Below, piece by piece: positions 1 through 64,000 of a stretch of DNA of 64,000 nucleotides. Positions within the stretch are counted from its first letter, which is position 1, and the number at the start of each line of letters is the position of its first letter. The position numbers and the translations under genes are program-made. Origin of the DNA: an uncultured Flavobacteriaceae bacterium (GTDB lineage: Bacteria; Bacteroidota; Bacteroidia; Flavobacteriales; Flavobacteriaceae); assembly GCA_947494715.1 (NCBI GenBank), contig CANLWG010000001.1:1013380-1077379 (forward strand), read 5' to 3'. A model generated the notes under the pieces. That model saw only the letters and a program-made list of their open reading frames with translations. It was not told the origin of the DNA and did no database searches.

Positions 1-791
1 TAATGGTATTTGGAACCTAAATCTTCTTTGGAAAGCATAGGTCCATAGGACACATCACTCATTTTTAACAAGCCCTTTTTGGCATTGAACTGTACATCGC
101 CCAATAGAAGGTCATATTCCTTTTGGGCAAGGCCAAGCCGTTGGTTTGATAATCGCAAGCTCAAATCATCCGTATTAATACTGAATAGGCCCAGGACATC
201 GGATCGCTTTTGTAAGCGGATACCGTCAATTTCAAATTCCTTCAGCGTGTAGGATGCCAAGGTATCTTGATTGGCCTTGGTCAAAGTGAAGGAGAAATCA
301 TCTACAAAAAATCTACCCAATTTGATTTCCTTTAGTTCATTGAGCAGAATGGTCTTTGGAGTCCTATTTTCAGTTTGTTGGGATGGCTTAGAGCCGGTAC
401 CGGTATTTTTTTGGTACAGCATTTCAATGCCATTAATGGCGATACTTTTTATTATTAAATGTTTACGAACAAGGATGGCAAATACGTCAAGCTCCTCCAT
501 TTGTAAACTTTGAACGGAAACATGGGGATGATCAAATTTATCCAGTGCATCCCCAGCAGTGGACACACTGTCCGGGGTTATGGTCAGGTTTTGAAATTTG
601 GCCGAACTTTTGAATAAGGAGAGCTCAAGATTATCGAATGCAAAGGTATAGGGTTTGGTATCATTGAAATGGACGATTTCTGCCTGTATCAAATTGCGTA
701 TCCGCTTTTTGGCCCATACTACTCCCAGGGCTATGACGATTCCCAAAAGAACGGCCCCTATTACCAATTTTGATGTTTTGCCCAAGGCCAT
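1..791 (-). CDS. AsmA/DUF748-like envelope protein, C-terminal part outside the window
   Basis: An open frame runs from an ATG at 791 off the left edge without a stop (263 complete codons visible). The N-terminus has a single membrane anchor (about residues 8-25, rich in V, I, L and G) followed by KKR, so the rest should be periplasmic. The visible part reads like the start of AsmA/DUF748 family proteins: an anchor, then beta-rich text with recurring 'L-x-L-x' strands and phrases such as LKEIKLGRFFVDD. That family is linked to envelope lipid transport or outer-membrane assembly, but assignment here is by general resemblance only. There is no close upstream partner; the next gene is 258 bp away on the same strand. 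Confidence 0.6.
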   Translation of the reverse strand, partial: MALGKTSKLVIGAVLLGIVIALGVVWAKKRIRNLIQAEIVHFNDTKPYTFAFDNLELSLFKSSAKFQNLTITPDSVSTAGDALDKFDHPHVSVQSLQMEELDVFAILVRKHLIIKSIAINGIEMLYQKNTGTGSKPSQQTENRTPKTILLNELKEIKLGRFFVDDFSFTLTKANQDTLASYTLKEFEIDGIRLQKRSDVLGLFSINTDDLSLRLSNQRLGLAQKEYDLLLGDVQFNAKKGLLKMSDVSYGPMLSKEDLGSKYH

Positions 792-856
792 TTAACGAAA
801 ACTGTGGATTTAGCTTTAAGATACTCATTAATAGTAAACCAAATGAAAAAGTCCCA

Positions 857-890
857 CCTCAATGGATTAGACATTTAATTTTCATTGAGG
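857..890 (-). terminator. Hairpin downstream of the LytTR gene, possible terminator
   Basis: A perfect 8-bp inverted repeat, CCTCAATG (857-864) and CATTGAGG (883-890), lies downstream of the minus-strand LytTR gene. Read on the minus strand it is followed after a few bases by a short T run, so it may end that transcript. The rest of 792-1049 holds no clear gene. A 33-codon open stretch on the minus strand (999-898) has gene-like composition but no start codon and may be a gene remnant. Confidence 0.3.
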
Positions 891-1049
891 TAACATATTA
901 GTTGGTATCGATACTTTGCGCTAACAAAGCCCCGACAAGCTCTTTGGCGTAATTTGCGGAGGTCCTTTCCAGGCAAGTCGGATCTTCCAACGTAGTTTCC
1001 TAAAACAAAAGATAAGAATAATAGACGATGAAAAACAACAGGGGCATGC

Positions 1050-2174
1050 TTACAAATTAAGCCATTGCTTAAACTCGGCAGCCCTATTTTTACTGATGAT
1101 GATATCCACCTCAGAGTTTGGATTTACCAATATCTTTAGCTGGTTATTGCCATATTTTACAATTTTATTTATAGCCGATATCGCAATGATGAATTGCCGA
1201 TTGGCCCTAAAAAAGTAGCTGTTGTCAAGGTTGGAGAAAAGTTCATCAAGACTCAGATTAGAGGTGGAACGCTTACCATTGAAACAGACCACATAGGTTA
1301 TTGTATTTTCCGTATAAATATGGGCAATCTCCCCAATAGGAATAGGCAATAGCTCATTGCGGATATAGGTAAGTATTCTTTTCTTGGTATTGCTATCATT
1401 GGTTCGGGTCTGTGGTCTTTTCTCGCTTACCTTTTGTTGATAGTCCCCAACGGCCCTGTTCAATTTTGAAAGATTAATTACTTCGTCTTCCAATTTTTGG
1501 TTTTTAAGCTCTAATCTTTTTTCATAAGCGCTCCCTATTAATCGTACTGTGATTACATAGGAAAGTATTACGATAAGGCCCATTACCAAAAAGATAAGAT
1601 AGAACCTTCTTTTTATTTCTTCCAACTGCGATGAGATATTGGTGACGTTGACATGTGCCGCTACGATCCAATCCGAATTTTGAACAGGAAATAGATGTAT
1701 CACCTCGGATTCCTGCCCATTATTTTCTGAAGTATTCTTTACCAGTTCTTCTTGACTTGCCATCAATAGGTCATAAAAATTTTCAGGGCTCAAATCATCG
1801 GTTACCGACGATACAAATGATTTATTGGCACTTGCCGGTTGTCCAACGTTTTTGATATCGGGATGGCATATCACCCTTCCGGACCAATCATACACGCTTA
1901 AAAAACCCCTTTCAAAATCGGTGCCTTTTAGACTAGTTTGTGTATAGCTAATAGTAGAGTCTTTCGTAATACCGTTTGCCAATTGATGGCTTAGAAGTGT
2001 GGCAAAGGTTTTGGCTTCTTTCTTGCTAAATTCCAAATGCGCTTCAAGCAATTCATAGGTGCTAGCCTTAATCAAATAATGCAGCGCAACACCGGCAATC
2101 GCAGTATAAATAACCGAAATCGATAAAAAGGTGAGGAAGTAGAGTTTGTCTTTTCGCATTACGTTTAGGGGCAA
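1050..2174 (-). CDS. Membrane-anchored LytTR-family transcriptional regulator with extracytoplasmic sensor
   Basis: Order of parts: a membrane segment at about residues 11-35; an extracytoplasmic region of about 150 residues that looks like a Cache/PAS-type sensor (contains VYDWSGRVICHPD); a second membrane segment at about 190-212; a charged coiled coil at about 218-250; and a C-terminal LytTR DNA-binding domain (about 270-374, with 'GEIAHIYTENTITYVVCFNG' and 'FFRANRQFIIAISAI'). This is a one-component design in which the sensor and DNA-binding domain are on one chain, as in many Bacteroidota LytTR proteins. It is transcribed divergently from the cytochrome/YceI operon at 2446, 271 bp away, so that operon is the obvious candidate target, but this is inference. 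Translation could also begin at Met6. Confidence 0.8.
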   Translation of the reverse strand: MPLNVMRKDKLYFLTFLSISVIYTAIAGVALHYLIKASTYELLEAHLEFSKKEAKTFATLLSHQLANGITKDSTISYTQTSLKGTDFERGFLSVYDWSGRVICHPDIKNVGQPASANKSFVSSVTDDLSPENFYDLLMASQEELVKNTSENNGQESEVIHLFPVQNSDWIVAAHVNVTNISSQLEEIKRRFYLIFLVMGLIVILSYVITVRLIGSAYEKRLELKNQKLEDEVINLSKLNRAVGDYQQKVSEKRPQTRTNDSNTKKRILTYIRNELLPIPIGEIAHIYTENTITYVVCFNGKRSTSNLSLDELFSNLDNSYFFRANRQFIIAISAINKIVKYGNNQLKILVNPNSEVDIIISKNRAAEFKQWLNL

Positions 2175-2344
2175 TTTTTTCTCGAATATAACAATTTGAT
2201 TTTCACCAAAACGGTTTGAACGTTATTCTTTAGGACCAATTTTACTTCTTCCATTTTAGCCAATTCCTTTTAAGGCCCATATTTCCCTATTAAACCCTGT
2301 TCTTCCCTTTCATAAAGGTTTTGTCTTCAAAAATCGGTAGCAAG

Positions 2345-2356
2345 TAGTTGCTTTGA
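2345..2356 (+). promoter_or_regulatory. 12-bp motif TAGTTGCTTTGA shared with 5149-5160
   Basis: The same 12 bases occur upstream of the cytochrome/YceI operon (2345-2356) and upstream of the COG4315 lipoprotein gene (5149-5160). The motif ends in the TTTG typical of the Bacteroidota -7 box, so it may be the -7 part of two similar promoters or a shared regulator site. The rest of 2175-2445 has no gene that I can support. Confidence 0.3.
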
Positions 2357-2445
2357 ATAAAGTTTAGGAAATCAAAACCGGTAAAGCCGGTGGTGTGAGT
2401 CCATAAACTTTAGGTCAAACTATTATAAATCTAAAATTAAGCACT

Positions 2446-2820
2446 ATGAAAAGGAATGTAAAATTTTTGCTACCCCTATTAGCTCTTACACTTATTGCCT
2501 GTACAAGTGATGGTGAAAGTGATTTGGAAGAAATGGAAGAAATGGAAGAACCCAATGGCCCCGTGACCTACAACGCGAACATCAGGGCCATTATTAACAG
2601 CAACTGTTTGAACTGCCATTCCGATCCCACAAGAAATGGTGCGCCCTTTTCCTTAACGGATTTTCAACAAGTAAGTGTCCGTGCGGATAATGGCTCCCTG
2701 TCCAGGGCCATTAACAAACAGACCGGAGATGCAGGTGCTATGCCGCCCAGTGGTAGGTTGCCCCAAACAACTATTGATTTGATAGACCAGTGGATAGATG
2801 AAGGTTTTTTGGAACAATAG
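2446..2820 (+). CDS. Lipoprotein with single c-type heme motif
   Basis: This is a 124-residue secreted protein. The signal sequence ends in a lipobox (TLIAC, lipid-modified Cys19) followed by an acidic linker, then a small cytochrome-c-like domain. The heme motif CLNCH lies at about residues 55-59 and a distal AMPPSG segment at about 98-103 could supply the axial methionine. The pattern 'INSNCLNCH...MPPSGRLPQTTIDLIDQWIDEG' is common in flavobacterial lipoprotein cytochromes. It should sit on the periplasmic side of a membrane and carry electrons. It is the first gene of a run that continues with YceI, OB-fold, DUF5777 and HMA proteins with short gaps or overlaps. Confidence 0.8.
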   Translation: MKRNVKFLLPLLALTLIACTSDGESDLEEMEEMEEPNGPVTYNANIRAIINSNCLNCHSDPTRNGAPFSLTDFQQVSVRADNGSLSRAINKQTGDAGAMPPSGRLPQTTIDLIDQWIDEGFLEQ

Positions 2821-2842
2821 GGAACGGCAAAGGGACAATACT

Positions 2843-3409
2843 ATGAAAAATGTAAACATTAGATTATCGTTACTGATTCTTGTTCTTATAAATGGAGCAA
2901 TAGCTTCACTGCGGGCACAGGAAAAGTACATAGATAAAAACGGGATCGTAATTTTCGAGGCCTCCGAACAGCTTTTTGAAGAGGTGAAAGCAGCTAACGA
3001 ATCGGTGACCGCCATTTTAAGTACGGAAACAAACCAGATTGCTTCTCTGGCCCTTATAAAGGGCTTCCATTTTAAAAATTCGTTGATGGAAGAGCACTTT
3101 AATGAAAATTACATTGAATCCGAGACCTATCCGAAAGCTAAATTCAAAGGCAATTTAATTGATTTTAATGTTGCGGAACTAGATGAAAATATAACGGAGG
3201 TATCCGTAGAAGGCACCCTTGAAGTACATGGAAGGCAGAAAGGGGTACATGCCAAACTGAAAACACAGAAAATTAGGGATATCATTTCTATGACCGGAGA
3301 GTTTAAAGTTACTCCGGGTGATTTTGATATTGAAATACCCAAAATAGTACGGAATAAAATTGCTAAGGAAGTTCTTGTGAAACTGGATTTTAAGTTGGCG
3401 AAAAAATGA
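2843..3409 (+). CDS. YceI-like secreted lipocalin-fold protein
   Basis: The ATG at 2843 is chosen because it opens a normal signal peptide (MKNVNIRLSLLILVLINGAI, cleavage near LRAQ); an upstream in-frame ATG at 2798 overlaps the cytochrome gene and adds no sensible sequence. The mature protein of about 165 residues shows YceI features: 'FEASEQLFEEVKA', 'MEEHFNENYIESETYPKAKF' and a final beta-rich half. YceI proteins are periplasmic lipocalin-like barrels that bind isoprenoid lipids; their role here is unknown. The stop overlaps the next start (ATGA), a sign of translational coupling. A diverged paralogue lies at 7695-8240. Confidence 0.85.
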   Translation: MKNVNIRLSLLILVLINGAIASLRAQEKYIDKNGIVIFEASEQLFEEVKAANESVTAILSTETNQIASLALIKGFHFKNSLMEEHFNENYIESETYPKAKFKGNLIDFNVAELDENITEVSVEGTLEVHGRQKGVHAKLKTQKIRDIISMTGEFKVTPGDFDIEIPKIVRNKIAKEVLVKLDFKLAKK

Positions 3410-3801
3410 GGGGCAAAAAGTTGTATGCCGTATTGGCCGTCGTGTTAGTGTTGCTAATTCTGGCAATCTCTATGTATAACTATATCTATAAAGGTCATAG
3501 GGATATTTCTACGGAGCAGGTTGCTTTTACCGTATCTGCCACAAAGATTCATATGGATCTGAGTAAGGAGGATAAAGTAGCAAAGTATGTGGATCAGGTA
3601 GTACAAATAGAGGGAAAAATAACGGCCATTGAGCAGAATGCCGTAGTCATAGATGATAAAGTGCAGATCAATTTTAGCAAAGAGGTTTCAAACGATTTAA
3701 CCATAGCCCGTCCAATAACCATAAAGGGAAGATGTGTAGGTTATGACGACCTTCTGGAGCTCGTTAAAATTGACCAGGCCACTGTGGTCCATAATAACTA
3801 A
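3406..3801 (+). CDS. Membrane-anchored OB-fold (tRNA_anti-like) protein
   Basis: This is a 131-residue protein with one N-terminal membrane segment (about residues 5-26) and a soluble domain outside the cytoplasm. The segment 'VVQIEGKITAIEQNAVVID' followed by 'PITIKGRCVGYDDLLELVKI' is the five-strand pattern of the tRNA_anti-like OB fold found in many Bacteroidota. Its ligand is unknown. It overlaps the YceI gene by 4 bp and is followed 24 bp later by the DUF5777 gene. The paralogue at 7268-7702 sits in the second cassette, where gene order is OB-YceI instead of YceI-OB. Confidence 0.7.
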   Translation: MRGKKLYAVLAVVLVLLILAISMYNYIYKGHRDISTEQVAFTVSATKIHMDLSKEDKVAKYVDQVVQIEGKITAIEQNAVVIDDKVQINFSKEVSNDLTIARPITIKGRCVGYDDLLELVKIDQATVVHNN

Positions 3802-3825
3802 CATTCACAATAAACCATTTTGAAA

Positions 3826-4677
3826 ATGAGAAAATTAAGTATTCTAATCGTATTGATACCATTTTTTGTCCTATCACAGGAAGATGATTTATTAGGCGAA
3901 ATAGACAATATCCCAACTGAGGATGAATACGAAATAGCCGCTTTTAAGGGCTTGAAAATTGTAAATTTTGAATCCACAAAAATGGTCTCCAAAAAGCAAT
4001 TGTTTTTTGTGGTATCCCACAGATTTGGATCCATAAAAACGGGGATAGAGGATTTCTTTGGATTAGATCAGGCCGTTACCCGACTTAATTTCATCTATGG
4101 AATCTCGGATGGTATTAACATCGGTATTTCGCGCAGCTCTTTCCAAAAGACTTATGAAGGCTCATTGAAGTTAAGATTGTTGAGACAACGGGCGGGTGGT
4201 TCTCCCTTTACGATAGTAGTGTTCAGCAACATATTGATGAACACTTCTTTGGAAGAGGAAATTTTACCTGGCTTAAAGTTCGAGAATAGGTTGGGTTATT
4301 CCACACAGGCCCTTATCTCCAAAAAACTGAACAAGAATCTCTCCTTGCAATTGGCCCCCGCTTTTTTTCATGACAACCTTGTGGCCTTTGATGGGCAGGA
4401 AAACTCACAATATGCCATTGGTATTGGCGGAAGGCATAAGTTGACAAAAAGATGGTCCATCAATATTGATTATGGTTTACACCTAAACAGGGCGGGCGGT
4501 TCGCCTTTTAAAAACCCACTTTCCATTGGCTTTGATCTGGAAACAGGAGGCCATGTATTTCAACTGCACTTTACCAATGCCCAACCCATGAATACAAATA
4601 CATTTTTAGGTCAGGCCACCGGGGATTGGGGCACTGGGGATATTTTCTTTGGATTTAACCTTTCAAGAGTTTTTTAA
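3826..4677 (+). CDS. DUF5777 family outer-membrane beta-barrel-like protein
   Basis: The ATG at 3826 gives a clean signal peptide (MRKLSILIVLIPFFVLSQ). The 265-residue mature part has alternating hydrophobic strands and ends in 'GFNLSRVF' (terminal Phe), as outer-membrane barrels do. Phrases such as 'VSHRFGSIKTGIEDFFGLDQ', 'RLNFIYGISDGINIGIS' and 'GIGGRHKLTKRWSINIDY' match the DUF5777 barrel family of Bacteroidota, which is uncharacterised but often lies beside YceI and cytochrome genes. It is close to the paralogue at 8230-9129. Export of substrate or anchoring of the redox proteins are both possible; neither is shown. Confidence 0.75.
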   Translation: MRKLSILIVLIPFFVLSQEDDLLGEIDNIPTEDEYEIAAFKGLKIVNFESTKMVSKKQLFFVVSHRFGSIKTGIEDFFGLDQAVTRLNFIYGISDGINIGISRSSFQKTYEGSLKLRLLRQRAGGSPFTIVVFSNILMNTSLEEEILPGLKFENRLGYSTQALISKKLNKNLSLQLAPAFFHDNLVAFDGQENSQYAIGIGGRHKLTKRWSINIDYGLHLNRAGGSPFKNPLSIGFDLETGGHVFQLHFTNAQPMNTNTFLGQATGDWGTGDIFFGFNLSRVF

Positions 4678-4680
4678 CCA

Positions 4681-5016
4681 ATGCGAACAGATATGAAATC
4701 AGGTATGGCAAAAATTGTAGTACAAAATTCATTTTGTGCAAAGTGTTCGGGAAAGATAAAAATCGAACTACTTAAAATTGAGAATATCACCAACGTCTAT
4801 CTCTATCCTTTTGATTCTTTGGTAGTGTTCAATTTCGTAAAGGCTAATGAACTTTCCACCGCTCTGAACACTTTAACGGCATTGGGTTATCCTCCAAAAG
4901 GGGATAGAATTGACATGAAAAACTATGTGCATCCATGGTGTATATGTTCAGCAAATAGAAGGGAAGCCCTCTTTTATGATACCCAGGTCAACGTTGTAAT
5001 GACCAAAGCAGGATAA
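4681..5016 (+). CDS. Heavy-metal-associated (HMA) domain protein
   Basis: This is a 111-residue protein starting 3 bp after the DUF5777 stop. It has a ferredoxin-like HMA pattern: metal motif FCAKCSGKIK near residues 18-27, then a beta strand 'ITNVYLYPFDSLVVFNF' and 'ALNTLTALGYPP'. A C-terminal tail has an extra Cys pair (WCICS). HMA domains carry Cu(I) or similar soft metals, so this cytoplasmic protein may serve copper delivery or sensing for the cupredoxin-containing gene downstream (inference). Starts at codon 5 or 9 are also possible. Confidence 0.65.
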   Translation: MRTDMKSGMAKIVVQNSFCAKCSGKIKIELLKIENITNVYLYPFDSLVVFNFVKANELSTALNTLTALGYPPKGDRIDMKNYVHPWCICSANRREALFYDTQVNVVMTKAG

Positions 5017-5040
5017 GGACAACATTTGGATATAACCTAT

Positions 5041-5136
5041 ATGAGTACAACAAAAAAGTATATATGGTTTCTTTTTATGACGGTTTATTCCCTTTTACCA
5101 TCCATTATTCCCTTTGACCAATGTTTTGTGGTATAA
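5041..5136 (+). CDS. Possible 31-residue membrane peptide
   Basis: A short open frame starts with an ATG at 5041 and has a basic N-terminus (STTKKY) followed by one hydrophobic stretch (WFLFMTVYSLLPSIIPF). It lies between the HMA and COG4315 genes on the same strand. I see no convincing ribosome site and no family, so it may be chance. Confidence 0.2.
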   Translation: MSTTKKYIWFLFMTVYSLLPSIIPFDQCFVV

Positions 5137-5187
5137 GAGATTGATAAATAGTTGCTTTGATATGACATTAATTTTAAAATGATTGAA

Positions 5188-7140
5188 ATGAAAAAGTTTT
5201 TTTTAGTATCCATGACATTTTTGGCGTTGCTAGGTTGTAGCAGCGATGATAACGATCCCACAGATGACGACCCGGGTGATGATGGTCCACCACCCGCGGA
5301 AGTTATCTCGGTACAATTAAGGGATGATGCAACTTTTGGTAGTATCCTGACCAACGAAGATGGCTTTTCGCTCTATTTCTTTTCGTTGGATAGCAAGGGT
5401 GATTCCAATTGCGTAGATGGTTGTGTGGGTTCTTGGCCCATATTTTATGAAGCGGACCTTACCTTGGATAGTGGGCTTGATGCTGCCGATTTTGGTACCA
5501 TAACCCGAAGCGATGGCGAAATGCAGACCACTTATAAGGGCTGGCCCCTATATTTGTTTGCAAATGATGCCTCTACGAGTGATGTAAACGGCGATGGTGT
5601 TAATGATGTTTGGTACGTGGCCAAACCCGATTACTCGATTATGATGACCCAGGCACAATTGGTGGGCAGGGATTCCGGTGGAATCGAGACCAACCTAACG
5701 GATACCTATGAACCAGGAGATGCACAGACGTTCTACATGACCGATGCGGAGGGTAACACTTTGTACCGGTTTGTAAATGACACCAATGGGGTGAACAATT
5801 TTACAAATGATGACTTCTCCAACGATGCGGTATGGCCCATATTTGAGGAAACTTTACAGAATATTCCTAGTATTTTGGATGAATCGGATTTTGGTTCCAT
5901 CGATGTCTTTGGCAGGCAACAGCTCACCTATAAGGGATGGCCGCTCTACTATTTCGGGCAGGATGCACAGCGGGGCGATAACTTTGGTGTAGGTTTCCCG
6001 GTAGCGGGTGTTTGGCCCATACTTAATCCGGATACCGAGACCGCGCCAGAAGCCGAACCTAATGCGGTAAGATTGCAGAATGATGCTACTTTCGGCAATA
6101 TCTTGACTAATTCCGAAGGCTTTTCACTTTACTTCTTTTCGCTTGATAGTACAGGTGATTCTAATTGTATTGATGGGTGTGTTGATGCTTGGCCCATATT
6201 TTATGAAGCGGATCTTACCCTTGATAACGGGCTTGATGAGGACGATTTTAATACCATAACCAGAAGTGATGGGGAAATGCAGACTACGTACAAGGGTTGG
6301 CCACTTTATCTTTTCGCAAATGATGGTGCTGCCGGTGACGTAAATGGTGATGGCGTGGGCGATGTTTGGTACGTGGCCAAACCCGATTATTCGGTCATGA
6401 TGACCCAGGCCCAATTGGTAGGTAGGGATTCCGGTGGAATCGAGACCAATCTCACCGATACCTATGAACCAGGCGATGCACAGACGTCCTACATGACCGA
6501 TGCGGATGGAAACACCTTGTACCGATTTGTCAATGATACCAATGGGGTGAACAATTTCACGGCAGATGACTTCTCGAACGACGGGGTATGGCCCATATTT
6601 GAGGAGGACCTACAGAATGTCCCCAGTATTTTGGATACCTCGGATTTTGGTTCCATCGATGTTTTTGGCAGGCAACAGCTCACGTATAAGGGATGGCCGC
6701 TCTACTATTTCGGGCAGGATGCCCAACGGGGTGATAACTTTGGCGTAGGCTTCCCAGTGGTGGGTGTCTGGCCTATACTTAACCCAGATACGGAAGTCGC
6801 ACCGGATGCAGGAGGGGGCAGCAAAGTATATGATGTTACCAATCAAGCCGCGTCTGCTTATATCCTTTCCGGTGAAGGTTTGAATAATGCCGTAAACCCC
6901 GATTTGACCTTGAAAAGAGGGGAAACCTACGAATTCAATGTTGACGCTCCCGGCCACCCATTTATCATCAAAACCATTCAAAGTACTGGTACGGGAAATG
7001 CGTACAATGATGGGGTGACCAACAACGGCGAGGCATCAGGAACCGTAACATTTACCGTTCCAAACGATGCGCCGGACACTTTGTTTTACAACTGCGAGTT
7101 CCACAGTCCTATGACAGGAACCCTAACGATAATAGATTGA
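5188..7140 (+). CDS. Large lipoprotein: duplicated COG4315 repeats plus C-terminal cupredoxin
   Basis: The ATG at 5188 gives a lipoprotein signal (MKKFFLVSMTFLALLGCSSD; lipid Cys about 17). After an acidic linker come two near-identical blocks of about 250 residues (about 47-285 and 298-540). Each holds two COG4315-type units with 'GFSLYFFSLD' / 'YKGWPLYLFANDA' and 'TLYRFVND' / 'YKGWPLYYFGQD' motifs. COG4315 is the 'secreted repeat of unknown function' family. The C-terminal 100 residues form a type-1 copper (plastocyanin-like) domain with ligands in GHPF and in NCEFHSPM (Cys, His, Met). It is probably a surface or periplasmic electron-transfer protein linked to the cytochrome and HMA genes upstream. 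The two blocks are also very similar as DNA, indicating recent duplication or gene conversion. Confidence 0.85.
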   Translation: MKKFFLVSMTFLALLGCSSDDNDPTDDDPGDDGPPPAEVISVQLRDDATFGSILTNEDGFSLYFFSLDSKGDSNCVDGCVGSWPIFYEADLTLDSGLDAADFGTITRSDGEMQTTYKGWPLYLFANDASTSDVNGDGVNDVWYVAKPDYSIMMTQAQLVGRDSGGIETNLTDTYEPGDAQTFYMTDAEGNTLYRFVNDTNGVNNFTNDDFSNDAVWPIFEETLQNIPSILDESDFGSIDVFGRQQLTYKGWPLYYFGQDAQRGDNFGVGFPVAGVWPILNPDTETAPEAEPNAVRLQNDATFGNILTNSEGFSLYFFSLDSTGDSNCIDGCVDAWPIFYEADLTLDNGLDEDDFNTITRSDGEMQTTYKGWPLYLFANDGAAGDVNGDGVGDVWYVAKPDYSVMMTQAQLVGRDSGGIETNLTDTYEPGDAQTSYMTDADGNTLYRFVNDTNGVNNFTADDFSNDGVWPIFEEDLQNVPSILDTSDFGSIDVFGRQQLTYKGWPLYYFGQDAQRGDNFGVGFPVVGVWPILNPDTEVAPDAGGGSKVYDVTNQAASAYILSGEGLNNAVNPDLTLKRGETYEFNVDAPGHPFIIKTIQSTGTGNAYNDGVTNNGEASGTVTFTVPNDAPDTLFYNCEFHSPMTGTLTIID

Positions 7141-7171
7141 AAAAGGAGATTATGTTTTTTTGTTAGTTTTG

Positions 7172-7210
7172 AACCTAGGGTTTCCAAACGAAACCCTAGG
7201 TTTTTCTTTT
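7172..7210 (+). terminator. Strong rho-independent terminator
   Basis: A perfect 12-bp stem, AACCTAGGGTTT (7172-7183) with AAACCCTAGGTT (7191-7202), has a 7-base loop and a T-rich tail, right after the COG4315 lipoprotein gene. It separates that transcript from the second OB/YceI/DUF5777 cassette. Confidence 0.9.
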
Positions 7211-7267
7211 AAATTGTTATCGGGAATAGAAGTATTTGTAATTGCATGATAATCTATAGCATTCATA

Positions 7268-7702
7268 TTGAAAAGATTGGGTAAATTTATTGGACTATTG
7301 ATGCTCATAGCTTTGATAGGAAGCTTCTTTTTACTATGGGGCATATACGATTCAGAAGATATGAACATTTTGGAGGCCAAACCAGAGCTCCATTTAAATG
7401 CGGAAACGCTTATTTCGCACTTTAAAAAAGAGAACGATTATTATCTTGAGCCCGAAAAAATAGTTGAAATAGAAGGCACCATAAAAGAAATCAATAGAAT
7501 AAATAACCGAATTACCATATTACTGGAAGGTGGTGCCAATGAATCCGCTTGTGTAATATGTGATATGCAGACCGACCAGACCATAGGGATTGAAAATTTA
7601 AGGCCAAAGGATACCATACGGTTAAAAGGAGTTTTTAAGGGGTTTTTAAAAGATGCCATTTTTCTAAACTGTATTATTTCCCAAAGAAAAACCAATGAGT
7701 AA
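7268..7702 (+). CDS. Membrane-anchored OB-fold (tRNA_anti-like) protein, paralogue of 3406-3801
   Basis: This 144-residue protein appears to start at TTG 7268: an in-frame stop lies 16 bp upstream, and the first ATG would cut into the membrane segment (about residues 6-25). The soluble part has the same pattern as the first-cassette paralogue, 'LISHFKKENDYYLEPEKIVEIEG' (in pieces) and 'DTIRLKGVFKGFLKDAIFLNC'. Unlike the paralogue it has 'SACVICDM' in the middle, a Cys pair that could be redox active. It overlaps the next gene by 8 bp. Confidence 0.7.
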   Translation: MKRLGKFIGLLMLIALIGSFFLLWGIYDSEDMNILEAKPELHLNAETLISHFKKENDYYLEPEKIVEIEGTIKEINRINNRITILLEGGANESACVICDMQTDQTIGIENLRPKDTIRLKGVFKGFLKDAIFLNCIISQRKTNE

Positions 7703-8240
7703 AGTGATTCCACTTTTTTTCCTGTTCATGTTTTATGGACAGCAACCTACCGAAGAAAAAATTATAGCCCGGCAGGGGAGGGTGTCATTTTTTTCATATA
7801 CTTCCGTAGAAAATATCAAGGCCGAGAACAATCAAGTATTGAGTATTATTGATTTATCTACCCATGATATTGCCGTTAGCATGCTTATGAACGCTTTTAT
7901 ATTTGAAAAAGCTCTTATGCGTGAACACTTCAATGAAAGCTATATTGAATCGGATATTTATCCAAAAGCTACTTTTGAGGGTAAGATCTTGGATTTTGAC
8001 CCTTCACAGGAGGGTGAACAGACTAGGATGGTAAAGGGTACATTTTCCATGCACGGGGTGTCAAAGGAATTGGAAATAAAAATCAAAATAGAGAATATTC
8101 AAGGTACATATATAGTATCAGGTACTTTTGAGGCCTATGTTAAGGATTATAGTATTAAAATACCACCGCTTCTGGCGGGGAATATCGCAAAAACAATTTC
8201 GGTGGATTTTAGATTTGAATATCAGCCTTATGAAAGCTAA
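7695..8240 (+). CDS. YceI-like secreted protein, paralogue of 2843-3409
   Basis: This is a 181-residue protein with a short signal sequence (MSKVIPLFFLFMFYGQQ). Conserved YceI text includes 'ALMREHFNESYIESDIYPKA' and 'TFSMHGVSKELEIKIKIENI', closely matching the first-cassette protein. The start overlaps the OB-fold gene and the stop overlaps the DUF5777 start, so the three are probably translated together. The ligand is unknown. Confidence 0.85.
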   Translation: MSKVIPLFFLFMFYGQQPTEEKIIARQGRVSFFSYTSVENIKAENNQVLSIIDLSTHDIAVSMLMNAFIFEKALMREHFNESYIESDIYPKATFEGKILDFDPSQEGEQTRMVKGTFSMHGVSKELEIKIKIENIQGTYIVSGTFEAYVKDYSIKIPPLLAGNIAKTISVDFRFEYQPYES

Positions 8241-9129
8241 AAAAATAATTTTGTATTTGATTTGTGTCTGTGCCGCAAATACTATGGTTGGGCAAGATCT
8301 TTTGGGAATACTCGATAAAGAGCACCAGGATACGCCACAATATACCCAGGCCACATTTAAGTTTACCAGAATTGCTTTTGGTCATTCCATAGAAACCAGA
8401 AAGAAAGGAATTTTGGATGTTTTTGTGGCCAACCGATTTTGGAACACTCCTGCCGATAGAGCCCAAAGCTTTGCTGCAGATCGCCTGAGTACAAGAATTG
8501 CGCTGGAATACGGTATTTCCGACCGACTTTCCATGGGGTTTGGGGGAACCACCTATGACGGTTTGTTCGACGGATATCTTAAATACAAATTGATCCGACA
8601 ACGTAGTGATGGTGGAGGTTCTCCCTTTAGCGTTACACTCTTTCAAGGATCAAGTTATTTTAGTGAAGGCGTGGTTCCGCCAACTATACAGGACGATTTT
8701 TCCAATAGGCTATCCTTTACAACACAGTTGCTTATCGGCAAGAAAATCTCACCTAATTTCTCACTTCAAATAGCGCCTTCCTTTATCCATAGGGGACTTG
8801 AGTATTCACCGGAGGATCCTCAAAGCCATTTTGCCATAGGTTTTGGTGGACGATACAAATTGGGCAATCATGTTTCGGTGGTGTCCGAATACTATTATAC
8901 GGCAAATCCCATAGAATCATTCGATACCTATGGTCCTTTTGCCTTGGGTGTAAATTGGGAAATTGGTGATGTTATGCTTCAATTTATGCTCACCAACGCC
9001 GTGCGAATGGTAGAAGATTCGTTCATAACCCAGACAAGGCATAACTTCAATTTTAGAAACCCCAATTTAAATTTTGGTTTCAATATGACGTATGTCCTTC
9101 ACTTTAAACGTCATCTGAAGAATAAATAA
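8230..9129 (+). CDS. DUF5777 family outer-membrane barrel-like protein, paralogue of 3826-4677
   Basis: The ATG at 8230 is chosen because it opens a signal peptide (MKAKKIILYLICVCAANTMV); a longer frame upstream overlaps YceI and has no signal. About 280 mature residues share 'ALEYGISDRLSMGFGG', 'YLKYKLIRQRSDGGGSPFS' and 'FAIGFGGRYKLGNHVSV' with the first paralogue. It closes the second three-gene cassette; there is no obvious terminator behind it. Confidence 0.75.
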   Translation: MKAKKIILYLICVCAANTMVGQDLLGILDKEHQDTPQYTQATFKFTRIAFGHSIETRKKGILDVFVANRFWNTPADRAQSFAADRLSTRIALEYGISDRLSMGFGGTTYDGLFDGYLKYKLIRQRSDGGGSPFSVTLFQGSSYFSEGVVPPTIQDDFSNRLSFTTQLLIGKKISPNFSLQIAPSFIHRGLEYSPEDPQSHFAIGFGGRYKLGNHVSVVSEYYYTANPIESFDTYGPFALGVNWEIGDVMLQFMLTNAVRMVEDSFITQTRHNFNFRNPNLNFGFNMTYVLHFKRHLKNK

Positions 9130-9156
9130 CCTTCATTACCAGGGCTTTTGTGTTTT

Positions 9157-9188
9157 TTGAATTCCAATCCCTTCAAATTCTATTTTTG
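9157..9188 (+). promoter_or_regulatory. Bacteroidota-type promoter for the TSUP permease gene
   Basis: TATTTTTG at 9181-9188 fits the TAnnTTTG -7 box, with TTG at 9157-9159 spaced 21 bp away as a -33 box. The start codon is at 9206. Confidence 0.45.
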
Positions 9189-9205
9189 GAACTATTTTTA
9201 CGTCC

Positions 9206-9961
9206 ATGGAAGAATGGTACCATTATCCCCTATTGGTCATTGTAGGTTTCGTAGTGGGGTTTATTAATACCGTAGCAGGCGGAGGGTCCTTGATCTCACT
9301 ACCCGTATTGATCTTCTTGGGATTGCCTCCAAGCGTTGCCAATGGAACCAATAGGGTTGCCGTTGTCATTCAAAACAGTCTCGCCACTGCTGGTTTCAAA
9401 AGTAAGGGAATCTCCACTTTCCCATTTAATCTGTATTTGGGCCTGTCTGCCTTATTAGGTGCTATAATAGGAGCTTACATTGCCGTGGACATCAAGGGAG
9501 AGACCTTTAATAGGATTTTGGCCATTATTATGGTCATTGTTGTCCTTATTATCGTTTTTAAGCCCAAGATGAAATTAGTAGAGTTACAGGAAAGGATAAC
9601 TGGCAAATATCTTTGGATAGGTATCTTGGCTTTTTTCTTTTTTGGAATTTATGGCGGATTCATCAACGCGGGTTTGGGATTTATAATTATCCTATTTTTG
9701 CATTATATAAACCAAATGACACTGGTAAGGGCCAATGCCACAAAAGTGGCCGTGGTGCTTATCTATACCATTGCAGCTTTGATTGTATTTGTAATCAACG
9801 ACAAGGTAAATTGGCAAGTGGGTCTCATTTTGGCTATCGGAAATGGAACTGGAGCTTGGTTCTCCAGCAGGATTTCAGTAAAAAAAGGGGATGGCTTCAT
9901 TAAAACGTTTTTGGTCGTAATGGTGATTGCTATGTCCATAAAACTCTGGTTTTTTAGATAA
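9206..9961 (+). CDS. TSUP (TauE/SafE) family permease
   Basis: This 251-residue protein is hydrophobic throughout, with about 8 membrane segments. Signature text includes 'VGFVVGFINTVAGGGSLIS' near the N-terminus, 'ANGTNRVAVVIQNSLATAG', and the second half-repeat 'YGGFINAGLGFIIILFL'. TSUP permeases move sulfite, sulfoacetate or other small organic anions across the inner membrane. The substrate cannot be predicted here because no sulfur-metabolism genes are beside it. Confidence 0.85.
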   Translation: MEEWYHYPLLVIVGFVVGFINTVAGGGSLISLPVLIFLGLPPSVANGTNRVAVVIQNSLATAGFKSKGISTFPFNLYLGLSALLGAIIGAYIAVDIKGETFNRILAIIMVIVVLIIVFKPKMKLVELQERITGKYLWIGILAFFFFGIYGGFINAGLGFIIILFLHYINQMTLVRANATKVAVVLIYTIAALIVFVINDKVNWQVGLILAIGNGTGAWFSSRISVKKGDGFIKTFLVVMVIAMSIKLWFFR

Positions 9962-10013
9962 TACATTTTAGCTAATTGAGCTTTCCATCGTATTGGAAAA
10001 TTTAAACAATACT

Positions 10014-10649
10014 ATGTCTAACAGTATAGAAAATCTTGAATGGCGCTATGCCGTAAAAAAATTCGACTCGGAGAGAATGCTATCTCAAGAAAAAGTTGAA
10101 TTACTAAAACAAGCTTTCAATCTTACGGCCACTTCCTATGGGCTGCAGCCCATTAGAATGGTAGTTTTGAAGGATAAGGAACTACAAAAGCGGTTGGTGC
10201 CCCATTCCTTTGGACAACAACAAGTCGCTCAAGCGTCCCATATATTGGTGATTTGTATTGAAAATGTTATCAATTCAGATTTCATCAGGAACTACTTCGA
10301 AAGGGTTAAAAAAATTCGGAACACTCCTGATGAGGTTTTAGAACCCTATTTGGTAGCACTCTTGGATGATTTTTCACAGAAAAGGACTTCGGAAATTCGA
10401 CAATGGTGTGTCAATCAGGCGTATTTGGCCATGGGCAACCTTTTGACGGTATGTGCCATGGAAAAGATAGACTCCTGTCCTATGGAGGGTTTTGACCCGG
10501 AAGGCTATGACGGACTACTGGAGCTAGGCAAAAAGGGTCTGAACTCCATTTTGGTTTTGCCAGTAGGGTACAGGGCGAAAGATGATATGTTCTCCAGTTT
10601 TAAGAAAGTTCGAAAAACGATGGATGACAGTATTATCGAAATGCCTTAG
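10014..10649 (+). CDS. NAD(P)H-dependent nitroreductase family protein
   Basis: The ATG at 10014 (MSNSIENLEWRYAVKKFD) is preferred over a TTG at 9993. This 211-residue flavoprotein of the NfsB-like nitroreductase family has the FMN-binding N-terminal 'RYAVKKFD', 'ATSYGLQPIRMVVLKDKEL' and C-terminal 'SILVLPVGYRAKDDMFSSFKKVRK'. These enzymes reduce nitro compounds, quinones or similar substrates with NAD(P)H in the cytoplasm. The true substrate is unknown. Confidence 0.85.
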   Translation: MSNSIENLEWRYAVKKFDSERMLSQEKVELLKQAFNLTATSYGLQPIRMVVLKDKELQKRLVPHSFGQQQVAQASHILVICIENVINSDFIRNYFERVKKIRNTPDEVLEPYLVALLDDFSQKRTSEIRQWCVNQAYLAMGNLLTVCAMEKIDSCPMEGFDPEGYDGLLELGKKGLNSILVLPVGYRAKDDMFSSFKKVRKTMDDSIIEMP

Positions 10650-10687
10650 AAACGTTTTTCCTAAACCCTAAACCCATAAACTATCAC

Positions 10688-11884
10688 ATGCCAGGATTTG
10701 AGCTTTTTAGCGATAAGGAAAGAAAGGAAGTAAACGATGTTTTGGATTCAGGTGTATTAATGCGCTATGGATTTGACGGAATGCGTAATGGACATTGGAA
10801 AGCCCTAGCGTTGGAAAAAGCCTTGGGTGAGCGTATGGAAGTGAACTATGCCCAAGTAGTGAGCAGTGGTACCGCCGCCCTTACCATAGCCTTGGCAAGT
10901 GCTGGAATAGGGGCCGGGGACGAGGTAATTATGCCCACTTTTACTTTTGTAGCCAGTTTCGAATCCATATTGGCCCTGGGAGCCGTTCCAATTTTGGTCG
11001 ATGTGGATGATACTTTGACTTTGGACCCCAAGGCAGTCGAGAATGCCATTACCGAAAGGACCAAAGCGGTTATGCCTGTACATATGTGTGGGTCAATGGC
11101 CAATTTGAAGGCCTTGAAATCCATTTGCCAAGACCATGGACTTTTGTTGTTGGAAGATGCCTGCCAGGCCATAGGTGGTACTTTTGAAGGAAAACCTCTG
11201 GGCAGTTATGGGGATTTGGGCTGTTTTTCATTCGACTATGTAAAGACAATCACCTGTGGTGAAGGCGGTGCTATCATCACAAATAATAAGAAGTATTATT
11301 CAAATGCCGACCACTATTCCGATCATGGACATGACCATATTGGAAAGGATAGGGGAGCGGAGGGGCATCCTTTTTTAGGATATAATTTTCGAATATCGGA
11401 ACTTAATGCGGCTGTGGGATTGGCCCAGATCCAACGGTTGGATGAATTTTTGGCGATTCAAAAGAGAAACTACCTGATTTTACGCGAAACTTTGGAGAGC
11501 ATTCCCGAAATCAGCTTTAGACGTGTTCCCCAAGGTGGAGAGGAAAGCTATGCTTTTTTGAGTTTCTTTCTTCCAAATGTAAAGATGGCAAAAGAGGCTC
11601 ATACAGCTTTGGGCGAAGAAGGTGTGGACGGCTGTTTTTATTGGTATGACAATAATTGGCATTACTATCGCGAATGGGAACATCTTATTCATAAAAAATC
11701 CTTGGGCAAACTGCCGAAAGAAGTCTATGAACAGTTGCCCGATTATTCAAAATCCGATTTTTCGCAATCTGATGAATGGATCGGCAGAAATATCTCTTGT
11801 CTCATTAAACTGGGGTGGACGGAAAGTGAAGTACAGGCCAAGGCCCAAAAAATGGCCAAAATTATTGGGGGCTTCCTAAAGTAG
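10688..11884 (+). CDS. DegT/DnrJ/EryC1/StrS family PLP aminotransferase
   Basis: This is a 398-residue protein of normal length for the family. It shows 'VSSGTAALTIALASAGIGAG', 'DEVIMPTFTFVAS', 'LLLLEDACQAIGGTFEGKPL' and 'DLGCFSFDYVKTITCGEGGA', where the Lys of DYVK is the expected PLP-binding residue. Family members aminate keto-sugars or similar substrates for surface polysaccharides. No other sugar-nucleotide gene is adjacent, so the substrate is open. It ends 2 bp before the convergent ribBA stop. Confidence 0.85.
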   Translation: MPGFELFSDKERKEVNDVLDSGVLMRYGFDGMRNGHWKALALEKALGERMEVNYAQVVSSGTAALTIALASAGIGAGDEVIMPTFTFVASFESILALGAVPILVDVDDTLTLDPKAVENAITERTKAVMPVHMCGSMANLKALKSICQDHGLLLLEDACQAIGGTFEGKPLGSYGDLGCFSFDYVKTITCGEGGAIITNNKKYYSNADHYSDHGHDHIGKDRGAEGHPFLGYNFRISELNAAVGLAQIQRLDEFLAIQKRNYLILRETLESIPEISFRRVPQGGEESYAFLSFFLPNVKMAKEAHTALGEEGVDGCFYWYDNNWHYYREWEHLIHKKSLGKLPKEVYEQLPDYSKSDFSQSDEWIGRNISCLIKLGWTESEVQAKAQKMAKIIGGFLK

Positions 11885-11886
11885 TT

Positions 11887-13032
11887 TTAATAGGGAACAT
11901 ATTCTACTATCTCCAAACCGTAACCCACCATGCCAACACGGCGCTTGGAGTGAACAGAATTGGTAAGGAGTCTCAACTTGTTAATGCCCAAGTGATGTAA
12001 GATCTGGGCCCCAATACCAAAATCCTTGTTGTCCATACTTATTTTCGGGGCCTGATAAATATTCTTTTTTTGTAGTTCTTTCAACTCGCCCAAACGTTTG
12101 ATCAGATTCAGCGACTGGGATTCCTGATTGATGAAGACAAAGGCACCCTTCCCTTCGGCATTGATGGCATGGAACATATCCTCCAACTTTTTTTCGGGCT
12201 TGTCCGTAAGGGTACCTAAAATATCACTGTTCACCAAGGTTGCATTAATACGGGTCAATACCGGTTCGCCTTCTTTCCAAGTCCCTTTGGTCAATGCGAT
12301 ATGCACGTGATTGTTCGTGGTCTGTTTATAGGCCCTAAGCCTAAAATCCCCAAAACGGGTCTTCAATTGAAAATCCTCCTTTTTTTCGATTAGGGAATCA
12401 TGCTGCATCCTGTAGGCCACTAAATCCTCGATGGAGATAATCTTTAGGTCGAATTTTTTGGAAACTTCCATCAGTTGCGGCAAGCGGGCCATGGTACCGT
12501 CTTCGTTCAAAATCTCTACTAATATACCTGCGGGCTTTAGACCGGCCAGCCGGGCAAGATCTATGGCCGCCTCCGTATGTCCGGTGCGTCGCAATACACC
12601 CCCGCTCTTGGACCGTAAGGGAAATATATGTCCCGGTCTACCCAGGTCATGGGGTTTTGTATTTTCATCGGTCAAGGCCAAAATAGTTTTTGCTCGGTCT
12701 TGGACCGAGATTCCCGTGGTACAACCATGTCCTATCAAATCCACTGATACGGTAAACTGGGTCTGATGGAGCACGGTATTGTTCTGCACCATCATGTCCA
12801 GTTGTAAGCGATCACAATGTTCTTCGGTCAAGGGGGCGCAGATAAGTCCACGGCCATGTTGAGCCATAAAATTTATCATCTCAGGGGTCACCTTTTCGGC
12901 CGCTGCAATAAAATCTCCCTCATTTTCCCGGTTTTCATCATCCACTACTATAATTACCTTTCCGTTTTGAATTTCTTCAATGGCCTCTTCTATTGTATTG
13001 AGTTGAATGTTCTTTTCCATTGTCGTTATCAT
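11887..13032 (-). CDS. ribBA: RibBA-type riboflavin protein: DHBP synthase with degenerate GTP cyclohydrolase II domain
   Basis: The N-terminal half (about residues 5-205) is a complete 3,4-dihydroxy-2-butanone-4-phosphate synthase with 'VIIVVDDENRENEGDFIAAA' and 'RTGHTEAAIDLARLAGL'. It makes the four-carbon riboflavin precursor from ribulose 5-phosphate. The C-terminal half aligns with GTP cyclohydrolase II, but the expected zinc-binding Cys cluster (C...GSLRCDCG) is replaced by 'LVNSDILGTLTDKPEKKLED' with no Cys, so that half is probably inactive or structural. The start overlaps the upstream LptG/F-like stop by 4 bp; Met5 is an alternative start. It is the last gene of an ftsK-lolA-lptG/F-ribBA run. 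Confidence 0.88.
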   Translation of the reverse strand: MITTMEKNIQLNTIEEAIEEIQNGKVIIVVDDENRENEGDFIAAAEKVTPEMINFMAQHGRGLICAPLTEEHCDRLQLDMMVQNNTVLHQTQFTVSVDLIGHGCTTGISVQDRAKTILALTDENTKPHDLGRPGHIFPLRSKSGGVLRRTGHTEAAIDLARLAGLKPAGILVEILNEDGTMARLPQLMEVSKKFDLKIISIEDLVAYRMQHDSLIEKKEDFQLKTRFGDFRLRAYKQTTNNHVHIALTKGTWKEGEPVLTRINATLVNSDILGTLTDKPEKKLEDMFHAINAEGKGAFVFINQESQSLNLIKRLGELKELQKKNIYQAPKISMDNKDFGIGAQILHHLGINKLRLLTNSVHSKRRVGMVGYGLEIVEYVPY

Positions 13033-14552
13033 GAGGTACTAGGTTTTGATGTTTTTTTCTTGAAAAAATCCTTGATCCTGTCCAAAACACTGGCAAAATT
13101 CATGAGGCCCTTATCTGCAGTAGCCCTTTTGGTTAACCATACGCTTAAAGGTAACATTATCATGGTAGATAACCATGCTCCTAATATTGGATGAATTTCA
13201 TTTTTCTTGGCATAGTTATCCGCAAACACCCCAATAAAATAATAGACCAAAAAGAGCATAATGGCTATTACCATGGGAAGTCCGATACCCCCCTTCCGAA
13301 TAATGGCCCCTAACGGGGCACCGACAAAAAATAAAATGATGCAGGAAAGGGCCAGGGCGTATTTTTTATGGAGGGAAAGGATATGCCGGTTATAGATTTC
13401 ATATCGTTTTTGTAATTCCTTTTTCTTTCCCTGAACCGAGGTTAAAATATTTGATGCGTTATTTTTTGCGGTATTGATCAATTGTACTTTTTGCCAACTC
13501 TGGAACAGATCAATGATGTCACCGGAATACATAGTAACCGAATCATTCACCGTTTCCGGAATTCCTTCTGTTTTCGATAGGGCCACGGTGTCCGCAATAT
13601 TTTTCACTCTGGACTTATGCAAATTGGTGTCCATAGGTTGTAAAGGAACAAAAGCACCAATTCTGTTGGAAATACTTTTGGAAAACGATCTTACAATACG
13701 AAGATTGTTCTCCTCCAAGGAATCTATGTCCTTGATCAAACGGGAGACATTCTTCATTTTATCCGTTGTGGTATTGAGATCCTCTTCCAAATCCACATTA
13801 TTGAATTCGGAAAGGTCAATATTCATAACATAGGTCTCAAATTCAGCTTTGGCAAAGGGATATTTTCGTTTGCCCTCACTTTTCTTTTTGACTACATCCT
13901 CATAGTAATGGCCGTCCTTAAGTACCAATTGAAGGATATCTGATTTCTCACTACTCTTAAGTTCCCCTGTCTGAGCCTTAATGACCGTATTATTTACATT
14001 GGTCTTTGTTTTTTTATGGATGATTACATTTTCAAGAAACCGATCATTTTCACCAAACTTTTTCTCGACCTTAATATTCATATCGGCCCCTTCAAAATCA
14101 CTAAAGACCCCTTCTGCAATGGCAACCGCAGGCTTTACCTTTGCGATGTTCCTTCGCATATTGTAAATCTTCTGTTCCGATGCGGGAATAACGCTATTCG
14201 CAAAGTAGAAGGTTACCCCTCCCAGTATGACCATAAAAATAATAAGGCTCAACATGGATCGCTGCAAGGAAATACCGGAGGCCTTCATGGCCGCAAACTC
14301 GTAGTTCTCGGCAAAAGTACCAAAGGTCAAAATAGAGGACAAAAGAACCGTAAGGGGCAGCACTTTTTCCGTAAGATTGGGCATCATGTAAAAGAAAAAC
14401 TTTCCTATAATGACCAAGTCTAGGCCTTTACCTGCAAAATCATCAATAAAGAGCCATATCGTCTGAAAAATGAAGATAAACATCAATATGGCAAACGAAC
14501 TAAAAAAATTAAATAGGAACCTCGATAAGATGTATCCGTCTAGAATTCTCAA
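13029..14552 (-). CDS. LptF/LptG (YjgP/YjgQ) family lipopolysaccharide export permease
   Basis: This is a 507-residue membrane protein with three N-terminal membrane segments, a long extracytoplasmic middle region and three C-terminal segments. 'LDGYILSRFLFNFFSSFAIL' at the start, 'AMKASGISLQRSM' and 'FVGAPLGAIIRKGGIGLPMV' near the C-terminus are the family hallmarks. It forms the inner-membrane part of the LPS transporter. The middle insert is longer than in the E. coli proteins, as is common in Bacteroidota. It is 4 bp from lolA and overlaps ribBA. Confidence 0.9.
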   Translation of the reverse strand: MRILDGYILSRFLFNFFSSFAILMFIFIFQTIWLFIDDFAGKGLDLVIIGKFFFYMMPNLTEKVLPLTVLLSSILTFGTFAENYEFAAMKASGISLQRSMLSLIIFMVILGGVTFYFANSVIPASEQKIYNMRRNIAKVKPAVAIAEGVFSDFEGADMNIKVEKKFGENDRFLENVIIHKKTKTNVNNTVIKAQTGELKSSEKSDILQLVLKDGHYYEDVVKKKSEGKRKYPFAKAEFETYVMNIDLSEFNNVDLEEDLNTTTDKMKNVSRLIKDIDSLEENNLRIVRSFSKSISNRIGAFVPLQPMDTNLHKSRVKNIADTVALSKTEGIPETVNDSVTMYSGDIIDLFQSWQKVQLINTAKNNASNILTSVQGKKKELQKRYEIYNRHILSLHKKYALALSCIILFFVGAPLGAIIRKGGIGLPMVIAIMLFLVYYFIGVFADNYAKKNEIHPILGAWLSTMIMLPLSVWLTKRATADKGLMNFASVLDRIKDFFKKKTSKPSTS

Positions 14553-14556
14553 TGTG

Positions 14557-15201
14557 TTATTCCCTTATAATGTAGTATCCCTCGTTTTCGTATTTGTCCT
14601 CGTCAAAGGTAAATAAGGTTTTTGATAATGGCTGATCTGTTTTAAAAGAATTAACAATGAAGGTAGTAGTGGTGCCATTTTTACCGGTCTCTATTAATTT
14701 ATAGATATGTTTGGTCTCCACATCTATGCCCAATAATATGGATTTTATCTCCGTATTGGTATCGATAGGAACCAATTTTACATATTGTATTTTCTTGCCC
14801 TGTACATTCTGAAGTATATCCCACTCATAGTTATGCCCCTGTTTGTAGAACGTTAGCATTTTTGAAGGAGTCACCGTATTTTCATCATTTATTCTATTCT
14901 CAATGGTGATTTCCTCGTTTTCGGGAACAATGGTATACACTTTTTTGCCATCGTACAATTGTTGCGAACCCATAAAATTGATCAAGTATTTGTCCCCTTC
15001 CAGGGTAACATCGCCTCGGGTCTCTTGATTAATTGCGGCCTCAGTATTGTTTAGTACATATTTAAAATCGATATGGATATTTCCATAACCCTTAACTTTG
15101 GTATATACCTCGTCCAATAGGGTCTTTGCCTTGCCCGAATTTTGGGAAAAACCAGCGGTACATAGTAATACGGTAATCGCAAACAAAAAAAACTTCCTCA
15201 T
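14557..15201 (-). CDS. LolA-like periplasmic lipoprotein carrier
   Basis: This is a 214-residue protein with signal peptide MRKFFLFAITVLLCTAGFSQ. The mature half-barrel pattern includes 'GNIHIDFKYVLNN', 'GDVTLEGDKYLINFMGSQQL', 'YDGKKVYTIVPENEEITIEN' and 'TPSKMLTFYKQGHNYEWDI', the LolA-like family text of Bacteroidota. LolA carries outer-membrane lipoproteins across the periplasm. It lies 6 bp downstream of ftsK in the same transcript. Confidence 0.85.
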   Translation of the reverse strand: MRKFFLFAITVLLCTAGFSQNSGKAKTLLDEVYTKVKGYGNIHIDFKYVLNNTEAAINQETRGDVTLEGDKYLINFMGSQQLYDGKKVYTIVPENEEITIENRINDENTVTPSKMLTFYKQGHNYEWDILQNVQGKKIQYVKLVPIDTNTEIKSILLGIDVETKHIYKLIETGKNGTTTTFIVNSFKTDQPLSKTLFTFDEDKYENEGYYIIRE

Positions 15202-15207
15202 GTTACC

Positions 15208-17571
15208 TTAATTTGATTCATTGTTCAATAATTGATCTAGGGCATACATATCCGAAACCAGCACTTGCCTTGCTTTGCTACCTTCAAAAGGACCTACGAT
15301 CCCCGCGGCCTCCAACTGATCTATAATACGCCCTGCCCGGTTATAGCCCAGTTTCAACTTTCGCTGTATCAACGAGGCGGAACCTTGCTGTGCGGTTACG
15401 ATAACCTCGGCGGCCTCACGGAACATAGCATCGCGATCCTGAATATCGTAATCAATACTTGTGCCAGAATCCTCGCCTACGTATTCGGGAAGTTCATGGG
15501 CATGCGGGTAGGCACGTTGTGAACCGATATATTCCGTTATTTTGGCTACCTCCGGAGTGTCCACAAAGGCACATTGTATTCGTGTAACGTCATTTCCTTG
15601 AGTAAACAGCATATCTCCCCGTCCAATTAATTGGTCCGCTCCCTGGGCATCCAAAATGGTACGTGAATCTATCTTAGAGGTAACCCTAAAAGCGATACGT
15701 GCCGGAAAATTGGCCTTAATGATACCGGTAATTACATTTACGGAGGGTCGTTGTGTTGCAATGATCAAATGGATGCCAATGGCCCTTGCCAATTGGGCCA
15801 AACGGGCAATAGGGGTCTCTACTTCCTTACCGGCGGTCATGATTAAATCTGCAAATTCATCGATGACCAGAACAATGTAAGGTAAAAATTTGTGGCCATC
15901 ATTTGGATTCAATTTGCGTGTTTTAAACTTGGTATTGTATTCCTTGATATTTCGTACCATGGCCGATTTCAACAATTCATATCGATTGTCCATTTCAATA
16001 CAAAGGGAGTTCAAGGTGTTTATCACCTTGGTATTGTCCGTAATGATGGCTTCTTCCGAATCGGGCAATTTCGCTAAAAAGTGACGCTCTATCTTATTGT
16101 AGAGGGTAAGTTCAACTTTTTTGGGATCCACAAGAATAAACTTCACCTCGGCGGGATGCTTTTTGTATAGGAGGGAGGTAAGAACGGCATTGAGCCCAAC
16201 GGACTTTCCCTGTCCTGTGGCCCCGGCCATTAGCAAATGGGGCATCTTGGCCAAATCTACTACAAAGGTTTCGTTGCTAATGGTCTTCCCAAAAGCGACG
16301 GGAAGTTGCATCTCCGCCTTCTGAAATTTACTGGATGCAATTACGGAACGCATGGAAACTATCGTGGCATTCTTATTGGGTACTTCAATTCCAATAGTAC
16401 CCTTTCCCGGAATAGGGGCAATGATCCGTATACCCAATGCCGCCAATGAGAGGGCAATATCGTCCTCCAAATTTTTTATTCTGGAAATTCGAACTCCGGC
16501 TTCCGGTACAATCTCATAAAGGGTAACCGTAGGGCCAATGGTGGCTTTTATTTGGGCAATACCAATTTTGTAATTTTTAAGTGTCTCGACTATCTTATTT
16601 TTGTTCTCCTCAAGTTCCTTTTGGTTTATGGTAATACCTCCGGTTACCCCGTGTTGGTCTAGAAGTTCAATGGTCGGGAATTTATAGTTGCCCAATTCCA
16701 GGGTAGGGTCGAACTCTCCGAAATCATCCACCAATTTTTCGGCTATATTCTTCTTTTCCTCTTTTTCCTCAACTATTTTTTCCACTTCCATGGCAAGGTT
16801 GTCCTTTGGATCTTCCTCTACCGGAACAGCGACTTCAAAATTATCCACGGGCTCTTTTTCCAAATGGGGAATGTGTTCTTTATGCGTATAGGTGTCCACA
16901 ACTATAGGTGTCTCATCTTCTACATTCAGTTGCATTTCTATGGTGTCGTCATTCTTTTTACTCTTAAATTCCGAAGCTATGGAGGCTGTTTTCGTTCTAA
17001 AGAAAATACCTATTTCCTCTGGAGAGAAATTGAAGAGACGGACCAAAATAAAGACCAAACCGAAGAGTAAGAGAAGAAGTACACCGATCTTGCCTGTATA
17101 ATCCTGTAAAAAATCGTTCATTTCATACCCTACAAGACCTGCCAACAGAGGTTTTTCATTGGCAAAGAAGCCAAGAGCTATTGAAAACCAAATGAGAAAG
17201 ATTAAACCCCATATCCATTTTTTCAAAAGTCCTTGCCCCTTAATTCCCAAGAACAGATAGAGGCCGGTAATGCAAAGAAGGAAGGGAAATGCAAATGTGG
17301 CCACTCCGAAACCTTTATACATAAAAAAGTGACTCGCGATAGCACCGAATTTGTTCAATAGGTTTTTTGCCTGTTCATTACGGTCCGCAAACTCGGTCAA
17401 AAGGCTTTGATCGTCTTGCCAGGTAAAATAGAATGAAATAAAGGAAAAGCATAGGGCTATACTGAGGAGAATCAGCAAACTTCCCAGTATAATCTTATTT
17501 TGCTTGGAGAGCCTTAGGGATATTCCTTTTTTAACGGATTTGGGCCTGGATTTTCTTCCCTTTTTTGCCAT
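15208..17571 (-). CDS. ftsK: DNA translocase FtsK
   Basis: This 787-residue protein has four or five N-terminal membrane segments (about residues 28-180), an acidic linker (about 205-280), then the motor. The motor has 'GATGQGKSVGLNAVLTSL' (Walker A), 'LVDPKKVEL', 'VIDEFADLIM' (Walker B) and 'RPSVNVITGIIKANFPARIA'. The C-terminal winged-helix gamma domain (about 720-780, 'QGSASLIQRKLKLGYNRAGR') reads polar chromosome sequences. It moves DNA at the septum and links division to chromosome dimer resolution. It is the first gene of the ftsK-lolA-lptG/F-ribBA run. Confidence 0.95.
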   Translation of the reverse strand: MAKKGRKSRPKSVKKGISLRLSKQNKIILGSLLILLSIALCFSFISFYFTWQDDQSLLTEFADRNEQAKNLLNKFGAIASHFFMYKGFGVATFAFPFLLCITGLYLFLGIKGQGLLKKWIWGLIFLIWFSIALGFFANEKPLLAGLVGYEMNDFLQDYTGKIGVLLLLLFGLVFILVRLFNFSPEEIGIFFRTKTASIASEFKSKKNDDTIEMQLNVEDETPIVVDTYTHKEHIPHLEKEPVDNFEVAVPVEEDPKDNLAMEVEKIVEEKEEKKNIAEKLVDDFGEFDPTLELGNYKFPTIELLDQHGVTGGITINQKELEENKNKIVETLKNYKIGIAQIKATIGPTVTLYEIVPEAGVRISRIKNLEDDIALSLAALGIRIIAPIPGKGTIGIEVPNKNATIVSMRSVIASSKFQKAEMQLPVAFGKTISNETFVVDLAKMPHLLMAGATGQGKSVGLNAVLTSLLYKKHPAEVKFILVDPKKVELTLYNKIERHFLAKLPDSEEAIITDNTKVINTLNSLCIEMDNRYELLKSAMVRNIKEYNTKFKTRKLNPNDGHKFLPYIVLVIDEFADLIMTAGKEVETPIARLAQLARAIGIHLIIATQRPSVNVITGIIKANFPARIAFRVTSKIDSRTILDAQGADQLIGRGDMLFTQGNDVTRIQCAFVDTPEVAKITEYIGSQRAYPHAHELPEYVGEDSGTSIDYDIQDRDAMFREAAEVIVTAQQGSASLIQRKLKLGYNRAGRIIDQLEAAGIVGPFEGSKARQVLVSDMYALDQLLNNESN

Positions 17572-17633
17572 GAAATCATCTATTCTGGGGGCTAAAATAC
17601 AAATTTAGAAACGAAGGCTTTCCAATTCTGGAG

Positions 17634-17999
17634 TCAAAAAATTTTAGGTAGATAAATGATAAGCCCAACGATGGAAGCCGCTACGGAAACCAACATGACC
17701 GCTCCTGCCGAAATATCCTTGATAAAACCGATTTTGGGATCAAACTCCGGTTGTATGTAATCCGCAAGTTTTTCAATGGCCGTGTTAAGACCTTCAATGC
17801 CCAACACTAGTGCAATGGCCAGAATTTGCAAAATCCATTCCGTGGAAGAAATTTCATAGTAGAATCCTGCCGCGGTTACCAACAAGGCAAGAAAAATTTG
17901 GATTTTGATACTGGCCTCGGTCCGGATCAATAGCAAAGCACCTTTAAGTGCATAACCCACCCCATTCAACCGATTACGCAGAAAGGACTCCTTAGGCAT
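17634..17999 (-). CDS. dgkA: Diacylglycerol kinase, DgkA type
   Basis: This is a 121-residue membrane protein with three membrane segments. Family motifs are 'LIRTEASIKIQIFLAL' and 'GIEGLNTAIEKLADYI'. It phosphorylates diacylglycerol or undecaprenol at the inner membrane to recycle lipid. The start overlaps the tpx stop by 8 bp, so the two are cotranscribed. The family is clear; lipid specificity is not. Confidence 0.9.
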   Translation of the reverse strand: MPKESFLRNRLNGVGYALKGALLLIRTEASIKIQIFLALLVTAAGFYYEISSTEWILQILAIALVLGIEGLNTAIEKLADYIQPEFDPKIGFIKDISAGAVMLVSVAASIVGLIIYLPKIF

Positions 18000-18498
18000 C
18001 CATTAATGCTTCAAGTGCAGCCTTATAGTTGGGTTCGTCTACAGTTTCGGGCACCTGTTCCGTATGTACAACATTTCCGCCTTCATCAAGGACTATCACA
18101 GATCTAGAAAGTAAGGAACGTAAAGGTCCATCCGTGAATTCTACCTGATACGCCTTACCAAAATCCCCATCTCTAAAATCGGACAACATAACCACATTTT
18201 CAATGCCCTCGGCGCCACAAAAACGGTTTTGTGCAAAAGGAAGATCCTTGGAAATGCATAGCACCACAGTGTTTTCCAACTCTGCCGCTTCCTCATTGAA
18301 TTGCCTTACGGATTGTGCACATGTTCCGGTATCAATACTTGGAAATATATTTAATACTACCTTTTTTCCTGTATAGTCGGATAAGGAAGCATCGGATAAA
18401 TCGGTTTTTGTCAAGTTAAAATTGAGCGCTTTGCTTCCGTTGGAAGGCAAGTCACCAATAGTATGTATTTCATTCCCTTTAAGCGTTACTGTTGCCAT
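17992..18498 (-). CDS. tpx: Thiol peroxidase (atypical 2-Cys peroxiredoxin)
   Basis: The ATG at 18498 gives the usual Tpx start (MATVTLKGNEIHTIGDLP) and 168 residues, the normal length; a further 22 codons upstream are unlike the family. The peroxidatic Cys is in 'IDTGTCAQSVRQFN' and the resolving Cys in 'FAQNRFCGAEG'. The enzyme reduces alkyl and hydrogen peroxides in the cytoplasm using thioredoxin. Confidence 0.93.
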   Translation of the reverse strand: MATVTLKGNEIHTIGDLPSNGSKALNFNLTKTDLSDASLSDYTGKKVVLNIFPSIDTGTCAQSVRQFNEEAAELENTVVLCISKDLPFAQNRFCGAEGIENVVMLSDFRDGDFGKAYQVEFTDGPLRSLLSRSVIVLDEGGNVVHTEQVPETVDEPNYKAALEALMDA

Positions 18499-18613
18499 GA
18501 ATTTATCGATTTTAATTTTGTGTGAAATTATGAAATATTGAAATGATATGTAAACAATCCACATAGAAAATATTGAAATTTTCTAAGGACAAAAAAATAA
18601 TATTATCGGCTCC

Positions 18614-20101
18614 TTAATGGGCCAAAGAAGTAGTCAATTGTTTTATCTTTATTCGGAATAAAGCGAAAATCAAGGTCATGAAAGGACTCAGCCAATTGAA
18701 TATGGCATAGAAGAAATATTCGCCTACACTTACACCAAGTACCCCACTATGATAGGCACCACAGGTGTTCCAGGGAATCAAGACCGATGTTACGGTACCG
18801 GAATCCTCCAGGGTGCGACTCAGATTTTCTGGGGCCAATCCCCGATCCCTATACGCCTTGGCAAACATCTTCCCCGGAACAACAATGGCCAAGTATTGAT
18901 CAGAAGCCGTAACGTTCAAGGCCAAACAACTGGCTACCGTACTGGCAAAAAGTCCAAAGACGGATTTGGCCATGGCCAATAACGAACTGCTGATACGGGA
19001 CAAGGCTCCGATACCATCCATAATACCCCCAAAGACCATGGCACAAACGATAAGCCAAATTGTACCCAACATGCCCGACATCCCTTTAGCCGAAAATAAA
19101 TCATTAAGGGCTACATTATCCGTAGGGACGGAAGTTTGCACGGTAATTGCTTTTAAAATACCCTTGTAACCGGACTCGAAGGAAAGGCTTTTCGAATTTG
19201 TGATCCCAGCGACTATCTCGGGTTGAAACAAAAGCGCAAAAAGAGCACCCAAAAGTGTACCTATTAATAAAGCTGCCAAAGGCGGGGTCTTTTTTACAAT
19301 AAGGAAAATGACCGCTAAAGGTACTAGGAACAGCCATCCATTAATGTTAAACGAAGCATCAATGGAGGCCAGAATTGAATCGATATCCGCGGTACCGCTG
19401 GTATCCAAGGTGAATCCTATGATTATGAATACGATTAGGGTAACGGTAATTGTGGGGACCGTGGTGTACAACATATATCGGATATGATTAAATAGCTCCC
19501 CACCGGCCATGGCCGGAGCCAGATTGGTAGTGTCGCTCAAAGGCGAAAGCTTGTCCCCAAAATAGGCGCCGGAAAGTACGGCACCAGCGGTCATTCCTAA
19601 CGAAATGTCCAGGGCATCCCCAATACCTATAAGGGCTATACCTACTGTAGCAGCGGTCGTCCAACTACTACCCGTGGCAATGGAGATAATGGCACAAATA
19701 ATAACACATGCCGCCAAAAATATAGTGGGATTCAATATTTGTAGTCCATAATAGATCATAGCGGGAATTATTCCGCTTATCAACCAGGTTCCTGCCAGGG
19801 CACCTACCATTAAAAGGATAAGCAATGCTCCGGTAGTAGATTTCACATTTTCCGATACTTCGGTCAGCATGGTCTTGTAGGAGACTTTATTGAAGAAACC
19901 TACAATAGCAGCTACTGCACCACCCAATAAAAGAATAAATTGATTGGAACCACTAAGTGCGTCGTCACCAAAAACATAGACATTGTAGGCCAGCATGCCC
20001 ACTAGGGCAACAACCGGAATTAAGGCTTCCCAAATGTTAAGCTCCTTATTTTCTACAATGGTTTCATCTTTTTGGTGCTTAGCGGATTTTGGGTCCTTCA
20101 T
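18614..20101 (-). CDS. Na+/H+ antiporter, NhaC family
   Basis: This 495-residue inner-membrane protein has about 11-12 segments. Family text includes 'ATGSSWTTAATVGIALIGIG', 'GAYFGDKLSPLSDTTNLAPA' and 'TVTSVLIPWNTCGAYHSGVL'. NhaC transporters exchange Na+ (or, in related members, amino acids such as malate/lactate pairs) for protons, suiting a marine lifestyle. It stands alone; 116 bp separate it from tpx. Confidence 0.88.
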   Translation of the reverse strand: MKDPKSAKHQKDETIVENKELNIWEALIPVVALVGMLAYNVYVFGDDALSGSNQFILLLGGAVAAIVGFFNKVSYKTMLTEVSENVKSTTGALLILLMVGALAGTWLISGIIPAMIYYGLQILNPTIFLAACVIICAIISIATGSSWTTAATVGIALIGIGDALDISLGMTAGAVLSGAYFGDKLSPLSDTTNLAPAMAGGELFNHIRYMLYTTVPTITVTLIVFIIIGFTLDTSGTADIDSILASIDASFNINGWLFLVPLAVIFLIVKKTPPLAALLIGTLLGALFALLFQPEIVAGITNSKSLSFESGYKGILKAITVQTSVPTDNVALNDLFSAKGMSGMLGTIWLIVCAMVFGGIMDGIGALSRISSSLLAMAKSVFGLFASTVASCLALNVTASDQYLAIVVPGKMFAKAYRDRGLAPENLSRTLEDSGTVTSVLIPWNTCGAYHSGVLGVSVGEYFFYAIFNWLSPFMTLIFALFRIKIKQLTTSLAH

Positions 20102-20229
20102 ACTTCCTGTTTCAGTGGTCAGGTAATATTACGATTTTACATAAGGTTGTGCAAATAGGGTGTAGATATCCTATTCCAAATGTGTTTGAGTATCTGTTTC
20201 CAGAGTATGGTCAACCCAAAAAATCGTGG

Positions 20230-20237
20230 TATTTTTG
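20230..20237 (+). promoter_or_regulatory. -7 box of the lpd promoter
   Basis: TATTTTTG fits TAnnTTTG and lies 26 bp before the lpd ATG. I cannot see a clear -33 box. Confidence 0.35.
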
Positions 20238-20263
20238 TACTTCAAATTAAAGCAAATCACTAT

Positions 20264-21670
20264 ATGAATTCATATGATGTGGCCGTTATCGGCTCTGGAC
20301 CTGGAGGTTATGTTGCAGCTATCCGCTGTGCACAATTAGGAATGAAGACAGCGATTATCGAAAAATATTCCACCTTGGGCGGAACCTGCCTCAACGTGGG
20401 CTGCATACCTTCCAAAGCTCTATTGGATTCAAGTCATCACTATGAGGATGCCGTAAAACATTTTGAGGAACATGGGATAGAGATTCCCGGGGAAGTAAAG
20501 GTAAACTTGGAGCAGATGATTGCTCGGAAGCAAGGGGTAGTGGACCAGACGACCAAGGGTATCGAGTTTTTAATGAACAAGAACAAGATCGATGTTTATG
20601 AGGGTCTAGGCAGCTTCAAGGACAAAACCCATATTACTATCACGAAGAGCGACGGAAAAACGGAAACCATAGAAGCCAAGAACAGCATTATAGCTACGGG
20701 ATCCAAACCGTCTACCCTGCCTTTTATCAAAATTGATAAGGAACGTATTATTACGTCTACTGAAGCTTTAAAACTAAAGGAAATCCCGAAACATTTGATT
20801 ATCATCGGAGGTGGGGTTATTGGACTGGAGTTTGGCCAGGTATACAAGCGTTTGGGAGCGGAAGTTTCCGTAATCGAATATATGGACCGTATTATTCCTA
20901 CCATGGACGGTTCACTCTCCAAGGAACTCATGAAGGTGATGAAAAAACAAAAGACGAAGTTTTATTTGTCCCATAAAGTAAAGGCCGTTGAGCGTAAGGG
21001 CAATGAGGTTGTGGTAAAGGCCGATGATAAAAAAGGACAGGAGGTAGAGTTCAAAGGCGATTATTGCCTTGTATCCGTTGGTCGACGGCCATACACGGAT
21101 GGGCTTAATGCTGAGGCTGCCGGAGTCAAAATTGATGATCGGGGTAGGGTAGAGGTAAACGAACATTTACAGACCAATGTGGCTAATATATATGCCATAG
21201 GCGATGTTATCCGTGGTGCCATGTTGGCCCATAAGGCAGAGGAGGAAGGAACCTTGGTCGCTGAAACTTTAGCCGGACAAAAACCACATATCGATTACAA
21301 CCTTATTCCAGGGGTGGTCTATACTTGGCCGGAAGTAGCTGCTGTAGGGAAGACGGAAGAGGAATTGAAAGAAGCTGGTGTGGCATATAAAGTGGGCCAA
21401 TTTCCGATGCGCGCTTTGGGGCGTTCCCGAGCCAGTATGGACATCGATGGGTTTGTAAAGATTTTGGCCGATGCAAAAACGGATGAAGTATTGGGAGTGC
21501 ATATGATCGGGGCGCGCTGTGCAGATTTGATAACGGAGGCCGTAACCGCTATGGAATTCCGTGCTTCTGCAGAGGATATCGCTAGGATGAGCCATGCACA
21601 CCCTACCTACGCGGAAGCCGTTAAGGAGGCTGCTTTGGCAGCCACGGCGGATAGGGCGTTACATATCTAG
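20264..21670 (+). CDS. lpd: Dihydrolipoyl dehydrogenase (E3)
   Basis: The ATG at 20264 (MNSYDVAVIGSGPGGYVAAI) is preferred because it places the FAD GxGxxG motif at residue 10; the 28 codons upstream look non-coding. The redox pair is in 'GGTCLNVGCIPSKAL', the NAD site in 'IIIGGGVIGLEFGQVYKRLG', and the C-terminal interface and active His in 'SHAHPTYAEAVKEAAL'. At 468 residues it has normal length. It reoxidises lipoamide of 2-oxoacid dehydrogenases or the glycine cleavage system. No E1/E2 genes are adjacent. Confidence 0.95.
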   Translation: MNSYDVAVIGSGPGGYVAAIRCAQLGMKTAIIEKYSTLGGTCLNVGCIPSKALLDSSHHYEDAVKHFEEHGIEIPGEVKVNLEQMIARKQGVVDQTTKGIEFLMNKNKIDVYEGLGSFKDKTHITITKSDGKTETIEAKNSIIATGSKPSTLPFIKIDKERIITSTEALKLKEIPKHLIIIGGGVIGLEFGQVYKRLGAEVSVIEYMDRIIPTMDGSLSKELMKVMKKQKTKFYLSHKVKAVERKGNEVVVKADDKKGQEVEFKGDYCLVSVGRRPYTDGLNAEAAGVKIDDRGRVEVNEHLQTNVANIYAIGDVIRGAMLAHKAEEEGTLVAETLAGQKPHIDYNLIPGVVYTWPEVAAVGKTEEELKEAGVAYKVGQFPMRALGRSRASMDIDGFVKILADAKTDEVLGVHMIGARCADLITEAVTAMEFRASAEDIARMSHAHPTYAEAVKEAALAATADRALHI

Positions 21671-21795
21671 GGAATGTTGTATCGTTCTTTTGCGTGATTG
21701 TTGTTCCTGCCGAACGTTGATTATGCGATATGTAGATTGTTATGCCTTTGCTTTGCCATTGGTTTTAGTAGTAACAACTTGTAGCGTTAATGGCT

Positions 21796-22659
21796 TCAAT
21801 TAATCCATTCCTTGATTTTTAATTGTATTTCGGCATATGAATTTTTGGGAGGCATATGCTTTGAACCGTTCAAAAAATGTACCTCTTTAAGATTATTGAA
21901 AAGCAACTTGCTTTTTTCCGCCACCTTTTTACCCGGAAAGAAAACATCATCCAAAGCCGCAATAATATAAACGGGCTTGTCAAACTGGGCTATGTCCTTT
22001 CTTTTCAACAAAGTTGGTATTTTAGTATCAAGCTTTACGCCTAACATTAACGACTTCAGTAGCTGAAACAAAAACTCATCCTCCTCCGGGGCAAAGGCAT
22101 TCGTAAAGGCCCTAAGGTGTTTATCTTTCTTGGTTATCTTAAAGTGCAAAAGGGGAATTGTAAGTTTTGTAATTGAATCCCAAATTTCACCATTTACGAT
22201 ACCGCTTGGAACAACAAAAATGCATTTTTCCACTCTTTTGGGTCTATGGACAATTAGTTTTTGAGCAATAAATGCACCATAGGAAATGCCTATAATATTC
22301 CCTTTTTCAATATTCAATTTTTCCAGGACTTCATCCGCCCAAATGGCGTAAGAATCATCTTTTGTATTTATTTTCGTTTCCGCGCTTTTTGTAACTTGTC
22401 CTATGGTGTCAATTGCAAATAGGGAATACAGATTCCGCAATTCTTTAATGGCTTCCAATGTAAGCGGTGCTCCCGCATTAAATCCATGAAACAAAACAAT
22501 TGGTTTGCCATTTGGATTACCGGTTTGGATCACTCTAGTTCTTCCAAATTGGGTGTCGACATCCATTTCTGTATATTCGATGTGTAAACTTTCCAATTTT
22601 TCTTCGTAGAGTTTCATTAAGCCTTTTTTGGCCTGCTCGCTCTTGTATATGGTTCTCAT
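21796..22659 (-). CDS. Alpha/beta hydrolase
   Basis: This 287-residue protein shows the oxyanion strand 'PIVLFHGFNAGAPLT', the nucleophile elbow 'GISYGAFIAQKL' (Ser of GISYG), an acid near 'YIIAALDDVFFPGK' and catalytic His near 'FLNGSKHMPP'. It is a cytoplasmic esterase/lipase-like enzyme of unknown substrate. It is divergent from the TetR gene with 73 bp between them, the usual layout for local repression by the TetR protein. Confidence 0.8.
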   Translation of the reverse strand: MRTIYKSEQAKKGLMKLYEEKLESLHIEYTEMDVDTQFGRTRVIQTGNPNGKPIVLFHGFNAGAPLTLEAIKELRNLYSLFAIDTIGQVTKSAETKINTKDDSYAIWADEVLEKLNIEKGNIIGISYGAFIAQKLIVHRPKRVEKCIFVVPSGIVNGEIWDSITKLTIPLLHFKITKKDKHLRAFTNAFAPEEDEFLFQLLKSLMLGVKLDTKIPTLLKRKDIAQFDKPVYIIAALDDVFFPGKKVAEKSKLLFNNLKEVHFLNGSKHMPPKNSYAEIQLKIKEWIN

Positions 22660-22695
22660 GATGTTAAATTATGTGTCAAATATAGAATAAAAACC

Positions 22696-22724
22696 TTGAA
22701 TTTAGTCCATTTGGCCTATTTTTG
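22696..22724 (+). promoter_or_regulatory. Promoter in the hydrolase/TetR divergent intergenic region
   Basis: TTG at 22696-22698 and TATTTTTG at 22717-22724 make a good Bacteroidota promoter for the TetR gene. The predicted transcript start is only a few bases before the ATG at 22733, implying a very short leader. Confidence 0.45.
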
Positions 22725-22732
22725 AAAATAAT

Positions 22733-23341
22733 ATGGGTACAAGAGAAAGAATAAAGCGCAAAGCAACGGATTTGTTTAATCAAAAGGGCGTTAAAAATGT
22801 TACTTTAAGGGAGGTGGCTACAGTTCTGGAAAAGAGTTATGGAAATGTTACTTATTACTACAAAACAAAAAATGACCTTATTCTTGAATTGTTTGAGGAC
22901 ATGACGATTGAAACCACTGAAATTATGAAATCATTCCAATTCCAAAACTTGCTTCATGGAATTTTGGATGCGCCCCAAAAAACATTTGATATTTCAATGA
23001 AATACTTATTCTTCTATGTGGATTATGTCGAGATTAGGAGGAGTTATAAGGCCGTTTATTTAAAAGCTGAAGAAAATAATGCTTTTAGGAAAAAGAATTT
23101 CATGAAGGTTTTGGAACAACTACAAATTCAAGGAATATTGAGAGAAGAGCTGACAGCTGATGACTTGAACTATTTAATGGATTTAAGCGGTGCTATGAGG
23201 ACTTTCTTTTTTCTTAATCTCCGTCCAGAAAATTTTGCAGATCTGGAACTGAAAGCTAAGTATACCAACTATGTAAACAATCTGCTAATGCCTTATCTTA
23301 CCATAAAGGGGTTACTAGAATATAAGGCCTATTTAAAATAA
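22733..23341 (+). CDS. TetR family transcriptional regulator
   Basis: This is a 202-residue protein. The N-terminal TetR helix-turn-helix is clear: 'RIKRKATDLFNQKGVKNVTL', then 'REVATVLEKSYGNVTYYYKT' and 'KNDLILELF'. The C-terminal effector domain is all-helical and unspecific. It probably represses itself and the divergent hydrolase. The ligand is unknown. Confidence 0.85.
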   Translation: MGTRERIKRKATDLFNQKGVKNVTLREVATVLEKSYGNVTYYYKTKNDLILELFEDMTIETTEIMKSFQFQNLLHGILDAPQKTFDISMKYLFFYVDYVEIRRSYKAVYLKAEENNAFRKKNFMKVLEQLQIQGILREELTADDLNYLMDLSGAMRTFFFLNLRPENFADLELKAKYTNYVNNLLMPYLTIKGLLEYKAYLK

Positions 23342-23401
23342 TTTGATTTAGCAATGCACCTTTGATGTACCCAACAATGTCCAATAGGAGTCCGCTTGGC
23401 A

Positions 23402-23773
23402 TTAATACATCGTATTCGGGTTGGCCGAGACCTCGGGAATCTGTTGTATGGCGTCCCAGTGCTCGCATATTTTTCCGTTAGCATCAAATCTAAAAAAATC
23501 CATGGTCACATATTCATCGTTTCCTGGCCAAATCTGATGTGTATGTAGCGCTACCAAATCACCTTCGCCAATACATCGAACAAATTCGATGGACTTTTCA
23601 GGATATTCTGTCTGCATTCTTTCAAAGTAGGTTATGAACCCTTCCGTACCGTCGGCCACATCAGGGTTGTGTTGAATGTAGGTGTTGCCCACATACTGCT
23701 CTACCGCTTTTCTCGGGTTACCTTCATAGGCCATTTTATAGAAAGCTATTGCATTTTGTTTGTTTTCTTCCAT
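23402..23773 (-). CDS. SnoaL-like / NTF2-fold protein
   Basis: This is a 123-residue protein with the SnoaL polyketide-cyclase-like pattern: 'AIAFYKMAYEGNPRKAVEQY', 'YIQHNPDVADGTEGFITYF' and 'DFFRFDANGKICEHWDAIQQ'. Members of this cone-shaped fold are small enzymes or binding proteins; close relatives are often annotated as ester cyclases of unknown role. The substrate is unknown. Confidence 0.8.
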   Translation of the reverse strand: MEENKQNAIAFYKMAYEGNPRKAVEQYVGNTYIQHNPDVADGTEGFITYFERMQTEYPEKSIEFVRCIGEGDLVALHTHQIWPGNDEYVTMDFFRFDANGKICEHWDAIQQIPEVSANPNTMY

Positions 23774-23822
23774 CTATATTTCTTATTTCTGTTAATGGTA
23801 TAGCCTAAGGTTTAATGGGATC

Positions 23823-24716
23823 CTATTCCAGATATTTGGATAAAACCTCAGGGGTATTTTCGATTTTCCTGTAAAATATGTCCTTGAAATAGACAACGGC
23901 ACCTTCTGATTGAAGCGTTAGCCTGCCCGAAACCAGAGGTTCCATGGTTGCACCGTTTTTGTAAAATGAATTTAGGACAATCATATTTATCTTTCCATTT
24001 ATCATGTGTACCGCATGATTTTCCCAACAGATAAGCTCCAGGGTATTCCATTCCCCATGAGGTTTTTCGTTGTACGGATTTGCTATTACGATTTGCCATT
24101 CGTCCTTACCCTCAAAATGGTGTAGCCCTGCATTTTGATCAAATAGCAACATGGTGTCCTTTAAAGTACTTACTAGATGCTCCAAATAGGGTTTCGCTTT
24201 CTTAATGGCCGTAGGAATAGCAGTGGTCGGAGAGGAAGGGATATCTAAAATCACGTTTTTTGCCCAATAACTGCCTACGTCCCCCTCATGGATTTGTAAT
24301 TCGTGCCTCACCTTTCCCTGATGGTATAGAATGCCCCCATCTTTGGGACGGCCTTCCATCCATTTCCACTTTAAATCGCCCCATTTGAATTTCAATTTAA
24401 GGTGATAGTCGGCCAAACTATCCTTGAGAATCAATCCACCGATTACCTCTCCCGATATTCGGATTACGTTTTCATGATCAAGAGTGTCAATAGTAAATAC
24501 ATCCAAAGGGTCATTATATCCCAAGCCCTCCATATAATTGCCCAAGGAATCTTTTTTTAACCCTTGAACATGTACGGAAGAGTCCGGTACGCCCAAGTAA
24601 TGTTTAAATGCAAGGGTATCTTCTCCTTGATAGATTGGAATCCATTTGTCTTCCTTGCAATTGAATGTTATCAACGCAAATAAGAAAAAGGCTGTTTTAA
24701 AATACCTCATAAACAT
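23823..24716 (-). CDS. DUF1080 (3-keto-disaccharide hydrolase-like) lipoprotein
   Basis: This 297-residue protein has a lipoprotein-type signal (RYFKTAFFLFALITFNC). The jelly-roll domain carries DUF1080 text: 'VIRISGEVIGGLILKDSLAD', 'YHLKLKFKWGDLKW', 'GGILYHQGKVRHELQIHEGD', 'GEWNTLELICWENHAVHMIN' and 'LTLQSEGAVVYFKDIFYRKI'. Members hydrolyse 3-keto-glycosides or bind carbohydrate. It should face the periplasm or cell surface. A start at Met3 is equally possible. Confidence 0.85.
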   Translation of the reverse strand: MFMRYFKTAFFLFALITFNCKEDKWIPIYQGEDTLAFKHYLGVPDSSVHVQGLKKDSLGNYMEGLGYNDPLDVFTIDTLDHENVIRISGEVIGGLILKDSLADYHLKLKFKWGDLKWKWMEGRPKDGGILYHQGKVRHELQIHEGDVGSYWAKNVILDIPSSPTTAIPTAIKKAKPYLEHLVSTLKDTMLLFDQNAGLHHFEGKDEWQIVIANPYNEKPHGEWNTLELICWENHAVHMINGKINMIVLNSFYKNGATMEPLVSGRLTLQSEGAVVYFKDIFYRKIENTPEVLSKYLE

Positions 24717-24788
24717 TATTTAATTGTATTTCAGTATAAATAAAAAATAAAAGCGTCTTTTAGAACCACATTCATATACAGTATACCT

Positions 24789-26552
24789 TCACTTTTGATC
24801 ATACGGAATATAATTTTCCCATTCCCAAGGGGTATAGGTATCACCAAGGGCAACTTCCAATAATTCCTTGAAAATGCCTTCCCCGTTATCACTATTGGTC
24901 ATGATCATTATACCCTTTCCAGCTTGGGGAAAGACAACCGAGTAGTGCTGAAATCCATCACCATGCCCTTCTTTGAAAGCTGCAGTTCCATAAGGTGTTT
25001 TAAATAGGCCCCAACCTAATCCATAGCTTAATTGAATGGCATCATAAAGTGTGGTCTCTTCATTGGATAGTGGTCCGAATTGCATTGTGGAACGTATCCT
25101 GATCTGTGGTCTGAACAACTCTGCCCAAGATGTTTTGGAAATAAGTTTTTCCTGTAATACGGCTTCCAAAAATTTGGTGTAATCCAATGCACTGGTCTCC
25201 AGGGTACTAGGTCCTCTAGGTTCATTATCCGTATCCTTGAGGTAAAGTTCTCCCGAACCGGAATGACCATAGGCAAAGTCTTTTTCAAAATGTTCATACC
25301 ACCGGTAACCCGAGCTTTTCATACCAATTGGTTTAAAAATGTATTCTTGGGCCAAAGGCTCTAAATTTTTGTTGAGAATTTTCTCCAAGATTACTTGTAG
25401 GTACACCATTCCTTCTCCCGAATATTGGTAACGACTGCCAGGTTCAAACTTTACCTTTAGTTTTTTACCCTCTTCATACCATCTCCAATTGGGAAATCCC
25501 GTTGTATGCGCCAGACACATTCGAGCGGTGATTTTGTGATATAAGGTATCCGAGGCTAAATCTGAAAAATCATCGTGCCATCGCGCCAAAGGCTTGTATT
25601 CATGTATTTTTTGGGGCAGATAAGATTCCAATGGCGTATCCAGATCAATGATTCCTTCCTCGACCAGTTTCATGACCAACACTGCAAAAACAGCCTTGCT
25701 AAAAGAAGCGCCATAGATATTGGTAGAATCGGTCAATGGTAATTTATTTTTAAAGTCTCGATATCCGAAAGTCTTTTGATAGGTGACGGTATTCTTATTG
25801 AAGATAGAAACTGCCATACCGTGTACTTGGGCATCGGTCATCAGTTGTTCAATTTTTGTGGTCAAGGAATCCTTAGTGATGGTAGTTTCGGACAATCGAG
25901 ATATATTCCGGGAATCTGCGGAGTTACAGCCTATAAAACCAAAAACACAAAAAACGAGAATAGACCCCATGATTTTGGAGCTTTTATCTCTTCTTTTTTT
26001 TAAAAAGGGAAATGCCAAGGGATAATAACACTTTTGGGAGTTTAAGGCAGTTACAATATTGATTATTGTAACAATTAGGGTAAATGGAATTACGGCCATA
26101 AAAAAGAAAAACCCCCAACCTTCAATGGTAACAAGGGCGATAAGGGACAAAACGAACAGGAGGGTCATCGTAATCTGAAAGTTTATAACCTTTCTGCCAT
26201 GTTCATCATAAATGGGATTGTCCTCCCGTTTATGGATCCAAAGAAATAAAGGAAATAGTACGTTGCATAAGGGGAGCACCAACCCCAAAATAGGTGTACT
26301 GTGTAACAACAACAGCCATTTTTTCTGGAGGTTTTCAGTTTTGGGATTTTCAAGGACAAGAAGATCTTCAACTTCTATTTCGAGGGCGGCGGCCAGTAGT
26401 TTTATGGTTTGTAGGTGTGGGTTGGTGTCCCCTTTCTCAATGCGTTGTATGGTGCGCACCGCCACATTGGTCTTTTCGGATAAATCTTCCTGCGAATACC
26501 CTTTTAGCTTACGTTGATAGGTTAGATTTTTGGCCAGCGAATAGTTTTCCAT
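24789..26552 (-). CDS. Fusion: XRE helix-turn-helix + DUF4870 membrane domain + class C beta-lactamase-like hydrolase
   Basis: This is one uninterrupted 587-residue frame. Residues 9-65 form an XRE DNA-binding domain ('GYSQEDLSEKTNVAVRTIQR'). Residues 76-170 are a DUF4870-type membrane domain ('DEHGRKVINFQITMTLLF'). At Met195 a basic patch (KKRRDKSSK) and hydrophobic stretch end in a lipobox-like FIGC (Cys209), exactly like a lipoprotein signal. Residues 230-587 are a serine hydrolase of the beta-lactamase/PBP class with the nucleophile motif S283-FS-K286, a YSG motif at 377-379 and a HGDG segment at 530-533. Regulator-DUF4870 proteins and serine hydrolases are both common alone; here they are joined. 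Either an internal start at 25970 also makes a lipoprotein hydrolase, or the chain is a membrane sensor-regulator. Confidence 0.8.
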   Translation of the reverse strand: MENYSLAKNLTYQRKLKGYSQEDLSEKTNVAVRTIQRIEKGDTNPHLQTIKLLAAALEIEVEDLLVLENPKTENLQKKWLLLLHSTPILGLVLPLCNVLFPLFLWIHKREDNPIYDEHGRKVINFQITMTLLFVLSLIALVTIEGWGFFFFMAVIPFTLIVTIINIVTALNSQKCYYPLAFPFLKKRRDKSSKIMGSILVFCVFGFIGCNSADSRNISRLSETTITKDSLTTKIEQLMTDAQVHGMAVSIFNKNTVTYQKTFGYRDFKNKLPLTDSTNIYGASFSKAVFAVLVMKLVEEGIIDLDTPLESYLPQKIHEYKPLARWHDDFSDLASDTLYHKITARMCLAHTTGFPNWRWYEEGKKLKVKFEPGSRYQYSGEGMVYLQVILEKILNKNLEPLAQEYIFKPIGMKSSGYRWYEHFEKDFAYGHSGSGELYLKDTDNEPRGPSTLETSALDYTKFLEAVLQEKLISKTSWAELFRPQIRIRSTMQFGPLSNEETTLYDAIQLSYGLGWGLFKTPYGTAAFKEGHGDGFQHYSVVFPQAGKGIMIMTNSDNGEGIFKELLEVALGDTYTPWEWENYIPYDQK

Positions 26553-26673
26553 GGTTCTGATTTTTGTTCACTACAAAACTATCAATGACATCCGGTCTTT
26601 ATCGTGACATTTAGGTGTCACCTATATGTCATTTACCGTATTTACAGTGCTTTTGGGGATATTCAGAAAAAGA

Positions 26674-26910
26674 TTATCCGTTATGGGAGCCATCACAAAA
26701 GGGTGGGGTGCCGGTCTGTTTACAAGTACACAGCCACGCCTCTTTAGTCTCCTCTGCCTCAAAGACCAAAGGAGGTGTGGCTTTGTTAGCCCTATGGGAG
26801 CCATCACAAAAAGGCTGTTCGCTACTGTGGCTACAACTGCACCAGGAATAGCGTTTTCCAGTTTCAAGATTTACAGGAATAGGGGAATATTTTGTATCGC
26901 TCATATCCAA
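26674..26910 (-). CDS. CDGSH iron-sulfur domain protein (two domains)
   Basis: This 78-residue protein has two CDGSH motifs: 'CSCSHSSEQPFCDGSH' and 'CTCKQTGTPPFCDGSH'. Each binds a 2Fe-2S cluster by three Cys and one His, as in mitoNEET relatives. The protein is cytoplasmic, with a redox or cluster-transfer role. Met3 is an alternative start. It lies 121 bp upstream of the fusion gene's start, in the same direction. Confidence 0.88.
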   Translation of the reverse strand: MDMSDTKYSPIPVNLETGKRYSWCSCSHSSEQPFCDGSHRANKATPPLVFEAEETKEAWLCTCKQTGTPPFCDGSHNG

Positions 26911-26961
26911 TTGTTTTTAGACGAAAATACACAATAGGGCAATAGAGGAAAAAGGGAGCGA

Positions 26962-28146
26962 TTAATTTTTAACCAATCCAAATAGCCGAAGTAATCGACC
27001 TAAATAGGTTCGAGCTATCTTAGTTGTATTGAAATATAAGGGCTCTACCTTGGTCCAAGCATATCCGACGGCGGAAACAAGGTTCGATTTTAAGGTTGCC
27101 TTATGCCTTTCATATAGCAAAGCGGTATACGTACAAACAATCATGAAGATCAAAGCACTGGGAATAACCACCTGAGGCGTTAAAGAGTGATGAAAAAATC
27201 CGTATAGGCCCAACCCGGTAAAGCTTCCATAAAGAATAATGAAATGAATCACGTATATGGACAATGTGCTCTGCCCGATCTTTATCAAAGTGCTATGGGT
27301 AAACAGACCTCTAAACAGCATGAATACAGCAAATACCAGAAAAACATCCCCTAAACGGATAAATAAGTAATTATTAAAATAAATATCCGCAAATAACTGT
27401 ATTCCAGTTAATTTTGATAGTTCTAAAAACAAATCTGAAGAATAGAAAATCAGTGAAAGACCAATAATCGTCGCAGCTCCAATAGCCGTAGGATATAGAT
27501 ATCTAAAATGCTTGAACCGAGTAAACAGTAGGGATAAAAACCCGCCGAAAGCTGCGTAGCCGAACCAAGGAAAAATAGTAAAGACAGAGCCATTGGTTTT
27601 GGTGAAATAATTGGACAAGGCATCAGGTAAAAACGAATACGTAAACTGTTTGTACAAAGGTTCAAACAGGAACAATAGAAAGGTAATTGAGGCCAGAACC
27701 ATGGGGAATAGCCACTTTTTTCGGTTTTGCGTCAAAAGATAGATACCTATAATCCCCAAAATTGAAAGACCGATACAGTGCAATACATCTACTAGATAAA
27801 AAGAGTCATAGATTTCGCCCTGCAATAACCCAAATAAATTCATGCGAAGGAGATAGCCAATACCTAATAATTGCAATCCCCGTTTGACCCCTTTTTTGAT
27901 CCTCGGGTTGTCAAAACCTTTTTGGGGAACCCGAATCAAAAGGTAGGTAAAGATAAATCCCGATACTGTAAAGAACACTGGAGCGGTAATGCCCCTAAAA
28001 TATTTCCAAATATTATAGCCCTCAAGGGAATTGTCCCTAAACCCCATATCCAAAAGACTATCTACAAAATGCCCCTGGAGCATCATGAGAATGGCCCATG
28101 CCCTCATGGCATCTATGAAGTATAATCTAGTAGACTTCTTTTCCAT
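26962..28146 (-). CDS. DUF1624/acyltransferase-like multi-pass membrane protein
   Basis: The ATG at 28146 (MEKKSTRLYFIDAMRAWAIL) is chosen because the family begins with this 'R-x-x-x-ID-x-x-R' text; 21 codons upstream are unlike it. This 394-residue membrane protein has about 10-11 segments, with 'MMLQGHFVDSLLD' carrying the conserved His. It resembles heparan-alpha-glucosaminide N-acetyltransferase-like DUF1624 proteins, which acetylate sugars across a membrane. The true substrate is unknown. Confidence 0.75.
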   Translation of the reverse strand: MEKKSTRLYFIDAMRAWAILMMLQGHFVDSLLDMGFRDNSLEGYNIWKYFRGITAPVFFTVSGFIFTYLLIRVPQKGFDNPRIKKGVKRGLQLLGIGYLLRMNLFGLLQGEIYDSFYLVDVLHCIGLSILGIIGIYLLTQNRKKWLFPMVLASITFLLFLFEPLYKQFTYSFLPDALSNYFTKTNGSVFTIFPWFGYAAFGGFLSLLFTRFKHFRYLYPTAIGAATIIGLSLIFYSSDLFLELSKLTGIQLFADIYFNNYLFIRLGDVFLVFAVFMLFRGLFTHSTLIKIGQSTLSIYVIHFIILYGSFTGLGLYGFFHHSLTPQVVIPSALIFMIVCTYTALLYERHKATLKSNLVSAVGYAWTKVEPLYFNTTKIARTYLGRLLRLFGLVKN

Positions 28147-28307
28147 ATCTATTTGTAATCCCAGTGAGCATATTGATTTCCCAATATTTGAACCTATATA
28201 CTTGTGCAACAGTGCGTTTGGATGTTTTGCGATGCAAAATTAGGCAAAATACTCGCAATTCAATTGCATTTGCCCTATTTTCGTCGAATAACGATTAAAA
28301 CGCTTAA

Positions 28308-28841
28308 ATGGCTACAATATTGGCATTTGCAGGGAGCAATTCTTCAACTTCTATCAATTTTCAATTGGTAAAATATACCGCCTCACTTATGGGTGATCAA
28401 GCCGTCCAATTACTGAATATGGCTTATTTTCCGTTTCCTATGTATAGTATTGACCATGAAAAAGAAAAAGGGTTTTCTAATTCTTTGATCGAACTAAAGA
28501 ATGATATAAGTAAAGCGGACGGACTCATTGTCTCCGTAAATGAGCATAATGGCAATCTGTCTGCCTATTTTAAGAACTTGATTGATTGGCTATCTCGTTT
28601 GGAACGTAAATTTTTGTTGGATAAAACTATATTGCTCATGTCTACTTCAGGAGGTAAAAGGGGAGGTTTGGGGGCTTTGGAAATTGCAGAGAAAACCTTA
28701 GCTAGGTTTGGTGCTTCTGAGATTTTGACCTTTTCCCTGCCCAATTTTAGTACCGACTTTGACAAGAACAAAGGAATTACAAACGAAGAGGTAGCAAAGT
28801 TACACCAAGAGAAAATAGCGGAATTCTTATCCAAAATCTAA
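28308..28841 (+). CDS. NADPH-dependent FMN reductase family protein
   Basis: This 177-residue flavodoxin-like protein starts with the phosphate-binding loop 'ILAFAGSNSSTSINFQLVKY'. It also has 'ADGLIVSVNEHNGNLSAYFK' and 'LLMSTSGGKRGGLGALEIAE', standard for NADPH-dependent FMN/quinone reductases. It is cytoplasmic. The stop is 2 bp before the pabB start, so the two are in one transcript. Confidence 0.85.
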   Translation: MATILAFAGSNSSTSINFQLVKYTASLMGDQAVQLLNMAYFPFPMYSIDHEKEKGFSNSLIELKNDISKADGLIVSVNEHNGNLSAYFKNLIDWLSRLERKFLLDKTILLMSTSGGKRGGLGALEIAEKTLARFGASEILTFSLPNFSTDFDKNKGITNEEVAKLHQEKIAEFLSKI

Positions 28842-28843
28842 GC

Positions 28844-30142
28844 TTGAGAAAAAAGGTTTCCTACACGGCATCCGATATCCAAAAATTTAAGGACTCCCTT
28901 TTGCATTGGTCTCAGCAGTTTAGGGAAGTCGTTTGGCTGGAAGGCAATGACCATCCTGATGCGTATGGATCTTTCGATGCAATTCTCGCTGTTGACGCCT
29001 TTACTTCTATCCGTAGCGATTTCCACAATGCATTTCATGAACTGCAGGAATACCAATCCCAAACAAAGGATTGGCTGTTCGGATATTTGTCCTATGATCT
29101 TAAGAATGATGTTGAACAACTAAGCTCCGATAATCCGGACGGGTTGGATTTTCCGGAATTATTTTTTTTTCAGCCCAAGAAAATTATCCGATTGAATGGA
29201 AACATTGTGGATTTCATCTACCTGAATATGCTGGATGATGAAATCGGACAAGATTTCAGAGCGATATCCGATAAGGACTTTGCGAAGGGGGAAGCTGCCC
29301 AAACTACGGAGAATATCCGTATACGAATGCGTATTTTTAAGGATGAGTATTTTAGGAAAGTGGAAAAGATGTTGAGCCATATTCATAGAGGCGATATCTA
29401 TGAGGCTAATTTTTGCCAGGAGTTCTATGCCACGGATACCCAAATTGATTCTCTGCGAACCTATCAAAAGCTAAATTATATTTCCGACGCTCCCTTTTCG
29501 GTCTATCTAAAGCTGAACGATAAGTATTTGCTCTCAGCTTCACCGGAACGTTATCTTAAAAAGATGGGAACCAAAATTATTTCCCAGCCGATTAAAGGCA
29601 CCGCCAGACGTTCTCACGAAGAGGTCGAAGATGAAAAATTAAGGATTTCCTTGGCCCAAGATGAAAAAGAACTCGCCGAAAACATTATGATCGTAGATTT
29701 GGTCCGGAACGATATGTCCAAAAGCGCAGTAAAAAGAAGTGTTATCGTAGAAGAACTTGGTAAGGTATACACTTTTAGACAAGTACATCAAATGATTTCA
29801 ACAATAACAGCAAGGGTAGAACCTACTAAAAACCCAGTAGAAATCATTAAGGAGACCTTTCCTATGGGGAGTATGACCGGGGCGCCCAAAATTTCGGCCA
29901 TGAAGATTATTGAGGAGTTGGAGTCCTTTAAAAGAAGCCTCTATAGTGGCGCAGTAGGTTATTTTACTCCAGAAGGGGATTTTGATTTCAATGTAGTCAT
30001 ACGCAGTATTTTGTACAATGCCACGAACGAATATGTATCTTTTTCTGTGGGCAGTGCCATTACGGCAATGGCAAATCCTGAAAGGGAGTATGAAGAGTGC
30101 CTTATTAAGGCCAAAGCCATGCGGGAGGTATTGGAGGGGTAA
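28844..30142 (+). CDS. pabB: Aminodeoxychorismate synthase component I
   Basis: This is a 432-residue chorismate-binding enzyme starting with TTG at 28844; no ATG lies near the start of the conserved region. Motifs are 'ISQPIKGTARRSHEEVEDEK' (PIKGT, whose Lys marks PabB rather than anthranilate synthase), 'IMIVDLVRNDMSKSA', 'FPMGSMTGAPKISAMKIIEE' and 'YSGAVGYFTPEGDFDFNVVI'. It makes aminodeoxychorismate for folate with a PabA glutaminase, which is not in the window. Confidence 0.88.
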   Translation: MRKKVSYTASDIQKFKDSLLHWSQQFREVVWLEGNDHPDAYGSFDAILAVDAFTSIRSDFHNAFHELQEYQSQTKDWLFGYLSYDLKNDVEQLSSDNPDGLDFPELFFFQPKKIIRLNGNIVDFIYLNMLDDEIGQDFRAISDKDFAKGEAAQTTENIRIRMRIFKDEYFRKVEKMLSHIHRGDIYEANFCQEFYATDTQIDSLRTYQKLNYISDAPFSVYLKLNDKYLLSASPERYLKKMGTKIISQPIKGTARRSHEEVEDEKLRISLAQDEKELAENIMIVDLVRNDMSKSAVKRSVIVEELGKVYTFRQVHQMISTITARVEPTKNPVEIIKETFPMGSMTGAPKISAMKIIEELESFKRSLYSGAVGYFTPEGDFDFNVVIRSILYNATNEYVSFSVGSAITAMANPEREYEECLIKAKAMREVLEG

Positions 30143-30173
30143 GTTGGGACAGTGCAAAAGTAAATTCAGGTAA

Positions 30174-30230
30174 GGAACAATGACCTTTGTTCCTCGTTAT
30201 TCCCGACTCTAAACTTTTCCTATACCTTTG
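30174..30230 (+). promoter_or_regulatory. Dyad GGAACAA-N6-TTGTTCC and -7 box upstream of tilS
   Basis: A perfect 7-bp dyad spans 30174-30180 and 30187-30193, typical of a dimeric regulator site. TACCTTTG at 30223-30230 fits the TAnnTTTG -7 box and sits only 4 bp before the proposed GTG start, so the tilS message may be leaderless or the true promoter is elsewhere. Confidence 0.35.
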
Positions 30231-30234
30231 TTTT

Positions 30235-31542
30235 GTGTTAGCGGAATTCAAGAAACATATCAAAACAAAATTTCCCGAGTTATTGGAGGAACGGTTTCTT
30301 CTCGCCTGTAGTGGGGGAGTGGACAGTATGGTATTGACCCATCTGTGTCACCGTGCCAAATTGAATTTTGCCATAGGCCATTGTAATTTTCAGTTACGGG
30401 GCCGGGAAAGTGATACCGATGAAAAATTTGTAAGGGACTGGGCCTTTCAATTGTCCAAACCTTTTTTTTCAACTTGTTTTGATACAATTAATTATGTTTC
30501 TAAAAATAAAGTATCAGTTCAATTAGCGGCGCGGGAACTTCGGTACCGATGGTTTGCAGAGATAATGCAGGAAAACGATATTAAAATTTTGGTAACCGCC
30601 CATCAAGCGGATGATAATTTGGAAACCTTTTTGATTAATCTTTCCAGAGGTACAGGAATTGATGGTCTTACCGGAATTCCTGAAAAAACGGATACCCTAG
30701 CGCGGCCGCTATTACCGTTTACAAGATCCCAAATTCTAGAATATGCCAAAATTGAAAATCTGGCATGGCGTGAGGATAGTAGCAATTCGGATACTAAATA
30801 TCTACGGAATAAAATCCGACATGAAATCGTTCCCAAACTAATGGAGTTACATCCTACATTTTTGGAAAACTTCAAAAATACTCAAAGGTATATTACTGGA
30901 ATTTCTCAGCTGGCAGAGTTTCACATCAATCAAGTCAGGAAAACTAATTTTCAGCATGACGACGGGGTAATAAAAATTAGTGTAGCCTCCTTGTCAAAAC
31001 TAAAGCCTTTAAAGGCCCATTTATTTGCCCTGTTCAAGGCATATGGTTTTACGGAGTGGAACGATGTAAAATCCTTGCTTACGGCGATGAGCGGCAAAGA
31101 AGTGCGCTCCGGGACCCATAGGTTGGTCAAGGACAGGGATTTCCTTTTGTTAACGGAAATCCAGGAAGAAGACCCGAAGGAATATCACATTTCGCATGAT
31201 GAAAGGGAAATCCATACCCCGATCCACCTAAGGATGTCTCAAGTATCACTTGTTAAGGAAACCCCAAAGAATGTACTATATGTGGCCAAAGAAACGTTAA
31301 AGTATCCATTGACCTTAAGGAAATGGCGAAAAGGCGACTATTTTTATCCTTTGGGAATGAAGGGTAGAAAAAAATTGTCCAAATTCTTTAAGGACGAGAA
31401 AATAGATATTATTTCTAAAGAAAAACAGTGGTTGTTATGTTCCGGTGATGTTATTGTCTGGGTAGTTGGAAAACGGGCAGATGAACGTTTCAAGGTGGCC
31501 AAGGATACGCGTGAAATCGTAAAATTTGAATTGAACAAATGA
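30235..31542 (+). CDS. tilS: tRNA(Ile)-lysidine synthase
   Basis: GTG at 30235 is preferred; it places the PP-loop 'LLACSGGVDSMVLTHLCHRA' at about residue 21, as usual. Further motifs are 'IGHCNFQLRGRESDTDEKFV', 'LVTAHQADDNLETFLINLSR' and 'SNSDTKYLRNKIRHEIVPKL'. The C-terminal TilS domain ends with 'DYFYPLGMKGRKKLSKFFKD'. It modifies the wobble C of tRNA-Ile to lysidine, an essential step. It overlaps dsbD by 4 bp. Confidence 0.93.
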   Translation: MLAEFKKHIKTKFPELLEERFLLACSGGVDSMVLTHLCHRAKLNFAIGHCNFQLRGRESDTDEKFVRDWAFQLSKPFFSTCFDTINYVSKNKVSVQLAARELRYRWFAEIMQENDIKILVTAHQADDNLETFLINLSRGTGIDGLTGIPEKTDTLARPLLPFTRSQILEYAKIENLAWREDSSNSDTKYLRNKIRHEIVPKLMELHPTFLENFKNTQRYITGISQLAEFHINQVRKTNFQHDDGVIKISVASLSKLKPLKAHLFALFKAYGFTEWNDVKSLLTAMSGKEVRSGTHRLVKDRDFLLLTEIQEEDPKEYHISHDEREIHTPIHLRMSQVSLVKETPKNVLYVAKETLKYPLTLRKWRKGDYFYPLGMKGRKKLSKFFKDEKIDIISKEKQWLLCSGDVIVWVVGKRADERFKVAKDTREIVKFELNK

Positions 31543-33539
31543 AAAATGTAATACTTTTTATAGTATTGGTTTTTAATAGTTTATTGTCCTTTTCACAAGA
31601 TGATGAAAATCCTGTGCTTTGGTCAAATACAGTTAACAAGATTTCGGATACGGAATACGAACTTGTACTAATAGGAAAAATCCATGAAGGGTGGCACGTA
31701 TATTCACAACATACCGCAGAAGGAGGTTCCCTGCCCAGTGAATTTAAGTATAGTGCGACAGGTAAGGATTATGAACTGATTGGGGAAACTCTAGAAAGCG
31801 AGACGCAGACTGAATATAGTGACATTTTTGAGGTCAATGAGACCTTTTTTAAGGAGAAAGCTGTTTTTACCCAAAGAATTCGCTTATTAAATGAGGATGT
31901 TCGCCAAGTCGATGTAAACCTCTGGTATCAAGTCTGCAAGGAAGTGTGTATTCCCGTAGAGGAAAACTTTTCGTTTTCATTGGATGGAGGTGCGGTTATT
32001 TCGGAAGACAAGACGATAGACGAAAGAAGTGAAGCTTTGGGTGCTTCGCTTAGACTGGATTTAAAGAACAAAGAGCTTTTAAGGGAAGTGGAGGTTGGGA
32101 CCTCGGAATCCAAGTCGGGTCTATGGACCATTTTTGGGCTTGGTTTTCTTGGAGGGCTTATTGCCCTATTGACCCCCTGCGTGTTTCCCATGATACCACT
32201 TACAGTTTCATTCTTTACGAAACAATCCCAGAAAAAATCCAAAGGAATCGCTAATGCAATATTGTATGGTTTCTTTATCATATTGATTTACTTTTTGTTA
32301 AGTGTACCTTTTCATCTTTTTGATTCTGTAGATTCCCAAATATTGAATACCATAGCCACCAATATTTGGCTCAATCTTTTTCTCTTCTTGATATTTGTGT
32401 TCTTTGCCTTTTCATTTTTTGGTTACTATGAGCTTACCTTACCAAGTTCATGGGCCAATGCCATGGATTCTGCCTCCAATAGAGTGGGAGGTGGATTAGG
32501 TATTTTCTTTATGGCGGTTACCTTGGCCATAGTCTCTTTTTCCTGTACAGGTCCCATTTTGGGTGGATTACTGGGAAGTACCACTTTGGCCGAAGGCGAT
32601 GTAGCCACCAATCTATCAGCGGGAATGTTAGGTTTTGGATTGGCCCTGGCTTTGCCCTTTGCCCTATTTGCCCTTTTTCCTGCATGGTTGAATTCGTTGC
32701 CAAAATCAGGGGGTTGGATGACCACGGTAAAGGTGGTATTGGGCTTTTTGGAGTTGGCCCTGGCCTTTAAATTCCTTTCCAATGCCGATTTGGTAGGTAA
32801 TTGGGGAATCTTCAAAAGAGAAATTTTCCTAGGAATTTGGGTTGTACTGTTTTTACTATTGACACTTTATCTTTTCGGAGTTTTTCGCTTTCCCCATGAT
32901 GGGACAAAACAGAAATTAACTTCTATACGAAAGGGTGTAGGCGTGGTGAGTGCAATCTTTTCCTTATATCTTATATTGGGCTTGTTCAATGCTTCCAGCC
33001 TAAAATTGCTAAGCGGTTTTCCGCCTCCGGATTTTTATAGTGTTAAGGCTAGCGAGAGCGATTGTCCCTTGGGCATTGATTGTTTTAAGGATTTTGAAGA
33101 AGGTCTTTCCTATGCCAAACAGATCAATAAGCCTATACTATTGGATTTTACCGGTTGGGCCTGTGTAAACTGCCGTAGAATGGAAGAAAAGGTATGGAGC
33201 GAACCGAATATTTATTCCGTGTTAAAGGAAGATTATGTTCTTATTTCATTATATGTGGATGACCGTAAGGAACTTCCGGTATCGGAACAGTTCAATTTTA
33301 AATTCGATTCCGGCCGGGTAAAATCCATAAAAACGATTGGTCAGAAATGGGGTACTTTTCAAACAATAAACTTCAACGCAGCATCCCAGCCCTATTATGT
33401 GCTTATGACCGCAGATTTGGAGGTGCTCAATACAGCGGTGCAATATACGGATAAGGATACCTATCGTAATTGGCTAAGGGAAGGATTGAAAAATTTTGAA
33501 CGAACAAAAGAGGCTATTGCCAAAGCCCCACAGCTCTAA
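31539..33539 (+). CDS. dsbD: Thiol:disulfide interchange protein DsbD
   Basis: This is a 666-residue three-part protein. After a signal peptide (MKNVILFIVLVFNSLLSFSQ) comes the periplasmic alpha domain with redox Cys pair in 'YQVCKEVCIPV'. A membrane core of about 8 segments (about residues 195-500) has 'LTPCVFPMIPLTVSFFTK' and 'VSFSCTGPILGGLLG'. The C-terminal thioredoxin domain has 'DFTGWACVNCRRMEEKVW'. It carries electrons from cytoplasmic thioredoxin to periplasmic partners. The full Cys set is present. Confidence 0.93.
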   Translation: MKNVILFIVLVFNSLLSFSQDDENPVLWSNTVNKISDTEYELVLIGKIHEGWHVYSQHTAEGGSLPSEFKYSATGKDYELIGETLESETQTEYSDIFEVNETFFKEKAVFTQRIRLLNEDVRQVDVNLWYQVCKEVCIPVEENFSFSLDGGAVISEDKTIDERSEALGASLRLDLKNKELLREVEVGTSESKSGLWTIFGLGFLGGLIALLTPCVFPMIPLTVSFFTKQSQKKSKGIANAILYGFFIILIYFLLSVPFHLFDSVDSQILNTIATNIWLNLFLFLIFVFFAFSFFGYYELTLPSSWANAMDSASNRVGGGLGIFFMAVTLAIVSFSCTGPILGGLLGSTTLAEGDVATNLSAGMLGFGLALALPFALFALFPAWLNSLPKSGGWMTTVKVVLGFLELALAFKFLSNADLVGNWGIFKREIFLGIWVVLFLLLTLYLFGVFRFPHDGTKQKLTSIRKGVGVVSAIFSLYLILGLFNASSLKLLSGFPPPDFYSVKASESDCPLGIDCFKDFEEGLSYAKQINKPILLDFTGWACVNCRRMEEKVWSEPNIYSVLKEDYVLISLYVDDRKELPVSEQFNFKFDSGRVKSIKTIGQKWGTFQTINFNAASQPYYVLMTADLEVLNTAVQYTDKDTYRNWLREGLKNFERTKEAIAKAPQL

Positions 33540-33575
33540 AAAATCATTTCGGCTTTTGATGTATACAACAAAAAG

Positions 33576-33595
33576 CACCTGTAAAGGTGTTTTTT
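33576..33595 (+). terminator. Rho-independent terminator after dsbD
   Basis: Stem CACCT (33576-33580) and AGGTG (33585-33589), GTAA loop, then six T. It ends the tilS-dsbD transcript before the penicillin acylase gene. Confidence 0.7.
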
Positions 33596-33637
33596 ATTGT
33601 TGGGAATACCCCTATCTTAACTGTAAAAATAGTACAG

Positions 33638-36037
33638 ATGGGAAAATTTAAAATGCTCGGATGGATTCTTTTGGCAATCCTGGGTATTTTCATTTTATGC
33701 GGAGGGATATTCATTAATTCACTTACCCCTACTTACGAAGGAGAGCAACAACTTTTAGGTCTTTCCGAAGAAGTAAACGTATACTACGATACCTACGGAA
33801 TTCCTCATATCTATGCAAATACCGAAAAAGATGCCTTTAAGACATTGGGCTATGTACATGCGCAAGATCGCTTATGGCAAATGGAATTGTTGCGAAGGGT
33901 AGGCAAGGGAGGGCTTTCCGAAGTCTTTGGAAGAGATTTGGTTGAAACCGATCAATTCTTTCTGTCCTTGGGAATCGATGATGCTACGTCGGAAACGTTA
34001 GCCCTATTGGATATGGATAGTGAAATGGTCCAACTTTCAAAGGCCTATTTGGAAGGGGTCAATCAATTTATTTTAGGAGGACCTACGCCCATAGAATTTT
34101 ATCTTACCGGGCTAGAAAAAGAACCTTTTACCTTGAGGGATATTTATAATACCGTTGGGTATATGGCATTTAGCTTTGCCATGGCGCATAAGACGGATCC
34201 ATTGCTGACCAATCTAAAAAATAAACTGGGTCCAGAATACCTCAAAGATTTGGAAATTAATGTGGATACGGGTACCACTTGGATTAAAAATCACAGAGGA
34301 TTTCCGCTCGATTCTTTACAAAACAATATTACCGCGATGGTTTCGAATGCCTTGGAAAGAATAGCGCTTCCGTTTTTTGAAGGAAGCAATGGTTGGGTAA
34401 TTTCACCTCCCAAGACCAAGAACGGAAAAGTTATTTTTGCCAACGATCAACATATTGGATTTGCACAACCTGCCGTATGGTATGAGGCCCATGTGGTAAC
34501 CCCTACTTATGAAAAATATGGCTATCATATGGCCGGAATTCCCTTTCCCATCCTGGGACATAACCACAAATTGGCGTATGGGATGACCATGTTCGAAAAT
34601 GACGATGTGGATTTTTACTATGAAGAACCACATCCTTTCGATAGCTCAAAATACAAAACGCCCAATGATTGGCTCGATTATGAAATGGTTTCCAAAACTA
34701 TAAAAGTGAAGGATTCCTCCGATGTTTCCTTTAATTTCAAGAAAACGGTCCATGGCCCGGTACTCAACGGAATTGCCGACCAAGTAATTGGTGAACGGCC
34801 CATAAGCATGTCCTGGATCTATACTCAGGGAGAGAACAAGGTAATGAATGCCTTGTATGACATGACCCATGCCTCCAATATTCAGGAGTTTCAGTCCGCC
34901 CTAACCAATATCCATGCGCCCGGTCTCAACATCATGTATGGCGACGCAGAAGGTAATGTGGCCTGGTGGGCCACCGCCAAATTGTATCAAATTCCGAAAG
35001 GTGTCCAGACCAAGTTGATTTATGAACCCCTTTCTGGGCTACCTCTGGAAAGAGAATATTTGGACTTTTCACAAAATCCCCAAACGATAAATCCGCCATG
35101 GAACTACGTGTACTCCGCCAATAATCAACCTGATTCCATCGCGGGGATGTTATACCCTGGATATTACCTGCCCGAGAATCGCGCTCGACGAATTGTCCAA
35201 TTGCTGGAATCAAAAAATGATTGGGACAGGGAAGCGGTAGTTGAAATGATTACCGACGTTACATCCCCGACACATCCTGAGATTGTAAATAATTTGGTGA
35301 AATCCTTAGAGTTAAAACAGCTTAATAGCCTTCAAACAAAGGAGTTGGACGCCCTGGTTGCCTGGCAAGGCGATTATCCCCTGGAAAGTGTGGAGGCCAC
35401 CGTTTTTACCGGATGGATCTATCATTTCCTTAAGAATACATTTGCCGATGAATTGGGGGACGAATTGTTTACACAGGTTTTGGCGACCCATTTTCACAAA
35501 AGACTGATTGCACCTATGGCGGCGAAATCAAATTCGGTCTGGTGGGATGATATTAGAACACCTGAAGTTGTGGAGACAAAAAAAGAAATCGTACAAAAAT
35601 CCTTTGCACAGGCCTTGGAATCCTTGGAAAAGGACTTTGGCCCTGAAAGAAGAAACTGGACCTGGAATAAGGTGCATACGGTAGAACATGGTCATCCGAT
35701 CGGTCAGGTAGCAGTTTTTCGCCCTTTCTTCAATGTGGGCCCTTTTCCGGTCAATGGCACAAGGGAGGTAATAAACAATATGTATTTCGACTTTGACGAA
35801 ACCGGACGTTATAAAGTTAGTTCCGGACCTTCCACTCGAAGGGTAATCGATTTTTCCGATATCGAAAATAGCATCAGTATCCTGCCTACAGGTCAATCCG
35901 GAAATCCATTTAGTCCCTATTATGAGGATCAGGCCGAAATGTACGTCAAAGGAGAATTCCGCAAAATGATGATGAATAGGGAAGAAATAGAAGCAACTTC
36001 AAAATCTTTACTTACATTTAAGCCTACAGAAGATTAA
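33638..36037 (+). CDS. Penicillin acylase family (Ntn) amidohydrolase
   Basis: The ATG at 33638 opens an N-terminal hydrophobic segment (MGKFKMLGWILLAILGIF), so the 799-residue protein is exported or anchored. The alpha chain has 'VYYDTYGIPHIYANTEKDAF' and 'QDRLWQMELLRRVGKGGLSE'. The autocatalytic cleavage site is 'EGSNGWVISP', with the N-terminal nucleophile Ser near residue 249. The beta chain has 'HNHKLAYGMTMFENDDVDFY' and 'NQPDSIAGMLYPGYYLPENR'. Relatives cleave penicillins, acyl-homoserine lactones or other amides; the substrate here is unknown. It ends 5 bp before the comM start. Confidence 0.9.
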   Translation: MGKFKMLGWILLAILGIFILCGGIFINSLTPTYEGEQQLLGLSEEVNVYYDTYGIPHIYANTEKDAFKTLGYVHAQDRLWQMELLRRVGKGGLSEVFGRDLVETDQFFLSLGIDDATSETLALLDMDSEMVQLSKAYLEGVNQFILGGPTPIEFYLTGLEKEPFTLRDIYNTVGYMAFSFAMAHKTDPLLTNLKNKLGPEYLKDLEINVDTGTTWIKNHRGFPLDSLQNNITAMVSNALERIALPFFEGSNGWVISPPKTKNGKVIFANDQHIGFAQPAVWYEAHVVTPTYEKYGYHMAGIPFPILGHNHKLAYGMTMFENDDVDFYYEEPHPFDSSKYKTPNDWLDYEMVSKTIKVKDSSDVSFNFKKTVHGPVLNGIADQVIGERPISMSWIYTQGENKVMNALYDMTHASNIQEFQSALTNIHAPGLNIMYGDAEGNVAWWATAKLYQIPKGVQTKLIYEPLSGLPLEREYLDFSQNPQTINPPWNYVYSANNQPDSIAGMLYPGYYLPENRARRIVQLLESKNDWDREAVVEMITDVTSPTHPEIVNNLVKSLELKQLNSLQTKELDALVAWQGDYPLESVEATVFTGWIYHFLKNTFADELGDELFTQVLATHFHKRLIAPMAAKSNSVWWDDIRTPEVVETKKEIVQKSFAQALESLEKDFGPERRNWTWNKVHTVEHGHPIGQVAVFRPFFNVGPFPVNGTREVINNMYFDFDETGRYKVSSGPSTRRVIDFSDIENSISILPTGQSGNPFSPYYEDQAEMYVKGEFRKMMMNREEIEATSKSLLTFKPTED

Positions 36038-36042
36038 CACGT

Positions 36043-36101
36043 ATGCTTACAAAGGTTTATGGTAGTGCCGTTTTTGGTGTGGAGGCCACGACCATAACCG
36101 T
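36043..36101 (+). pseudogene. comM: comM/yifB, first fragment (codons 1-20), split by element 1
   Basis: The first 19 codons (MLTKVYGSAVFGVEATTIT) plus two bases of the next are a typical ComM/YifB start. The frame then enters element 1, and translation would stop at 36135 after 30 codons. The matching continuation is at 48507, after the element. Joining at the shared GT rebuilds the codon for Val20 and the usual 'TITVEVNVDRG' text. ComM is a Mg-chelatase-like AAA+ helicase that helps branch migration in natural transformation. The gene is broken as it stands but every base seems to be kept. Confidence 0.9.
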
Positions 36102-36117
36102 CGAGATTATAACTAAT
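36084..36117 (+). other. Left attachment site of element 1
   Basis: The comM/element junction is at the dinucleotide GT (36100-36101). The 16 bases after it are the element arm; they pair imperfectly (12 of 16) with the arm before the GT at the right end (48489-48504), so the rejoined attP is a partial palindrome centred on GT, as expected for a large serine recombinase. Confidence 0.75.
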
Positions 36118-36169
36118 ATGATAAAACAATTTTAGTTATTCGTATCCGTTAAACCTAAAAGGACGGATA

Positions 36170-37807
36170 ATGTTAGCTATCTATTGTAGGATATCACAGG
36201 AGAAGGAGGAAGGTAAGGATAGGTCGATTGACTATCAAAGGCAGACGGGTATCGAATTGGCCAAAAAATTATACCTGCCCTACAAAATTTATACAGATGA
36301 AGGAATAAGTGGTACTTGGCCAATATCTCAAAGACCTGCCTTCTTTGAGCTACTCTCCGACATACTCGCCAAAAACAGCAAAATTACGACCGTTTTCGCC
36401 TTCGACCCAAGCAGATTGTACCGTAGCGACGAAACAAGGCTAAACTTTCTGACCGCCGTAAAGAAAAGAAACATTGAGCTGTATTTTAACAATGGCATTT
36501 TCGATTGGTCAGACCCCTACATGGAATTTATGGGAAAAGTTCTATCGGCAACCGATGTACTTCACGTTGATATAACAAAGCTAAAGGTAAAAGGGGTTCT
36601 TAAGGAAAGGTCTAAAAAGGGAAAGGTGCACGGGGTAATGCCGTATGGCTACCAGAGGGATGAAAACGAAAAAATGATACCTGACCCTGAGGAGGCCGAG
36701 GTTATAAAGCTCATCTACAAATGGTCTTTAGAGGATATGGGATATACAGCTATATCCCAAAAGCTTAATGAAATGGAAGTGCCTACTCGATACAATAAAT
36801 ATGGGGGTACTTATGAAGTTGATATAAATAGAAATAATTACCTCCCAAAGAAAAAAGTTATCAAGGACAAGGGAAAGGCCAAATGGGTAAGTGGAACTAT
36901 AAAGAATATTCTGCACAATGACACCTATACGGGTATACGGAGATTTGGCGACGTAGAGTTTTCAATACCTGCCATTATAGACAAGGCCACTTTTGACAAC
37001 GTTGGAAAAAATATAGAGAAACGAAGAAAAAAGAGCGGTAAAAAGAACTTCCATAAGTATTTATTGAACGACCTTGTTTTTTGCTCAAAGTGTGGTAAGC
37101 GTTATACGGGGAGGGAGGTCAACGCTCATTTTTATTACCGTTGTACCAGCAGGATAACTAGAGGGGCTAGTTGTGGAAACAGAGGTATTAGGATGGTGGT
37201 TATGGACACCCTTATATGGGGAAGATTCTTTAAATCCAAAGAGTTATCTGTACTTGTGGAGAAGCATCTAAAAGACAACTCAAATAACGAGAAAATAAAC
37301 CAATTAGAGGTTAATTTAGGGACTTTTGAGAGGAGTCTGGACAGTTTGTCCAAAGAGCGCGGGAACGCTGTTAGATTAGCTGTACAAGGGCTTTTAAAAG
37401 AGCGGGATATAGAGCCAGAATTGGCACGGATAGACGGAGCGATTTTAGACCTGAAAACCAAGTCAAAAAATGTTAGGGAGCAATTAAACAGTTACTCAAA
37501 AGCCGATAAAAGATTAGATGAGATAGGCACGGACTTAAACCGGATAAAAACAAGCACTTCATTTATTGATAAACAGAAGCTTTTGCGAAAATATATCAAG
37601 TCCATTACAATATCCTATAAAGAGGATTGGTACACTCTGGATATTGAGTTTACTATTACTGGTATGCCAATGGAAAAATATGAGCTTGATAAAGACTACA
37701 AATTGGCTGTACAGGTCGATGACTCAGGCAACCGTATTGTTATACATCTAAAGACGGGAGAGATAACCTACCATCCTAAGACCGACGTCTATTTCGGGGA
37801 ATTATAG
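36170..37807 (+). CDS. Large serine recombinase (integrase) of element 1
   Basis: This is a 545-residue recombinase. The N-terminal resolvase domain (about 1-150) has catalytic Ser9 in 'AIYCRISQEKEEG' and 'DEGISGTWPISQRPAFFELL'. The recombinase domain (about 160-300) has 'KVHGVMPYGYQ' and 'TIKNILHNDTYTG'. A zinc ribbon (about 303-345) has CSKCGK and a distal Cys pair; then come a long coiled coil (about 370-470) and a C-terminal tail. It starts 68 bp from the left end, the normal place for an integrase acting on its own attachment site. The C-terminal 180 residues are nearly the same as in element 2's recombinase while the catalytic half is different, which fits their different target sites. 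Confidence 0.93.
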   Translation: MLAIYCRISQEKEEGKDRSIDYQRQTGIELAKKLYLPYKIYTDEGISGTWPISQRPAFFELLSDILAKNSKITTVFAFDPSRLYRSDETRLNFLTAVKKRNIELYFNNGIFDWSDPYMEFMGKVLSATDVLHVDITKLKVKGVLKERSKKGKVHGVMPYGYQRDENEKMIPDPEEAEVIKLIYKWSLEDMGYTAISQKLNEMEVPTRYNKYGGTYEVDINRNNYLPKKKVIKDKGKAKWVSGTIKNILHNDTYTGIRRFGDVEFSIPAIIDKATFDNVGKNIEKRRKKSGKKNFHKYLLNDLVFCSKCGKRYTGREVNAHFYYRCTSRITRGASCGNRGIRMVVMDTLIWGRFFKSKELSVLVEKHLKDNSNNEKINQLEVNLGTFERSLDSLSKERGNAVRLAVQGLLKERDIEPELARIDGAILDLKTKSKNVREQLNSYSKADKRLDEIGTDLNRIKTSTSFIDKQKLLRKYIKSITISYKEDWYTLDIEFTITGMPMEKYELDKDYKLAVQVDDSGNRIVIHLKTGEITYHPKTDVYFGEL

Positions 37808-37872
37808 TGTGGTAGAATTCTTATAAGTTTTAAAGATTTGCTAATTTGGCTAGCAGTTAGATACACGACCAA

Positions 37873-38382
37873 ATGATAAACCAACTTGGCATAAAGCTAT
37901 TGAAGAACATATTCGCTATAATAGGCTTTACTGCGCCTTTAGTGACTTCGCTCAATTGGAAATATAATGCTGTTTTTGTTTTTGCAGGTTTATCGCTATC
38001 GGCAATAGCATATTTATTAGTGGAGTTGTACGAAATTAACCACAAAAAATATTTGAAAGTCAAAGGTCGTGTCCCGGGATATGGTTTATACGAAGGCGCA
38101 AATATCATTAGAATACAATCAAATCCAAAGATTCCCAAGGACAGTTTACTTACGTTAATGACGAAGGGCTCTGGAATTGCTAACCCCATTTGTATTCTTA
38201 AAATAATTGAATCAGTTAAAGGTGAAGAAATTCAAGCAATACAGGTACTCCCAACTGCGGGTGATTTAGATTTAAGCACATATTTTATTGACTCCAATAA
38301 GCTTAACAACCTTTATGTTACGGTAATTATAAAGGAAACAGAATTAGAAATAATAAAATCAATAATCAATGGACATTTATAG
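37873..38382 (+). CDS. Unrecognised membrane protein, element 1 cargo
   Basis: This is a 169-residue protein with two N-terminal membrane segments (about residues 9-28 and 33-54) and a soluble C-terminal domain of about 110 residues rich in beta strands. I recognise no family. It overlaps the next gene by 14 bp, so the two probably act together. It lies directly behind the recombinase, in the slot where element 2 carries its ATPase-nuclease. Confidence 0.6.
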   Translation: MINQLGIKLLKNIFAIIGFTAPLVTSLNWKYNAVFVFAGLSLSAIAYLLVELYEINHKKYLKVKGRVPGYGLYEGANIIRIQSNPKIPKDSLLTLMTKGSGIANPICILKIIESVKGEEIQAIQVLPTAGDLDLSTYFIDSNKLNNLYVTVIIKETELEIIKSIINGHL

Positions 38383-38758
38383 GGTCGTGGAAATAATCAC
38401 AGGAACTAAAGTTATTTTGAACTGTGGTAGAGAACAAAAAATTTCACTTGGAGATAAATTCGAGATATATGGTTTAACCGAAGTATTGGTCGACCCAGAA
38501 ACTGAAGAAGAATTGGGGAAAGCGGAAATAATAAGAGGAAAAGGCGAAGTCACCAATTTACAAGACAAATTATGTACAATCGAATCCTACCTCAAGGAAA
38601 GCCAATATGGCTCTAGAAAAATTATCCGAAGAACCAGCAGTCCTTTCGGAAGCATCTTTAATCAACCCTCAACTGAAGAAGAAATAACAGCGGAACCATT
38701 GCTTAAAAGGTTTGAAGATATACAAATAGGCGATTACGCTAGGAAATTAGATTTTTAG
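38369..38758 (+). CDS. Small beta-barrel-like soluble protein, element 1 cargo
   Basis: This is a 129-residue protein without signal or membrane segment. The first half, 'VVEIITGTKVILNCGREQKI' and 'SLGDKFEIYGLTEVLVDPET', resembles the small beta domain seen at the C-terminus of FlgT-like proteins ('v-x-G-x-x-V-x-L-N-x-G ... v-G-D-x-F-x-v-y'). The second half is charged. It is translated with the membrane protein before it. Its function is unknown. Confidence 0.55.
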   Translation: MDIYRVVEIITGTKVILNCGREQKISLGDKFEIYGLTEVLVDPETEEELGKAEIIRGKGEVTNLQDKLCTIESYLKESQYGSRKIIRRTSSPFGSIFNQPSTEEEITAEPLLKRFEDIQIGDYARKLDF

Positions 38759-38883
38759 TCGATATACCCGAGATATTTTAATAGAGCAGCTATCAGAATA
38801 ACGGCTATACCTATTCTAGTTGCCCACTTGCCTAGAGTACTATGGAATATCCAAAATCTAGTATCGTTCTCGTCTCCGAACAT
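38755..38883 (-). CDS. Possible 42-residue single-span membrane peptide
   Basis: A minus-strand frame starts with ATG at 38883 and encodes a charged N-terminus (MFGDENDTRF), a middle with WIFHSTLGKWATR and one hydrophobic segment (IGIAVILIAALLKYLGY). Its stop overlaps the convergent stop of the gene at 38758. TATATTTA lies just upstream as a possible -7 box. Composition is protein-like, but nothing else supports it. The remainder of 38884-39099 holds no gene I can see. Confidence 0.4.
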   Translation of the reverse strand: MFGDENDTRFWIFHSTLGKWATRIGIAVILIAALLKYLGYID

Positions 38884-39099
38884 TTGCTAAATATAGCTAA
38901 TCATTAATTTAATTGCTTCCAATTATTTATACGCCCAAAATCTAAGTTTAAGTCCTTAGTCAGCTTAGGAATCGTTTATCTATTAAATCGAATGAGTTTT
39001 TCGTATATGTAATAAGTTTTCTACCTTGTATTTTACAAGTGCAGTATAGTTGTTAACTATATTCAATTATTAAGTGGATTTTGATCCGTCTTTATTTAA

Positions 39100-39696
39100 A
39101 TGAGTCATCAACACGAAACAAATAGAAAAAAAGAGCCCTTAATAGATAAGCGGCTAGCAGGTCTTGGAAAATTTACCAGCCAATTCTTGTATTTGTTGTT
39201 GATAACTACAATTCTTTTATATGCCGCAATTACACCAAACGAACTTGCAGCCTTACCTGAAGAAAAAAGATTTCTTCTAAAACCCGAAATAATCTGGATG
39301 CTCTTACCGAGCTTTCAGTTAGCGGTAATTGCAATATTATTAGGAAGTATGATTGCTACAAGGGACTTAATCTTCTCATTAAAAAATCCACACGTGCCGG
39401 ACGAAATACCAAATTTCTTTGATATGTTAAGATATCAAAATAGGGAATTTGGATACTCCCAGGTTAACTTTAACTTACTTGCAATTATCCCTTATTTCTC
39501 TTATCAGATATTCATTTTATTGAACTTCACATATGGAGTTTATCATGCTTATTTACGAACCACATTTGAAAACAAAATTCATTGGGAACTCTTACTTATT
39601 AACGGTTTTTTGATTCTTCTTATCAGCATACGTTTGTATGATAACATCGGGTTTAAAGTAAGGAGATTCGCTAGTAAATTCAAAAAACAGAAATAA
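39100..39696 (+). CDS. Four-span membrane protein, element 1 cargo
   Basis: This is a 198-residue protein with a charged cytoplasmic N-terminus (about 25 residues), membrane segments at about 28-46, 67-87, 122-142 and 159-178, and a basic C-terminal tail (RRFASKFKKQK). I recognise no family. It has its own upstream gap of about 200 bp and is not coupled to the previous pair. It occupies the variable slot between the recombinase and the first 51-bp site. Confidence 0.55.
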   Translation: MSHQHETNRKKEPLIDKRLAGLGKFTSQFLYLLLITTILLYAAITPNELAALPEEKRFLLKPEIIWMLLPSFQLAVIAILLGSMIATRDLIFSLKNPHVPDEIPNFFDMLRYQNREFGYSQVNFNLLAIIPYFSYQIFILLNFTYGVYHAYLRTTFENKIHWELLLINGFLILLISIRLYDNIGFKVRRFASKFKKQK

Positions 39697-39816
39697 AAGT
39701 AAATCCACATAACAAATGATATAGTGCATGGCATTTTAATATAGTAGGCTCTTATAGTCAGGTGCAAGCCAAGTTATGATATAATCATAGATGACATTGA
39801 AAGGTCTCAGAGTGTT

Positions 39817-39867
39817 CTAAAATTTTTATGGGTATCCTTATAAATGGGAGAGCCTCCAATACTGTCC
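39817..39867 (+). repeat. 51-bp cassette site, type I (element 1, recombinase side)
   Basis: Begins CTAAAATTTTT and ends AATACTGTCC. The site at 57880-57930 (opposite strand) in element 2 has the same length and matches at roughly 42 or more positions, including shared outer flank GTCTCAGAGTGTT. It has the same two ends as the type II site at 40469-40519, with a different middle (34 of 51 identical). The pair stands in direct orientation around the gene at 39920. Confidence 0.8.
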
Positions 39868-39893
39868 ATAGCCGAAAATGGTCATCAAAAAGT

Positions 39894-39901
39894 TATCTTT
39901 G
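39894..39901 (+). promoter_or_regulatory. -7 box of the cassette gene
   Basis: TATCTTTG fits TAnnTTTG and lies 18 bp before the ATG at 39920, inside the 51-bp sites, so the cassette gene brings its own promoter. Confidence 0.5.
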
Positions 39902-39919
39902 CAAAAAGAAACAAACTAT

Positions 39920-40438
39920 ATGGAAAATACTTTAACATTTCAAAACTCTCCCTCTGTGGTAATAGCTTCAAACACTTTTGTTAATGTTCCTGTAATCTTG
40001 AGATATGAGGACATCAACCTTATTGAAGTTGTACAGGAGCAGAGTTTGGAATATACTACTCAGATACCGATTTACCATCAAGACGGCACTTATCTTGCGA
40101 AAGTAACTGGCAATAGAATGTACCCTACCGAGGATGGTAAAAAAGCGGGACTCAAAATTGAAAAATATCACGGCCTATGGGTCTGCAAAATGGAGAATAG
40201 AACTTTGTTTGAAATTGAGCAAGGTACGGGAGATTTCTTTAAAGCTTCGGCTGAATTGTACACACCTGACGGATATTTTGTAAAATGCACAGATGCAGGC
40301 ACTCCAAGTCTAATAGATATTCATGGTAACGCTCTTAAATTGGGCGGTTTGGTTTTGTCAGGAAATACATTTAACGGGTGTAGTGTAGGAGTGTGGCTCA
40401 AAAAGGACGGAGCATTAGCAATTGGAGTAAATGAGTAA
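39920..40438 (+). CDS. Unrecognised protein in the 51-bp-site cassette of element 1
   Basis: The ATG at 39920 (MENTLTFQNSPSVVIASNTF) is preferred because the upstream in-frame ATG (39878) lies before the -7 box. The 172-residue protein is soluble and beta-rich, with 'LEYTTQIPIYHQDGTYLAKV', 'TRNLFEIEQG'-like and 'CTDAGTPSLIDIHGNALKLG' stretches, ending 'NGCSVGVWLKKDGALAIGVN'. I know no family for it. It is the only gene between the two 51-bp sites. Confidence 0.6.
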   Translation: MENTLTFQNSPSVVIASNTFVNVPVILRYEDINLIEVVQEQSLEYTTQIPIYHQDGTYLAKVTGNRMYPTEDGKKAGLKIEKYHGLWVCKMENRTLFEIEQGTGDFFKASAELYTPDGYFVKCTDAGTPSLIDIHGNALKLGGLVLSGNTFNGCSVGVWLKKDGALAIGVNE

Positions 40439-40468
40439 CCACCAATCTTGAAGAGGTCATAGGATGGT

Positions 40469-40519
40469 CTAAAATTTTTACGGGGTACTATATATCCAGA
40501 CCGACCCCAAATACTGTCC
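40469..40519 (+). repeat. 51-bp cassette site, type II (element 1, resolvase side)
   Basis: Begins CTAAAATTTTT and ends AATACTGTCC; contains an inner dyad GGGGT...ACCCC. About 46 of 51 bases match the reverse complement of 57550-57600 in element 2. The small resolvase gene starts 115 bp downstream. Confidence 0.8.
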
Positions 40520-40634
40520 TTACCCTTATTCACACGCTTTTTGTATTACGTCGAGTTTAATTAACATGTCAGAAACGGACGTTGCAGTCTTGTAATATTT
40601 GTGCTAATTTGCCGTTATACAATAAATGCATGGC

Positions 40635-41285
40635 ATGAACTACATCGGATATTACAGGGTCTCGACGAAAGAGCAAGGGGTAAGCGGTCTAGGTCTGGCC
40701 TCTCAGCAGGAGAGCGTCAGGCGTTATATCTCCTCCGTTAATGGTAATCTCATTGAGGAGTTTACGGACGTTGCTAGCGGTAAAGCGGACAATAGGGAGA
40801 ACCTAAACAATGCTATCATTGCCTGCCAGAAGTATAAGGCCGTGCTAGTGGTTAAGAAGCTTGACAGGCTATCGAGAGGAGGCTTTAAGATAGCGGTACG
40901 CCTCGATGAGTTGGGCATAGATTATATAGAGTCCGACAGCCCCAATGACAATGAACTACTAAAGAACCTAAAGCTAGCGATAGCAAAGGATGAGAGGCAA
41001 AAGATTAGTGAGCGTACCAAGGCAGCACTAGCCATTAGAAAGTCTCAGGGCGTTAAGCTCGGCAATCTAAAGAACCTGACCGATGAGGGCAGGCTTAAAG
41101 GCTCTGAGGCCATGCGTTTGAAGAAAGAGCTCAATGAGAACAACCGACGAGCTAGAGCCCATGCCATGACCCTACGAAAGGATGGTATGACCCTACAGCA
41201 GATAGCCCATGAATTGAACACACACGGCTTCCAGACCTCCAGAGGTAAGGAGTTTTCTCCTACTCAGGTAAGCAGACTATTGTAG
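40635..41285 (+). CDS. Small serine recombinase (resolvase/invertase) of element 1
   Basis: This 216-residue protein starts at ATG 40635 (MNYIGYYRVSTKEQGVSGLG); another ATG lies 9 bp upstream. The resolvase domain has catalytic Ser in RVSTKEQ, 'VLVVKKLDRLSRGGFKIAVR' and 'AIAKDERQKISERTKAALAI'. The C-terminal helix-turn-helix is in 'MTLQQIAHELNTHGFQTSRG'. It is of the small type that acts on nearby paired sites, so the 51-bp sites just upstream or the TGGCACA repeats just downstream are candidate targets. Confidence 0.9.
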   Translation: MNYIGYYRVSTKEQGVSGLGLASQQESVRRYISSVNGNLIEEFTDVASGKADNRENLNNAIIACQKYKAVLVVKKLDRLSRGGFKIAVRLDELGIDYIESDSPNDNELLKNLKLAIAKDERQKISERTKAALAIRKSQGVKLGNLKNLTDEGRLKGSEAMRLKKELNENNRRARAHAMTLRKDGMTLQQIAHELNTHGFQTSRGKEFSPTQVSRLL

Positions 41286-41584
41286 TGTGCCACAACTTAG
41301 AAAGTGTGTGCCAGTTATTTTACTACGTTTTGGCACAGTAAAACTTAATGTTTATAGGGGTTAAGGTGGATTGTGCCACTTTGCACCTTAATTTTAGGCA
41401 CTCCTCCTATATAGTATACATATACTGTCTTAGGAGGGTAAAAACCCTATTTGATAGTGTGTATAGTATATATATATAAATATTAAAATATATATATAAT
41501 AGTGGCACAACCTCTGGGAAGCCCCGTATTTACTGAGAAGTTCTGTGCCACTTTGGTAATCCCCGAAATGGCACAGGTGGCACA
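41286..41584 (+). repeat. Cluster of eight TGGCACA/TGTGCCA repeats with AT-rich core
   Basis: Copies lie at 41286, 41307, 41331 (reverse), 41372, 41513 (reverse), 41544, 41569 (reverse) and 41578 (reverse). Between the two groups is a strongly AT-rich tract with runs of TATATATA (about 41461-41512). Repeats around an easily melted tract are the layout of iteron origins or of resolvase res sites. The whole 41286-41897 gap has no gene that I can support. Confidence 0.65.
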
Positions 41585-41840
41585 AGATGACACGGATACT
41601 TACCGAGAGGGTGTACGGTCGTACATTTTTATGCGTGATTTATATCCCCACAGACCATCTTACCAGACCTCAATTTAGATGCCCTTAATATAGTACCTGA
41701 CATGACCGTAGTCATGGATGGCAATGTCAATTTGTTATAAATATAACAATTGGTTAAAAATATAACATTTTATATTGAAATGAGAAGAAAAATAACACCT
41801 TTATGACATAAAAATACCCTATTTATCCATAAATGGAAAC

Positions 41841-41871
41841 AAAAAAGCCCCATACAATTAAATATAGGGCT
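41841..41871 (-). terminator. Terminator of the element 1 operon
   Basis: Read on the minus strand, AGCCCTATA and TATGGGGCT form a stem followed by six T, 26 bp beyond the stop of the 81-residue gene. Element 2 has a matching terminator after its 77-residue gene (56151-56180). Confidence 0.75.
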
Positions 41872-41897
41872 ATATAAGTACTGAGCGGAGTGCGTGG

Positions 41898-42143
41898 TTA
41901 GGTCTCGGCACTTGCTTTGAACTTTTTGACCAGTTCCTTAATCTGACTCTCAGTAATCCCATGTTTGGTATAAAGGTCATTTTTGGCGGTAATGTGGTTC
42001 CCCTGTACCCGTCGTGCTAGGTAGAAACAAACCAAATTGGCCTCCTCCCTTACTTTTGGGGTCATGGTCAGCATTCCTGACCGCTCCAGATTGAGCAGTA
42101 ATTGGGTACGGTTATGTACTTGTATTAATTTTGGTGTAAGCAT
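41898..42143 (-). CDS. Conserved 81-residue element protein (with 55883-56116)
   Basis: This is a small soluble, helical protein, very close to the 77-residue protein of element 2: 'MLTPKLIQVHNRTQLLLNLE' and 'KHGITESQIKELVKKFKA' are shared. The C-terminal part looks like a small helix-turn-helix. It is the last gene of the operon in both elements and its strong conservation while the big enzyme is swapped suggests a core job, such as a directionality factor or replication accessory (inference). I recognise no family. Confidence 0.75.
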   Translation of the reverse strand: MLTPKLIQVHNRTQLLLNLERSGMLTMTPKVREEANLVCFYLARRVQGNHITAKNDLYTKHGITESQIKELVKKFKASAET

Positions 42144-42188
42144 AATTTATTTAGGGCTTTAAATTGTTATTGATTTTCTACTTGACGG

Positions 42189-44567
42189 TTAAACCATGTC
42201 GAAGCCCTCCACCTTGTCAAGTGGAGTCTTTCCTTTCTCTTGCAACTCCTTAAGCTCCTGCTGATAGGACTTGCCGTAAACAGTCTCATAGTCTATTATT
42301 CTCTGCTTCTCCTCTGGCTCGAAGTAATGCAGGGAGTTCTCGTCAATGGCAGGTATGTAATTACAGGACACTAGCCAAACCCGTTTTGGATTTCCTCCGT
42401 CGATTCTTTTCCTGTACTTTTTACAGCCCAGTTCGTTCTGTAGGAATGCGGTAAGGTTGCCCTTAAATACTTTCTGCATACCGTTCTGGGAAACCTTATA
42501 AGACCTCGCTAAATCCAACATGGACTCGACGGACATAAAGACCTGCCTGTTAATGTTCATGGCACTTGGAGTATCAAAAACAGACCTTAGTAACCCGTAC
42601 TCCTGAGGCTCGTCCGCTATCTCTTTGGAGATACTCATTAGCTCGTCGTTCTCCTTTGAGGTAAGTCTCCATGACCATTTAGGGTCTGCCAGATAGAGAT
42701 TATGTAGCTCCTTGAACAGCTTCCTATGGTCTATCTCATATAGGCTGTTCTCATCATGGCCTATCTTATCTACATATACCCCGATAATCCTACTGTTGCC
42801 CGTGCGGTCGCTCAGTATTCCCTCATTGTTGGTAGAGCCTCCCAGTACCGCAAGACGTTGTGTCTTATGGTTCTGGTTCTGGGTAAACAGCTTCCGCTCT
42901 ATGGTCTGGCTGAACGAGGTAAGGCTCTTGAAGCCGTCCCATGTATGACCGCTCTTGAACATCTCCGCTAGCTCATTGTTATAGTGGAGCAAAACCCTAG
43001 AGATTTGGTCTATGACCTTTGCGGTATTAACTAGGTCTCCCTCAGAGAGAAAGTCCTCCCTCCACTCAGGAGGCAACAACTCCTCATAAAACGTACTCTT
43101 TCCCCGTCGCTGCTTACCTACAAGAATCAACACGAGCTCCAATTTGCGCTCCCCGTAAATGGCAGCTATGAGAGAGGTAAGCCATTTGACGATAAACTTT
43201 CTCATATCAGGCATACCGTCCTGATAGTAAAACTGGTCTAACAGCCTGTCCAGTTCCCCGTCCGGTTCTTCATTCTCAATATCTTTTAGGTAGTCCATAA
43301 AAGGGTTTACCTGTCTAGCCTCATTGACGAGCTGTACCTCCAAATTCCTGTCCGAGTAACTAGAGCCGACAGAGCTTTTAATGCCGTGTAACAAAGCCTC
43401 CCACGCTGTATTACTGGTACTTATGGAGGGTTCTATGCAATAGTCGAATTTGTAACTATTTGTACGGGTGTTTCTGGTAATCCCAGACGTACTTAGAAAG
43501 CTAGATACTAAAGCATACTTCTCATCTAGGCTGAGCTTGCCCTTTTTAGACCTGTTAATCTCTTTCAGGTCATTCAGGGTCAATACATCTTTGTTCTCTA
43601 TAACCTCATCTATGGACTGATGGGAGCTAAATGAGAAACCTGCTTTTATTGCATAATGGAAGAACGAGCCTATTTTGGCCTCCCCGTTCGCATTGCGTAA
43701 AAAGCTATCGTACTCCCTGTCAAACCTATCCCTTTCATATTTGGCAGCATTAGCCTGACAGAGCATCCTAAACAATTCCCTGCCCTGCTCCCCGTAGCTA
43801 TAACCAAAGGCGTTGCCCAAAGTCTTATAAAGACCAATATCATTTATAAAGTCAGGCTGTGTAGAGATGACCTCAGCTATATACTCCTCCATCTCCGATA
43901 CGCTAGGCTTACGTGATATGCCCTTAATTGTCGTATTGTTGATATACTTCGCTTCGGGCTTTAGTACCTCCACCTTAAATACCTCAGAGTCCTCATTTAT
44001 TTTAAAATCCTCATCATAGGTCAGGTATCTCACCCTGCAAATATTCTTACAAGCGTCGTCTAGGTCAATACCATACTTTCTATTAAAGTGGGAGACTACG
44101 CTCAAATAAGCAGTGGTATGTTGGTCTATTATCTCAGGCTTAAACTTACTATTATCTACCTCAACCCTGACCAGTATAAAGCGACCTATGCCACTAACTG
44201 ACTTAAGGCAGGCGTATATGTACGGGTCATTCTTTGAGTCCTCCAGAAATTTCTCTATCTCCTCCTTTGAGTCCATCCAGTTACTGGGCTCATGGTCTAG
44301 GTCAAGCCCAATAAATCCGTTATGGTTCAACACATCCCCGTTGTTGCGACCGCTAAACTCTCCAAGAGTAAATATTGGCAGCTCACTTTTTAGGCGGTTA
44401 TAGTTTGGCTTTTTGGAGCGGTCAGCCTCGTATGCCTCCCTAGCTTTCAAAACCTTGTCCTTATACTTCCCGTCCCGTATCTCGTCGAGAACGGACTTTA
44501 AACTTCTGATTTTGGGCTTACCATTGTCTTTGATACTATCCCAATAGGATATTTTAGAATCGCTCAT
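42189..44567 (-). CDS. BT4734-like primase + VirE-family ATPase, element 1 replication protein
   Basis: This is a 792-residue protein. The N-terminal 200 residues look like the BT4734/BF3469 primase-polymerase-type domain ('GFIGLDLDHEPSNWMDSKEE', 'YACLKSVSGIGRFILVRVEV', 'NICRVRYLTYDEDF'). A linker follows, then from about residue 440 a VirE/VapE-type ATPase with Walker A 'LVGKQRRGKSTFYEELLP' (about 484-500), 'LLHYNNELAEMF', and sensor text 'LAVLGGSTNNEGILSDRTGN'. This pairing of primase and superfamily-3-like helicase is standard in satellites and plasmids of Bacteroidota. It overlaps the upstream 188-residue gene by 4 bp. Confidence 0.85.
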   Translation of the reverse strand: MSDSKISYWDSIKDNGKPKIRSLKSVLDEIRDGKYKDKVLKAREAYEADRSKKPNYNRLKSELPIFTLGEFSGRNNGDVLNHNGFIGLDLDHEPSNWMDSKEEIEKFLEDSKNDPYIYACLKSVSGIGRFILVRVEVDNSKFKPEIIDQHTTAYLSVVSHFNRKYGIDLDDACKNICRVRYLTYDEDFKINEDSEVFKVEVLKPEAKYINNTTIKGISRKPSVSEMEEYIAEVISTQPDFINDIGLYKTLGNAFGYSYGEQGRELFRMLCQANAAKYERDRFDREYDSFLRNANGEAKIGSFFHYAIKAGFSFSSHQSIDEVIENKDVLTLNDLKEINRSKKGKLSLDEKYALVSSFLSTSGITRNTRTNSYKFDYCIEPSISTSNTAWEALLHGIKSSVGSSYSDRNLEVQLVNEARQVNPFMDYLKDIENEEPDGELDRLLDQFYYQDGMPDMRKFIVKWLTSLIAAIYGERKLELVLILVGKQRRGKSTFYEELLPPEWREDFLSEGDLVNTAKVIDQISRVLLHYNNELAEMFKSGHTWDGFKSLTSFSQTIERKLFTQNQNHKTQRLAVLGGSTNNEGILSDRTGNSRIIGVYVDKIGHDENSLYEIDHRKLFKELHNLYLADPKWSWRLTSKENDELMSISKEIADEPQEYGLLRSVFDTPSAMNINRQVFMSVESMLDLARSYKVSQNGMQKVFKGNLTAFLQNELGCKKYRKRIDGGNPKRVWLVSCNYIPAIDENSLHYFEPEEKQRIIDYETVYGKSYQQELKELQEKGKTPLDKVEGFDMV

Positions 44568-45130
44568 GTCCTACTTTTTAAAAGTTCTATAACTTCTTGC
44601 TCAGACAGTTTTTTATGGTCTCCAAAGAGCATAATCTCTCCCTTTTCAGCTACGATTGCACATCCATTTATTGAATACCCGTACCAAACATCATATAGCC
44701 CATTGACAGGTAGCTTTTCTTTTCTTATGTAGTCAGTCAACAAAGAGCTGTTCAATTGAGCCCTTAAGTCATCTATACGGCTACCATAGGTATTCTCATG
44801 GACATTATCCCCCTCCCTGACCATTACGTAAGGCGTTATACCGCACATATCAAACCAGTATACCAGTCGTCTGAATGAGTACACTCCTGATTTAAGAAGT
44901 CTAAATTTGAACGACCTCCACGGGCTGTATTTTGGCTCATTGGCTATATATACCTCATTAGGTAGGCTACCAGTCTCATTGTAAATCTTTAAAGCGTACT
45001 CCTTAACTGCTCGAATAATCTCGGCCTTTGAGTAGCATCTCTTAGTAAGCTTATGCCTTACTCCTCTGTGTTTTTTACGACTGTCAAACACGCTGTTTAA
45101 CTTCTCGTTTATCATTACTTTTATTTCCAT
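44564..45130 (-). CDS. Unrecognised 188-residue protein, element 1 only
   Basis: This is a basic N-terminus (KKHRGVRHKLTKRCYSKAEI) followed by helical text with 'LPNEVYIANEPKYSPWRSFK' and a C-terminal beta part ending 'KKLSEQEVIELLKSRT'. It may bind DNA. It has no counterpart in element 2, where the gene at this place is fused into or replaced by the large helicase. Its stop overlaps the primase-VirE start, so the two are likely partners. Confidence 0.6.
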   Translation of the reverse strand: MEIKVMINEKLNSVFDSRKKHRGVRHKLTKRCYSKAEIIRAVKEYALKIYNETGSLPNEVYIANEPKYSPWRSFKFRLLKSGVYSFRRLVYWFDMCGITPYVMVREGDNVHENTYGSRIDDLRAQLNSSLLTDYIRKEKLPVNGLYDVWYGYSINGCAIVAEKGEIMLFGDHKKLSEQEVIELLKSRT

Positions 45131-45140
45131 ATCATATTTT

Positions 45141-45485
45141 TTAAAAATCCACTACTTTCAAATTGTCTATTGCTGCATTATGCTGGTTCTTGTCAATAAA
45201 GAAAACCTCCCTAGAGGCTCTGGACTTTGGAGCAGGGTAAAAGGCCATAAGTACTAGGTCTACAACTACTTTGGTATATCTCCTTTTGTTCCTAAATAGG
45301 TTTATCCTAACAGAGTTTGATTTGAGGTCTCCAAATGGCTTTACCCGATACCTCTCCTTACGGTATTTTCCATCCTCTGTAGCTTTTTTCCATATTCTAC
45401 CGTCTTGGTCAATGGAGTAACCATCGAAACCCTGCAAATCCACCTCGTAAGGTCTGTCCTGAAAAGGCTTACAAATCCGTCCCAT
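45141..45485 (-). CDS. NUMOD4/HNH-like DNA-binding protein without catalytic His, conserved element protein
   Basis: This is a 114-residue protein, orthologous to 51695-52039. Both show 'Y-x-I-x-x-x-G-R-(I/V)-x-K-K', then 'R-N-K/G-K-R-Y' and '(V)D-L-x-x-x-A-F-Y-P-A-P', ending '(A/S)IDNLKV-x-(D/E)F'. This is the order seen in NUMOD4-HNH homing-type endonucleases ('Y-x-V-S-x-x-G-R-V ... H-R-L-V-A-x-A-F-I-P ... R-I-D-N-L-x-W'), but the HNH histidines are missing in both copies. It is probably a retained DNA-binding protein. Confidence 0.6.
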   Translation of the reverse strand: MGRICKPFQDRPYEVDLQGFDGYSIDQDGRIWKKATEDGKYRKERYRVKPFGDLKSNSVRINLFRNKRRYTKVVVDLVLMAFYPAPKSRASREVFFIDKNQHNAAIDNLKVVDF

Positions 45486-45486
45486 C

Positions 45487-45852
45487 TTATTTATGTATAC
45501 CTAAAAGCCTTTCAATTTTTTGACGTTCCAACTTTAGGTTATTTGTAATCTTCTCCGCATCTATCTCAAAGGTTGCCTTAATCTCCTCGGCTGTTTGCCT
45601 TGATAGCTTTTTGAATTTGGCAGCTAGCTTGTCGTCTACCAGTATCTCAATGAGGTTACCTTTATTGAATTTCCATAAATCTCCCTCTGGTAGCAGTACG
45701 AGACCGTCTAACGGAACTCCGTTGGCATCTGTGGCATAGTCGCCCACAGATGGTAGGTCTGAGGCTTCACGCTTAGGAAAGTGAATCTCCCGTGCCGTGC
45801 AATCTTGGATTACTAGTTGTGCTATTATTTTTTTGATGTCTGAATTTTTCAT
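45487..45852 (-). CDS. Conserved 121-residue element protein (with 51314-51691)
   Basis: The middle part is shared with element 2: 'F-P-K-x-x-x-S-D-x-P-S-(V/I)-G-D-Y-A-T' then 'PEG-(D/E)-x-(W/Y)-x-F-x-x-G-x-L-x-E-I', a small beta hairpin text reminiscent of short segments in Bacteroidota phage head-assembly proteins. A C-terminal helix of about 40 residues follows. The gene starts 3 bp after the 74-residue gene, as in element 2. Its function is unknown. Confidence 0.65.
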   Translation of the reverse strand: MKNSDIKKIIAQLVIQDCTAREIHFPKREASDLPSVGDYATDANGVPLDGLVLLPEGDLWKFNKGNLIEILVDDKLAAKFKKLSRQTAEEIKATFEIDAEKITNNLKLERQKIERLLGIHK

Positions 45853-45854
45853 GT

Positions 45855-46079
45855 TTAAAGTCTTATTATGTTGTAGAAATATTTTCCGTCAATAAATTGA
45901 GTTGTGTAGTAGCCTATCTTTTGACCTGCATTATGTTTATAGCTCTGAGGAGCTCTTTCGTAAATGCTTTGTCCGTTGTCTAGGTCATATCGGATAATTG
46001 CTAAAAGCGTCCTCTCAGGGTTATCAATAACTACCGTTCTCCTTGTTATAGTTGCTATTGTAAGCTTTGGTAAATGCAT
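45855..46079 (-). CDS. Conserved 74-residue element protein (with 51087-51311)
   Basis: This is a beta-rich small protein whose element 2 copy has the same length and high identity: 'NPERTLLAIIRYDLDNGQSI' here against 'NPERSLLVVVQYSLDNGISI', and the same ending YNIIRL. I know no family for it. It is the most conserved protein of the backbone besides the 77-81 residue one. Confidence 0.75.
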   Translation of the reverse strand: MHLPKLTIATITRRTVVIDNPERTLLAIIRYDLDNGQSIYERAPQSYKHNAGQKIGYYTTQFIDGKYFYNIIRL

Positions 46080-46104
46080 ACATTTTTGGTTGAGTTAAGA
46101 CACC

Positions 46105-46165
46105 AGTAGCCCTATCCGAGCTCAGCCTAATATGGCAGATAGCCCAAACTCGGTAGAGTTACCAA
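46105..46165 (-). ncRNA. Structured leader between the 170- and 74-residue genes, element 1
   Basis: On the minus strand this 126-bp gap can form CCGAG/CTCGG (46149-46153 with 46116-46120) and, as an alternative or pseudoknot, CTATC/GATAG (46138-46142 with 46112-46116). The same place in element 2 (50994-51063) also folds strongly with a different sequence. It may be a cis-acting RNA or a protein-binding site controlling the downstream genes. Confidence 0.35.
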
Positions 46166-46205
46166 TGAAACAAAAACTGACTAAATTATTGAGCCTGCTG
46201 AGGTA

Positions 46206-46718
46206 TCAATGTACGAAGGCCAACATCTGTAGATTATATCGAGCGTCGCCATTGTGGATGTTAAGGGCTCTGCGCTCATGCCTGCTCAGATTGTTGAATT
46301 TTTCCAGAAACTCCTGTACAAGTTCTACACCGTTTTGATACTCCTGCGCTACAAATTGGGTAGATTGAGCTCTGATAATTTCGATAGCCTCAGGTCTTTC
46401 AGTAACCCTAAGATTTTTGACCTCTACCAGTCTTTCGTCTATTTCTGGTCTGGTAGAGTTGACGAGCTGCTCATAGAGAGGTTTAAACCCTCTTGAATCT
46501 GCTCCAAAAGCTAGATTGTACTCGTACCCCAGAGAGGTAAGGTATTCGTCTACCTCTGCCCTCGTCTGAAAACTCTCTTTTAGATGGGCGTTGATTTTGG
46601 AGATAATAGATAGATGCTCCTGTAGCTGACCTTTTTTAAAGTTCAGCTCGTTACGGAGTTTTCCAATTTTTGAACTGTCCCTGTAGGCTACAGTCCTTTC
46701 TTCTTTTGTAATACTCAT
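46206..46718 (-). CDS. 170-residue first operon protein of element 1 (positional match of 50440-50955)
   Basis: This is a helical, charged protein with an N-terminal coiled coil (about residues 15-60, 'KLRNELNFKKGQLQEHLSII'). The element 2 protein at the same place is 171 residues long and also coiled-coil, with low identity ('EELQ/VEKL'-like register, 'SE-EAI-I' and a C-terminal 'F-x-x-x-(Y/F)-(D/N)-x-L' part). I recognise no family. It is first gene of the operon and lies behind the terminator and repeat region. Confidence 0.65.
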   Translation of the reverse strand: MSITKEERTVAYRDSSKIGKLRNELNFKKGQLQEHLSIISKINAHLKESFQTRAEVDEYLTSLGYEYNLAFGADSRGFKPLYEQLVNSTRPEIDERLVEVKNLRVTERPEAIEIIRAQSTQFVAQEYQNGVELVQEFLEKFNNLSRHERRALNIHNGDARYNLQMLAFVH

Positions 46719-46815
46719 TGCATTAATTTTAAATTAAACATTACTATTTTAAGCGTCTTTGGTTACGGCATGGCTCTAGTCCGTTTTAGATTTTACCTGA
46801 GTTCCCACCGTCGCC

Positions 46816-46846
46816 AAAAAAGCCCTACTGTTATGAGTAAGGCTTT
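46816..46846 (-). terminator. Terminator-like hairpin in the leader of the element 1 operon
   Basis: On the minus strand GCCTTACT and AGTAGGGC form a stem followed by six T, about 100 bp before the first operon gene. Element 2 has a terminator at the same place (50333-50356). It could release a short RNA or attenuate the operon. Confidence 0.6.
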
Positions 46847-46950
46847 TCCAAAATGCAATCAGATGGAAAATCGAAGTAAGGAACTTCTTTATATGTCTTT
46901 GTTTGATTATGTCATTTTTTTATCTCTTTGTTCATTGCCCTCTATTACTA

Positions 46951-47180
46951 TAGACTGGGATTTCAAAAAAGTGTAAATATTTTAACAGTCTTTGGCATTT
47001 CTCCTAGTTCTGTTATTAGAACCTCTCTATATATAACAACTGGGGATTTCAGAAATTACTAAATATTTATACTCATTCTAAATAACAGCCTTTAACTTTC
47101 TTACCCTTCAATACTATAGACTGGGGATTTCCAGAATTAGTAAAAGATTTAACATTCTTTGATTAATTCAGACCTAGTTA
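46951..47180 (+). repeat. Three tandem imperfect 75-81 bp repeats upstream of the element 1 operon
   Basis: Each copy has CTATAGACTGGGGATTTC or a close variant followed by an AT-rich stretch; the ACTGGG(G) positions are 46964, 47039 and 47120. One very similar copy is at 50192-50265 in element 2, reversed. They are iteron-like and sit directly upstream of the replication operon. The rest of 46719-47331 contains no gene; a 68-codon frame at 46770 is not convincing. Confidence 0.65.
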
Positions 47181-47300
47181 CTTAAATCGGATAGCTAAAT
47201 TACTTGATAAGATATACCCAATCCAAAGGGAGTTATTAGGAGTTATTATCCAAAGAGATAGTTAAGCAATAGGTTGATAACTTGTAATAAGACAAATAGT

Positions 47301-47327
47301 TATCCTTTATAGGAATAGGTAATTTTG
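47301..47327 (+). promoter_or_regulatory. Conserved operator/promoter of the right-end cargo gene, element 1
   Basis: TATCCTTTATAGGAATAGG followed by TAATTTTG (47320-47327, a TAnnTTTG -7 box) precedes the ATG at 47332. Almost the same 28 bases, reversed, stand before the end cargo gene of element 2 (49822-49849). There the TCCTTTAAAGGA part is a perfect palindrome, so a dimeric repressor is likely. Confidence 0.65.
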
Positions 47328-47331
47328 TAGG

Positions 47332-48402
47332 ATGTTTAATACGAAACTTTTGGCTAGATACCGTTGGGTTAAGCGAATAGTGATAATCCTCTTAGTATTA
47401 TTACTGGTTTTCGTTGGTTGGATGATTTATGTCGAAAATCAAGATTATCTACTCAAAGACTATTGGCTAAAACTCATAACAATATTTCTTGGCGTTGCTA
47501 TTGCAGCAATTATTGACATTGGAGGCTTCTTGGACGATAAAAAGCAGCTTCGCAAAAGCATTTTGTACTGCTTGTTTGGTTCTCTTTTGGTCTTTACTGT
47601 TTGGAATACTACAAATGAATCAATAAGCGATAGGAAAGCTGAAATTGAAAGGGACAGTTTGATAAAAGTTGATAGTTTGAGGTTTGATAGAATAGTGAAG
47701 GATTTTACCAAAAATATCCATAAACTTGATTCGATAAGCGGTCAGGTACTGGTTGCATTTGATGAAGTAATTAATATCAAAAAAGGTATTAGTGAGCAAA
47801 AGCCGATACTTGGTACTATCTTAAATAATACTTCGGAATCTTTTAAAGAAACGGAATCCTTAATTGAGGCTAACGCCCCTAATTTGTTATTGGGAAGTAG
47901 TCGTACAACGGCTCATTTTGACCATGACGGCAGTCTAATGATAACATTATTTCCCGCTAACCTTGGTTTTGGGGTAGCGAAAAACGCAAAAGTATTTTAT
48001 CAGGTTTTTTATGCAACAGTACGAGACACGGCCACAAAGAGTGGGAGCTTTAGGTTAGTTGGCCCAAAGGGTAATCCTCTAGGCACTTATCCAAAAGAAT
48101 GGACAAAACTTGAAGTAGACTACTTTACTCCAAGTATGGGGTCTGGAAAGAATAGGATTCATTTAAGACCGAGTTTAAATAAGAGTGATTTTTTAGGAAA
48201 CAAAAATTACTGGTTCGTTATCTATTCCACAATGTGCTCCGATTATCGTGATGAAACAATTTTAAAATCTATAGTTATCGATGGTGAACTAAATGAAGCA
48301 GGTGGAATTGACTTGTTTTATAACAGGCTTCAATTGGAACCAATAAAAGAATATTTGGAACGACATTTTGAAATGGGAGAATATGTTTTTCTTAAAAAGT
48401 AA
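47332..48402 (+). CDS. Unrecognised membrane protein near the right end of element 1
   Basis: This is a 356-residue protein with three N-terminal membrane segments (about residues 13-31, 46-66, 76-93), a coiled coil (about 100-165) and a beta-rich C-terminal domain of about 190 residues containing 'NLGFGVAKNAKVFYQVFYAT' and 'NKNYWFVIYSTMCSDYRDET'. I recognise no family. It has its own conserved promoter and lies alone beside the attachment site, a usual place for cargo such as defence or exclusion genes (inference). Confidence 0.6.
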   Translation: MFNTKLLARYRWVKRIVIILLVLLLVFVGWMIYVENQDYLLKDYWLKLITIFLGVAIAAIIDIGGFLDDKKQLRKSILYCLFGSLLVFTVWNTTNESISDRKAEIERDSLIKVDSLRFDRIVKDFTKNIHKLDSISGQVLVAFDEVINIKKGISEQKPILGTILNNTSESFKETESLIEANAPNLLLGSSRTTAHFDHDGSLMITLFPANLGFGVAKNAKVFYQVFYATVRDTATKSGSFRLVGPKGNPLGTYPKEWTKLEVDYFTPSMGSGKNRIHLRPSLNKSDFLGNKNYWFVIYSTMCSDYRDETILKSIVIDGELNEAGGIDLFYNRLQLEPIKEYLERHFEMGEYVFLKK

Positions 48403-48488
48403 GTCCTTAGTCGTTTTTAAGCAAGGAGATTCTTGGATTTGGCTAATAATAGTGCTGATTTTATAACTATGCGATAGTAGTTTATCGA

Positions 48489-48523
48489 ATTAGTGATGAC
48501 TTCGGTGGAAGTCAATGTAGATA
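48489..48523 (+). other. Right attachment site of element 1
   Basis: The element arm (48489-48504) ends in GT at 48505-48506, directly followed by comM codons (GGAAGTCAATGTAGAT). The GT and the reading frame match the left junction at 36100-36101. Confidence 0.75.
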
Positions 48524-49287
48524 GGGGGGTGGGATATCATTTGGTAGGCCTACCGGACAATGCCATTAAGGAAAGTAACTATCGTATTGCAGCGGCCTTG
48601 CTCAATAACGGCTACAAGATTCCTGGCAAAAAGATTACGATCAATATGGCCCCGGCCGACCTACGGAAAGAGGGTTCGGCATATGATCTTACGCTGGCTG
48701 TTGGCATATTGACCGCTTCTGGACAGATCCAATCCGAAAACTTGGAAAAGTATATCATCATGGGCGAACTGTCCTTAGATGGAAGTTTGCAACCCATAAA
48801 AGGGGCCCTCCCCATTGCCATAAAAGCTCGGGAAGAAGGGTTTACTGGATTTATCCTGCCCAAGGGAAATGCAAAGGAAGCCGCTATAGTGTCCGATTTA
48901 AAGGTCTATGGCGTGGACAACATCAAAGAGGTTATTGATTTTTTTGATACGGGAAAACTTTTGGAGCAGATTGTTGTGGATACCCGGGAAGAGTTCTATA
49001 AAAACCTCGATTTTCCCGAATTCGATTTTTCGGATGTCAAAGGTCAGGAGAGTATAAAACGCTGTATGGAAATTGCAGCTGCGGGCGGGCACAATATTAT
49101 ATTAATTGGTCCGCCAGGCGCTGGAAAGACCATGTTGGCCAAACGTTTGCCTTCCATCCTTCCACCTATGACCTTGCATGAGGCTTTGGAGACCACCAAA
49201 ATCCATAGCGTGGTAGGCAAGATCAAAAATATGGGGCTTATGAGCCAACGCCCTTTCCGAAGCCCCCACCACACCATTTCGGATGTG
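48505..49287 (+). pseudogene. comM: comM/yifB, middle fragment (codons 20-281), between the two elements
   Basis: The frame is open from the element 1 junction to the element 2 junction. It holds the ComM N-terminal Lon-like domain ('VGLPDNAIKESNYRIAAALL', 'MAPADLRKEGSAYDLTLAVG') and the first half of the AAA+ domain, with Walker A 'ILIGPPGAGKTMLAKRLPSI' and 'RPFRSPHHTISDV'. It is cut in the conserved 'SDVALVGGG' loop. A GTG or ATG at 48493-48496 could give an orphan fragment, which would lack Walker B. Confidence 0.92.
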
Positions 49288-49308
49288 TTAGTGCCTAATG
49301 TGCACAAT
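49262..49308 (+). other. Left attachment site of element 2
   Basis: comM text runs to GATGTG (49282-49287), which is also present at the right end (61817-61822). The next 21 bases are the element arm, ending ACAAT, partly complementary to the right arm beginning ATTGT at 61801. The crossover lies within GATGTG and may again be GT. Confidence 0.75.
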
Positions 49309-49378
49309 CCCTGAGCACTTATAAACACTAGGGTTATACGTTCTTTAAGTATCTAAAAAAAATATTCAACCTTTCTAG

Positions 49379-49789
49379 TTAAATCCTCCTACGCTTCCCT
49401 TTATCCGAAAAAATGGTCAGCTCGAATATCTTGTAAATTAACTCGGTAGTCCCGTATCCAGATAACTCATCAAACTCTAAATTCTCATTTTCATTAAAGT
49501 ACTTCATGTATAGGGTGGGAGTCCCTTTATAGAAGTCTAGAAACAGGTAAGAGGTATAATCATAGATGCCTAAATCTGCAAACTCATTCAATACGGACAT
49601 ATTCCATAACGTACATTGCCCCGTCTTGGACTCGTATCCGCTCATCTCAAACCTTTTATGCTCCTTCTTGGATTGCTCGTACTCTAAGCCCCTAATAGAA
49701 CTTAAGACCCCTGTATCAAAGCTCAGTCTTTGCCTGATAAAGTCCATTACCGCCTCCTTCGGGCTGTTCTTTAATTCTTCTACTGTCAT
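49379..49789 (-). CDS. Unrecognised 136-residue cargo protein at the left end of element 2
   Basis: This is a soluble protein with 'EELKNSPKEAVMDFIRQRLS' at the start, then 'YTSYLFLDFYKGTPTLYMKY', and a basic end KGKRRRI. I recognise no family. It occupies the place held by the 356-residue membrane protein in element 1 and has the same conserved promoter, so this is a second exchangeable cargo slot. Confidence 0.6.
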   Translation of the reverse strand: MTVEELKNSPKEAVMDFIRQRLSFDTGVLSSIRGLEYEQSKKEHKRFEMSGYESKTGQCTLWNMSVLNEFADLGIYDYTSYLFLDFYKGTPTLYMKYFNENENLEFDELSGYGTTELIYKIFELTIFSDKGKRRRI

Positions 49790-49821
49790 ATATTATATTG
49801 TTTAGTTATTACGTCTCCTAA

Positions 49822-49849
49822 CAAAATTACCTATTCCTTTAAAGGATAG
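49822..49849 (-). promoter_or_regulatory. Conserved operator/promoter of the end cargo gene, element 2
   Basis: On the minus strand it reads TATCCTTTAAAGGAATAGG then TAATTTTG (49822-49829), with the palindrome TCCTTTAAAGGA at 49835-49846. It matches 47301-47327 of element 1. The rest of 49850-50191 holds no gene I can support. Confidence 0.65.
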
Positions 49850-50191
49850 CTAGATGTATCCTGAATTTTTTATTTATCCCGAATATTTTATCCGGCTACT
49901 TCCTGAACTACGGGAAAATCTCTTTGAAGAACCATTTTAGGAGGCGCATCAGGTGGATTAATGCTGTACAATTCCCCTGATATGGTGGAAACACCCCTTA
50001 CACAACATGTCAAAGTGATGTGCAGAGGTTGGTATTCGGCTTCTAGATTCCCAATTATTACGGCGACCTGTCCCTTCTATTATTAACGGATTGTTCAATT
50101 CTTTGTAAAAAGAATGGGGTTGATAACTCCTAAAAACTCTCCTTTTTCTGACAGCACTTTTTTATCAAATTTGTCATTCCGGTTTAAATAG

Positions 50192-50265
50192 CTAGGTCTG
50201 AATTAATCAAAGAATGTTAAATCTTTTACTAATTCTGGAAATCCCCAGTCTATAGTAATAGAGAG
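50192..50265 (-). repeat. Single copy of the iteron-like repeat, element 2
   Basis: The reverse complement matches the third copy in element 1 (47107-47180) almost base for base over about 70 bp, including CTATAGACTGGGGATTTCC and AATTCAGACCTAG. A further stretch upstream (about 50100-50190) is also related to 47181-47260. Confidence 0.7.
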
Positions 50266-50332
50266 AGTTCAAACAGTAAAAATGAATAGTCAAAATACAT
50301 AAGATAGGTCTCACTTTCCATCATTCCCTAAG

Positions 50333-50356
50333 AGCCATCGTAACTGATGGCTTTTT
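50333..50356 (+). terminator. Terminator in the leader of the element 2 operon
   Basis: Perfect 7-bp stem AGCCATC/GATGGCT with a 6-base loop and a T run, 84 bp before the first operon gene. It is the same arrangement as in element 1. Confidence 0.8.
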
Positions 50357-50439
50357 CGGGCATTTGGATAAGGTCAGGACTATATAGTAATAACCCAAGC
50401 GGTAAGGGTACGTTTACTGCACAACTTTAATTATTTGTA

Positions 50440-50955
50440 ATGATAGGAAATTCACAAATTATCAAAGGCTCACTTCAAAGAAACCTTTATCTGGCTGACC
50501 TCAGGGAGTTGCAGTCAAAAATCAAACAGGTTAACGCTTTTAATTCAGAGTTGAAATCCATTAATGGGAAACTCAACACATCCGTAACAACCGTGAAGGA
50601 GTTGCAGGATTATCTGAAAAGCGAAACTGGAATAGCTAATCTGGTCATGGCCTCTGATGCCCTGAACCTAAAGGAGGATTATCTACGGATTTTAGAGCTG
50701 TCCGCACCTGCTATTGACTCAGAGCTTATTACTATAGATAAGAACGGTCAAGTAGAGCAGAGCGAGGAGGCTATTGCTATTTTGCAAGAACGACATACTC
50801 CAGAGGTTTGCGAAGAAAACCAAGAGTACGCAAGATTGCTATTGACCTTTAAGCAAGAGTATGACAAACTCCCCTACAAGGCCAAACTTGCCTTTAAGCA
50901 ATTCGGAGGTACAGAGGTCAAAGTTAACGTAGATGCTTTTTTGTACCCTCTATAA
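50440..50955 (+). CDS. 171-residue first operon protein of element 2 (positional match of 46206-46718)
   Basis: This is a helical protein with a coiled coil at about residues 15-60 ('YLADLRELQSKIKQVNAFNS') and 'TVKELQDYLKSETGIANLVM'. The C-terminal part is 'LLLTFKQEYDKLPYKAKLAF'. Length and position equal the element 1 protein although identity is low. It has no known family; it is likely an accessory replication or regulatory protein. Confidence 0.65.
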   Translation: MIGNSQIIKGSLQRNLYLADLRELQSKIKQVNAFNSELKSINGKLNTSVTTVKELQDYLKSETGIANLVMASDALNLKEDYLRILELSAPAIDSELITIDKNGQVEQSEEAIAILQERHTPEVCEENQEYARLLLTFKQEYDKLPYKAKLAFKQFGGTEVKVNVDAFLYPL

Positions 50956-50993
50956 TCTTCGGGTAGCATAGCTTCTATTTAGTTTTTATTAGT

Positions 50994-51063
50994 GGTAGCA
51001 TGGTAGACCTACCAAGCAGGCTATGGAAATGTCCATGACCTAGCTTGGTCAGGCTACCTATGC
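50994..51063 (+). ncRNA. Long hairpin between the 171- and 74-residue genes, element 2
   Basis: Nested stems: GGTAGC (50994-50999) with GCTACC (51053-51058); CCAAGC (51012-51017) with GCTTGG (51043-51048); AGG/CCT; and ATGGA/TCCAT closing on AATG. An alternative outer pairing is GCATGGTAG with CTACC-T-ATGC. It ends about 24 bp before the 74-residue gene. A folded region lies at the same place in element 1. Confidence 0.45.
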
Positions 51064-51086
51064 TCTAAACTGTTCAAAAACCATGT

Positions 51087-51311
51087 ATGCGATTACCAAC
51101 ACTTACAGTAGCAACAATAATAGGACGGACAATAGTAGAGCAGAACCCTGAGAGGTCTCTTTTAGTGGTTGTTCAGTATAGCCTAGATAACGGAATAAGC
51201 ATATACGAGCAATGTCCCAAAAGCTATAAGCATGGGATAGGACAAAGGATAGGATATTATCCTGTCCAATTCATAAACGGAAAATATTTGTACAACATTA
51301 TAAGACTTTAA
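51087..51311 (+). CDS. Conserved 74-residue element protein (with 45855-46079)
   Basis: It has the same length as its element 1 copy and high identity over the whole chain, including 'SYKHGIGQRIGYYPVQFING'. It is beta-rich, soluble and without a known family. An alternative ATG two codons upstream (51081) is in the same frame but the element 1 copy supports 51087. The next gene starts 2 bp after its stop. Confidence 0.75.
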   Translation: MRLPTLTVATIIGRTIVEQNPERSLLVVVQYSLDNGISIYEQCPKSYKHGIGQRIGYYPVQFINGKYLYNIIRL

Positions 51312-51313
51312 AC

Positions 51314-51691
51314 ATGAAAAAAGTAACCGCAACAAAAAGCACATTGAGAAAGAGCCAAATTGATTTTATCGAAAAGCACTCCCCTAAACTATATGCAATG
51401 GTATTGCAAAATGCAGTTGGTGATGAGCTTGTTTTTCCCAAGTTAAACGATAGCGATAGCCCGTCCATTGGTGATTACGCAACTATCGACGGAGAGCCTG
51501 CAAGCGGAGAATATGTAATGCCAGAAGGTGAGACCTATGTTTTTAAAAATGGGACTTTGACCGAGATTATTGAGGACGACGGTATTTTATCCATTAGCAA
51601 TGCTGAAAGGGCTGAGATTCTAGAAAAATTAAAGAAGGATATAGGGAATGAACTTGCCTTAGTGAAGAAAATACTAGGTCTAAAGGTCTAA
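51314..51691 (+). CDS. Conserved 125-residue element protein (with 45487-45852)
   Basis: It shares the central segment 'SDSPSIGDYATIDGEPASGE' and 'YVFKNGTLTEIIEDDG' with the element 1 copy. Such a stretch also resembles parts of Bacteroidota phage head-maturation proteins, but nothing else in either element is virion-related. The N-terminus is basic and the C-terminus helical. Its role is unknown. Confidence 0.65.
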   Translation: MKKVTATKSTLRKSQIDFIEKHSPKLYAMVLQNAVGDELVFPKLNDSDSPSIGDYATIDGEPASGEYVMPEGETYVFKNGTLTEIIEDDGILSISNAERAEILEKLKKDIGNELALVKKILGLKV

Positions 51692-51694
51692 ATA

Positions 51695-52039
51695 ATGGGT
51701 AGAATTATAAAACCATTTGAGCCTATACCTGATATTGTTGGATTAAAGGAGTTGCCTGATTATGAAATAACCAGAGAGGGCAGGGTCTTTAAAAAAGCGA
51801 TTGAAAAGGAGGGCTACAACATGAAACGATTTGAGGTCAAAACCTTTGCAGACCACAAAAGCGGTAGCTGTAGGGTCTTGCTCAAACGCAATGGCAAGAG
51901 ATACAGCCGAGGAGTAGCGGACTTAATGGTACAAGCTTTCTATCCTGCTCCCAGAGTTGGGTCTTTTATTGAAATATACTTTAGGGATAAAGACCCCTTT
52001 AATTGCTCGATTGATAACCTTAAAGTATTTGAATTTTAG
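51695..52039 (+). CDS. NUMOD4/HNH-like DNA-binding protein without catalytic His (with 45141-45485)
   Basis: This is 114 residues, the same length as the element 1 copy. 'LPDYEITREGRVFKKAIEKE', 'VLLKRNGKRYSRGVADLMVQ' and 'AFYPAP', then '(C)SIDNLKVFEF', follow the NUMOD4-HNH order, but the metal-binding His/Asn residues of HNH are absent. It is probably a DNA-binding remnant kept for another job. Confidence 0.6.
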   Translation: MGRIIKPFEPIPDIVGLKELPDYEITREGRVFKKAIEKEGYNMKRFEVKTFADHKSGSCRVLLKRNGKRYSRGVADLMVQAFYPAPRVGSFIEIYFRDKDPFNCSIDNLKVFEF

Positions 52040-52174
52040 ATAGCGAACAGTACTAAAAAAATAAGCCCTAAACCAGTAGTGAGACCACCGAGATAGGACT
52101 GTATTTGTAATGTAGGAACTACAAATATACTCTCCTCTCAGGTCTTGCGCAAATGGTTTTTGCATTAGACCAAA

Positions 52175-55100
52175 ATGGAAGTTAGACCCCAAAAGACATA
52201 CTCGTACCTCATATCCGTGGAGAGTGATAGGCACGTCCCAGACGATAGCCTTTTGTTCTCCAAGGTGGATATGTACTACGACAATAAAAATGGTTCTCCA
52301 GAGGATGCCGTTCTGGAGCTGTTGACCATGCAGGGGCTTATTGACGACATCAACAAAATACCTGAGGATGCCGAGAAAGGGTCTAACACTTACTTGAAGG
52401 GTATCTATAGTGGAGGTACTACTATGGACTGCTGCCAGACCCCTGTAGACTTTATGAGCTTCGACATTGATTGCGACAAGAAGGTAGAAGGTAAAAAGGT
52501 CAAAATCAATCAATGGCTTCACAACACGGCAAAAAGGGATGCCGTACTGTCAATTCTGGAGGAGTACTCTGTATTTACTGGGGTATCAAGCTCAGGCAAA
52601 GGTCTTTTCGGTGTTATCCATGTAAAAAGGCTGTCCCAGTTTGACCATACTGATAAAGAGAGGCATAAGGACTGCTGTAATGCAATATGTGATTTTCTGT
52701 CAAAGAAAATACTAGAGGAGACAGGTATTGAGGTAGAGTTTGACCCTGCACAGTCTAGATACAGACAATTAAGGCACGGGGCATATCAGGAAACCCCTCT
52801 TAAAGTTAATAAGGGCTATTGCTCCCTTTCGTTTGAGGAGCAAGTAACCGAGACCGTAATTCCAAAAAGTAACGATGTTGCCCTGAGGGTATCCAATGGA
52901 GGTTATGTAGGTTCTGCCTATCAGAAATTCAACAAACGGCATACGGTAGAGGAGTTCCTGCCTGCATTGGGTTTTACCTATGTCAGGGACAATAGGTACA
53001 AGTGGTACGGGTCAAAATCACAAACCACAGGTCAGGTAGTGGACGGTGTATTTATCTCCAATAGCTCCACCTTTAGCAATGGGCATGGGTGCGAGTGCCT
53101 AATGGGTTATAAAGCTTACTCCGCAGCTCATTTGTACATGATTTCAAAGGGTTTCAACTCGTTTGGGGAATTGATATCAGACCTAAGGAGCAAGGGCATT
53201 ACGCACGATGTAATGAAGCCCTCGGACTTCTATGATAGGGTGCGAAAAGCTGACACTAACCCAAAGGTTGCCGAGCTATGCCATCGATTCAGGTTTCAGG
53301 ACTACAGCACTAGGTTAAAGTTCTTTGAGGATGCTCCGATACCTGAGAACATGAGAGAGCATTTCAGGCACTATTTAAGGATAAAGGACTTGAAGATACC
53401 CCATGATGAGGAGTATAACATAGAGTGGGTGTCGGATGAGGCAGAGATGCTATTTGATATTGTGGACAGGAAGAAAAAGGTAGCCCTAACAGCCCCTACT
53501 GGCTCAGGCAAAACCAAAGGGGTACTGAACAATGTACATAAATACAGGCCATTGTATAGGGTTCTTTTTATTGTGCCATACATAGCTATTGCTGCACAAC
53601 AAGCGAACAAGAGTTTTCCAGTACCACATACCGCAGTTTACGGAAACAATCCCAAAGCCCATATATGGAAAGAGGCTAGGACTTTACCGCTTGTGGTAGC
53701 TACCTATAACCATGCAACCACATTGCTACATCATCCTCAGGTCAACAAACCTGACAACAAATTTGACCTTATCGTAATAGACGAGCTACATAGTCTGATA
53801 CTGGGCAACGGCTTTAGGGCTAAACCATTGAAGGAGTTGGACTATGCCATTTTGAAATACCGTAAGGACAATGAGGATATAAAAATCCTGGGGTTAACTG
53901 GTACACCGCTCAGGGTATTTAAAAACTTGGGATACCATAGGGTCAAGTTCCACAAGCCACAGCCTCCAATAGAGTTGACGCTGAGGTTTGACGGGCGTAA
54001 AATAGACAAGATTATACAGAACCATGAGCTAGGGGTAGAAAAGGATGCACGAGTGTTTTACATCGCAAAGGCTGTTCAGATGATGAGGGACAGTAGGGAG
54101 AACGCCATACTCTCAGGGATATGTACCGAGGCCCAGAGTATAGTCTTTACTGGAGAACATGAGAAACATGAGGAGGACTTTTTGAAGTTGGTAGACGATG
54201 AGCTTTTAAGAAGTGAGATTACCAGAGTTTACTCTAGTCCTCTACTTAATGAGGGCGTGTCGATAATGAACGAAGAACCCTTTGAGCTTGTCTATAACGA
54301 TGACTCGGTTAACTGGCGTGTCGAGAACGTAAGACAGTTCCTATCACGTTTCCGCAACGAGTCGGGAAAGGCAAAGAAATACCTGTACGTACCAAAGCGC
54401 AATGAGGATGTGCTTGTGGATTACGTGGATGGCTACGAGAGCGAGGCAGTTAAAATAAAAGGACTGATAGAGGACAGCTCCTCTGGCTTCTCCACCTATG
54501 GAGGGCTTGCCAGTATTAACAAATATAAGCATAGCGACAAGTCCATGTATGAGGGTTATATAGCCTTTGAGGAGTCCGAGAGGGAAAACTGGGCTTTGAC
54601 CACAGATGAAAAGATAGAGTCCCTGAGGATTAACTTCAATGTCAAGGTAACCATCGACGAGGAGTACGAGAGGACAAAGTTCGACTCCCTGAAAAAGAAG
54701 CCCAAAGGGTCTAGGGAGATTAAGACGGAGTTTTTCAATGAGCATTTGGACGCTATCCTATGGCAGTTCTTTTTGACCGCAAAGGGTAGGAAGGAGAAAG
54801 AGAGGATAGAGTGTATTATGCCCTTGCCTGCTGATGTGTCTGAGGAGGTAGTGGCTTTTGTAAAGACCTATAAAAAGGACATATACAATATACTACATGG
54901 CTACTCATGGATACGGGACTACTCGGAGGAGCATAGGGAGATGCTCTTTAACAAGGATGGTCGGATAGAGACACCTGAGAGGCTTAAGCAAAAGGCTCTT
55001 TTTGTATGGCTACAGCATAACCTACAACTGGATACCTCACTATCGGGCATTCAGGAGGACGATAAAAAGCAGAAAGCGAAGCTCCGCAATTTCATTGGAA

Positions 55101-55384
55101 GGTGCAAAGAGAGTATGACCCTGAGGGACTGCATGAAAATATGGGAGGACTGCAAGCTTTTGGAAGTAAGCACTAACAGGGGCAAAGCAGCCCTTAAAGC
55201 TTTTGTATCCGCAAACACCCCTCTTGTATGGGCAGATAACAAGTCAAGGTTCATCAAAAAGGAGGGCAACAGTTACGCTGTTACAAACTTCATGGAGGAC
55301 TGGATGAAACCCTTTGAGGATTTGTATCTGGAGGACATGGAGCGCAAACCCCCTGATAGCAGGCAATTGGAGATAGCTTTTTAA
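52175..55384 (+). CDS. BT4734-like primase + SF2 helicase, element 2 replication protein
   Basis: This is a 1069-residue protein. The N-terminal part (about 60-230) resembles the BT4734-type primase domain ('VDFMSFDIDCDKKVEGKKVK', 'YSVFTGVSSSGKGLFGVIHV', 'FDPAQSRYRQLRHG'). A helicase follows with Walker A 'KVALTAPTGSGKTKGVLNNV' (about 437-450), 'FIVPYIAIAAQQ', motif II 'LIVIDELHSL' (about 534) and motif III 'LGLTGTPLRVF' (about 578). The last 350 residues are helical. It stands where element 1 has the primase-VirE protein, so the replication motor has been exchanged inside a conserved backbone. Confidence 0.85.
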   Translation: MEVRPQKTYSYLISVESDRHVPDDSLLFSKVDMYYDNKNGSPEDAVLELLTMQGLIDDINKIPEDAEKGSNTYLKGIYSGGTTMDCCQTPVDFMSFDIDCDKKVEGKKVKINQWLHNTAKRDAVLSILEEYSVFTGVSSSGKGLFGVIHVKRLSQFDHTDKERHKDCCNAICDFLSKKILEETGIEVEFDPAQSRYRQLRHGAYQETPLKVNKGYCSLSFEEQVTETVIPKSNDVALRVSNGGYVGSAYQKFNKRHTVEEFLPALGFTYVRDNRYKWYGSKSQTTGQVVDGVFISNSSTFSNGHGCECLMGYKAYSAAHLYMISKGFNSFGELISDLRSKGITHDVMKPSDFYDRVRKADTNPKVAELCHRFRFQDYSTRLKFFEDAPIPENMREHFRHYLRIKDLKIPHDEEYNIEWVSDEAEMLFDIVDRKKKVALTAPTGSGKTKGVLNNVHKYRPLYRVLFIVPYIAIAAQQANKSFPVPHTAVYGNNPKAHIWKEARTLPLVVATYNHATTLLHHPQVNKPDNKFDLIVIDELHSLILGNGFRAKPLKELDYAILKYRKDNEDIKILGLTGTPLRVFKNLGYHRVKFHKPQPPIELTLRFDGRKIDKIIQNHELGVEKDARVFYIAKAVQMMRDSRENAILSGICTEAQSIVFTGEHEKHEEDFLKLVDDELLRSEITRVYSSPLLNEGVSIMNEEPFELVYNDDSVNWRVENVRQFLSRFRNESGKAKKYLYVPKRNEDVLVDYVDGYESEAVKIKGLIEDSSSGFSTYGGLASINKYKHSDKSMYEGYIAFEESERENWALTTDEKIESLRINFNVKVTIDEEYERTKFDSLKKKPKGSREIKTEFFNEHLDAILWQFFLTAKGRKEKERIECIMPLPADVSEEVVAFVKTYKKDIYNILHGYSWIRDYSEEHREMLFNKDGRIETPERLKQKALFVWLQHNLQLDTSLSGIQEDDKKQKAKLRNFIGRCKESMTLRDCMKIWEDCKLLEVSTNRGKAALKAFVSANTPLVWADNKSRFIKKEGNSYAVTNFMEDWMKPFEDLYLEDMERKPPDSRQLEIAF

Positions 55385-55472
55385 ACGCTGTCCAGAGAGG
55401 GCGGCACATCAAATATGTAACATGGATATCAAAAGCATCGGAGAGCCTGATGCGTCAATTAAATAAACAATT

Positions 55473-55844
55473 ATGGATTTATCGGAGAAGTACAAAGTTG
55501 TCGATGACAACAAACAGGTAATAGCGGATGCGCTAACGAACAGCCGAAAAGGTAGGGGTCTATTTGGTTTTGACCCTGACGAGATTCTAAGGACGGTAAA
55601 GGATGCCATAGGATTTGAGGTAAGGCCAGTCGTACAATACCTCATGGACTTGGGAGTCATTGCATACTTGGATTTAGAGGACGACGAGGTAGAGTATTTC
55701 AACTCGTTTCTGGAGCCTGACCATTGTCGGGACAATGACCATGCGTACTACGTGGCCTTGGAATACAGGAAGGACATTGATGACTTGGACTACTACCTCG
55801 TAAGGAGGTTAAGGGAAGGGTTATCAAAAACCAATATCGGATAG
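55473..55844 (+). CDS. Unrecognised 123-residue protein, element 2 operon
   Basis: This is an acidic soluble protein with 'LSEKYKVVDDNKQVIADALT', 'FGFDPDEILRTVKDAIGFEV' and 'YLDLEDDEVEYFNSFLEPDH'. The spacing suggests a small winged-helix-like fold, but I recognise no family. It lies between the helicase and the conserved 77-residue gene; element 1 has no copy. Confidence 0.6.
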   Translation: MDLSEKYKVVDDNKQVIADALTNSRKGRGLFGFDPDEILRTVKDAIGFEVRPVVQYLMDLGVIAYLDLEDDEVEYFNSFLEPDHCRDNDHAYYVALEYRKDIDDLDYYLVRRLREGLSKTNIG

Positions 55845-55882
55845 TCCGATATTGAATACTAACACTAAAATCTTACTATAAA

Positions 55883-56116
55883 ATGTTGACACCAAAATTA
55901 GTCCAAGTGTTTGGACGCACCCAATTACTTTTAAATCTGGAACGCTCAAATATGTTGACCATGAGCCGAAAGGTAAAGGATGAAGCTCATTTAGTATGTG
56001 CATATCTCGCTAGAAGATTGCAAGGGAATCACGTTATTGCTTGCAGCGATATGTATAAAAAACATGGGATTACTGAGACCCAGATAAACGCTCTGGTCGA
56101 GAAGTTCAAAGCGTAG
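55883..56116 (+). CDS. Conserved 77-residue element protein (with 41898-42143)
   Basis: It is strongly conserved with element 1: 'MLTPKLVQVFGRTQLLLNLE', 'YLARRLQGNHVIA' and 'KHGITETQINALVEKFKA'. It is all-helical, basic and closes the operon. It is a candidate recombination directionality factor or replication accessory, by size and conservation only. Confidence 0.75.
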   Translation: MLTPKLVQVFGRTQLLLNLERSNMLTMSRKVKDEAHLVCAYLARRLQGNHVIACSDMYKKHGITETQINALVEKFKA

Positions 56117-56118
56117 TG

Positions 56119-56180
56119 CCGGGATTAAAACGCTTCATCCCGGTATTTCTAGCCCTGTATGTCAAAATATAGGGCTTTTT
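56119..56180 (+). terminator. Terminator of the element 2 operon
   Basis: Two hairpins follow the 77-residue gene: CCGGGAT/ATCCCGG (56119-56125, 56137-56143), then AGCCCTGTAT/ATATAGGGCT (56151-56160, 56167-56176) with a T tail. The second matches the terminator of element 1 in sequence. Confidence 0.8.
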
Positions 56181-56191
56181 GCTCAAAAAGT

Positions 56192-56495
56192 GTACCATTT
56201 TCAACATTAATTTTATCATAATGGTACATAAGTAATTGGTTGTTCTACAAATGTAGAGCTAATGTCAGGTACTATATATGGGGATAGGCTATTAAGATGG
56301 TCTGTAAGTATATAAATCACGCACAAAAAAGAGTCGTGTACAGGTTTGTATCGAAATGCGGAAACTATAGCCCATCTTGTAGAAATTTTAAATATCTCTT
56401 TATAGTCTTTCAAATAAATTTTTCACCCAGTTCAGGCCAATGCTAACGGGCTTTCCTAGAGATTGAGGGGGTCAAAGTCAAATTTTTCACCCAGT
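56192..56495 (+). repeat. Dyad and direct repeats upstream of the element 2 resolvase
   Basis: A dyad GTACCATT (56192-56199) / AATGGTAC (56220-56227), and a 16-bp perfect direct repeat AAATTTTTCACCCAGT at 56416-56431 and 56480-56495. The 56181-56659 gap has no gene I can support. By position it corresponds to the TGGCACA repeat region of element 1 and may be its functional counterpart (origin or res site). Confidence 0.5.
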
Positions 56496-56659
56496 ACCCA
56501 TTTTTGACCATAATTTCACCTATTAAATCCACCCGTTTGTACCACTATCAAAGTATACCCCATACCTGTACGGGTATTATGCCTCCGTTCATCGAATAAA
56601 TAGCATGAGAATTGCACACGTCGAGAATTGTACTTAGATTACCTATCTAAATCTTAACT

Positions 56660-57247
56660 ATGAGAGCGAAATACATCAGGGTCTCCACCACGGAGCAGAA
56701 CACGGCCAGACAGAAAGAGGACGGCTTTAAGCTGTTCATTGACAAGGTTAGCGGTTCCGTACCGTTCAAAGAGAGACCTCAGGGCACAAAGCTATTAAAT
56801 GATGACTCCATTACGGAGGTACACGTACAGTCCATTGACCGACTGGGGCGTAATACTATGGACATACTCTCCACAATTAAGGAGCTTACCGCCAAAGGCG
56901 TAAACGTAGTCTCCCAGAAGGAGGGTCTCAGTACCCTCGTCGATGGTAAGGAGAGCCCTACCTCTAAACTGGTTCTATCCATCATGGCTACCCTATCGGA
57001 GTTTGAGCTTAGCCTAATTAAGGAAAGGCAGAGAGAGGGTATCCAGAGAGCTAAGGAGAGAGGGGCTTACAAAACCAACGGAGGTTCTAAACCATTGTCC
57101 ATTAAACAGCTATTGGCAAAGCCTAAGAACGCCAAATGCGCTAAGGAGCTAAGGTCTGGGGAGTCCATCCGCAGGGCTGCTAAACTTGCAGGTGTCTCAC
57201 ATACTACGGCAATGAAGATAAAGAACGCTATTAGAGCTACTCCCTAA
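56660..57247 (+). CDS. Small serine recombinase (resolvase) of element 2
   Basis: This 195-residue protein has catalytic Ser9 in 'AKYIRVSTTEQNTARQ', then 'VHVQSIDRLGRNTMDILSTI', 'SIMATLSEFELSLIKERQRE' and a C-terminal helix-turn-helix in 'SIRRAAKLAGVSHTTAMKIK'. It is a classic resolvase/invertase layout but not closely similar to the element 1 resolvase. It lies beside the type II 51-bp site, with only the 87-residue gene between them. Confidence 0.9.
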   Translation: MRAKYIRVSTTEQNTARQKEDGFKLFIDKVSGSVPFKERPQGTKLLNDDSITEVHVQSIDRLGRNTMDILSTIKELTAKGVNVVSQKEGLSTLVDGKESPTSKLVLSIMATLSEFELSLIKERQREGIQRAKERGAYKTNGGSKPLSIKQLLAKPKNAKCAKELRSGESIRRAAKLAGVSHTTAMKIKNAIRATP

Positions 57248-57500
57248 CCCTAGACCATCCGTCTACGGGTATGTTATCGTACCTGCCTACATCCATTATC
57301 ATAAGCACATAGTTACTTGGGTACACATAGCAAAGCCTGAGGTAATGCTCCGTAGCCTCCAAGTAAAAGCCCTTCATTGATAGGGGTTTGTTATCTCCTA
57401 CCTTCATATTCTCCAGAGCCAACGTATACCTATGCTCCCCAATCTCGCTGAGCAGCTTCCTTATAATCCTCTTATCGTAGTTCCTAAACTTAATGGACAT
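57237..57500 (-). CDS. Unrecognised 87-residue protein, element 2
   Basis: This is a basic N-terminus ('KFRNYDKRIIRKLLSEIGEH') followed by beta-rich text ('HYLRLCYVYPSNYVLMIMDV'). It is convergent with the resolvase and overlaps its end by 11 bp. The small size and overlap are typical of mobile-element genes. I recognise no family. Confidence 0.55.
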   Translation of the reverse strand: MSIKFRNYDKRIIRKLLSEIGEHRYTLALENMKVGDNKPLSMKGFYLEATEHYLRLCYVYPSNYVLMIMDVGRYDNIPVDGWSRVRE

Positions 57501-57549
57501 AATCCAAAATTATGGATATTATCCATATAAATCAACAAAAATAACCCAA

Positions 57550-57600
57550 GGACAGTATTCGGGGTCGGCCTGTATATATAGTACCCCTCAAAAATTTTAG
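57550..57600 (-). repeat. 51-bp cassette site, type II (element 2)
   Basis: On the minus strand it begins CTAAAATTTTT and ends AATACTGTCC, with the inner GGGGT...ACCCC dyad of type II. It faces the resolvase side of the element, as does the type II site of element 1. Confidence 0.8.
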
Positions 57601-57610
57601 ACGTATTTTC

Positions 57611-57618
57611 TACCTTTG
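57611..57618 (+). promoter_or_regulatory. -7 box of the element 2 cassette gene
   Basis: TACCTTTG fits TAnnTTTG, 28 bp before the ATG at 57647 and inside the pair of 51-bp sites. Confidence 0.5.
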
Positions 57619-57646
57619 GAATAGTCGAACCAAACCAAATAAAACT

Positions 57647-57829
57647 ATGTCGCCATATTTAATTATTACAATACTTGGAGCTTTACTAACAGCTTGCGGT
57701 ATTATTCTATATGATAAGAATGGAGGTACGTCTGAGAACAACGACCTGAGGATACAAGGTTTTTGCACCATCTGTATAATGATTGGATTAGGTGCGTTTG
57801 GATATGGGTTGTCTACCTTTTATGGCTAG
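57647..57829 (+). CDS. 60-residue two-span membrane protein in the 51-bp-site cassette of element 2
   Basis: It has two membrane segments (about residues 4-21 and 38-57) joined by a polar loop (YDKNGGTSENNDLRIQG). It has its own -7 box and is the only gene between the two 51-bp sites. It is unrelated to the cassette gene of element 1 and points in the opposite direction relative to the element. Small two-span peptides can be toxins or membrane sensors; nothing decides here. Confidence 0.55.
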   Translation: MSPYLIITILGALLTACGIILYDKNGGTSENNDLRIQGFCTICIMIGLGAFGYGLSTFYG

Positions 57830-57879
57830 TTGATTAACCATACACCTGTTCGATTATACCTTAGTTACCCCAGAGTTGG

Positions 57880-57930
57880 GGACAGTATTCAAGACCCTAC
57901 CATTTATAAGGATACGCATAAAAAATTTAG
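57880..57930 (-). repeat. 51-bp cassette site, type I (element 2)
   Basis: On the minus strand it begins CTAAATTTTTT and ends AATACTGTCC, preceded by GTCTCAGAGTGTT exactly as at the type I site of element 1 (39817-39867). It stands on the large-recombinase side of the cassette. Confidence 0.8.
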
Positions 57931-57997
57931 AACACTCTGAGACTTTTTTGTTTAAACATTGAATTGCTTTTTAGCAATCGTTCTTTAGCACAGCATT

Positions 57998-60046
57998 TTA
58001 CTTCACAAGTCTTAATTGAGCAGATATCTTCTCATCAATTAATTCCTCATACTCCTTCTCAAATTTGGTTTTAACTGATATGTCTTTTATGTTAAGCTTA
58101 TTGGACAAATACCCTAGTTTCCTATTGTTTTGTTCAATTAATTCTGACCATTCCACCACATAAACTTCTATGTCTTTTTCTGTCTTTTTCTCGTATAGAA
58201 AAGGGTTGTCAGGATAAGTTTCTCTTCTCGATTTCGTTTGCGATTTAGCAAATTTGGTAAGCTTTGATGAAATTAAAACAAGTTTATATTTTACCTTTTC
58301 TGATGGCAAAGCAGAATGTTGTTCTATAGTAAATGCATACCTATTTATTTGATTCAGTTCCTTCTCACTAATAGCACATTTCGGTGCTTTAAGTTCTACT
58401 ACCATTATTTCTCTTACGCCAGAATCCGTTATTTTTTCATTAAAGAAAAATAGGTCGGTAATATCGTTGAGCCCCTCGCTATCAACTTCAATCAAATTCT
58501 TATCTTCCTCGGTTGGTTCATACTCGAAATATTTTTTCCTTAATTCTGTCAAAATATTCCCAATTTTTTTGTCCGACCATAATTTTGGTGTTCCATTATA
58601 ATTTTCTCCGAATAACCATAATTCGTCTTCAACGATTTTGTGAAGTTGGCTTCGTTCTTTTAAATGTTGTGAAATATCTCCATAGGTCAATTCGTGCAAA
58701 AAGTTCAGAAACTCTATTTTATCCGCAACGATACTTGCGAACTGAACAACATTTTCTAAATCTGTTTTCTCCAAAAGAAGATGAAATTTTTCTAAGCTAT
58801 CGTCAGATAATTTTAAGATTTTGTCAAAAATGTATTCGATGTTGCCATTACCAATTGCTTTATCAAGTAAGGGATAAAGGAAGTTTCTAATTTTATCATC
58901 TTTTTGAATAAGCTGATGCTCATCTTCAAGCAGATAAGCAACCTTTTTAAATAGAACTTCTTGTGATTTTGACGCAGGATGCTCGTCATTTTGATATGGG
59001 TAAAACCTATCTTTCTCTAAATTAGCGAGGAACTTTTCAAATCGTTTGTTCTTTGCTTTAAAGAAATCGTTGATTGTTTCTTTAATAGTGTTCTTGATAT
59101 TCTTTATTTCCGCTTCTCCGAGAGTCTCTAAATCCAGATTCCGAAATAAATCGGTATTTAGTAATGGAGATTCTATATAAATAAACCAAGTGCCTAAATC
59201 AGGCGTGTACCAATCCGAAGAATAAGTATATTCATGTGCTACGCTCTTAAGACCTGCATTGTCGGTTTGAAAAAAAACTTTGACCTTATTTAACGATGAT
59301 TTGATATTGTAGAAGTAAAAGTTTAGCTTATGACTTTCGCCTTTTTTGCTTAAATAATCTATACTTTTCTTGATGGGTTTGCCTATAACAAATTGTTCTC
59401 TTTTAAGCTCTTTTCCGTTAACTACGAAATTGACCGTATCATGAAAAATTTCATAAGGGTAATGCTCAAAAACCGCTTGTTCAATCTTATCTTCTAGAAA
59501 GTTTTCGTGAAGCTTATTTCTTTTTGCAAGCTTTTCCGGTTTATTGTGATGTAGTTGTTCAATAACAACTTTATAAAATGTCTTTTGTTGCTCTTTGAGA
59601 TATTCATAATCGACCTTGAATTCTGTCTCTTCCAGTTGGGCGTTATTAAAATCAGTTGTGTCAATGCTAAACATTGTTTTTGAGAATTCCTTTTTTTCCT
59701 TATCAAATCCGATGGTTTCAATGTGCATTAATTCTCCAATTTGTAAAGAGCTAAATCTTCCTATTCCTTGACCTTTTTGTTTAACTGTGGTTCCTATCTC
59801 TAGTATCTTATTATCAAACTCGTTAAATGGAACCCCATATCCATCATCAACGATTTCAATGCTTTTAATAGGAGATTTAATATCTGCTTGGTTCACATAT
59901 TCAACATTAATCTCAATCTTTTTGGAATCCGCCTGAATTGAATTATTTATTAATTCACGGAATGCCTGAAACGTATCTCTATATTTTGTTAATAGGTCTT
60001 TTATTACCCTTGTATTCGTCGTAATTTTTTTTGTTGTCGATTTCAT
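57998..60046 (-). CDS. GHKL ATPase fused to a PD-(D/E)XK-like nuclease, element 2 cargo
   Basis: This is a 682-residue protein. The N-terminal GHKL (MutL/Hsp90/MORC-type) ATPase has the N box 'AFRELINNSIQADSKKIEI' (Glu31, Asn35), G1 'IVDDGYGVP' (residues 65-73) and G2 'KGQGIGRFS' (91-99). A helical middle follows. The C-terminal part has 'DITDLFFFNEK' and 'MVVELKAPK', i.e. Asp531 ... Glu551-x-Lys553, the core of PD-(D/E)XK nucleases. ATPase-nuclease single genes of this kind are known or suspected anti-phage effectors. It lies in the cargo slot next to the recombinase, in the same direction, 76 bp behind it. Confidence 0.8.
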   Translation of the reverse strand: MKSTTKKITTNTRVIKDLLTKYRDTFQAFRELINNSIQADSKKIEINVEYVNQADIKSPIKSIEIVDDGYGVPFNEFDNKILEIGTTVKQKGQGIGRFSSLQIGELMHIETIGFDKEKKEFSKTMFSIDTTDFNNAQLEETEFKVDYEYLKEQQKTFYKVVIEQLHHNKPEKLAKRNKLHENFLEDKIEQAVFEHYPYEIFHDTVNFVVNGKELKREQFVIGKPIKKSIDYLSKKGESHKLNFYFYNIKSSLNKVKVFFQTDNAGLKSVAHEYTYSSDWYTPDLGTWFIYIESPLLNTDLFRNLDLETLGEAEIKNIKNTIKETINDFFKAKNKRFEKFLANLEKDRFYPYQNDEHPASKSQEVLFKKVAYLLEDEHQLIQKDDKIRNFLYPLLDKAIGNGNIEYIFDKILKLSDDSLEKFHLLLEKTDLENVVQFASIVADKIEFLNFLHELTYGDISQHLKERSQLHKIVEDELWLFGENYNGTPKLWSDKKIGNILTELRKKYFEYEPTEEDKNLIEVDSEGLNDITDLFFFNEKITDSGVREIMVVELKAPKCAISEKELNQINRYAFTIEQHSALPSEKVKYKLVLISSKLTKFAKSQTKSRRETYPDNPFLYEKKTEKDIEVYVVEWSELIEQNNRKLGYLSNKLNIKDISVKTKFEKEYEELIDEKISAQLRLVK

Positions 60047-60122
60047 TTCCTAGTATGTTGGGCTACCCACTTATAAAAACTAAGATAGCAAATCTTTAAT
60101 GTTTGTATGGATTTTACTGCCC

Positions 60123-61748
60123 CTATATTTCACCAAAATATATGTCAGTCTTAGGATGGTAAGTTAACTCTCCTGTCTTTAGATGGACTACTATACGGTT
60201 GCCTGAGCTATCCACCTGTATTGCCACTTTATAAAGCTTGTCAATCTCATAGGTCTCTACTGGCATACCATTAATACTAAACGCAATCTCTAGAGTGTAC
60301 CAACCCTCTCTATAGAGTATGGTAATTGACTTGATGTATTTCCTGATAATGTCCCGTTTATCGTTAAAAGAAGTACTCTTTTTTATTTGGCCTAAGTCCG
60401 TACCTATCTCGGCTACTTTCTTATCAATTTGCGAGTAACTGTCTAGTTGTTCCTTAACGTTTTTAACCTTAGTTTTTAGGTCTAGAATAGCCCTATCAAT
60501 ACGCTCCATTTCTGGCTGTATATCCTCCTCTTTTAACAGCCCTTTTATAGCCAATTTAACAGCGTTTTCACGCTCATTGGACAAACTGCCCAAAGCTCTC
60601 TCAAAGGTCGCTAAATCCGCCTCTAATTGCTCTATTTTCTCATTATTGGAGCTACTTTTTAAGTGCTCAGTTATTAGTTTTTGAAGCTCCGTAGTTTTAA
60701 AGAACCGCATCCATATAAAACTCTCCAGAACATCAATGTTTAGACTACGATTTCCGCAGTTTTCAGACTTGTACCGTTTGGAGGAGCACATATAGTAATT
60801 GTCCTTTTTATTGACTCTAGTCCTACCGTAGTAGTTCCTACCACACTTACCACAAATCAATAAACCTTTCAAGAGATACTTATGCTCTACTTTCTTCCCT
60901 GTATTGTTCTGGTTGTTCTTTAGATTGTCATTGACCTTGCTCCAATAGACCTCATCAAAAATTGCAGGGGCATCGTAGGTCTTACCTCCAAAATTGCGCT
61001 CCCCTTTATAGATAGGGTTCTTAATGATGCCTCTAATGGTATTGCCTGCCCACTTTATTTTTGACTTTTCCTTAGTGGTTAGTTTACCCGTGTGTTTGTT
61101 CTTAAAGGTCAAAGTACCAGTACCAATTTTGTTATAACGTGTTGGCACACCCTCAGCCTCTAATTTCTCAGCAAGGGAACGAGTACCCGTCCCTTTAAGG
61201 CTAAGCTCATAGATGAGGCGTACTACTTTTGCCTCCTCATCATCAATTACCAGATAACCCTCATCATCTTTGGTATATCCATAGGGAGGTATGCCATGAG
61301 CTTTACCCTCCTTGGCGTTGTCGGATAGTGATTTTTTGGTCTGGAAACTCTGTAAATGCGCTTGATAGCTATTAATAGCTGTCAGGATGGAGGACTGTAG
61401 AAAGTTGCTAGGGTCGTCCCAGTCCATCTCCTTATCCCCAAATACAACAGTTATTTTATGCCTTATTACAATGTCGGCAAAGACATGGAAGGTCATACTG
61501 TTTCTCTCTAACCTGTTCTGGTTTCTCATCCAGACAGTAGATATCTTACCAGTAGCTATATCCCTCATCAATTTGTCAAGTTGTGGCCTGTCCTTGATAT
61601 CGCTACGTCCACTAATTCCTTGTCCCTCATTGTAAACCTCATAAGGCAATTTGTATTTTTTAGCAAAGGACTTACCCTCTCTTAATTGGTTCTCCAGAGA
61701 GTTGCTCTCCTCATCCTCCCTAGAGAGTCGTATATAAATTCCTAGCAT
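60123..61748 (-). CDS. Large serine recombinase (integrase) of element 2
   Basis: This is 541 residues. Catalytic Ser9 is in 'LGIYIRLSREDEESNSLENQ', with 'GQGISGRSDIKDRPQLDKLM'. The recombinase domain has 'KAHGIPPYGYTKDDEGYLVI', the zinc ribbon 'LLICGKCGRNYYGRTR' and a distal CGN, then a coiled coil. From about residue 365 to the end it is nearly the same as element 1's enzyme, while the catalytic domain differs much more. The start codon is 69 bp from the comM junction, as in element 1. Confidence 0.93.
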   Translation of the reverse strand: MLGIYIRLSREDEESNSLENQLREGKSFAKKYKLPYEVYNEGQGISGRSDIKDRPQLDKLMRDIATGKISTVWMRNQNRLERNSMTFHVFADIVIRHKITVVFGDKEMDWDDPSNFLQSSILTAINSYQAHLQSFQTKKSLSDNAKEGKAHGIPPYGYTKDDEGYLVIDDEEAKVVRLIYELSLKGTGTRSLAEKLEAEGVPTRYNKIGTGTLTFKNKHTGKLTTKEKSKIKWAGNTIRGIIKNPIYKGERNFGGKTYDAPAIFDEVYWSKVNDNLKNNQNNTGKKVEHKYLLKGLLICGKCGRNYYGRTRVNKKDNYYMCSSKRYKSENCGNRSLNIDVLESFIWMRFFKTTELQKLITEHLKSSSNNEKIEQLEADLATFERALGSLSNERENAVKLAIKGLLKEEDIQPEMERIDRAILDLKTKVKNVKEQLDSYSQIDKKVAEIGTDLGQIKKSTSFNDKRDIIRKYIKSITILYREGWYTLEIAFSINGMPVETYEIDKLYKVAIQVDSSGNRIVVHLKTGELTYHPKTDIYFGEI

Positions 61749-61800
61749 ATCTGATAGCTTTGATATCGCTAAGATAGTAAAAAAGGGGCTTTACCTCCAC

Positions 61801-61838
61801 ATTGTACATAGTAGGAGATGTGGCTTTGGTCGGTGGTG
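61801..61838 (+). other. Right attachment site of element 2
   Basis: The element arm 61801-61816 leads into GATGTG (61817-61822) and then comM codons for ALVGGG. The reading frame is continuous with 49282-49287 when the element is removed. Confidence 0.75.
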
Positions 61839-62518
61839 GAGCCTACCCACAGCCCGGCGAGATTTCCCTTTCGCACAACGGCGTGTTGTTCTTGGATGAA
61901 CTACCTGAATTCAAAAGAGGGGTTCTGGAAGTGATGCGACAACCTTTGGAAGATCGGGAAGTGACCATTTCACGAGCAAGGTTTACGGTGACCTACCCCA
62001 GTAGTTTCATGTTGGTCGCCAGTATGAATCCTAGTCCAAGTGGGTATTTCAATGACCCCGATGCGCCTGTGACCTCTTCGCCAATGGAAATGCAACGGTA
62101 TTTGGGTAAGATTTCCGGACCGCTCCTGGACCGTATCGATATCCATATTGAAGTGACGCCCGTTCCTTTTGAAAAACTGTCCGAGGATCGAAAAGGGGAG
62201 GGTAGTGTGGAAATCCGGAAACGGGTTACGGCAGCACGGGAAATCCAGACGCAGCGATTTACAGAATTGGACAATGTGCATTACAATGCCCAAATGAATA
62301 CCAAACAGATCCGGGAATTCTGTAGGTTGGACGATGCTTCCAAGGAACTGCTCAAAAATGCTATGGAGCGGTTAAACCTCTCTGCCCGTGCCTACGACCG
62401 TATTTTAAAAGTCGCTCGAACTATTGCAGACCTTAACGGTTCCCATGAGGTAAAAGGCGAACATATTGGTGAAGCCATTCAATATCGGAGTTTGGATAGA
62501 GAAGGGTGGTTGGGCTAG
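61817..62518 (+). pseudogene. comM: comM/yifB, last fragment (to codon 511)
   Basis: It continues the AAA+ domain at 'DVALVGGGAYPQPGEISLSH' and contains Walker B 'GVLFLDELPEFKRGVLEVMR', the arginine-finger region 'SGPLLDRIDIHIEVTPVPFE' and the C-terminal helical domain 'SARAYDRILKVARTIADLNG'. Joined to the two upstream pieces without repeated core bases it gives 59+781+696 = 1536 bp, 511 codons plus stop, the usual ComM length. It has no start signal of its own. Confidence 0.92.
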
Positions 62519-62519
62519 T

Positions 62520-62695
62520 CGCAAATTACAAATCCCAAATACAAAGTTGGAAATACGAAATTGGAAGTGCGAAATTAGAAGGACAAAATACGAGATTGGA
62601 AGTTTGAAGTAGGAGGAAATAAAACCTTTTGAACTCAATTCTTAACACCTAACACTTAACGTTTGACACTTGAACTTGAATTTGATTTCAGTGTA
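62520..62695 (+). repeat. Dispersed AT-rich intergenic repeat, copy 1
   Basis: Contains repeated short phrases (GAAATACGAAATTGGAAGT and variants) followed by ACACTTAAC and ACTTGAACTTGAATTTGA. The same phrases return at 63770-63924. It is non-coding and of unknown origin. Confidence 0.55.
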
Positions 62696-62777
62696 TTCCA
62701 TTTCTTAACTTCACATTGTGGATTACAAACTCGCGGGAGGTTAGAGTGTTACGAATACCTGATGCTACTAAACTTTA

Positions 62778-62924
62778 TCAATACCGGATTTTTCCACCTA
62801 TTAGTTCATGCCCTTCATCGGTAAGTTCCCAATCTCCCTTTCCATCGGGTTGCACAAGTCCCAAGAGAACAAGTTTGTGTAATCTGTTCTTCCTTTCCTC
62901 TTTAGGTATAAAGTCAAGTGGCAT
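62778..62924 (-). CDS. Possible 48-residue winged-helix-like protein
   Basis: ATG at 62924 on the minus strand, directly after an in-frame stop. The peptide reads MPLDFIPKEERKNRLHKLVL then 'GLVQPDGKGDWELTDEGHEL' and ends IGGKIRY. This is the pattern of a winged-helix recognition part ('L-x-x-L-x-x-x-G-L-V ... W-x-L-T-x-x-G'). It may be a small intact protein or the end of a lost regulator. Confidence 0.45.
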   Translation of the reverse strand: MPLDFIPKEERKNRLHKLVLLGLVQPDGKGDWELTDEGHELIGGKIRY

Positions 62925-63152
62925 TTCTCATTTTTTATAGGGATGCTTAAGATAACTTTTTTCCTACATTTAGTCAATAGTAAGTTTCATAATATGGACA
63001 ATAAAACCAAAGACAGTCTGCGATGAACAGGTACTAAGGGCAATGGAACTTGACGGCACAAGAGATAGTATGGTTGGTAAGGAGCATTTTAAAACAAGTT
63101 AAGCTTTGGATAGGTACGTTGGTGGTACCGATATAAATCAAGTTTGAAAACC

Positions 63153-63443
63153 TTATATGCCCAATTGAACATTGATTTGTTCCAATATGCTTTCAGCTAT
63201 GGATTTGTTGTAGGGTACAATTACGTTTTTCAGTTGTGATCTGTTGTTTATGTAAAGAAAAACCTTTAGATAAAGTGTTTTGTGGTTAAAGACCGTTTTC
63301 AATTTTAATCTTATGGTCCCTTCGATCCTTTTTTTAAGATCCTTTCTGATAATATGCCCTACTTCGGATTCTATTATTTCTACTGTAGGCATCAATTCGT
63401 TCAGGTCATATACTAGTTTCTTTACTTTGTTGGGCGTTTTCAT
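63153..63443 (-). CDS. Unrecognised 96-residue basic protein
   Basis: This is a soluble protein with many Lys residues: 'MKTPNKVKKLVYDLNELMPT', 'GHIIRKDLKKRIEGTIRLKL' and 'HKTLYLKVFLYINNRSQLKN'. Alternating strands and helices and even codon use suggest a real gene, but no family is recognised and no operon partner is present. Confidence 0.45.
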   Translation of the reverse strand: MKTPNKVKKLVYDLNELMPTVEIIESEVGHIIRKDLKKRIEGTIRLKLKTVFNHKTLYLKVFLYINNRSQLKNVIVPYNKSIAESILEQINVQLGI

Positions 63444-63769
63444 GTGACCAAAGTATGGATTGCCGTGTGTAAGCCGGAAATTTTCGGCCCAAATGCGTAG
63501 GAAATTCTTCCAGTTGCATTATTTACCTTTGAAAAAACCAAAGATTCTATCAAATGAACAGGTACATAAAGGCAATGGAAATCGGTCTGGCTAATGAAAA
63601 GCCATCAAGATGGAGGTGGTGTTTCGGATGACCAAGTTCCTTATGTAGAGGATTTTATTGGTGTATTGAACCTATAATTTTTCTTGAATGGTCAGGCTGC
63701 GAAACAATATCTGGAATTACAGGAATCGGTAAAAGCTGCCAACAATGCAGTACGAGAAAATGAAACCTT
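63444..63769. other. Gene-poor stretch with decayed repeated text
   Basis: No complete gene is seen. The phrase GAACAGGTAC followed shortly by GGCAATGGAA occurs at about 63027 and again at about 63555, each in a broken frame, suggesting remnants of one duplicated sequence. Confidence 0.3.
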
Positions 63770-63924
63770 TGAAATTAACACTTAACATTTGACATTTGAA
63801 CTTGAATTTGAACCACATTCTTGGAATTTGACTTTTGATTTTTGGAATTTCCATAAAAAGTGAAATGGAGTAGGGGAAATACGAAATTGGAAGTATGAAG
63901 TACAAGAAAATAAAACATTTTCAA
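63770..63924 (+). repeat. Dispersed AT-rich intergenic repeat, copy 2
   Basis: ACACTTAACATTTGACATTT, CTTGAACTTGAATTTGAA and GAAATACGAAATTGGAAGTA match phrases in 62520-62695. Confidence 0.55.
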
Positions 63925-64000
63925 CTTACCACTTACCACTTACCACTTACCACTTACCACTTACCACTTACCACTTACCACTTACCACTTACCACTTACC
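63925..64000 (+). repeat. 7-bp tandem repeat (CTTACCA)n
   Basis: Ten full copies and a partial one, without visible errors, run off the window end, so the total number is unknown. It is a microsatellite-like tract in non-coding DNA. Confidence 0.9.

What the first reader, a model, noticed from the sequence alone, without database searches (positions are those of the whole stretch)
36043..62518. comM split twice, in frame, by two related serine-recombinase elements
Three fragments of one comM gene (36043-36101, 48507-49287, 61823-62518) join with no lost or gained bases into 511 codons. Both junctions restore conserved ComM text (TITVEVNVD and SDVALVGGG). Two independent insertions of sister elements in one gene, facing opposite ways, point to a real preference for comM. 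As ComM helps chromosomal transformation, insertion may stop removal of the element by incoming DNA, and precise excision could switch competence back on, as with the Listeria comK prophage. That last point is inference.
Basis: partly seen in the sequence, partly recalled or inferred. Interest (0 to 1): 0.95.

Follow-up and report, generated by a model that had tools for sequence, protein, structure and literature searches.

The report
Competence gene split by two elements
In this flavobacterial genome the DNA-uptake gene comM is cut into three in-frame pieces by two related 12.4-12.5 kb elements, each carrying its own insertion enzyme, so the cell would likely lose efficient natural transformation until both elements are cut out again.

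Summary
Observation confirmed: three comM pieces join base-perfectly into 511 codons plus stop; two same-genus genomes carry comM intact with both sites empty, and no second comM was found here. Two integrative elements (E1 12,405 bp, E2 12,535 bp), each with a full-length large serine recombinase (LSR), sit at codon 20 (core GT) and codon 280 (core GA). Codon 280 is a hotspot: 31 of 44 related LSR loci outside this genome lie there, in at least four Bacteroidota families; one lies at codons 17-20, others in comEC, a RadC-type gene or DUF72 genes. comM as an LSR target was already reported (Durrant 2022). New here: one comM split twice, and mosaic integrases. Their recognition halves belong to different clades, but their coiled-coil/C-terminal halves are each other's closest relatives, which suggests a target swap within one element lineage. 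Most likely these are selfish elements that disable ComM; both would have to excise to restore it. A host-serving switch is not shown, and comM has decayed in two relatives bearing such elements or relics. New variant of a known kind.

The parts
36043..36101 (+). comM piece 1 (codons 1-19 and the first two bases of codon 20)
   Evidence: intact in congeners
48507..49287 (+). comM piece 2 (last base of codon 20 to codon 280), holds Walker A GPPGAGKT (motif recalled)
61823..62518 (+). comM piece 3 (codons 281-511 + stop)
36102..48506 (.). Element E1, 12,405 bp, inserted at comM codon 20
49288..61822 (.). Element E2, 12,535 bp, inserted at comM codon 280 (49284-61818 if counted from the GA core)
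36100..36101 (+). E1 left core dinucleotide GT (attL1)
   Evidence: only 2 bp shared; best palindrome centre of attP1 (15 of 22, next 13)
48505..48506 (+). E1 right core dinucleotide GT (attR1)
49282..49283 (+). E2 left core dinucleotide GA (attL2)
   Evidence: symmetry centre of 11 attPs; L/R cores agree in 10 of 11 pairs and 12 of 12 further pairs that could be read
61817..61818 (+). E2 right core dinucleotide GA (attR2)
36170..37807 (+). LSR1, 545 aa large serine recombinase of E1 (Resolvase, Recombinase, Zn ribbon; predicted coiled coil 372-443)
60123..61748 (-). LSR2, 541 aa large serine recombinase of E2
40626..41285 (+). small serine recombinase (resolvase/invertase type) of E1
56660..57247 (+). 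small serine recombinase of E2
42189..44567 (-). E1 primase-helicase-like protein (BT4734-like N, VapE-like)
52175..55384 (+). E2 1069-aa DEAD/ResIII helicase protein, likely its replication protein (inferred)
41898..42143 (-). 81-aa protein shared with E2 (73%), candidate shared control factor (inferred)
55883..56116 (+). 77-aa E2 counterpart of the 81-aa protein
45141..46079 (-). E1 backbone genes of 114, 121 and 74 aa shared with E2 (47, 44, 66%)
51087..52039 (+). E2 counterparts (74, 125, 114 aa)
47112..47177 (+). 66-bp block identical to 50192-50257 of E2
50192..50257 (-). 66-bp block identical to 47112-47177 of E1
57998..60046 (-). E2 cargo: 682-aa GHKL ATPase with weak restriction-enzyme-like region
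   Evidence: no PADLOC match
47332..48402 (+). E1 cargo: 356-aa protein without family match

Best explanation
comM is cut into three in-frame pieces by two related integrative elements, E1 at codon 20 and E2 at codon 280, each carrying a full-length large serine recombinase that likely inserted it there by recombination at a two-base core (GT for E1, likely GA for E2), so ComM-dependent transformation would be off until both are excised. Shown: the pieces, the empty sites in congeners, the att symmetry, and the repeated use of codon 280 by this integrase family. Shown by phylogeny: LSR1 and LSR2 are mosaics, with target-recognition halves from two different clades and a common coiled-coil/C-terminal half. 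Inferred: an element lineage acquired a different recognition half and so could enter a comM already occupied at the other site (or the two integrases exchanged their C-terminal halves). Inferred: loss of ComM serves the elements by reducing their removal by incoming homologous DNA. Inferred: excision needs an unidentified directionality factor (RDF). Predicted, untested: the different cores GT and GA keep the two elements' ends from recombining with each other. Predicted: E2's reversed orientation follows from the core of its attP, because the central dinucleotide sets orientation in this enzyme class.
For: Exact rejoining; intact comM in G199 and G200 behind the same upstream neighbour; no second comM. 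attP1 palindrome best on the GT core. attP symmetry over 11 codon-280 elements: mean 15.2 of 26 matches at one centre, next best 11.1, all others 5.5-9.6. The core (GA, AA or AG) agrees between left and right ends in 22 of 23 element pairs, G086 excepted. 29 of 40 LSR relatives from titled records lie at comM codon 280; L104 lies at codons 17-20 with the LSR nearest to LSR1's N half (58%). 14 of 397 same-family genomes, own included, have an LSR-family match at E <= 1e-40, and 11 of these 14 have it in a split comM. Mosaic: N part LSR1+L104 support 99.9 and LSR1+LSR2 rejected (p-AU 6e-56); C part LSR1+LSR2 support 100 and LSR1+L104 rejected (p 0.0048); identity rises between residues 334 and 384, around the foot of the predicted coiled coil. 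The host keeps comEC and dprA frames. A YifB/ComM mutant of Riemerella falls from 5.5e-5 to 1.3e-7.
Against: No excised circle or empty-site molecule could be looked for. Natural competence of this host is unknown, and competence is not universal in the family (PMC7965970 abstract). No RDF was identified. E2's own attP taken alone scored best at another centre (13 of 22, near the end of GATGTG); the GA core rests on the family alignment. Of 44 LSR relatives, 7 have no recognised split target and 5 sit elsewhere (comEC, RadC-type, DUF72 twice, a relic upstream of comM). Only one other insertion near codon 20 was found, in a MAG split over two contigs; its core, read by eye, lies about 9 bp from E1's. 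The C-half rejection of LSR1+L104 rests on few, divergent columns, with long branches.
Confidence: 0.75

Rival explanations
1. Host-serving switch: both elements excise in response to a signal, rebuild comM and turn transformation on, as described for the Listeria comK prophage.
For: Precise restoration is possible, both LSRs are full length, and the joined gene shows strong constraint: 67 synonymous against 4 nonsynonymous own codon changes, like the intact congeners (61:6, 92:11).
Against: The constraint is equally explained by recent insertion. comM is frameshifted and stopped in Galbibacter and gone but for its start in G075. Two independent excisions would be needed. The comK case is taken from a passage of another paper.
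Confidence: 0.12
2. Neutral landing pad: comM is used only because it is conserved DNA in a dispensable gene; loss of transformation brings the elements nothing.
For: Members of the LSR family also sit in DUF72 genes and next to other genes; the DNA coding SDVALVGGG is well conserved.
Against: comM, comEC and a RadC-type gene are hit by relatives; Durrant 2022 reports enrichment of LSR targets for DNA competence genes (passage).
Confidence: 0.25
3. The similarity of the LSR C-terminal halves reflects gene conversion between the two co-resident copies, not target swapping.
For: Both copies lie in one genome with 73-83% identical DNA from residue 384 on against 37-57% up to residue 333.
Against: The backbone proteins of 81/77 and 74 aa are about as similar as the C half (73, 66%), so the C half may simply be the common backbone; recent conversion should leave higher identity.
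Confidence: 0.35
4. Assembly artefact.
For: Draft genome of 72 contigs; the contig ends 1.5 kb beyond comM.
Against: E1's two ends form one symmetric attP and E2's fit the family's attP pattern, the DNA of E1 and E2 is largely different, and the same architecture recurs in independent assemblies.
Confidence: 0.02

Closest known systems
LSR elements in the 'magnesium chelatase/ATP-dependent protease' gene (Durrant et al. 2022, PMC10083194; passages seen)
   Same: Same enzyme class, very likely the same target gene; the paper says this gene is hit by 12.4% of predicted site-specific LSRs and that competence genes are enriched
   Different: The passages seen describe no gene with two elements, no second comM site and no integrase mosaic
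comM insertions of AbaR/AbGRI and other MGEs (Croucher 2016 PMC4774983; Mazzamurro 2024 PMC11472951; passages seen)
   Same: comM disrupted by mobile DNA; same proposed anti-curing logic
   Different: In the passages seen: Tn7-like AbaR islands and elements with another integrase, in species outside Bacteroidota; 'serine' does not occur in Croucher 2016
Listeria comK prophage A118 (passage in PMC4701971)
   Same: Serine-recombinase element inside a competence gene, restorable by precise excision
   Different: A phage in a regulator gene with reported excision; here no phage structural genes were found and there are no excision data
Heterocyst interruption elements (PMC4874684; passages seen)
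   Same: Functional genes interrupted; 10 of 87 genes carry several elements (nifD of Rivularia four); recombinase genes in either orientation
   Different: Excision there is tied to cell differentiation; here unknown, and both elements share one backbone

Membership tests
Large serine recombinase integrative element | Resolvase + Recombinase + zinc-ribbon integrase, full length | tested here: met
   the LSR1 model matches solved serine integrase complexes 9y66, 9dxh, 4kis (TM to query only 0.21-0.43; pTM 0.42)
Large serine recombinase integrative element | attP with inverted arms around a 2-bp core shared by attL and attR | tested here: met
   E1; E2 through the family alignment: (E2 alone is ambiguous)
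Large serine recombinase integrative element | Precise restoration of the target on excision | tested here: met
   in silico only; congeners give the empty site
Large serine recombinase integrative element | Integration/excision activity and an RDF | not testable with these tools
   no RDF recognised; shared 81/77-aa protein is a candidate only
Temperate phage | Capsid, terminase, portal or tail genes | tested here: not met
   no such match among 20 E1/E2 proteins in Pfam or 10 in PHROGs; some smaller ORFs not tested
ICE/IME | Relaxase or type IV secretion genes | tested here: not met
   no such Pfam match among the same 20 proteins
AbaR / Tn7-like comM island | DDE transposase set (tni genes) and Tn7-type ends | tested here: not met
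   no transposase match in Pfam among the 20 proteins; ends not compared with Tn7 ends
Regulated gene integrity (comK-like switch) | Regulated excision that restores the gene | not testable with these tools
   no reads or excised molecules available
Regulated gene integrity (comK-like switch) | Split gene kept free of disabling changes | tested here: inconclusive
   own comM constrained; decayed in Galbibacter and G075

The most novel reading that the evidence does not exclude
A double lock with one key: an element lineage swapped the target-recognition half of its integrase, so that a second copy could enter the same comM at a new site, while both integrases kept one coiled-coil/C-terminal control half and shared small genes. 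A single directionality factor would then release both elements together and rebuild comM, so two insertions act as one competence switch or as a backup lock against curing.
Probability: 0.13. Interest if true: 0.78.

Novelty: new variant of a known kind. Interest (0 to 1): 0.5.

Why it matters
It gives a natural case in which serine integrases appear to change their target by exchanging the recognition half while keeping the control half, with two related enzymes at two defined sites in one gene. That makes modular retargeting of LSRs directly testable, and it offers 22 natural element-end pairs with matched cores (GA, AA, AG) at one codon. It also extends the mobile-element-versus-transformation conflict within Bacteroidota, with comM, comEC and a RadC-type gene hit by one integrase family.

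Tried and rejected
Rfam over both elements: no match at E <= 0.1. PADLOC: no defence system; the weak Cas3b match of the E2 helicase and the DRT-type and CRISPR-associated PrimPol matches of the E1 primase fit shared domains. IMG/VR: 8 relatives of the LSR alignment, four of them distant (24-27%), one of the 8 beside comM, so the elements are not mainly catalogued as viruses. Phage and plasmid records: only matches under 60% identity (about 21-32% in the rows listed). The shared noncoding block: no plasmid match; its 17-bp core was found once in IMG/VR next to phage genes, without other similarity to E1/E2, and taken as chance. A first reading of the codon-280 core as GT (by eye) was dropped for GA after the symmetry analysis; G086 is the one pair that disagrees with GA (MAG, two contigs). 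Of 15 further right ends fetched, 12 could be paired; L110 and L102 gave no motif and for L101 only the right end was read. Trees: one search used 43 of 46 LSR rows (three short ones left out); one search used 37 of 46 (five short rows L089, L117, L121, L122, L124 and four long-branched rows L109, L116, L161, L162 left out). Genomes G041, G048, G147 and G194 were not counted as split because the breaks lie at contig ends. Mageeney 2020 (PMC7192596) is not held; regulated gene integrity is known to me from passages of PMC10111431. No paper on a comM with two LSR elements came up in the listings of searches; the library is incomplete.

Full report
Observation. The joined gene has exactly the length of comM in both same-genus genomes, G199 and G200, where it is one open frame behind the same upstream neighbour (88% and 82% identical DNA); downstream DNA is not conserved beyond 40 bp. 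The joined protein matches only the two large fragments of the own genome, and a domain search adds only two weaker matches elsewhere (probably RadA and Lon, my inference). 177 of 199 same-family genomes, own included, matched the joined protein.

The elements. E1 is 12,405 bp and E2 12,535 bp. Each has a full-length large serine recombinase starting within 80 bp of one end and reading inwards; in E1 it lies at the 5' side of comM, in E2 at the 3' side. The bodies are colinear in inverted sense. Shared backbone: proteins of 81/77 aa (73%), 74 aa (66%), 114 aa (47%), 121/125 aa (44%), and an identical 66-bp noncoding block inside a 135-bp region of 83% identity. Replication-type proteins, small recombinases and cargo differ. 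Eight other codon-280 elements share little with E1/E2 beyond the LSR and a small recombinase. No capsid, terminase, relaxase or secretion gene was seen among 20 proteins tested, so the mode of cell-to-cell transfer is unknown.

Attachment sites. E1's ends share only GT, and the reconstructed attP1 scores best as a palindrome around it (15 of 22, next best 13). For E2 the shared GATGTG leaves the crossover open, and E2's attP alone scored best at another centre (13 of 22). Eleven codon-280 elements aligned at comM give a clear symmetry centre at the GA of the Asp codon (mean 15.2 of 26 matches, next best 11.1, all others 5.5-9.6). The two bases at that place agree between left and right end in 10 of 11 pairs and in 12 of 12 further pairs, among them five AA and one AG pairs. 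The different cores of E1 and E2 should keep their ends from recombining with each other; this is inferred from the known role of the central dinucleotide (PMC3783163, passages).

Target preference. A scan of one genome per species with an LSR alignment found 40 loci. 29 lie at comM codon 280; in most the LSR is next to a comM piece, in L109 it is 4.8 kb away, and L096 is rearranged. L104, a Pricia MAG, lies at codons 17-20, with the 3' part on another contig. L124 is a truncated LSR just upstream of a comM start. L115 lies in comEC (PF03772), L118 and L119 in DUF72 genes. The other six have no recognised split target or too short a contig. Four more loci add two at codon 280 (L156, L164), one in an UPF0758 gene (L161; that UPF0758 means RadC is recalled) and one undetermined (L162). 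In all, 31 of 44 lie at codon 280. In the 199-genome survey at least 8 genomes including the own are split at codon 280 with such an LSR, and G018 at codon 294 by a more distant LSR. Distances between the comM halves in 21 genomes range from 6.8 to 66.7 kb, median 13.7 kb (from coordinates). Of six genomes searched whose LSR sits elsewhere, five have an intact comM (those of L108, L114, L117, L118, L120) and that of L111 shows only residues 272-511.

Orientation. E2, L095, L101 and L121 have the LSR at the 3' side of comM, facing inwards; most others have it at the 5' side. The three of these that are in the tree do not group (3 changes; L121 was too short), so orientation has changed more than once. 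The comM-strand core is GA in E2, L095 and the right end of L101. A dinucleotide change in attP is the simplest cause, since orientation depends on it (passage and reference title); this is inference. Cyanobacterial interruption elements also carry their recombinase genes in either orientation (PMC4874684 passages).

Integrase mosaic. LSR1 and LSR2 are 49% identical overall but unevenly: 37-57% DNA identity up to residue 333, 63-64% at 334-383, 73-83% from 384 on. With 37 rows, the N part (aa 1-355) joins LSR1 with L104 (99.9) and rejects LSR1+LSR2 (p-AU 6e-56); the C part joins LSR1 with LSR2 (100) and rejects LSR1+L104 (p 0.0048). The rise falls around the end of the zinc ribbon (298-352) and the foot of a predicted two-helix coiled coil (372-405, 411-443; mean pLDDT 83.8, pTM 0.42). 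[quoted passage not shown] So a shared control factor for both elements is possible but untested.

Function. In Riemerella anatipestifer (called Flavobacteriaceae in the papers) a transposon in the YifB/Mg-chelatase gene lowers transformation from 5.5e-5 to 1.3e-7 (PMC8459023 table passage), and this gene is the one called ComM in PMC7965970 (passage). The present host keeps comEC and dprA frames. Loss of ComM here is therefore likely to lower transformation, but competence of this host is unknown. The split comM is as constrained as in congeners (67:4 against 61:6 and 92:11 own synonymous:nonsynonymous changes), which fits recent insertion or occasional restoration alike. Against routine restoration: the Galbibacter comM has stops and frame breaks, and in G075, which had no comM match at E <= 1e-20, about the first 28 codons run into an LSR C-terminal remnant of this lineage (53% to LSR1), with an 81-aa protein relative (36%) nearby.

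Prior art and novelty. Durrant 2022 already names the magnesium chelatase/ATP-dependent protease gene as an LSR target (12.4% of predicted site-specific LSRs) and reports competence-gene enrichment (passages). Croucher 2016 and Mazzamurro 2024 treat comM disruption and its logic (passages). Genes with several interrupting elements are known in cyanobacteria. What I did not find described (listings of searches) is one comM split by two LSR elements, and the mosaic of their integrases. I therefore rate it a new variant of a known kind.

Noticed in passing
window 47112-47177 and 50192-50257: 66-bp noncoding block identical in E1 and E2 although flanking genes differ; a 26-bp motif (GGGATTTC...) recurs three times in E1 at 81-86 bp spacing. 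Candidate origin, operator or transfer site.
   Followed up: partly
window 48493-48507: E1's right end supplies an in-frame GTG/ATG, so that a ComM with a changed start could be read if E2 were absent.
   Followed up: no
L096:7472-9874: Salegentibacter tibetensis: one 801-aa frame fuses a serine integrase to the C-terminal half of ComM (Pfam finds both parts).
   Followed up: partly
L203 (G075), about 11000-11460: Relic: comM codons 1-28 run into an LSR C-terminal remnant with element-like genes nearby; no other comM match in that genome at E <= 1e-20.
   Followed up: yes
L077 (G018): comM split at codon 294 by a distant LSR (24%), with a further partial comM copy about 3 kb beyond.
   Followed up: partly
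L115, L161, L118, L119: Relatives of the comM integrases sit in comEC, an UPF0758/RadC-type gene and DUF72 genes.
   Followed up: partly
L124: Truncated LSR directly upstream of a comM start in a flavobacterial MAG.
   Followed up: no
G221 (L123), contig C1 927463-994158: The two comM halves of Muricauda sp. M10 lie 66.7 kb apart, the most of 21 genomes measured.
   Followed up: no
window 57998-60046: E2 cargo: 682-aa GHKL ATPase with a weak HSDR_N-like region; could be a defence gene of unknown type (no PADLOC match).
   Followed up: partly
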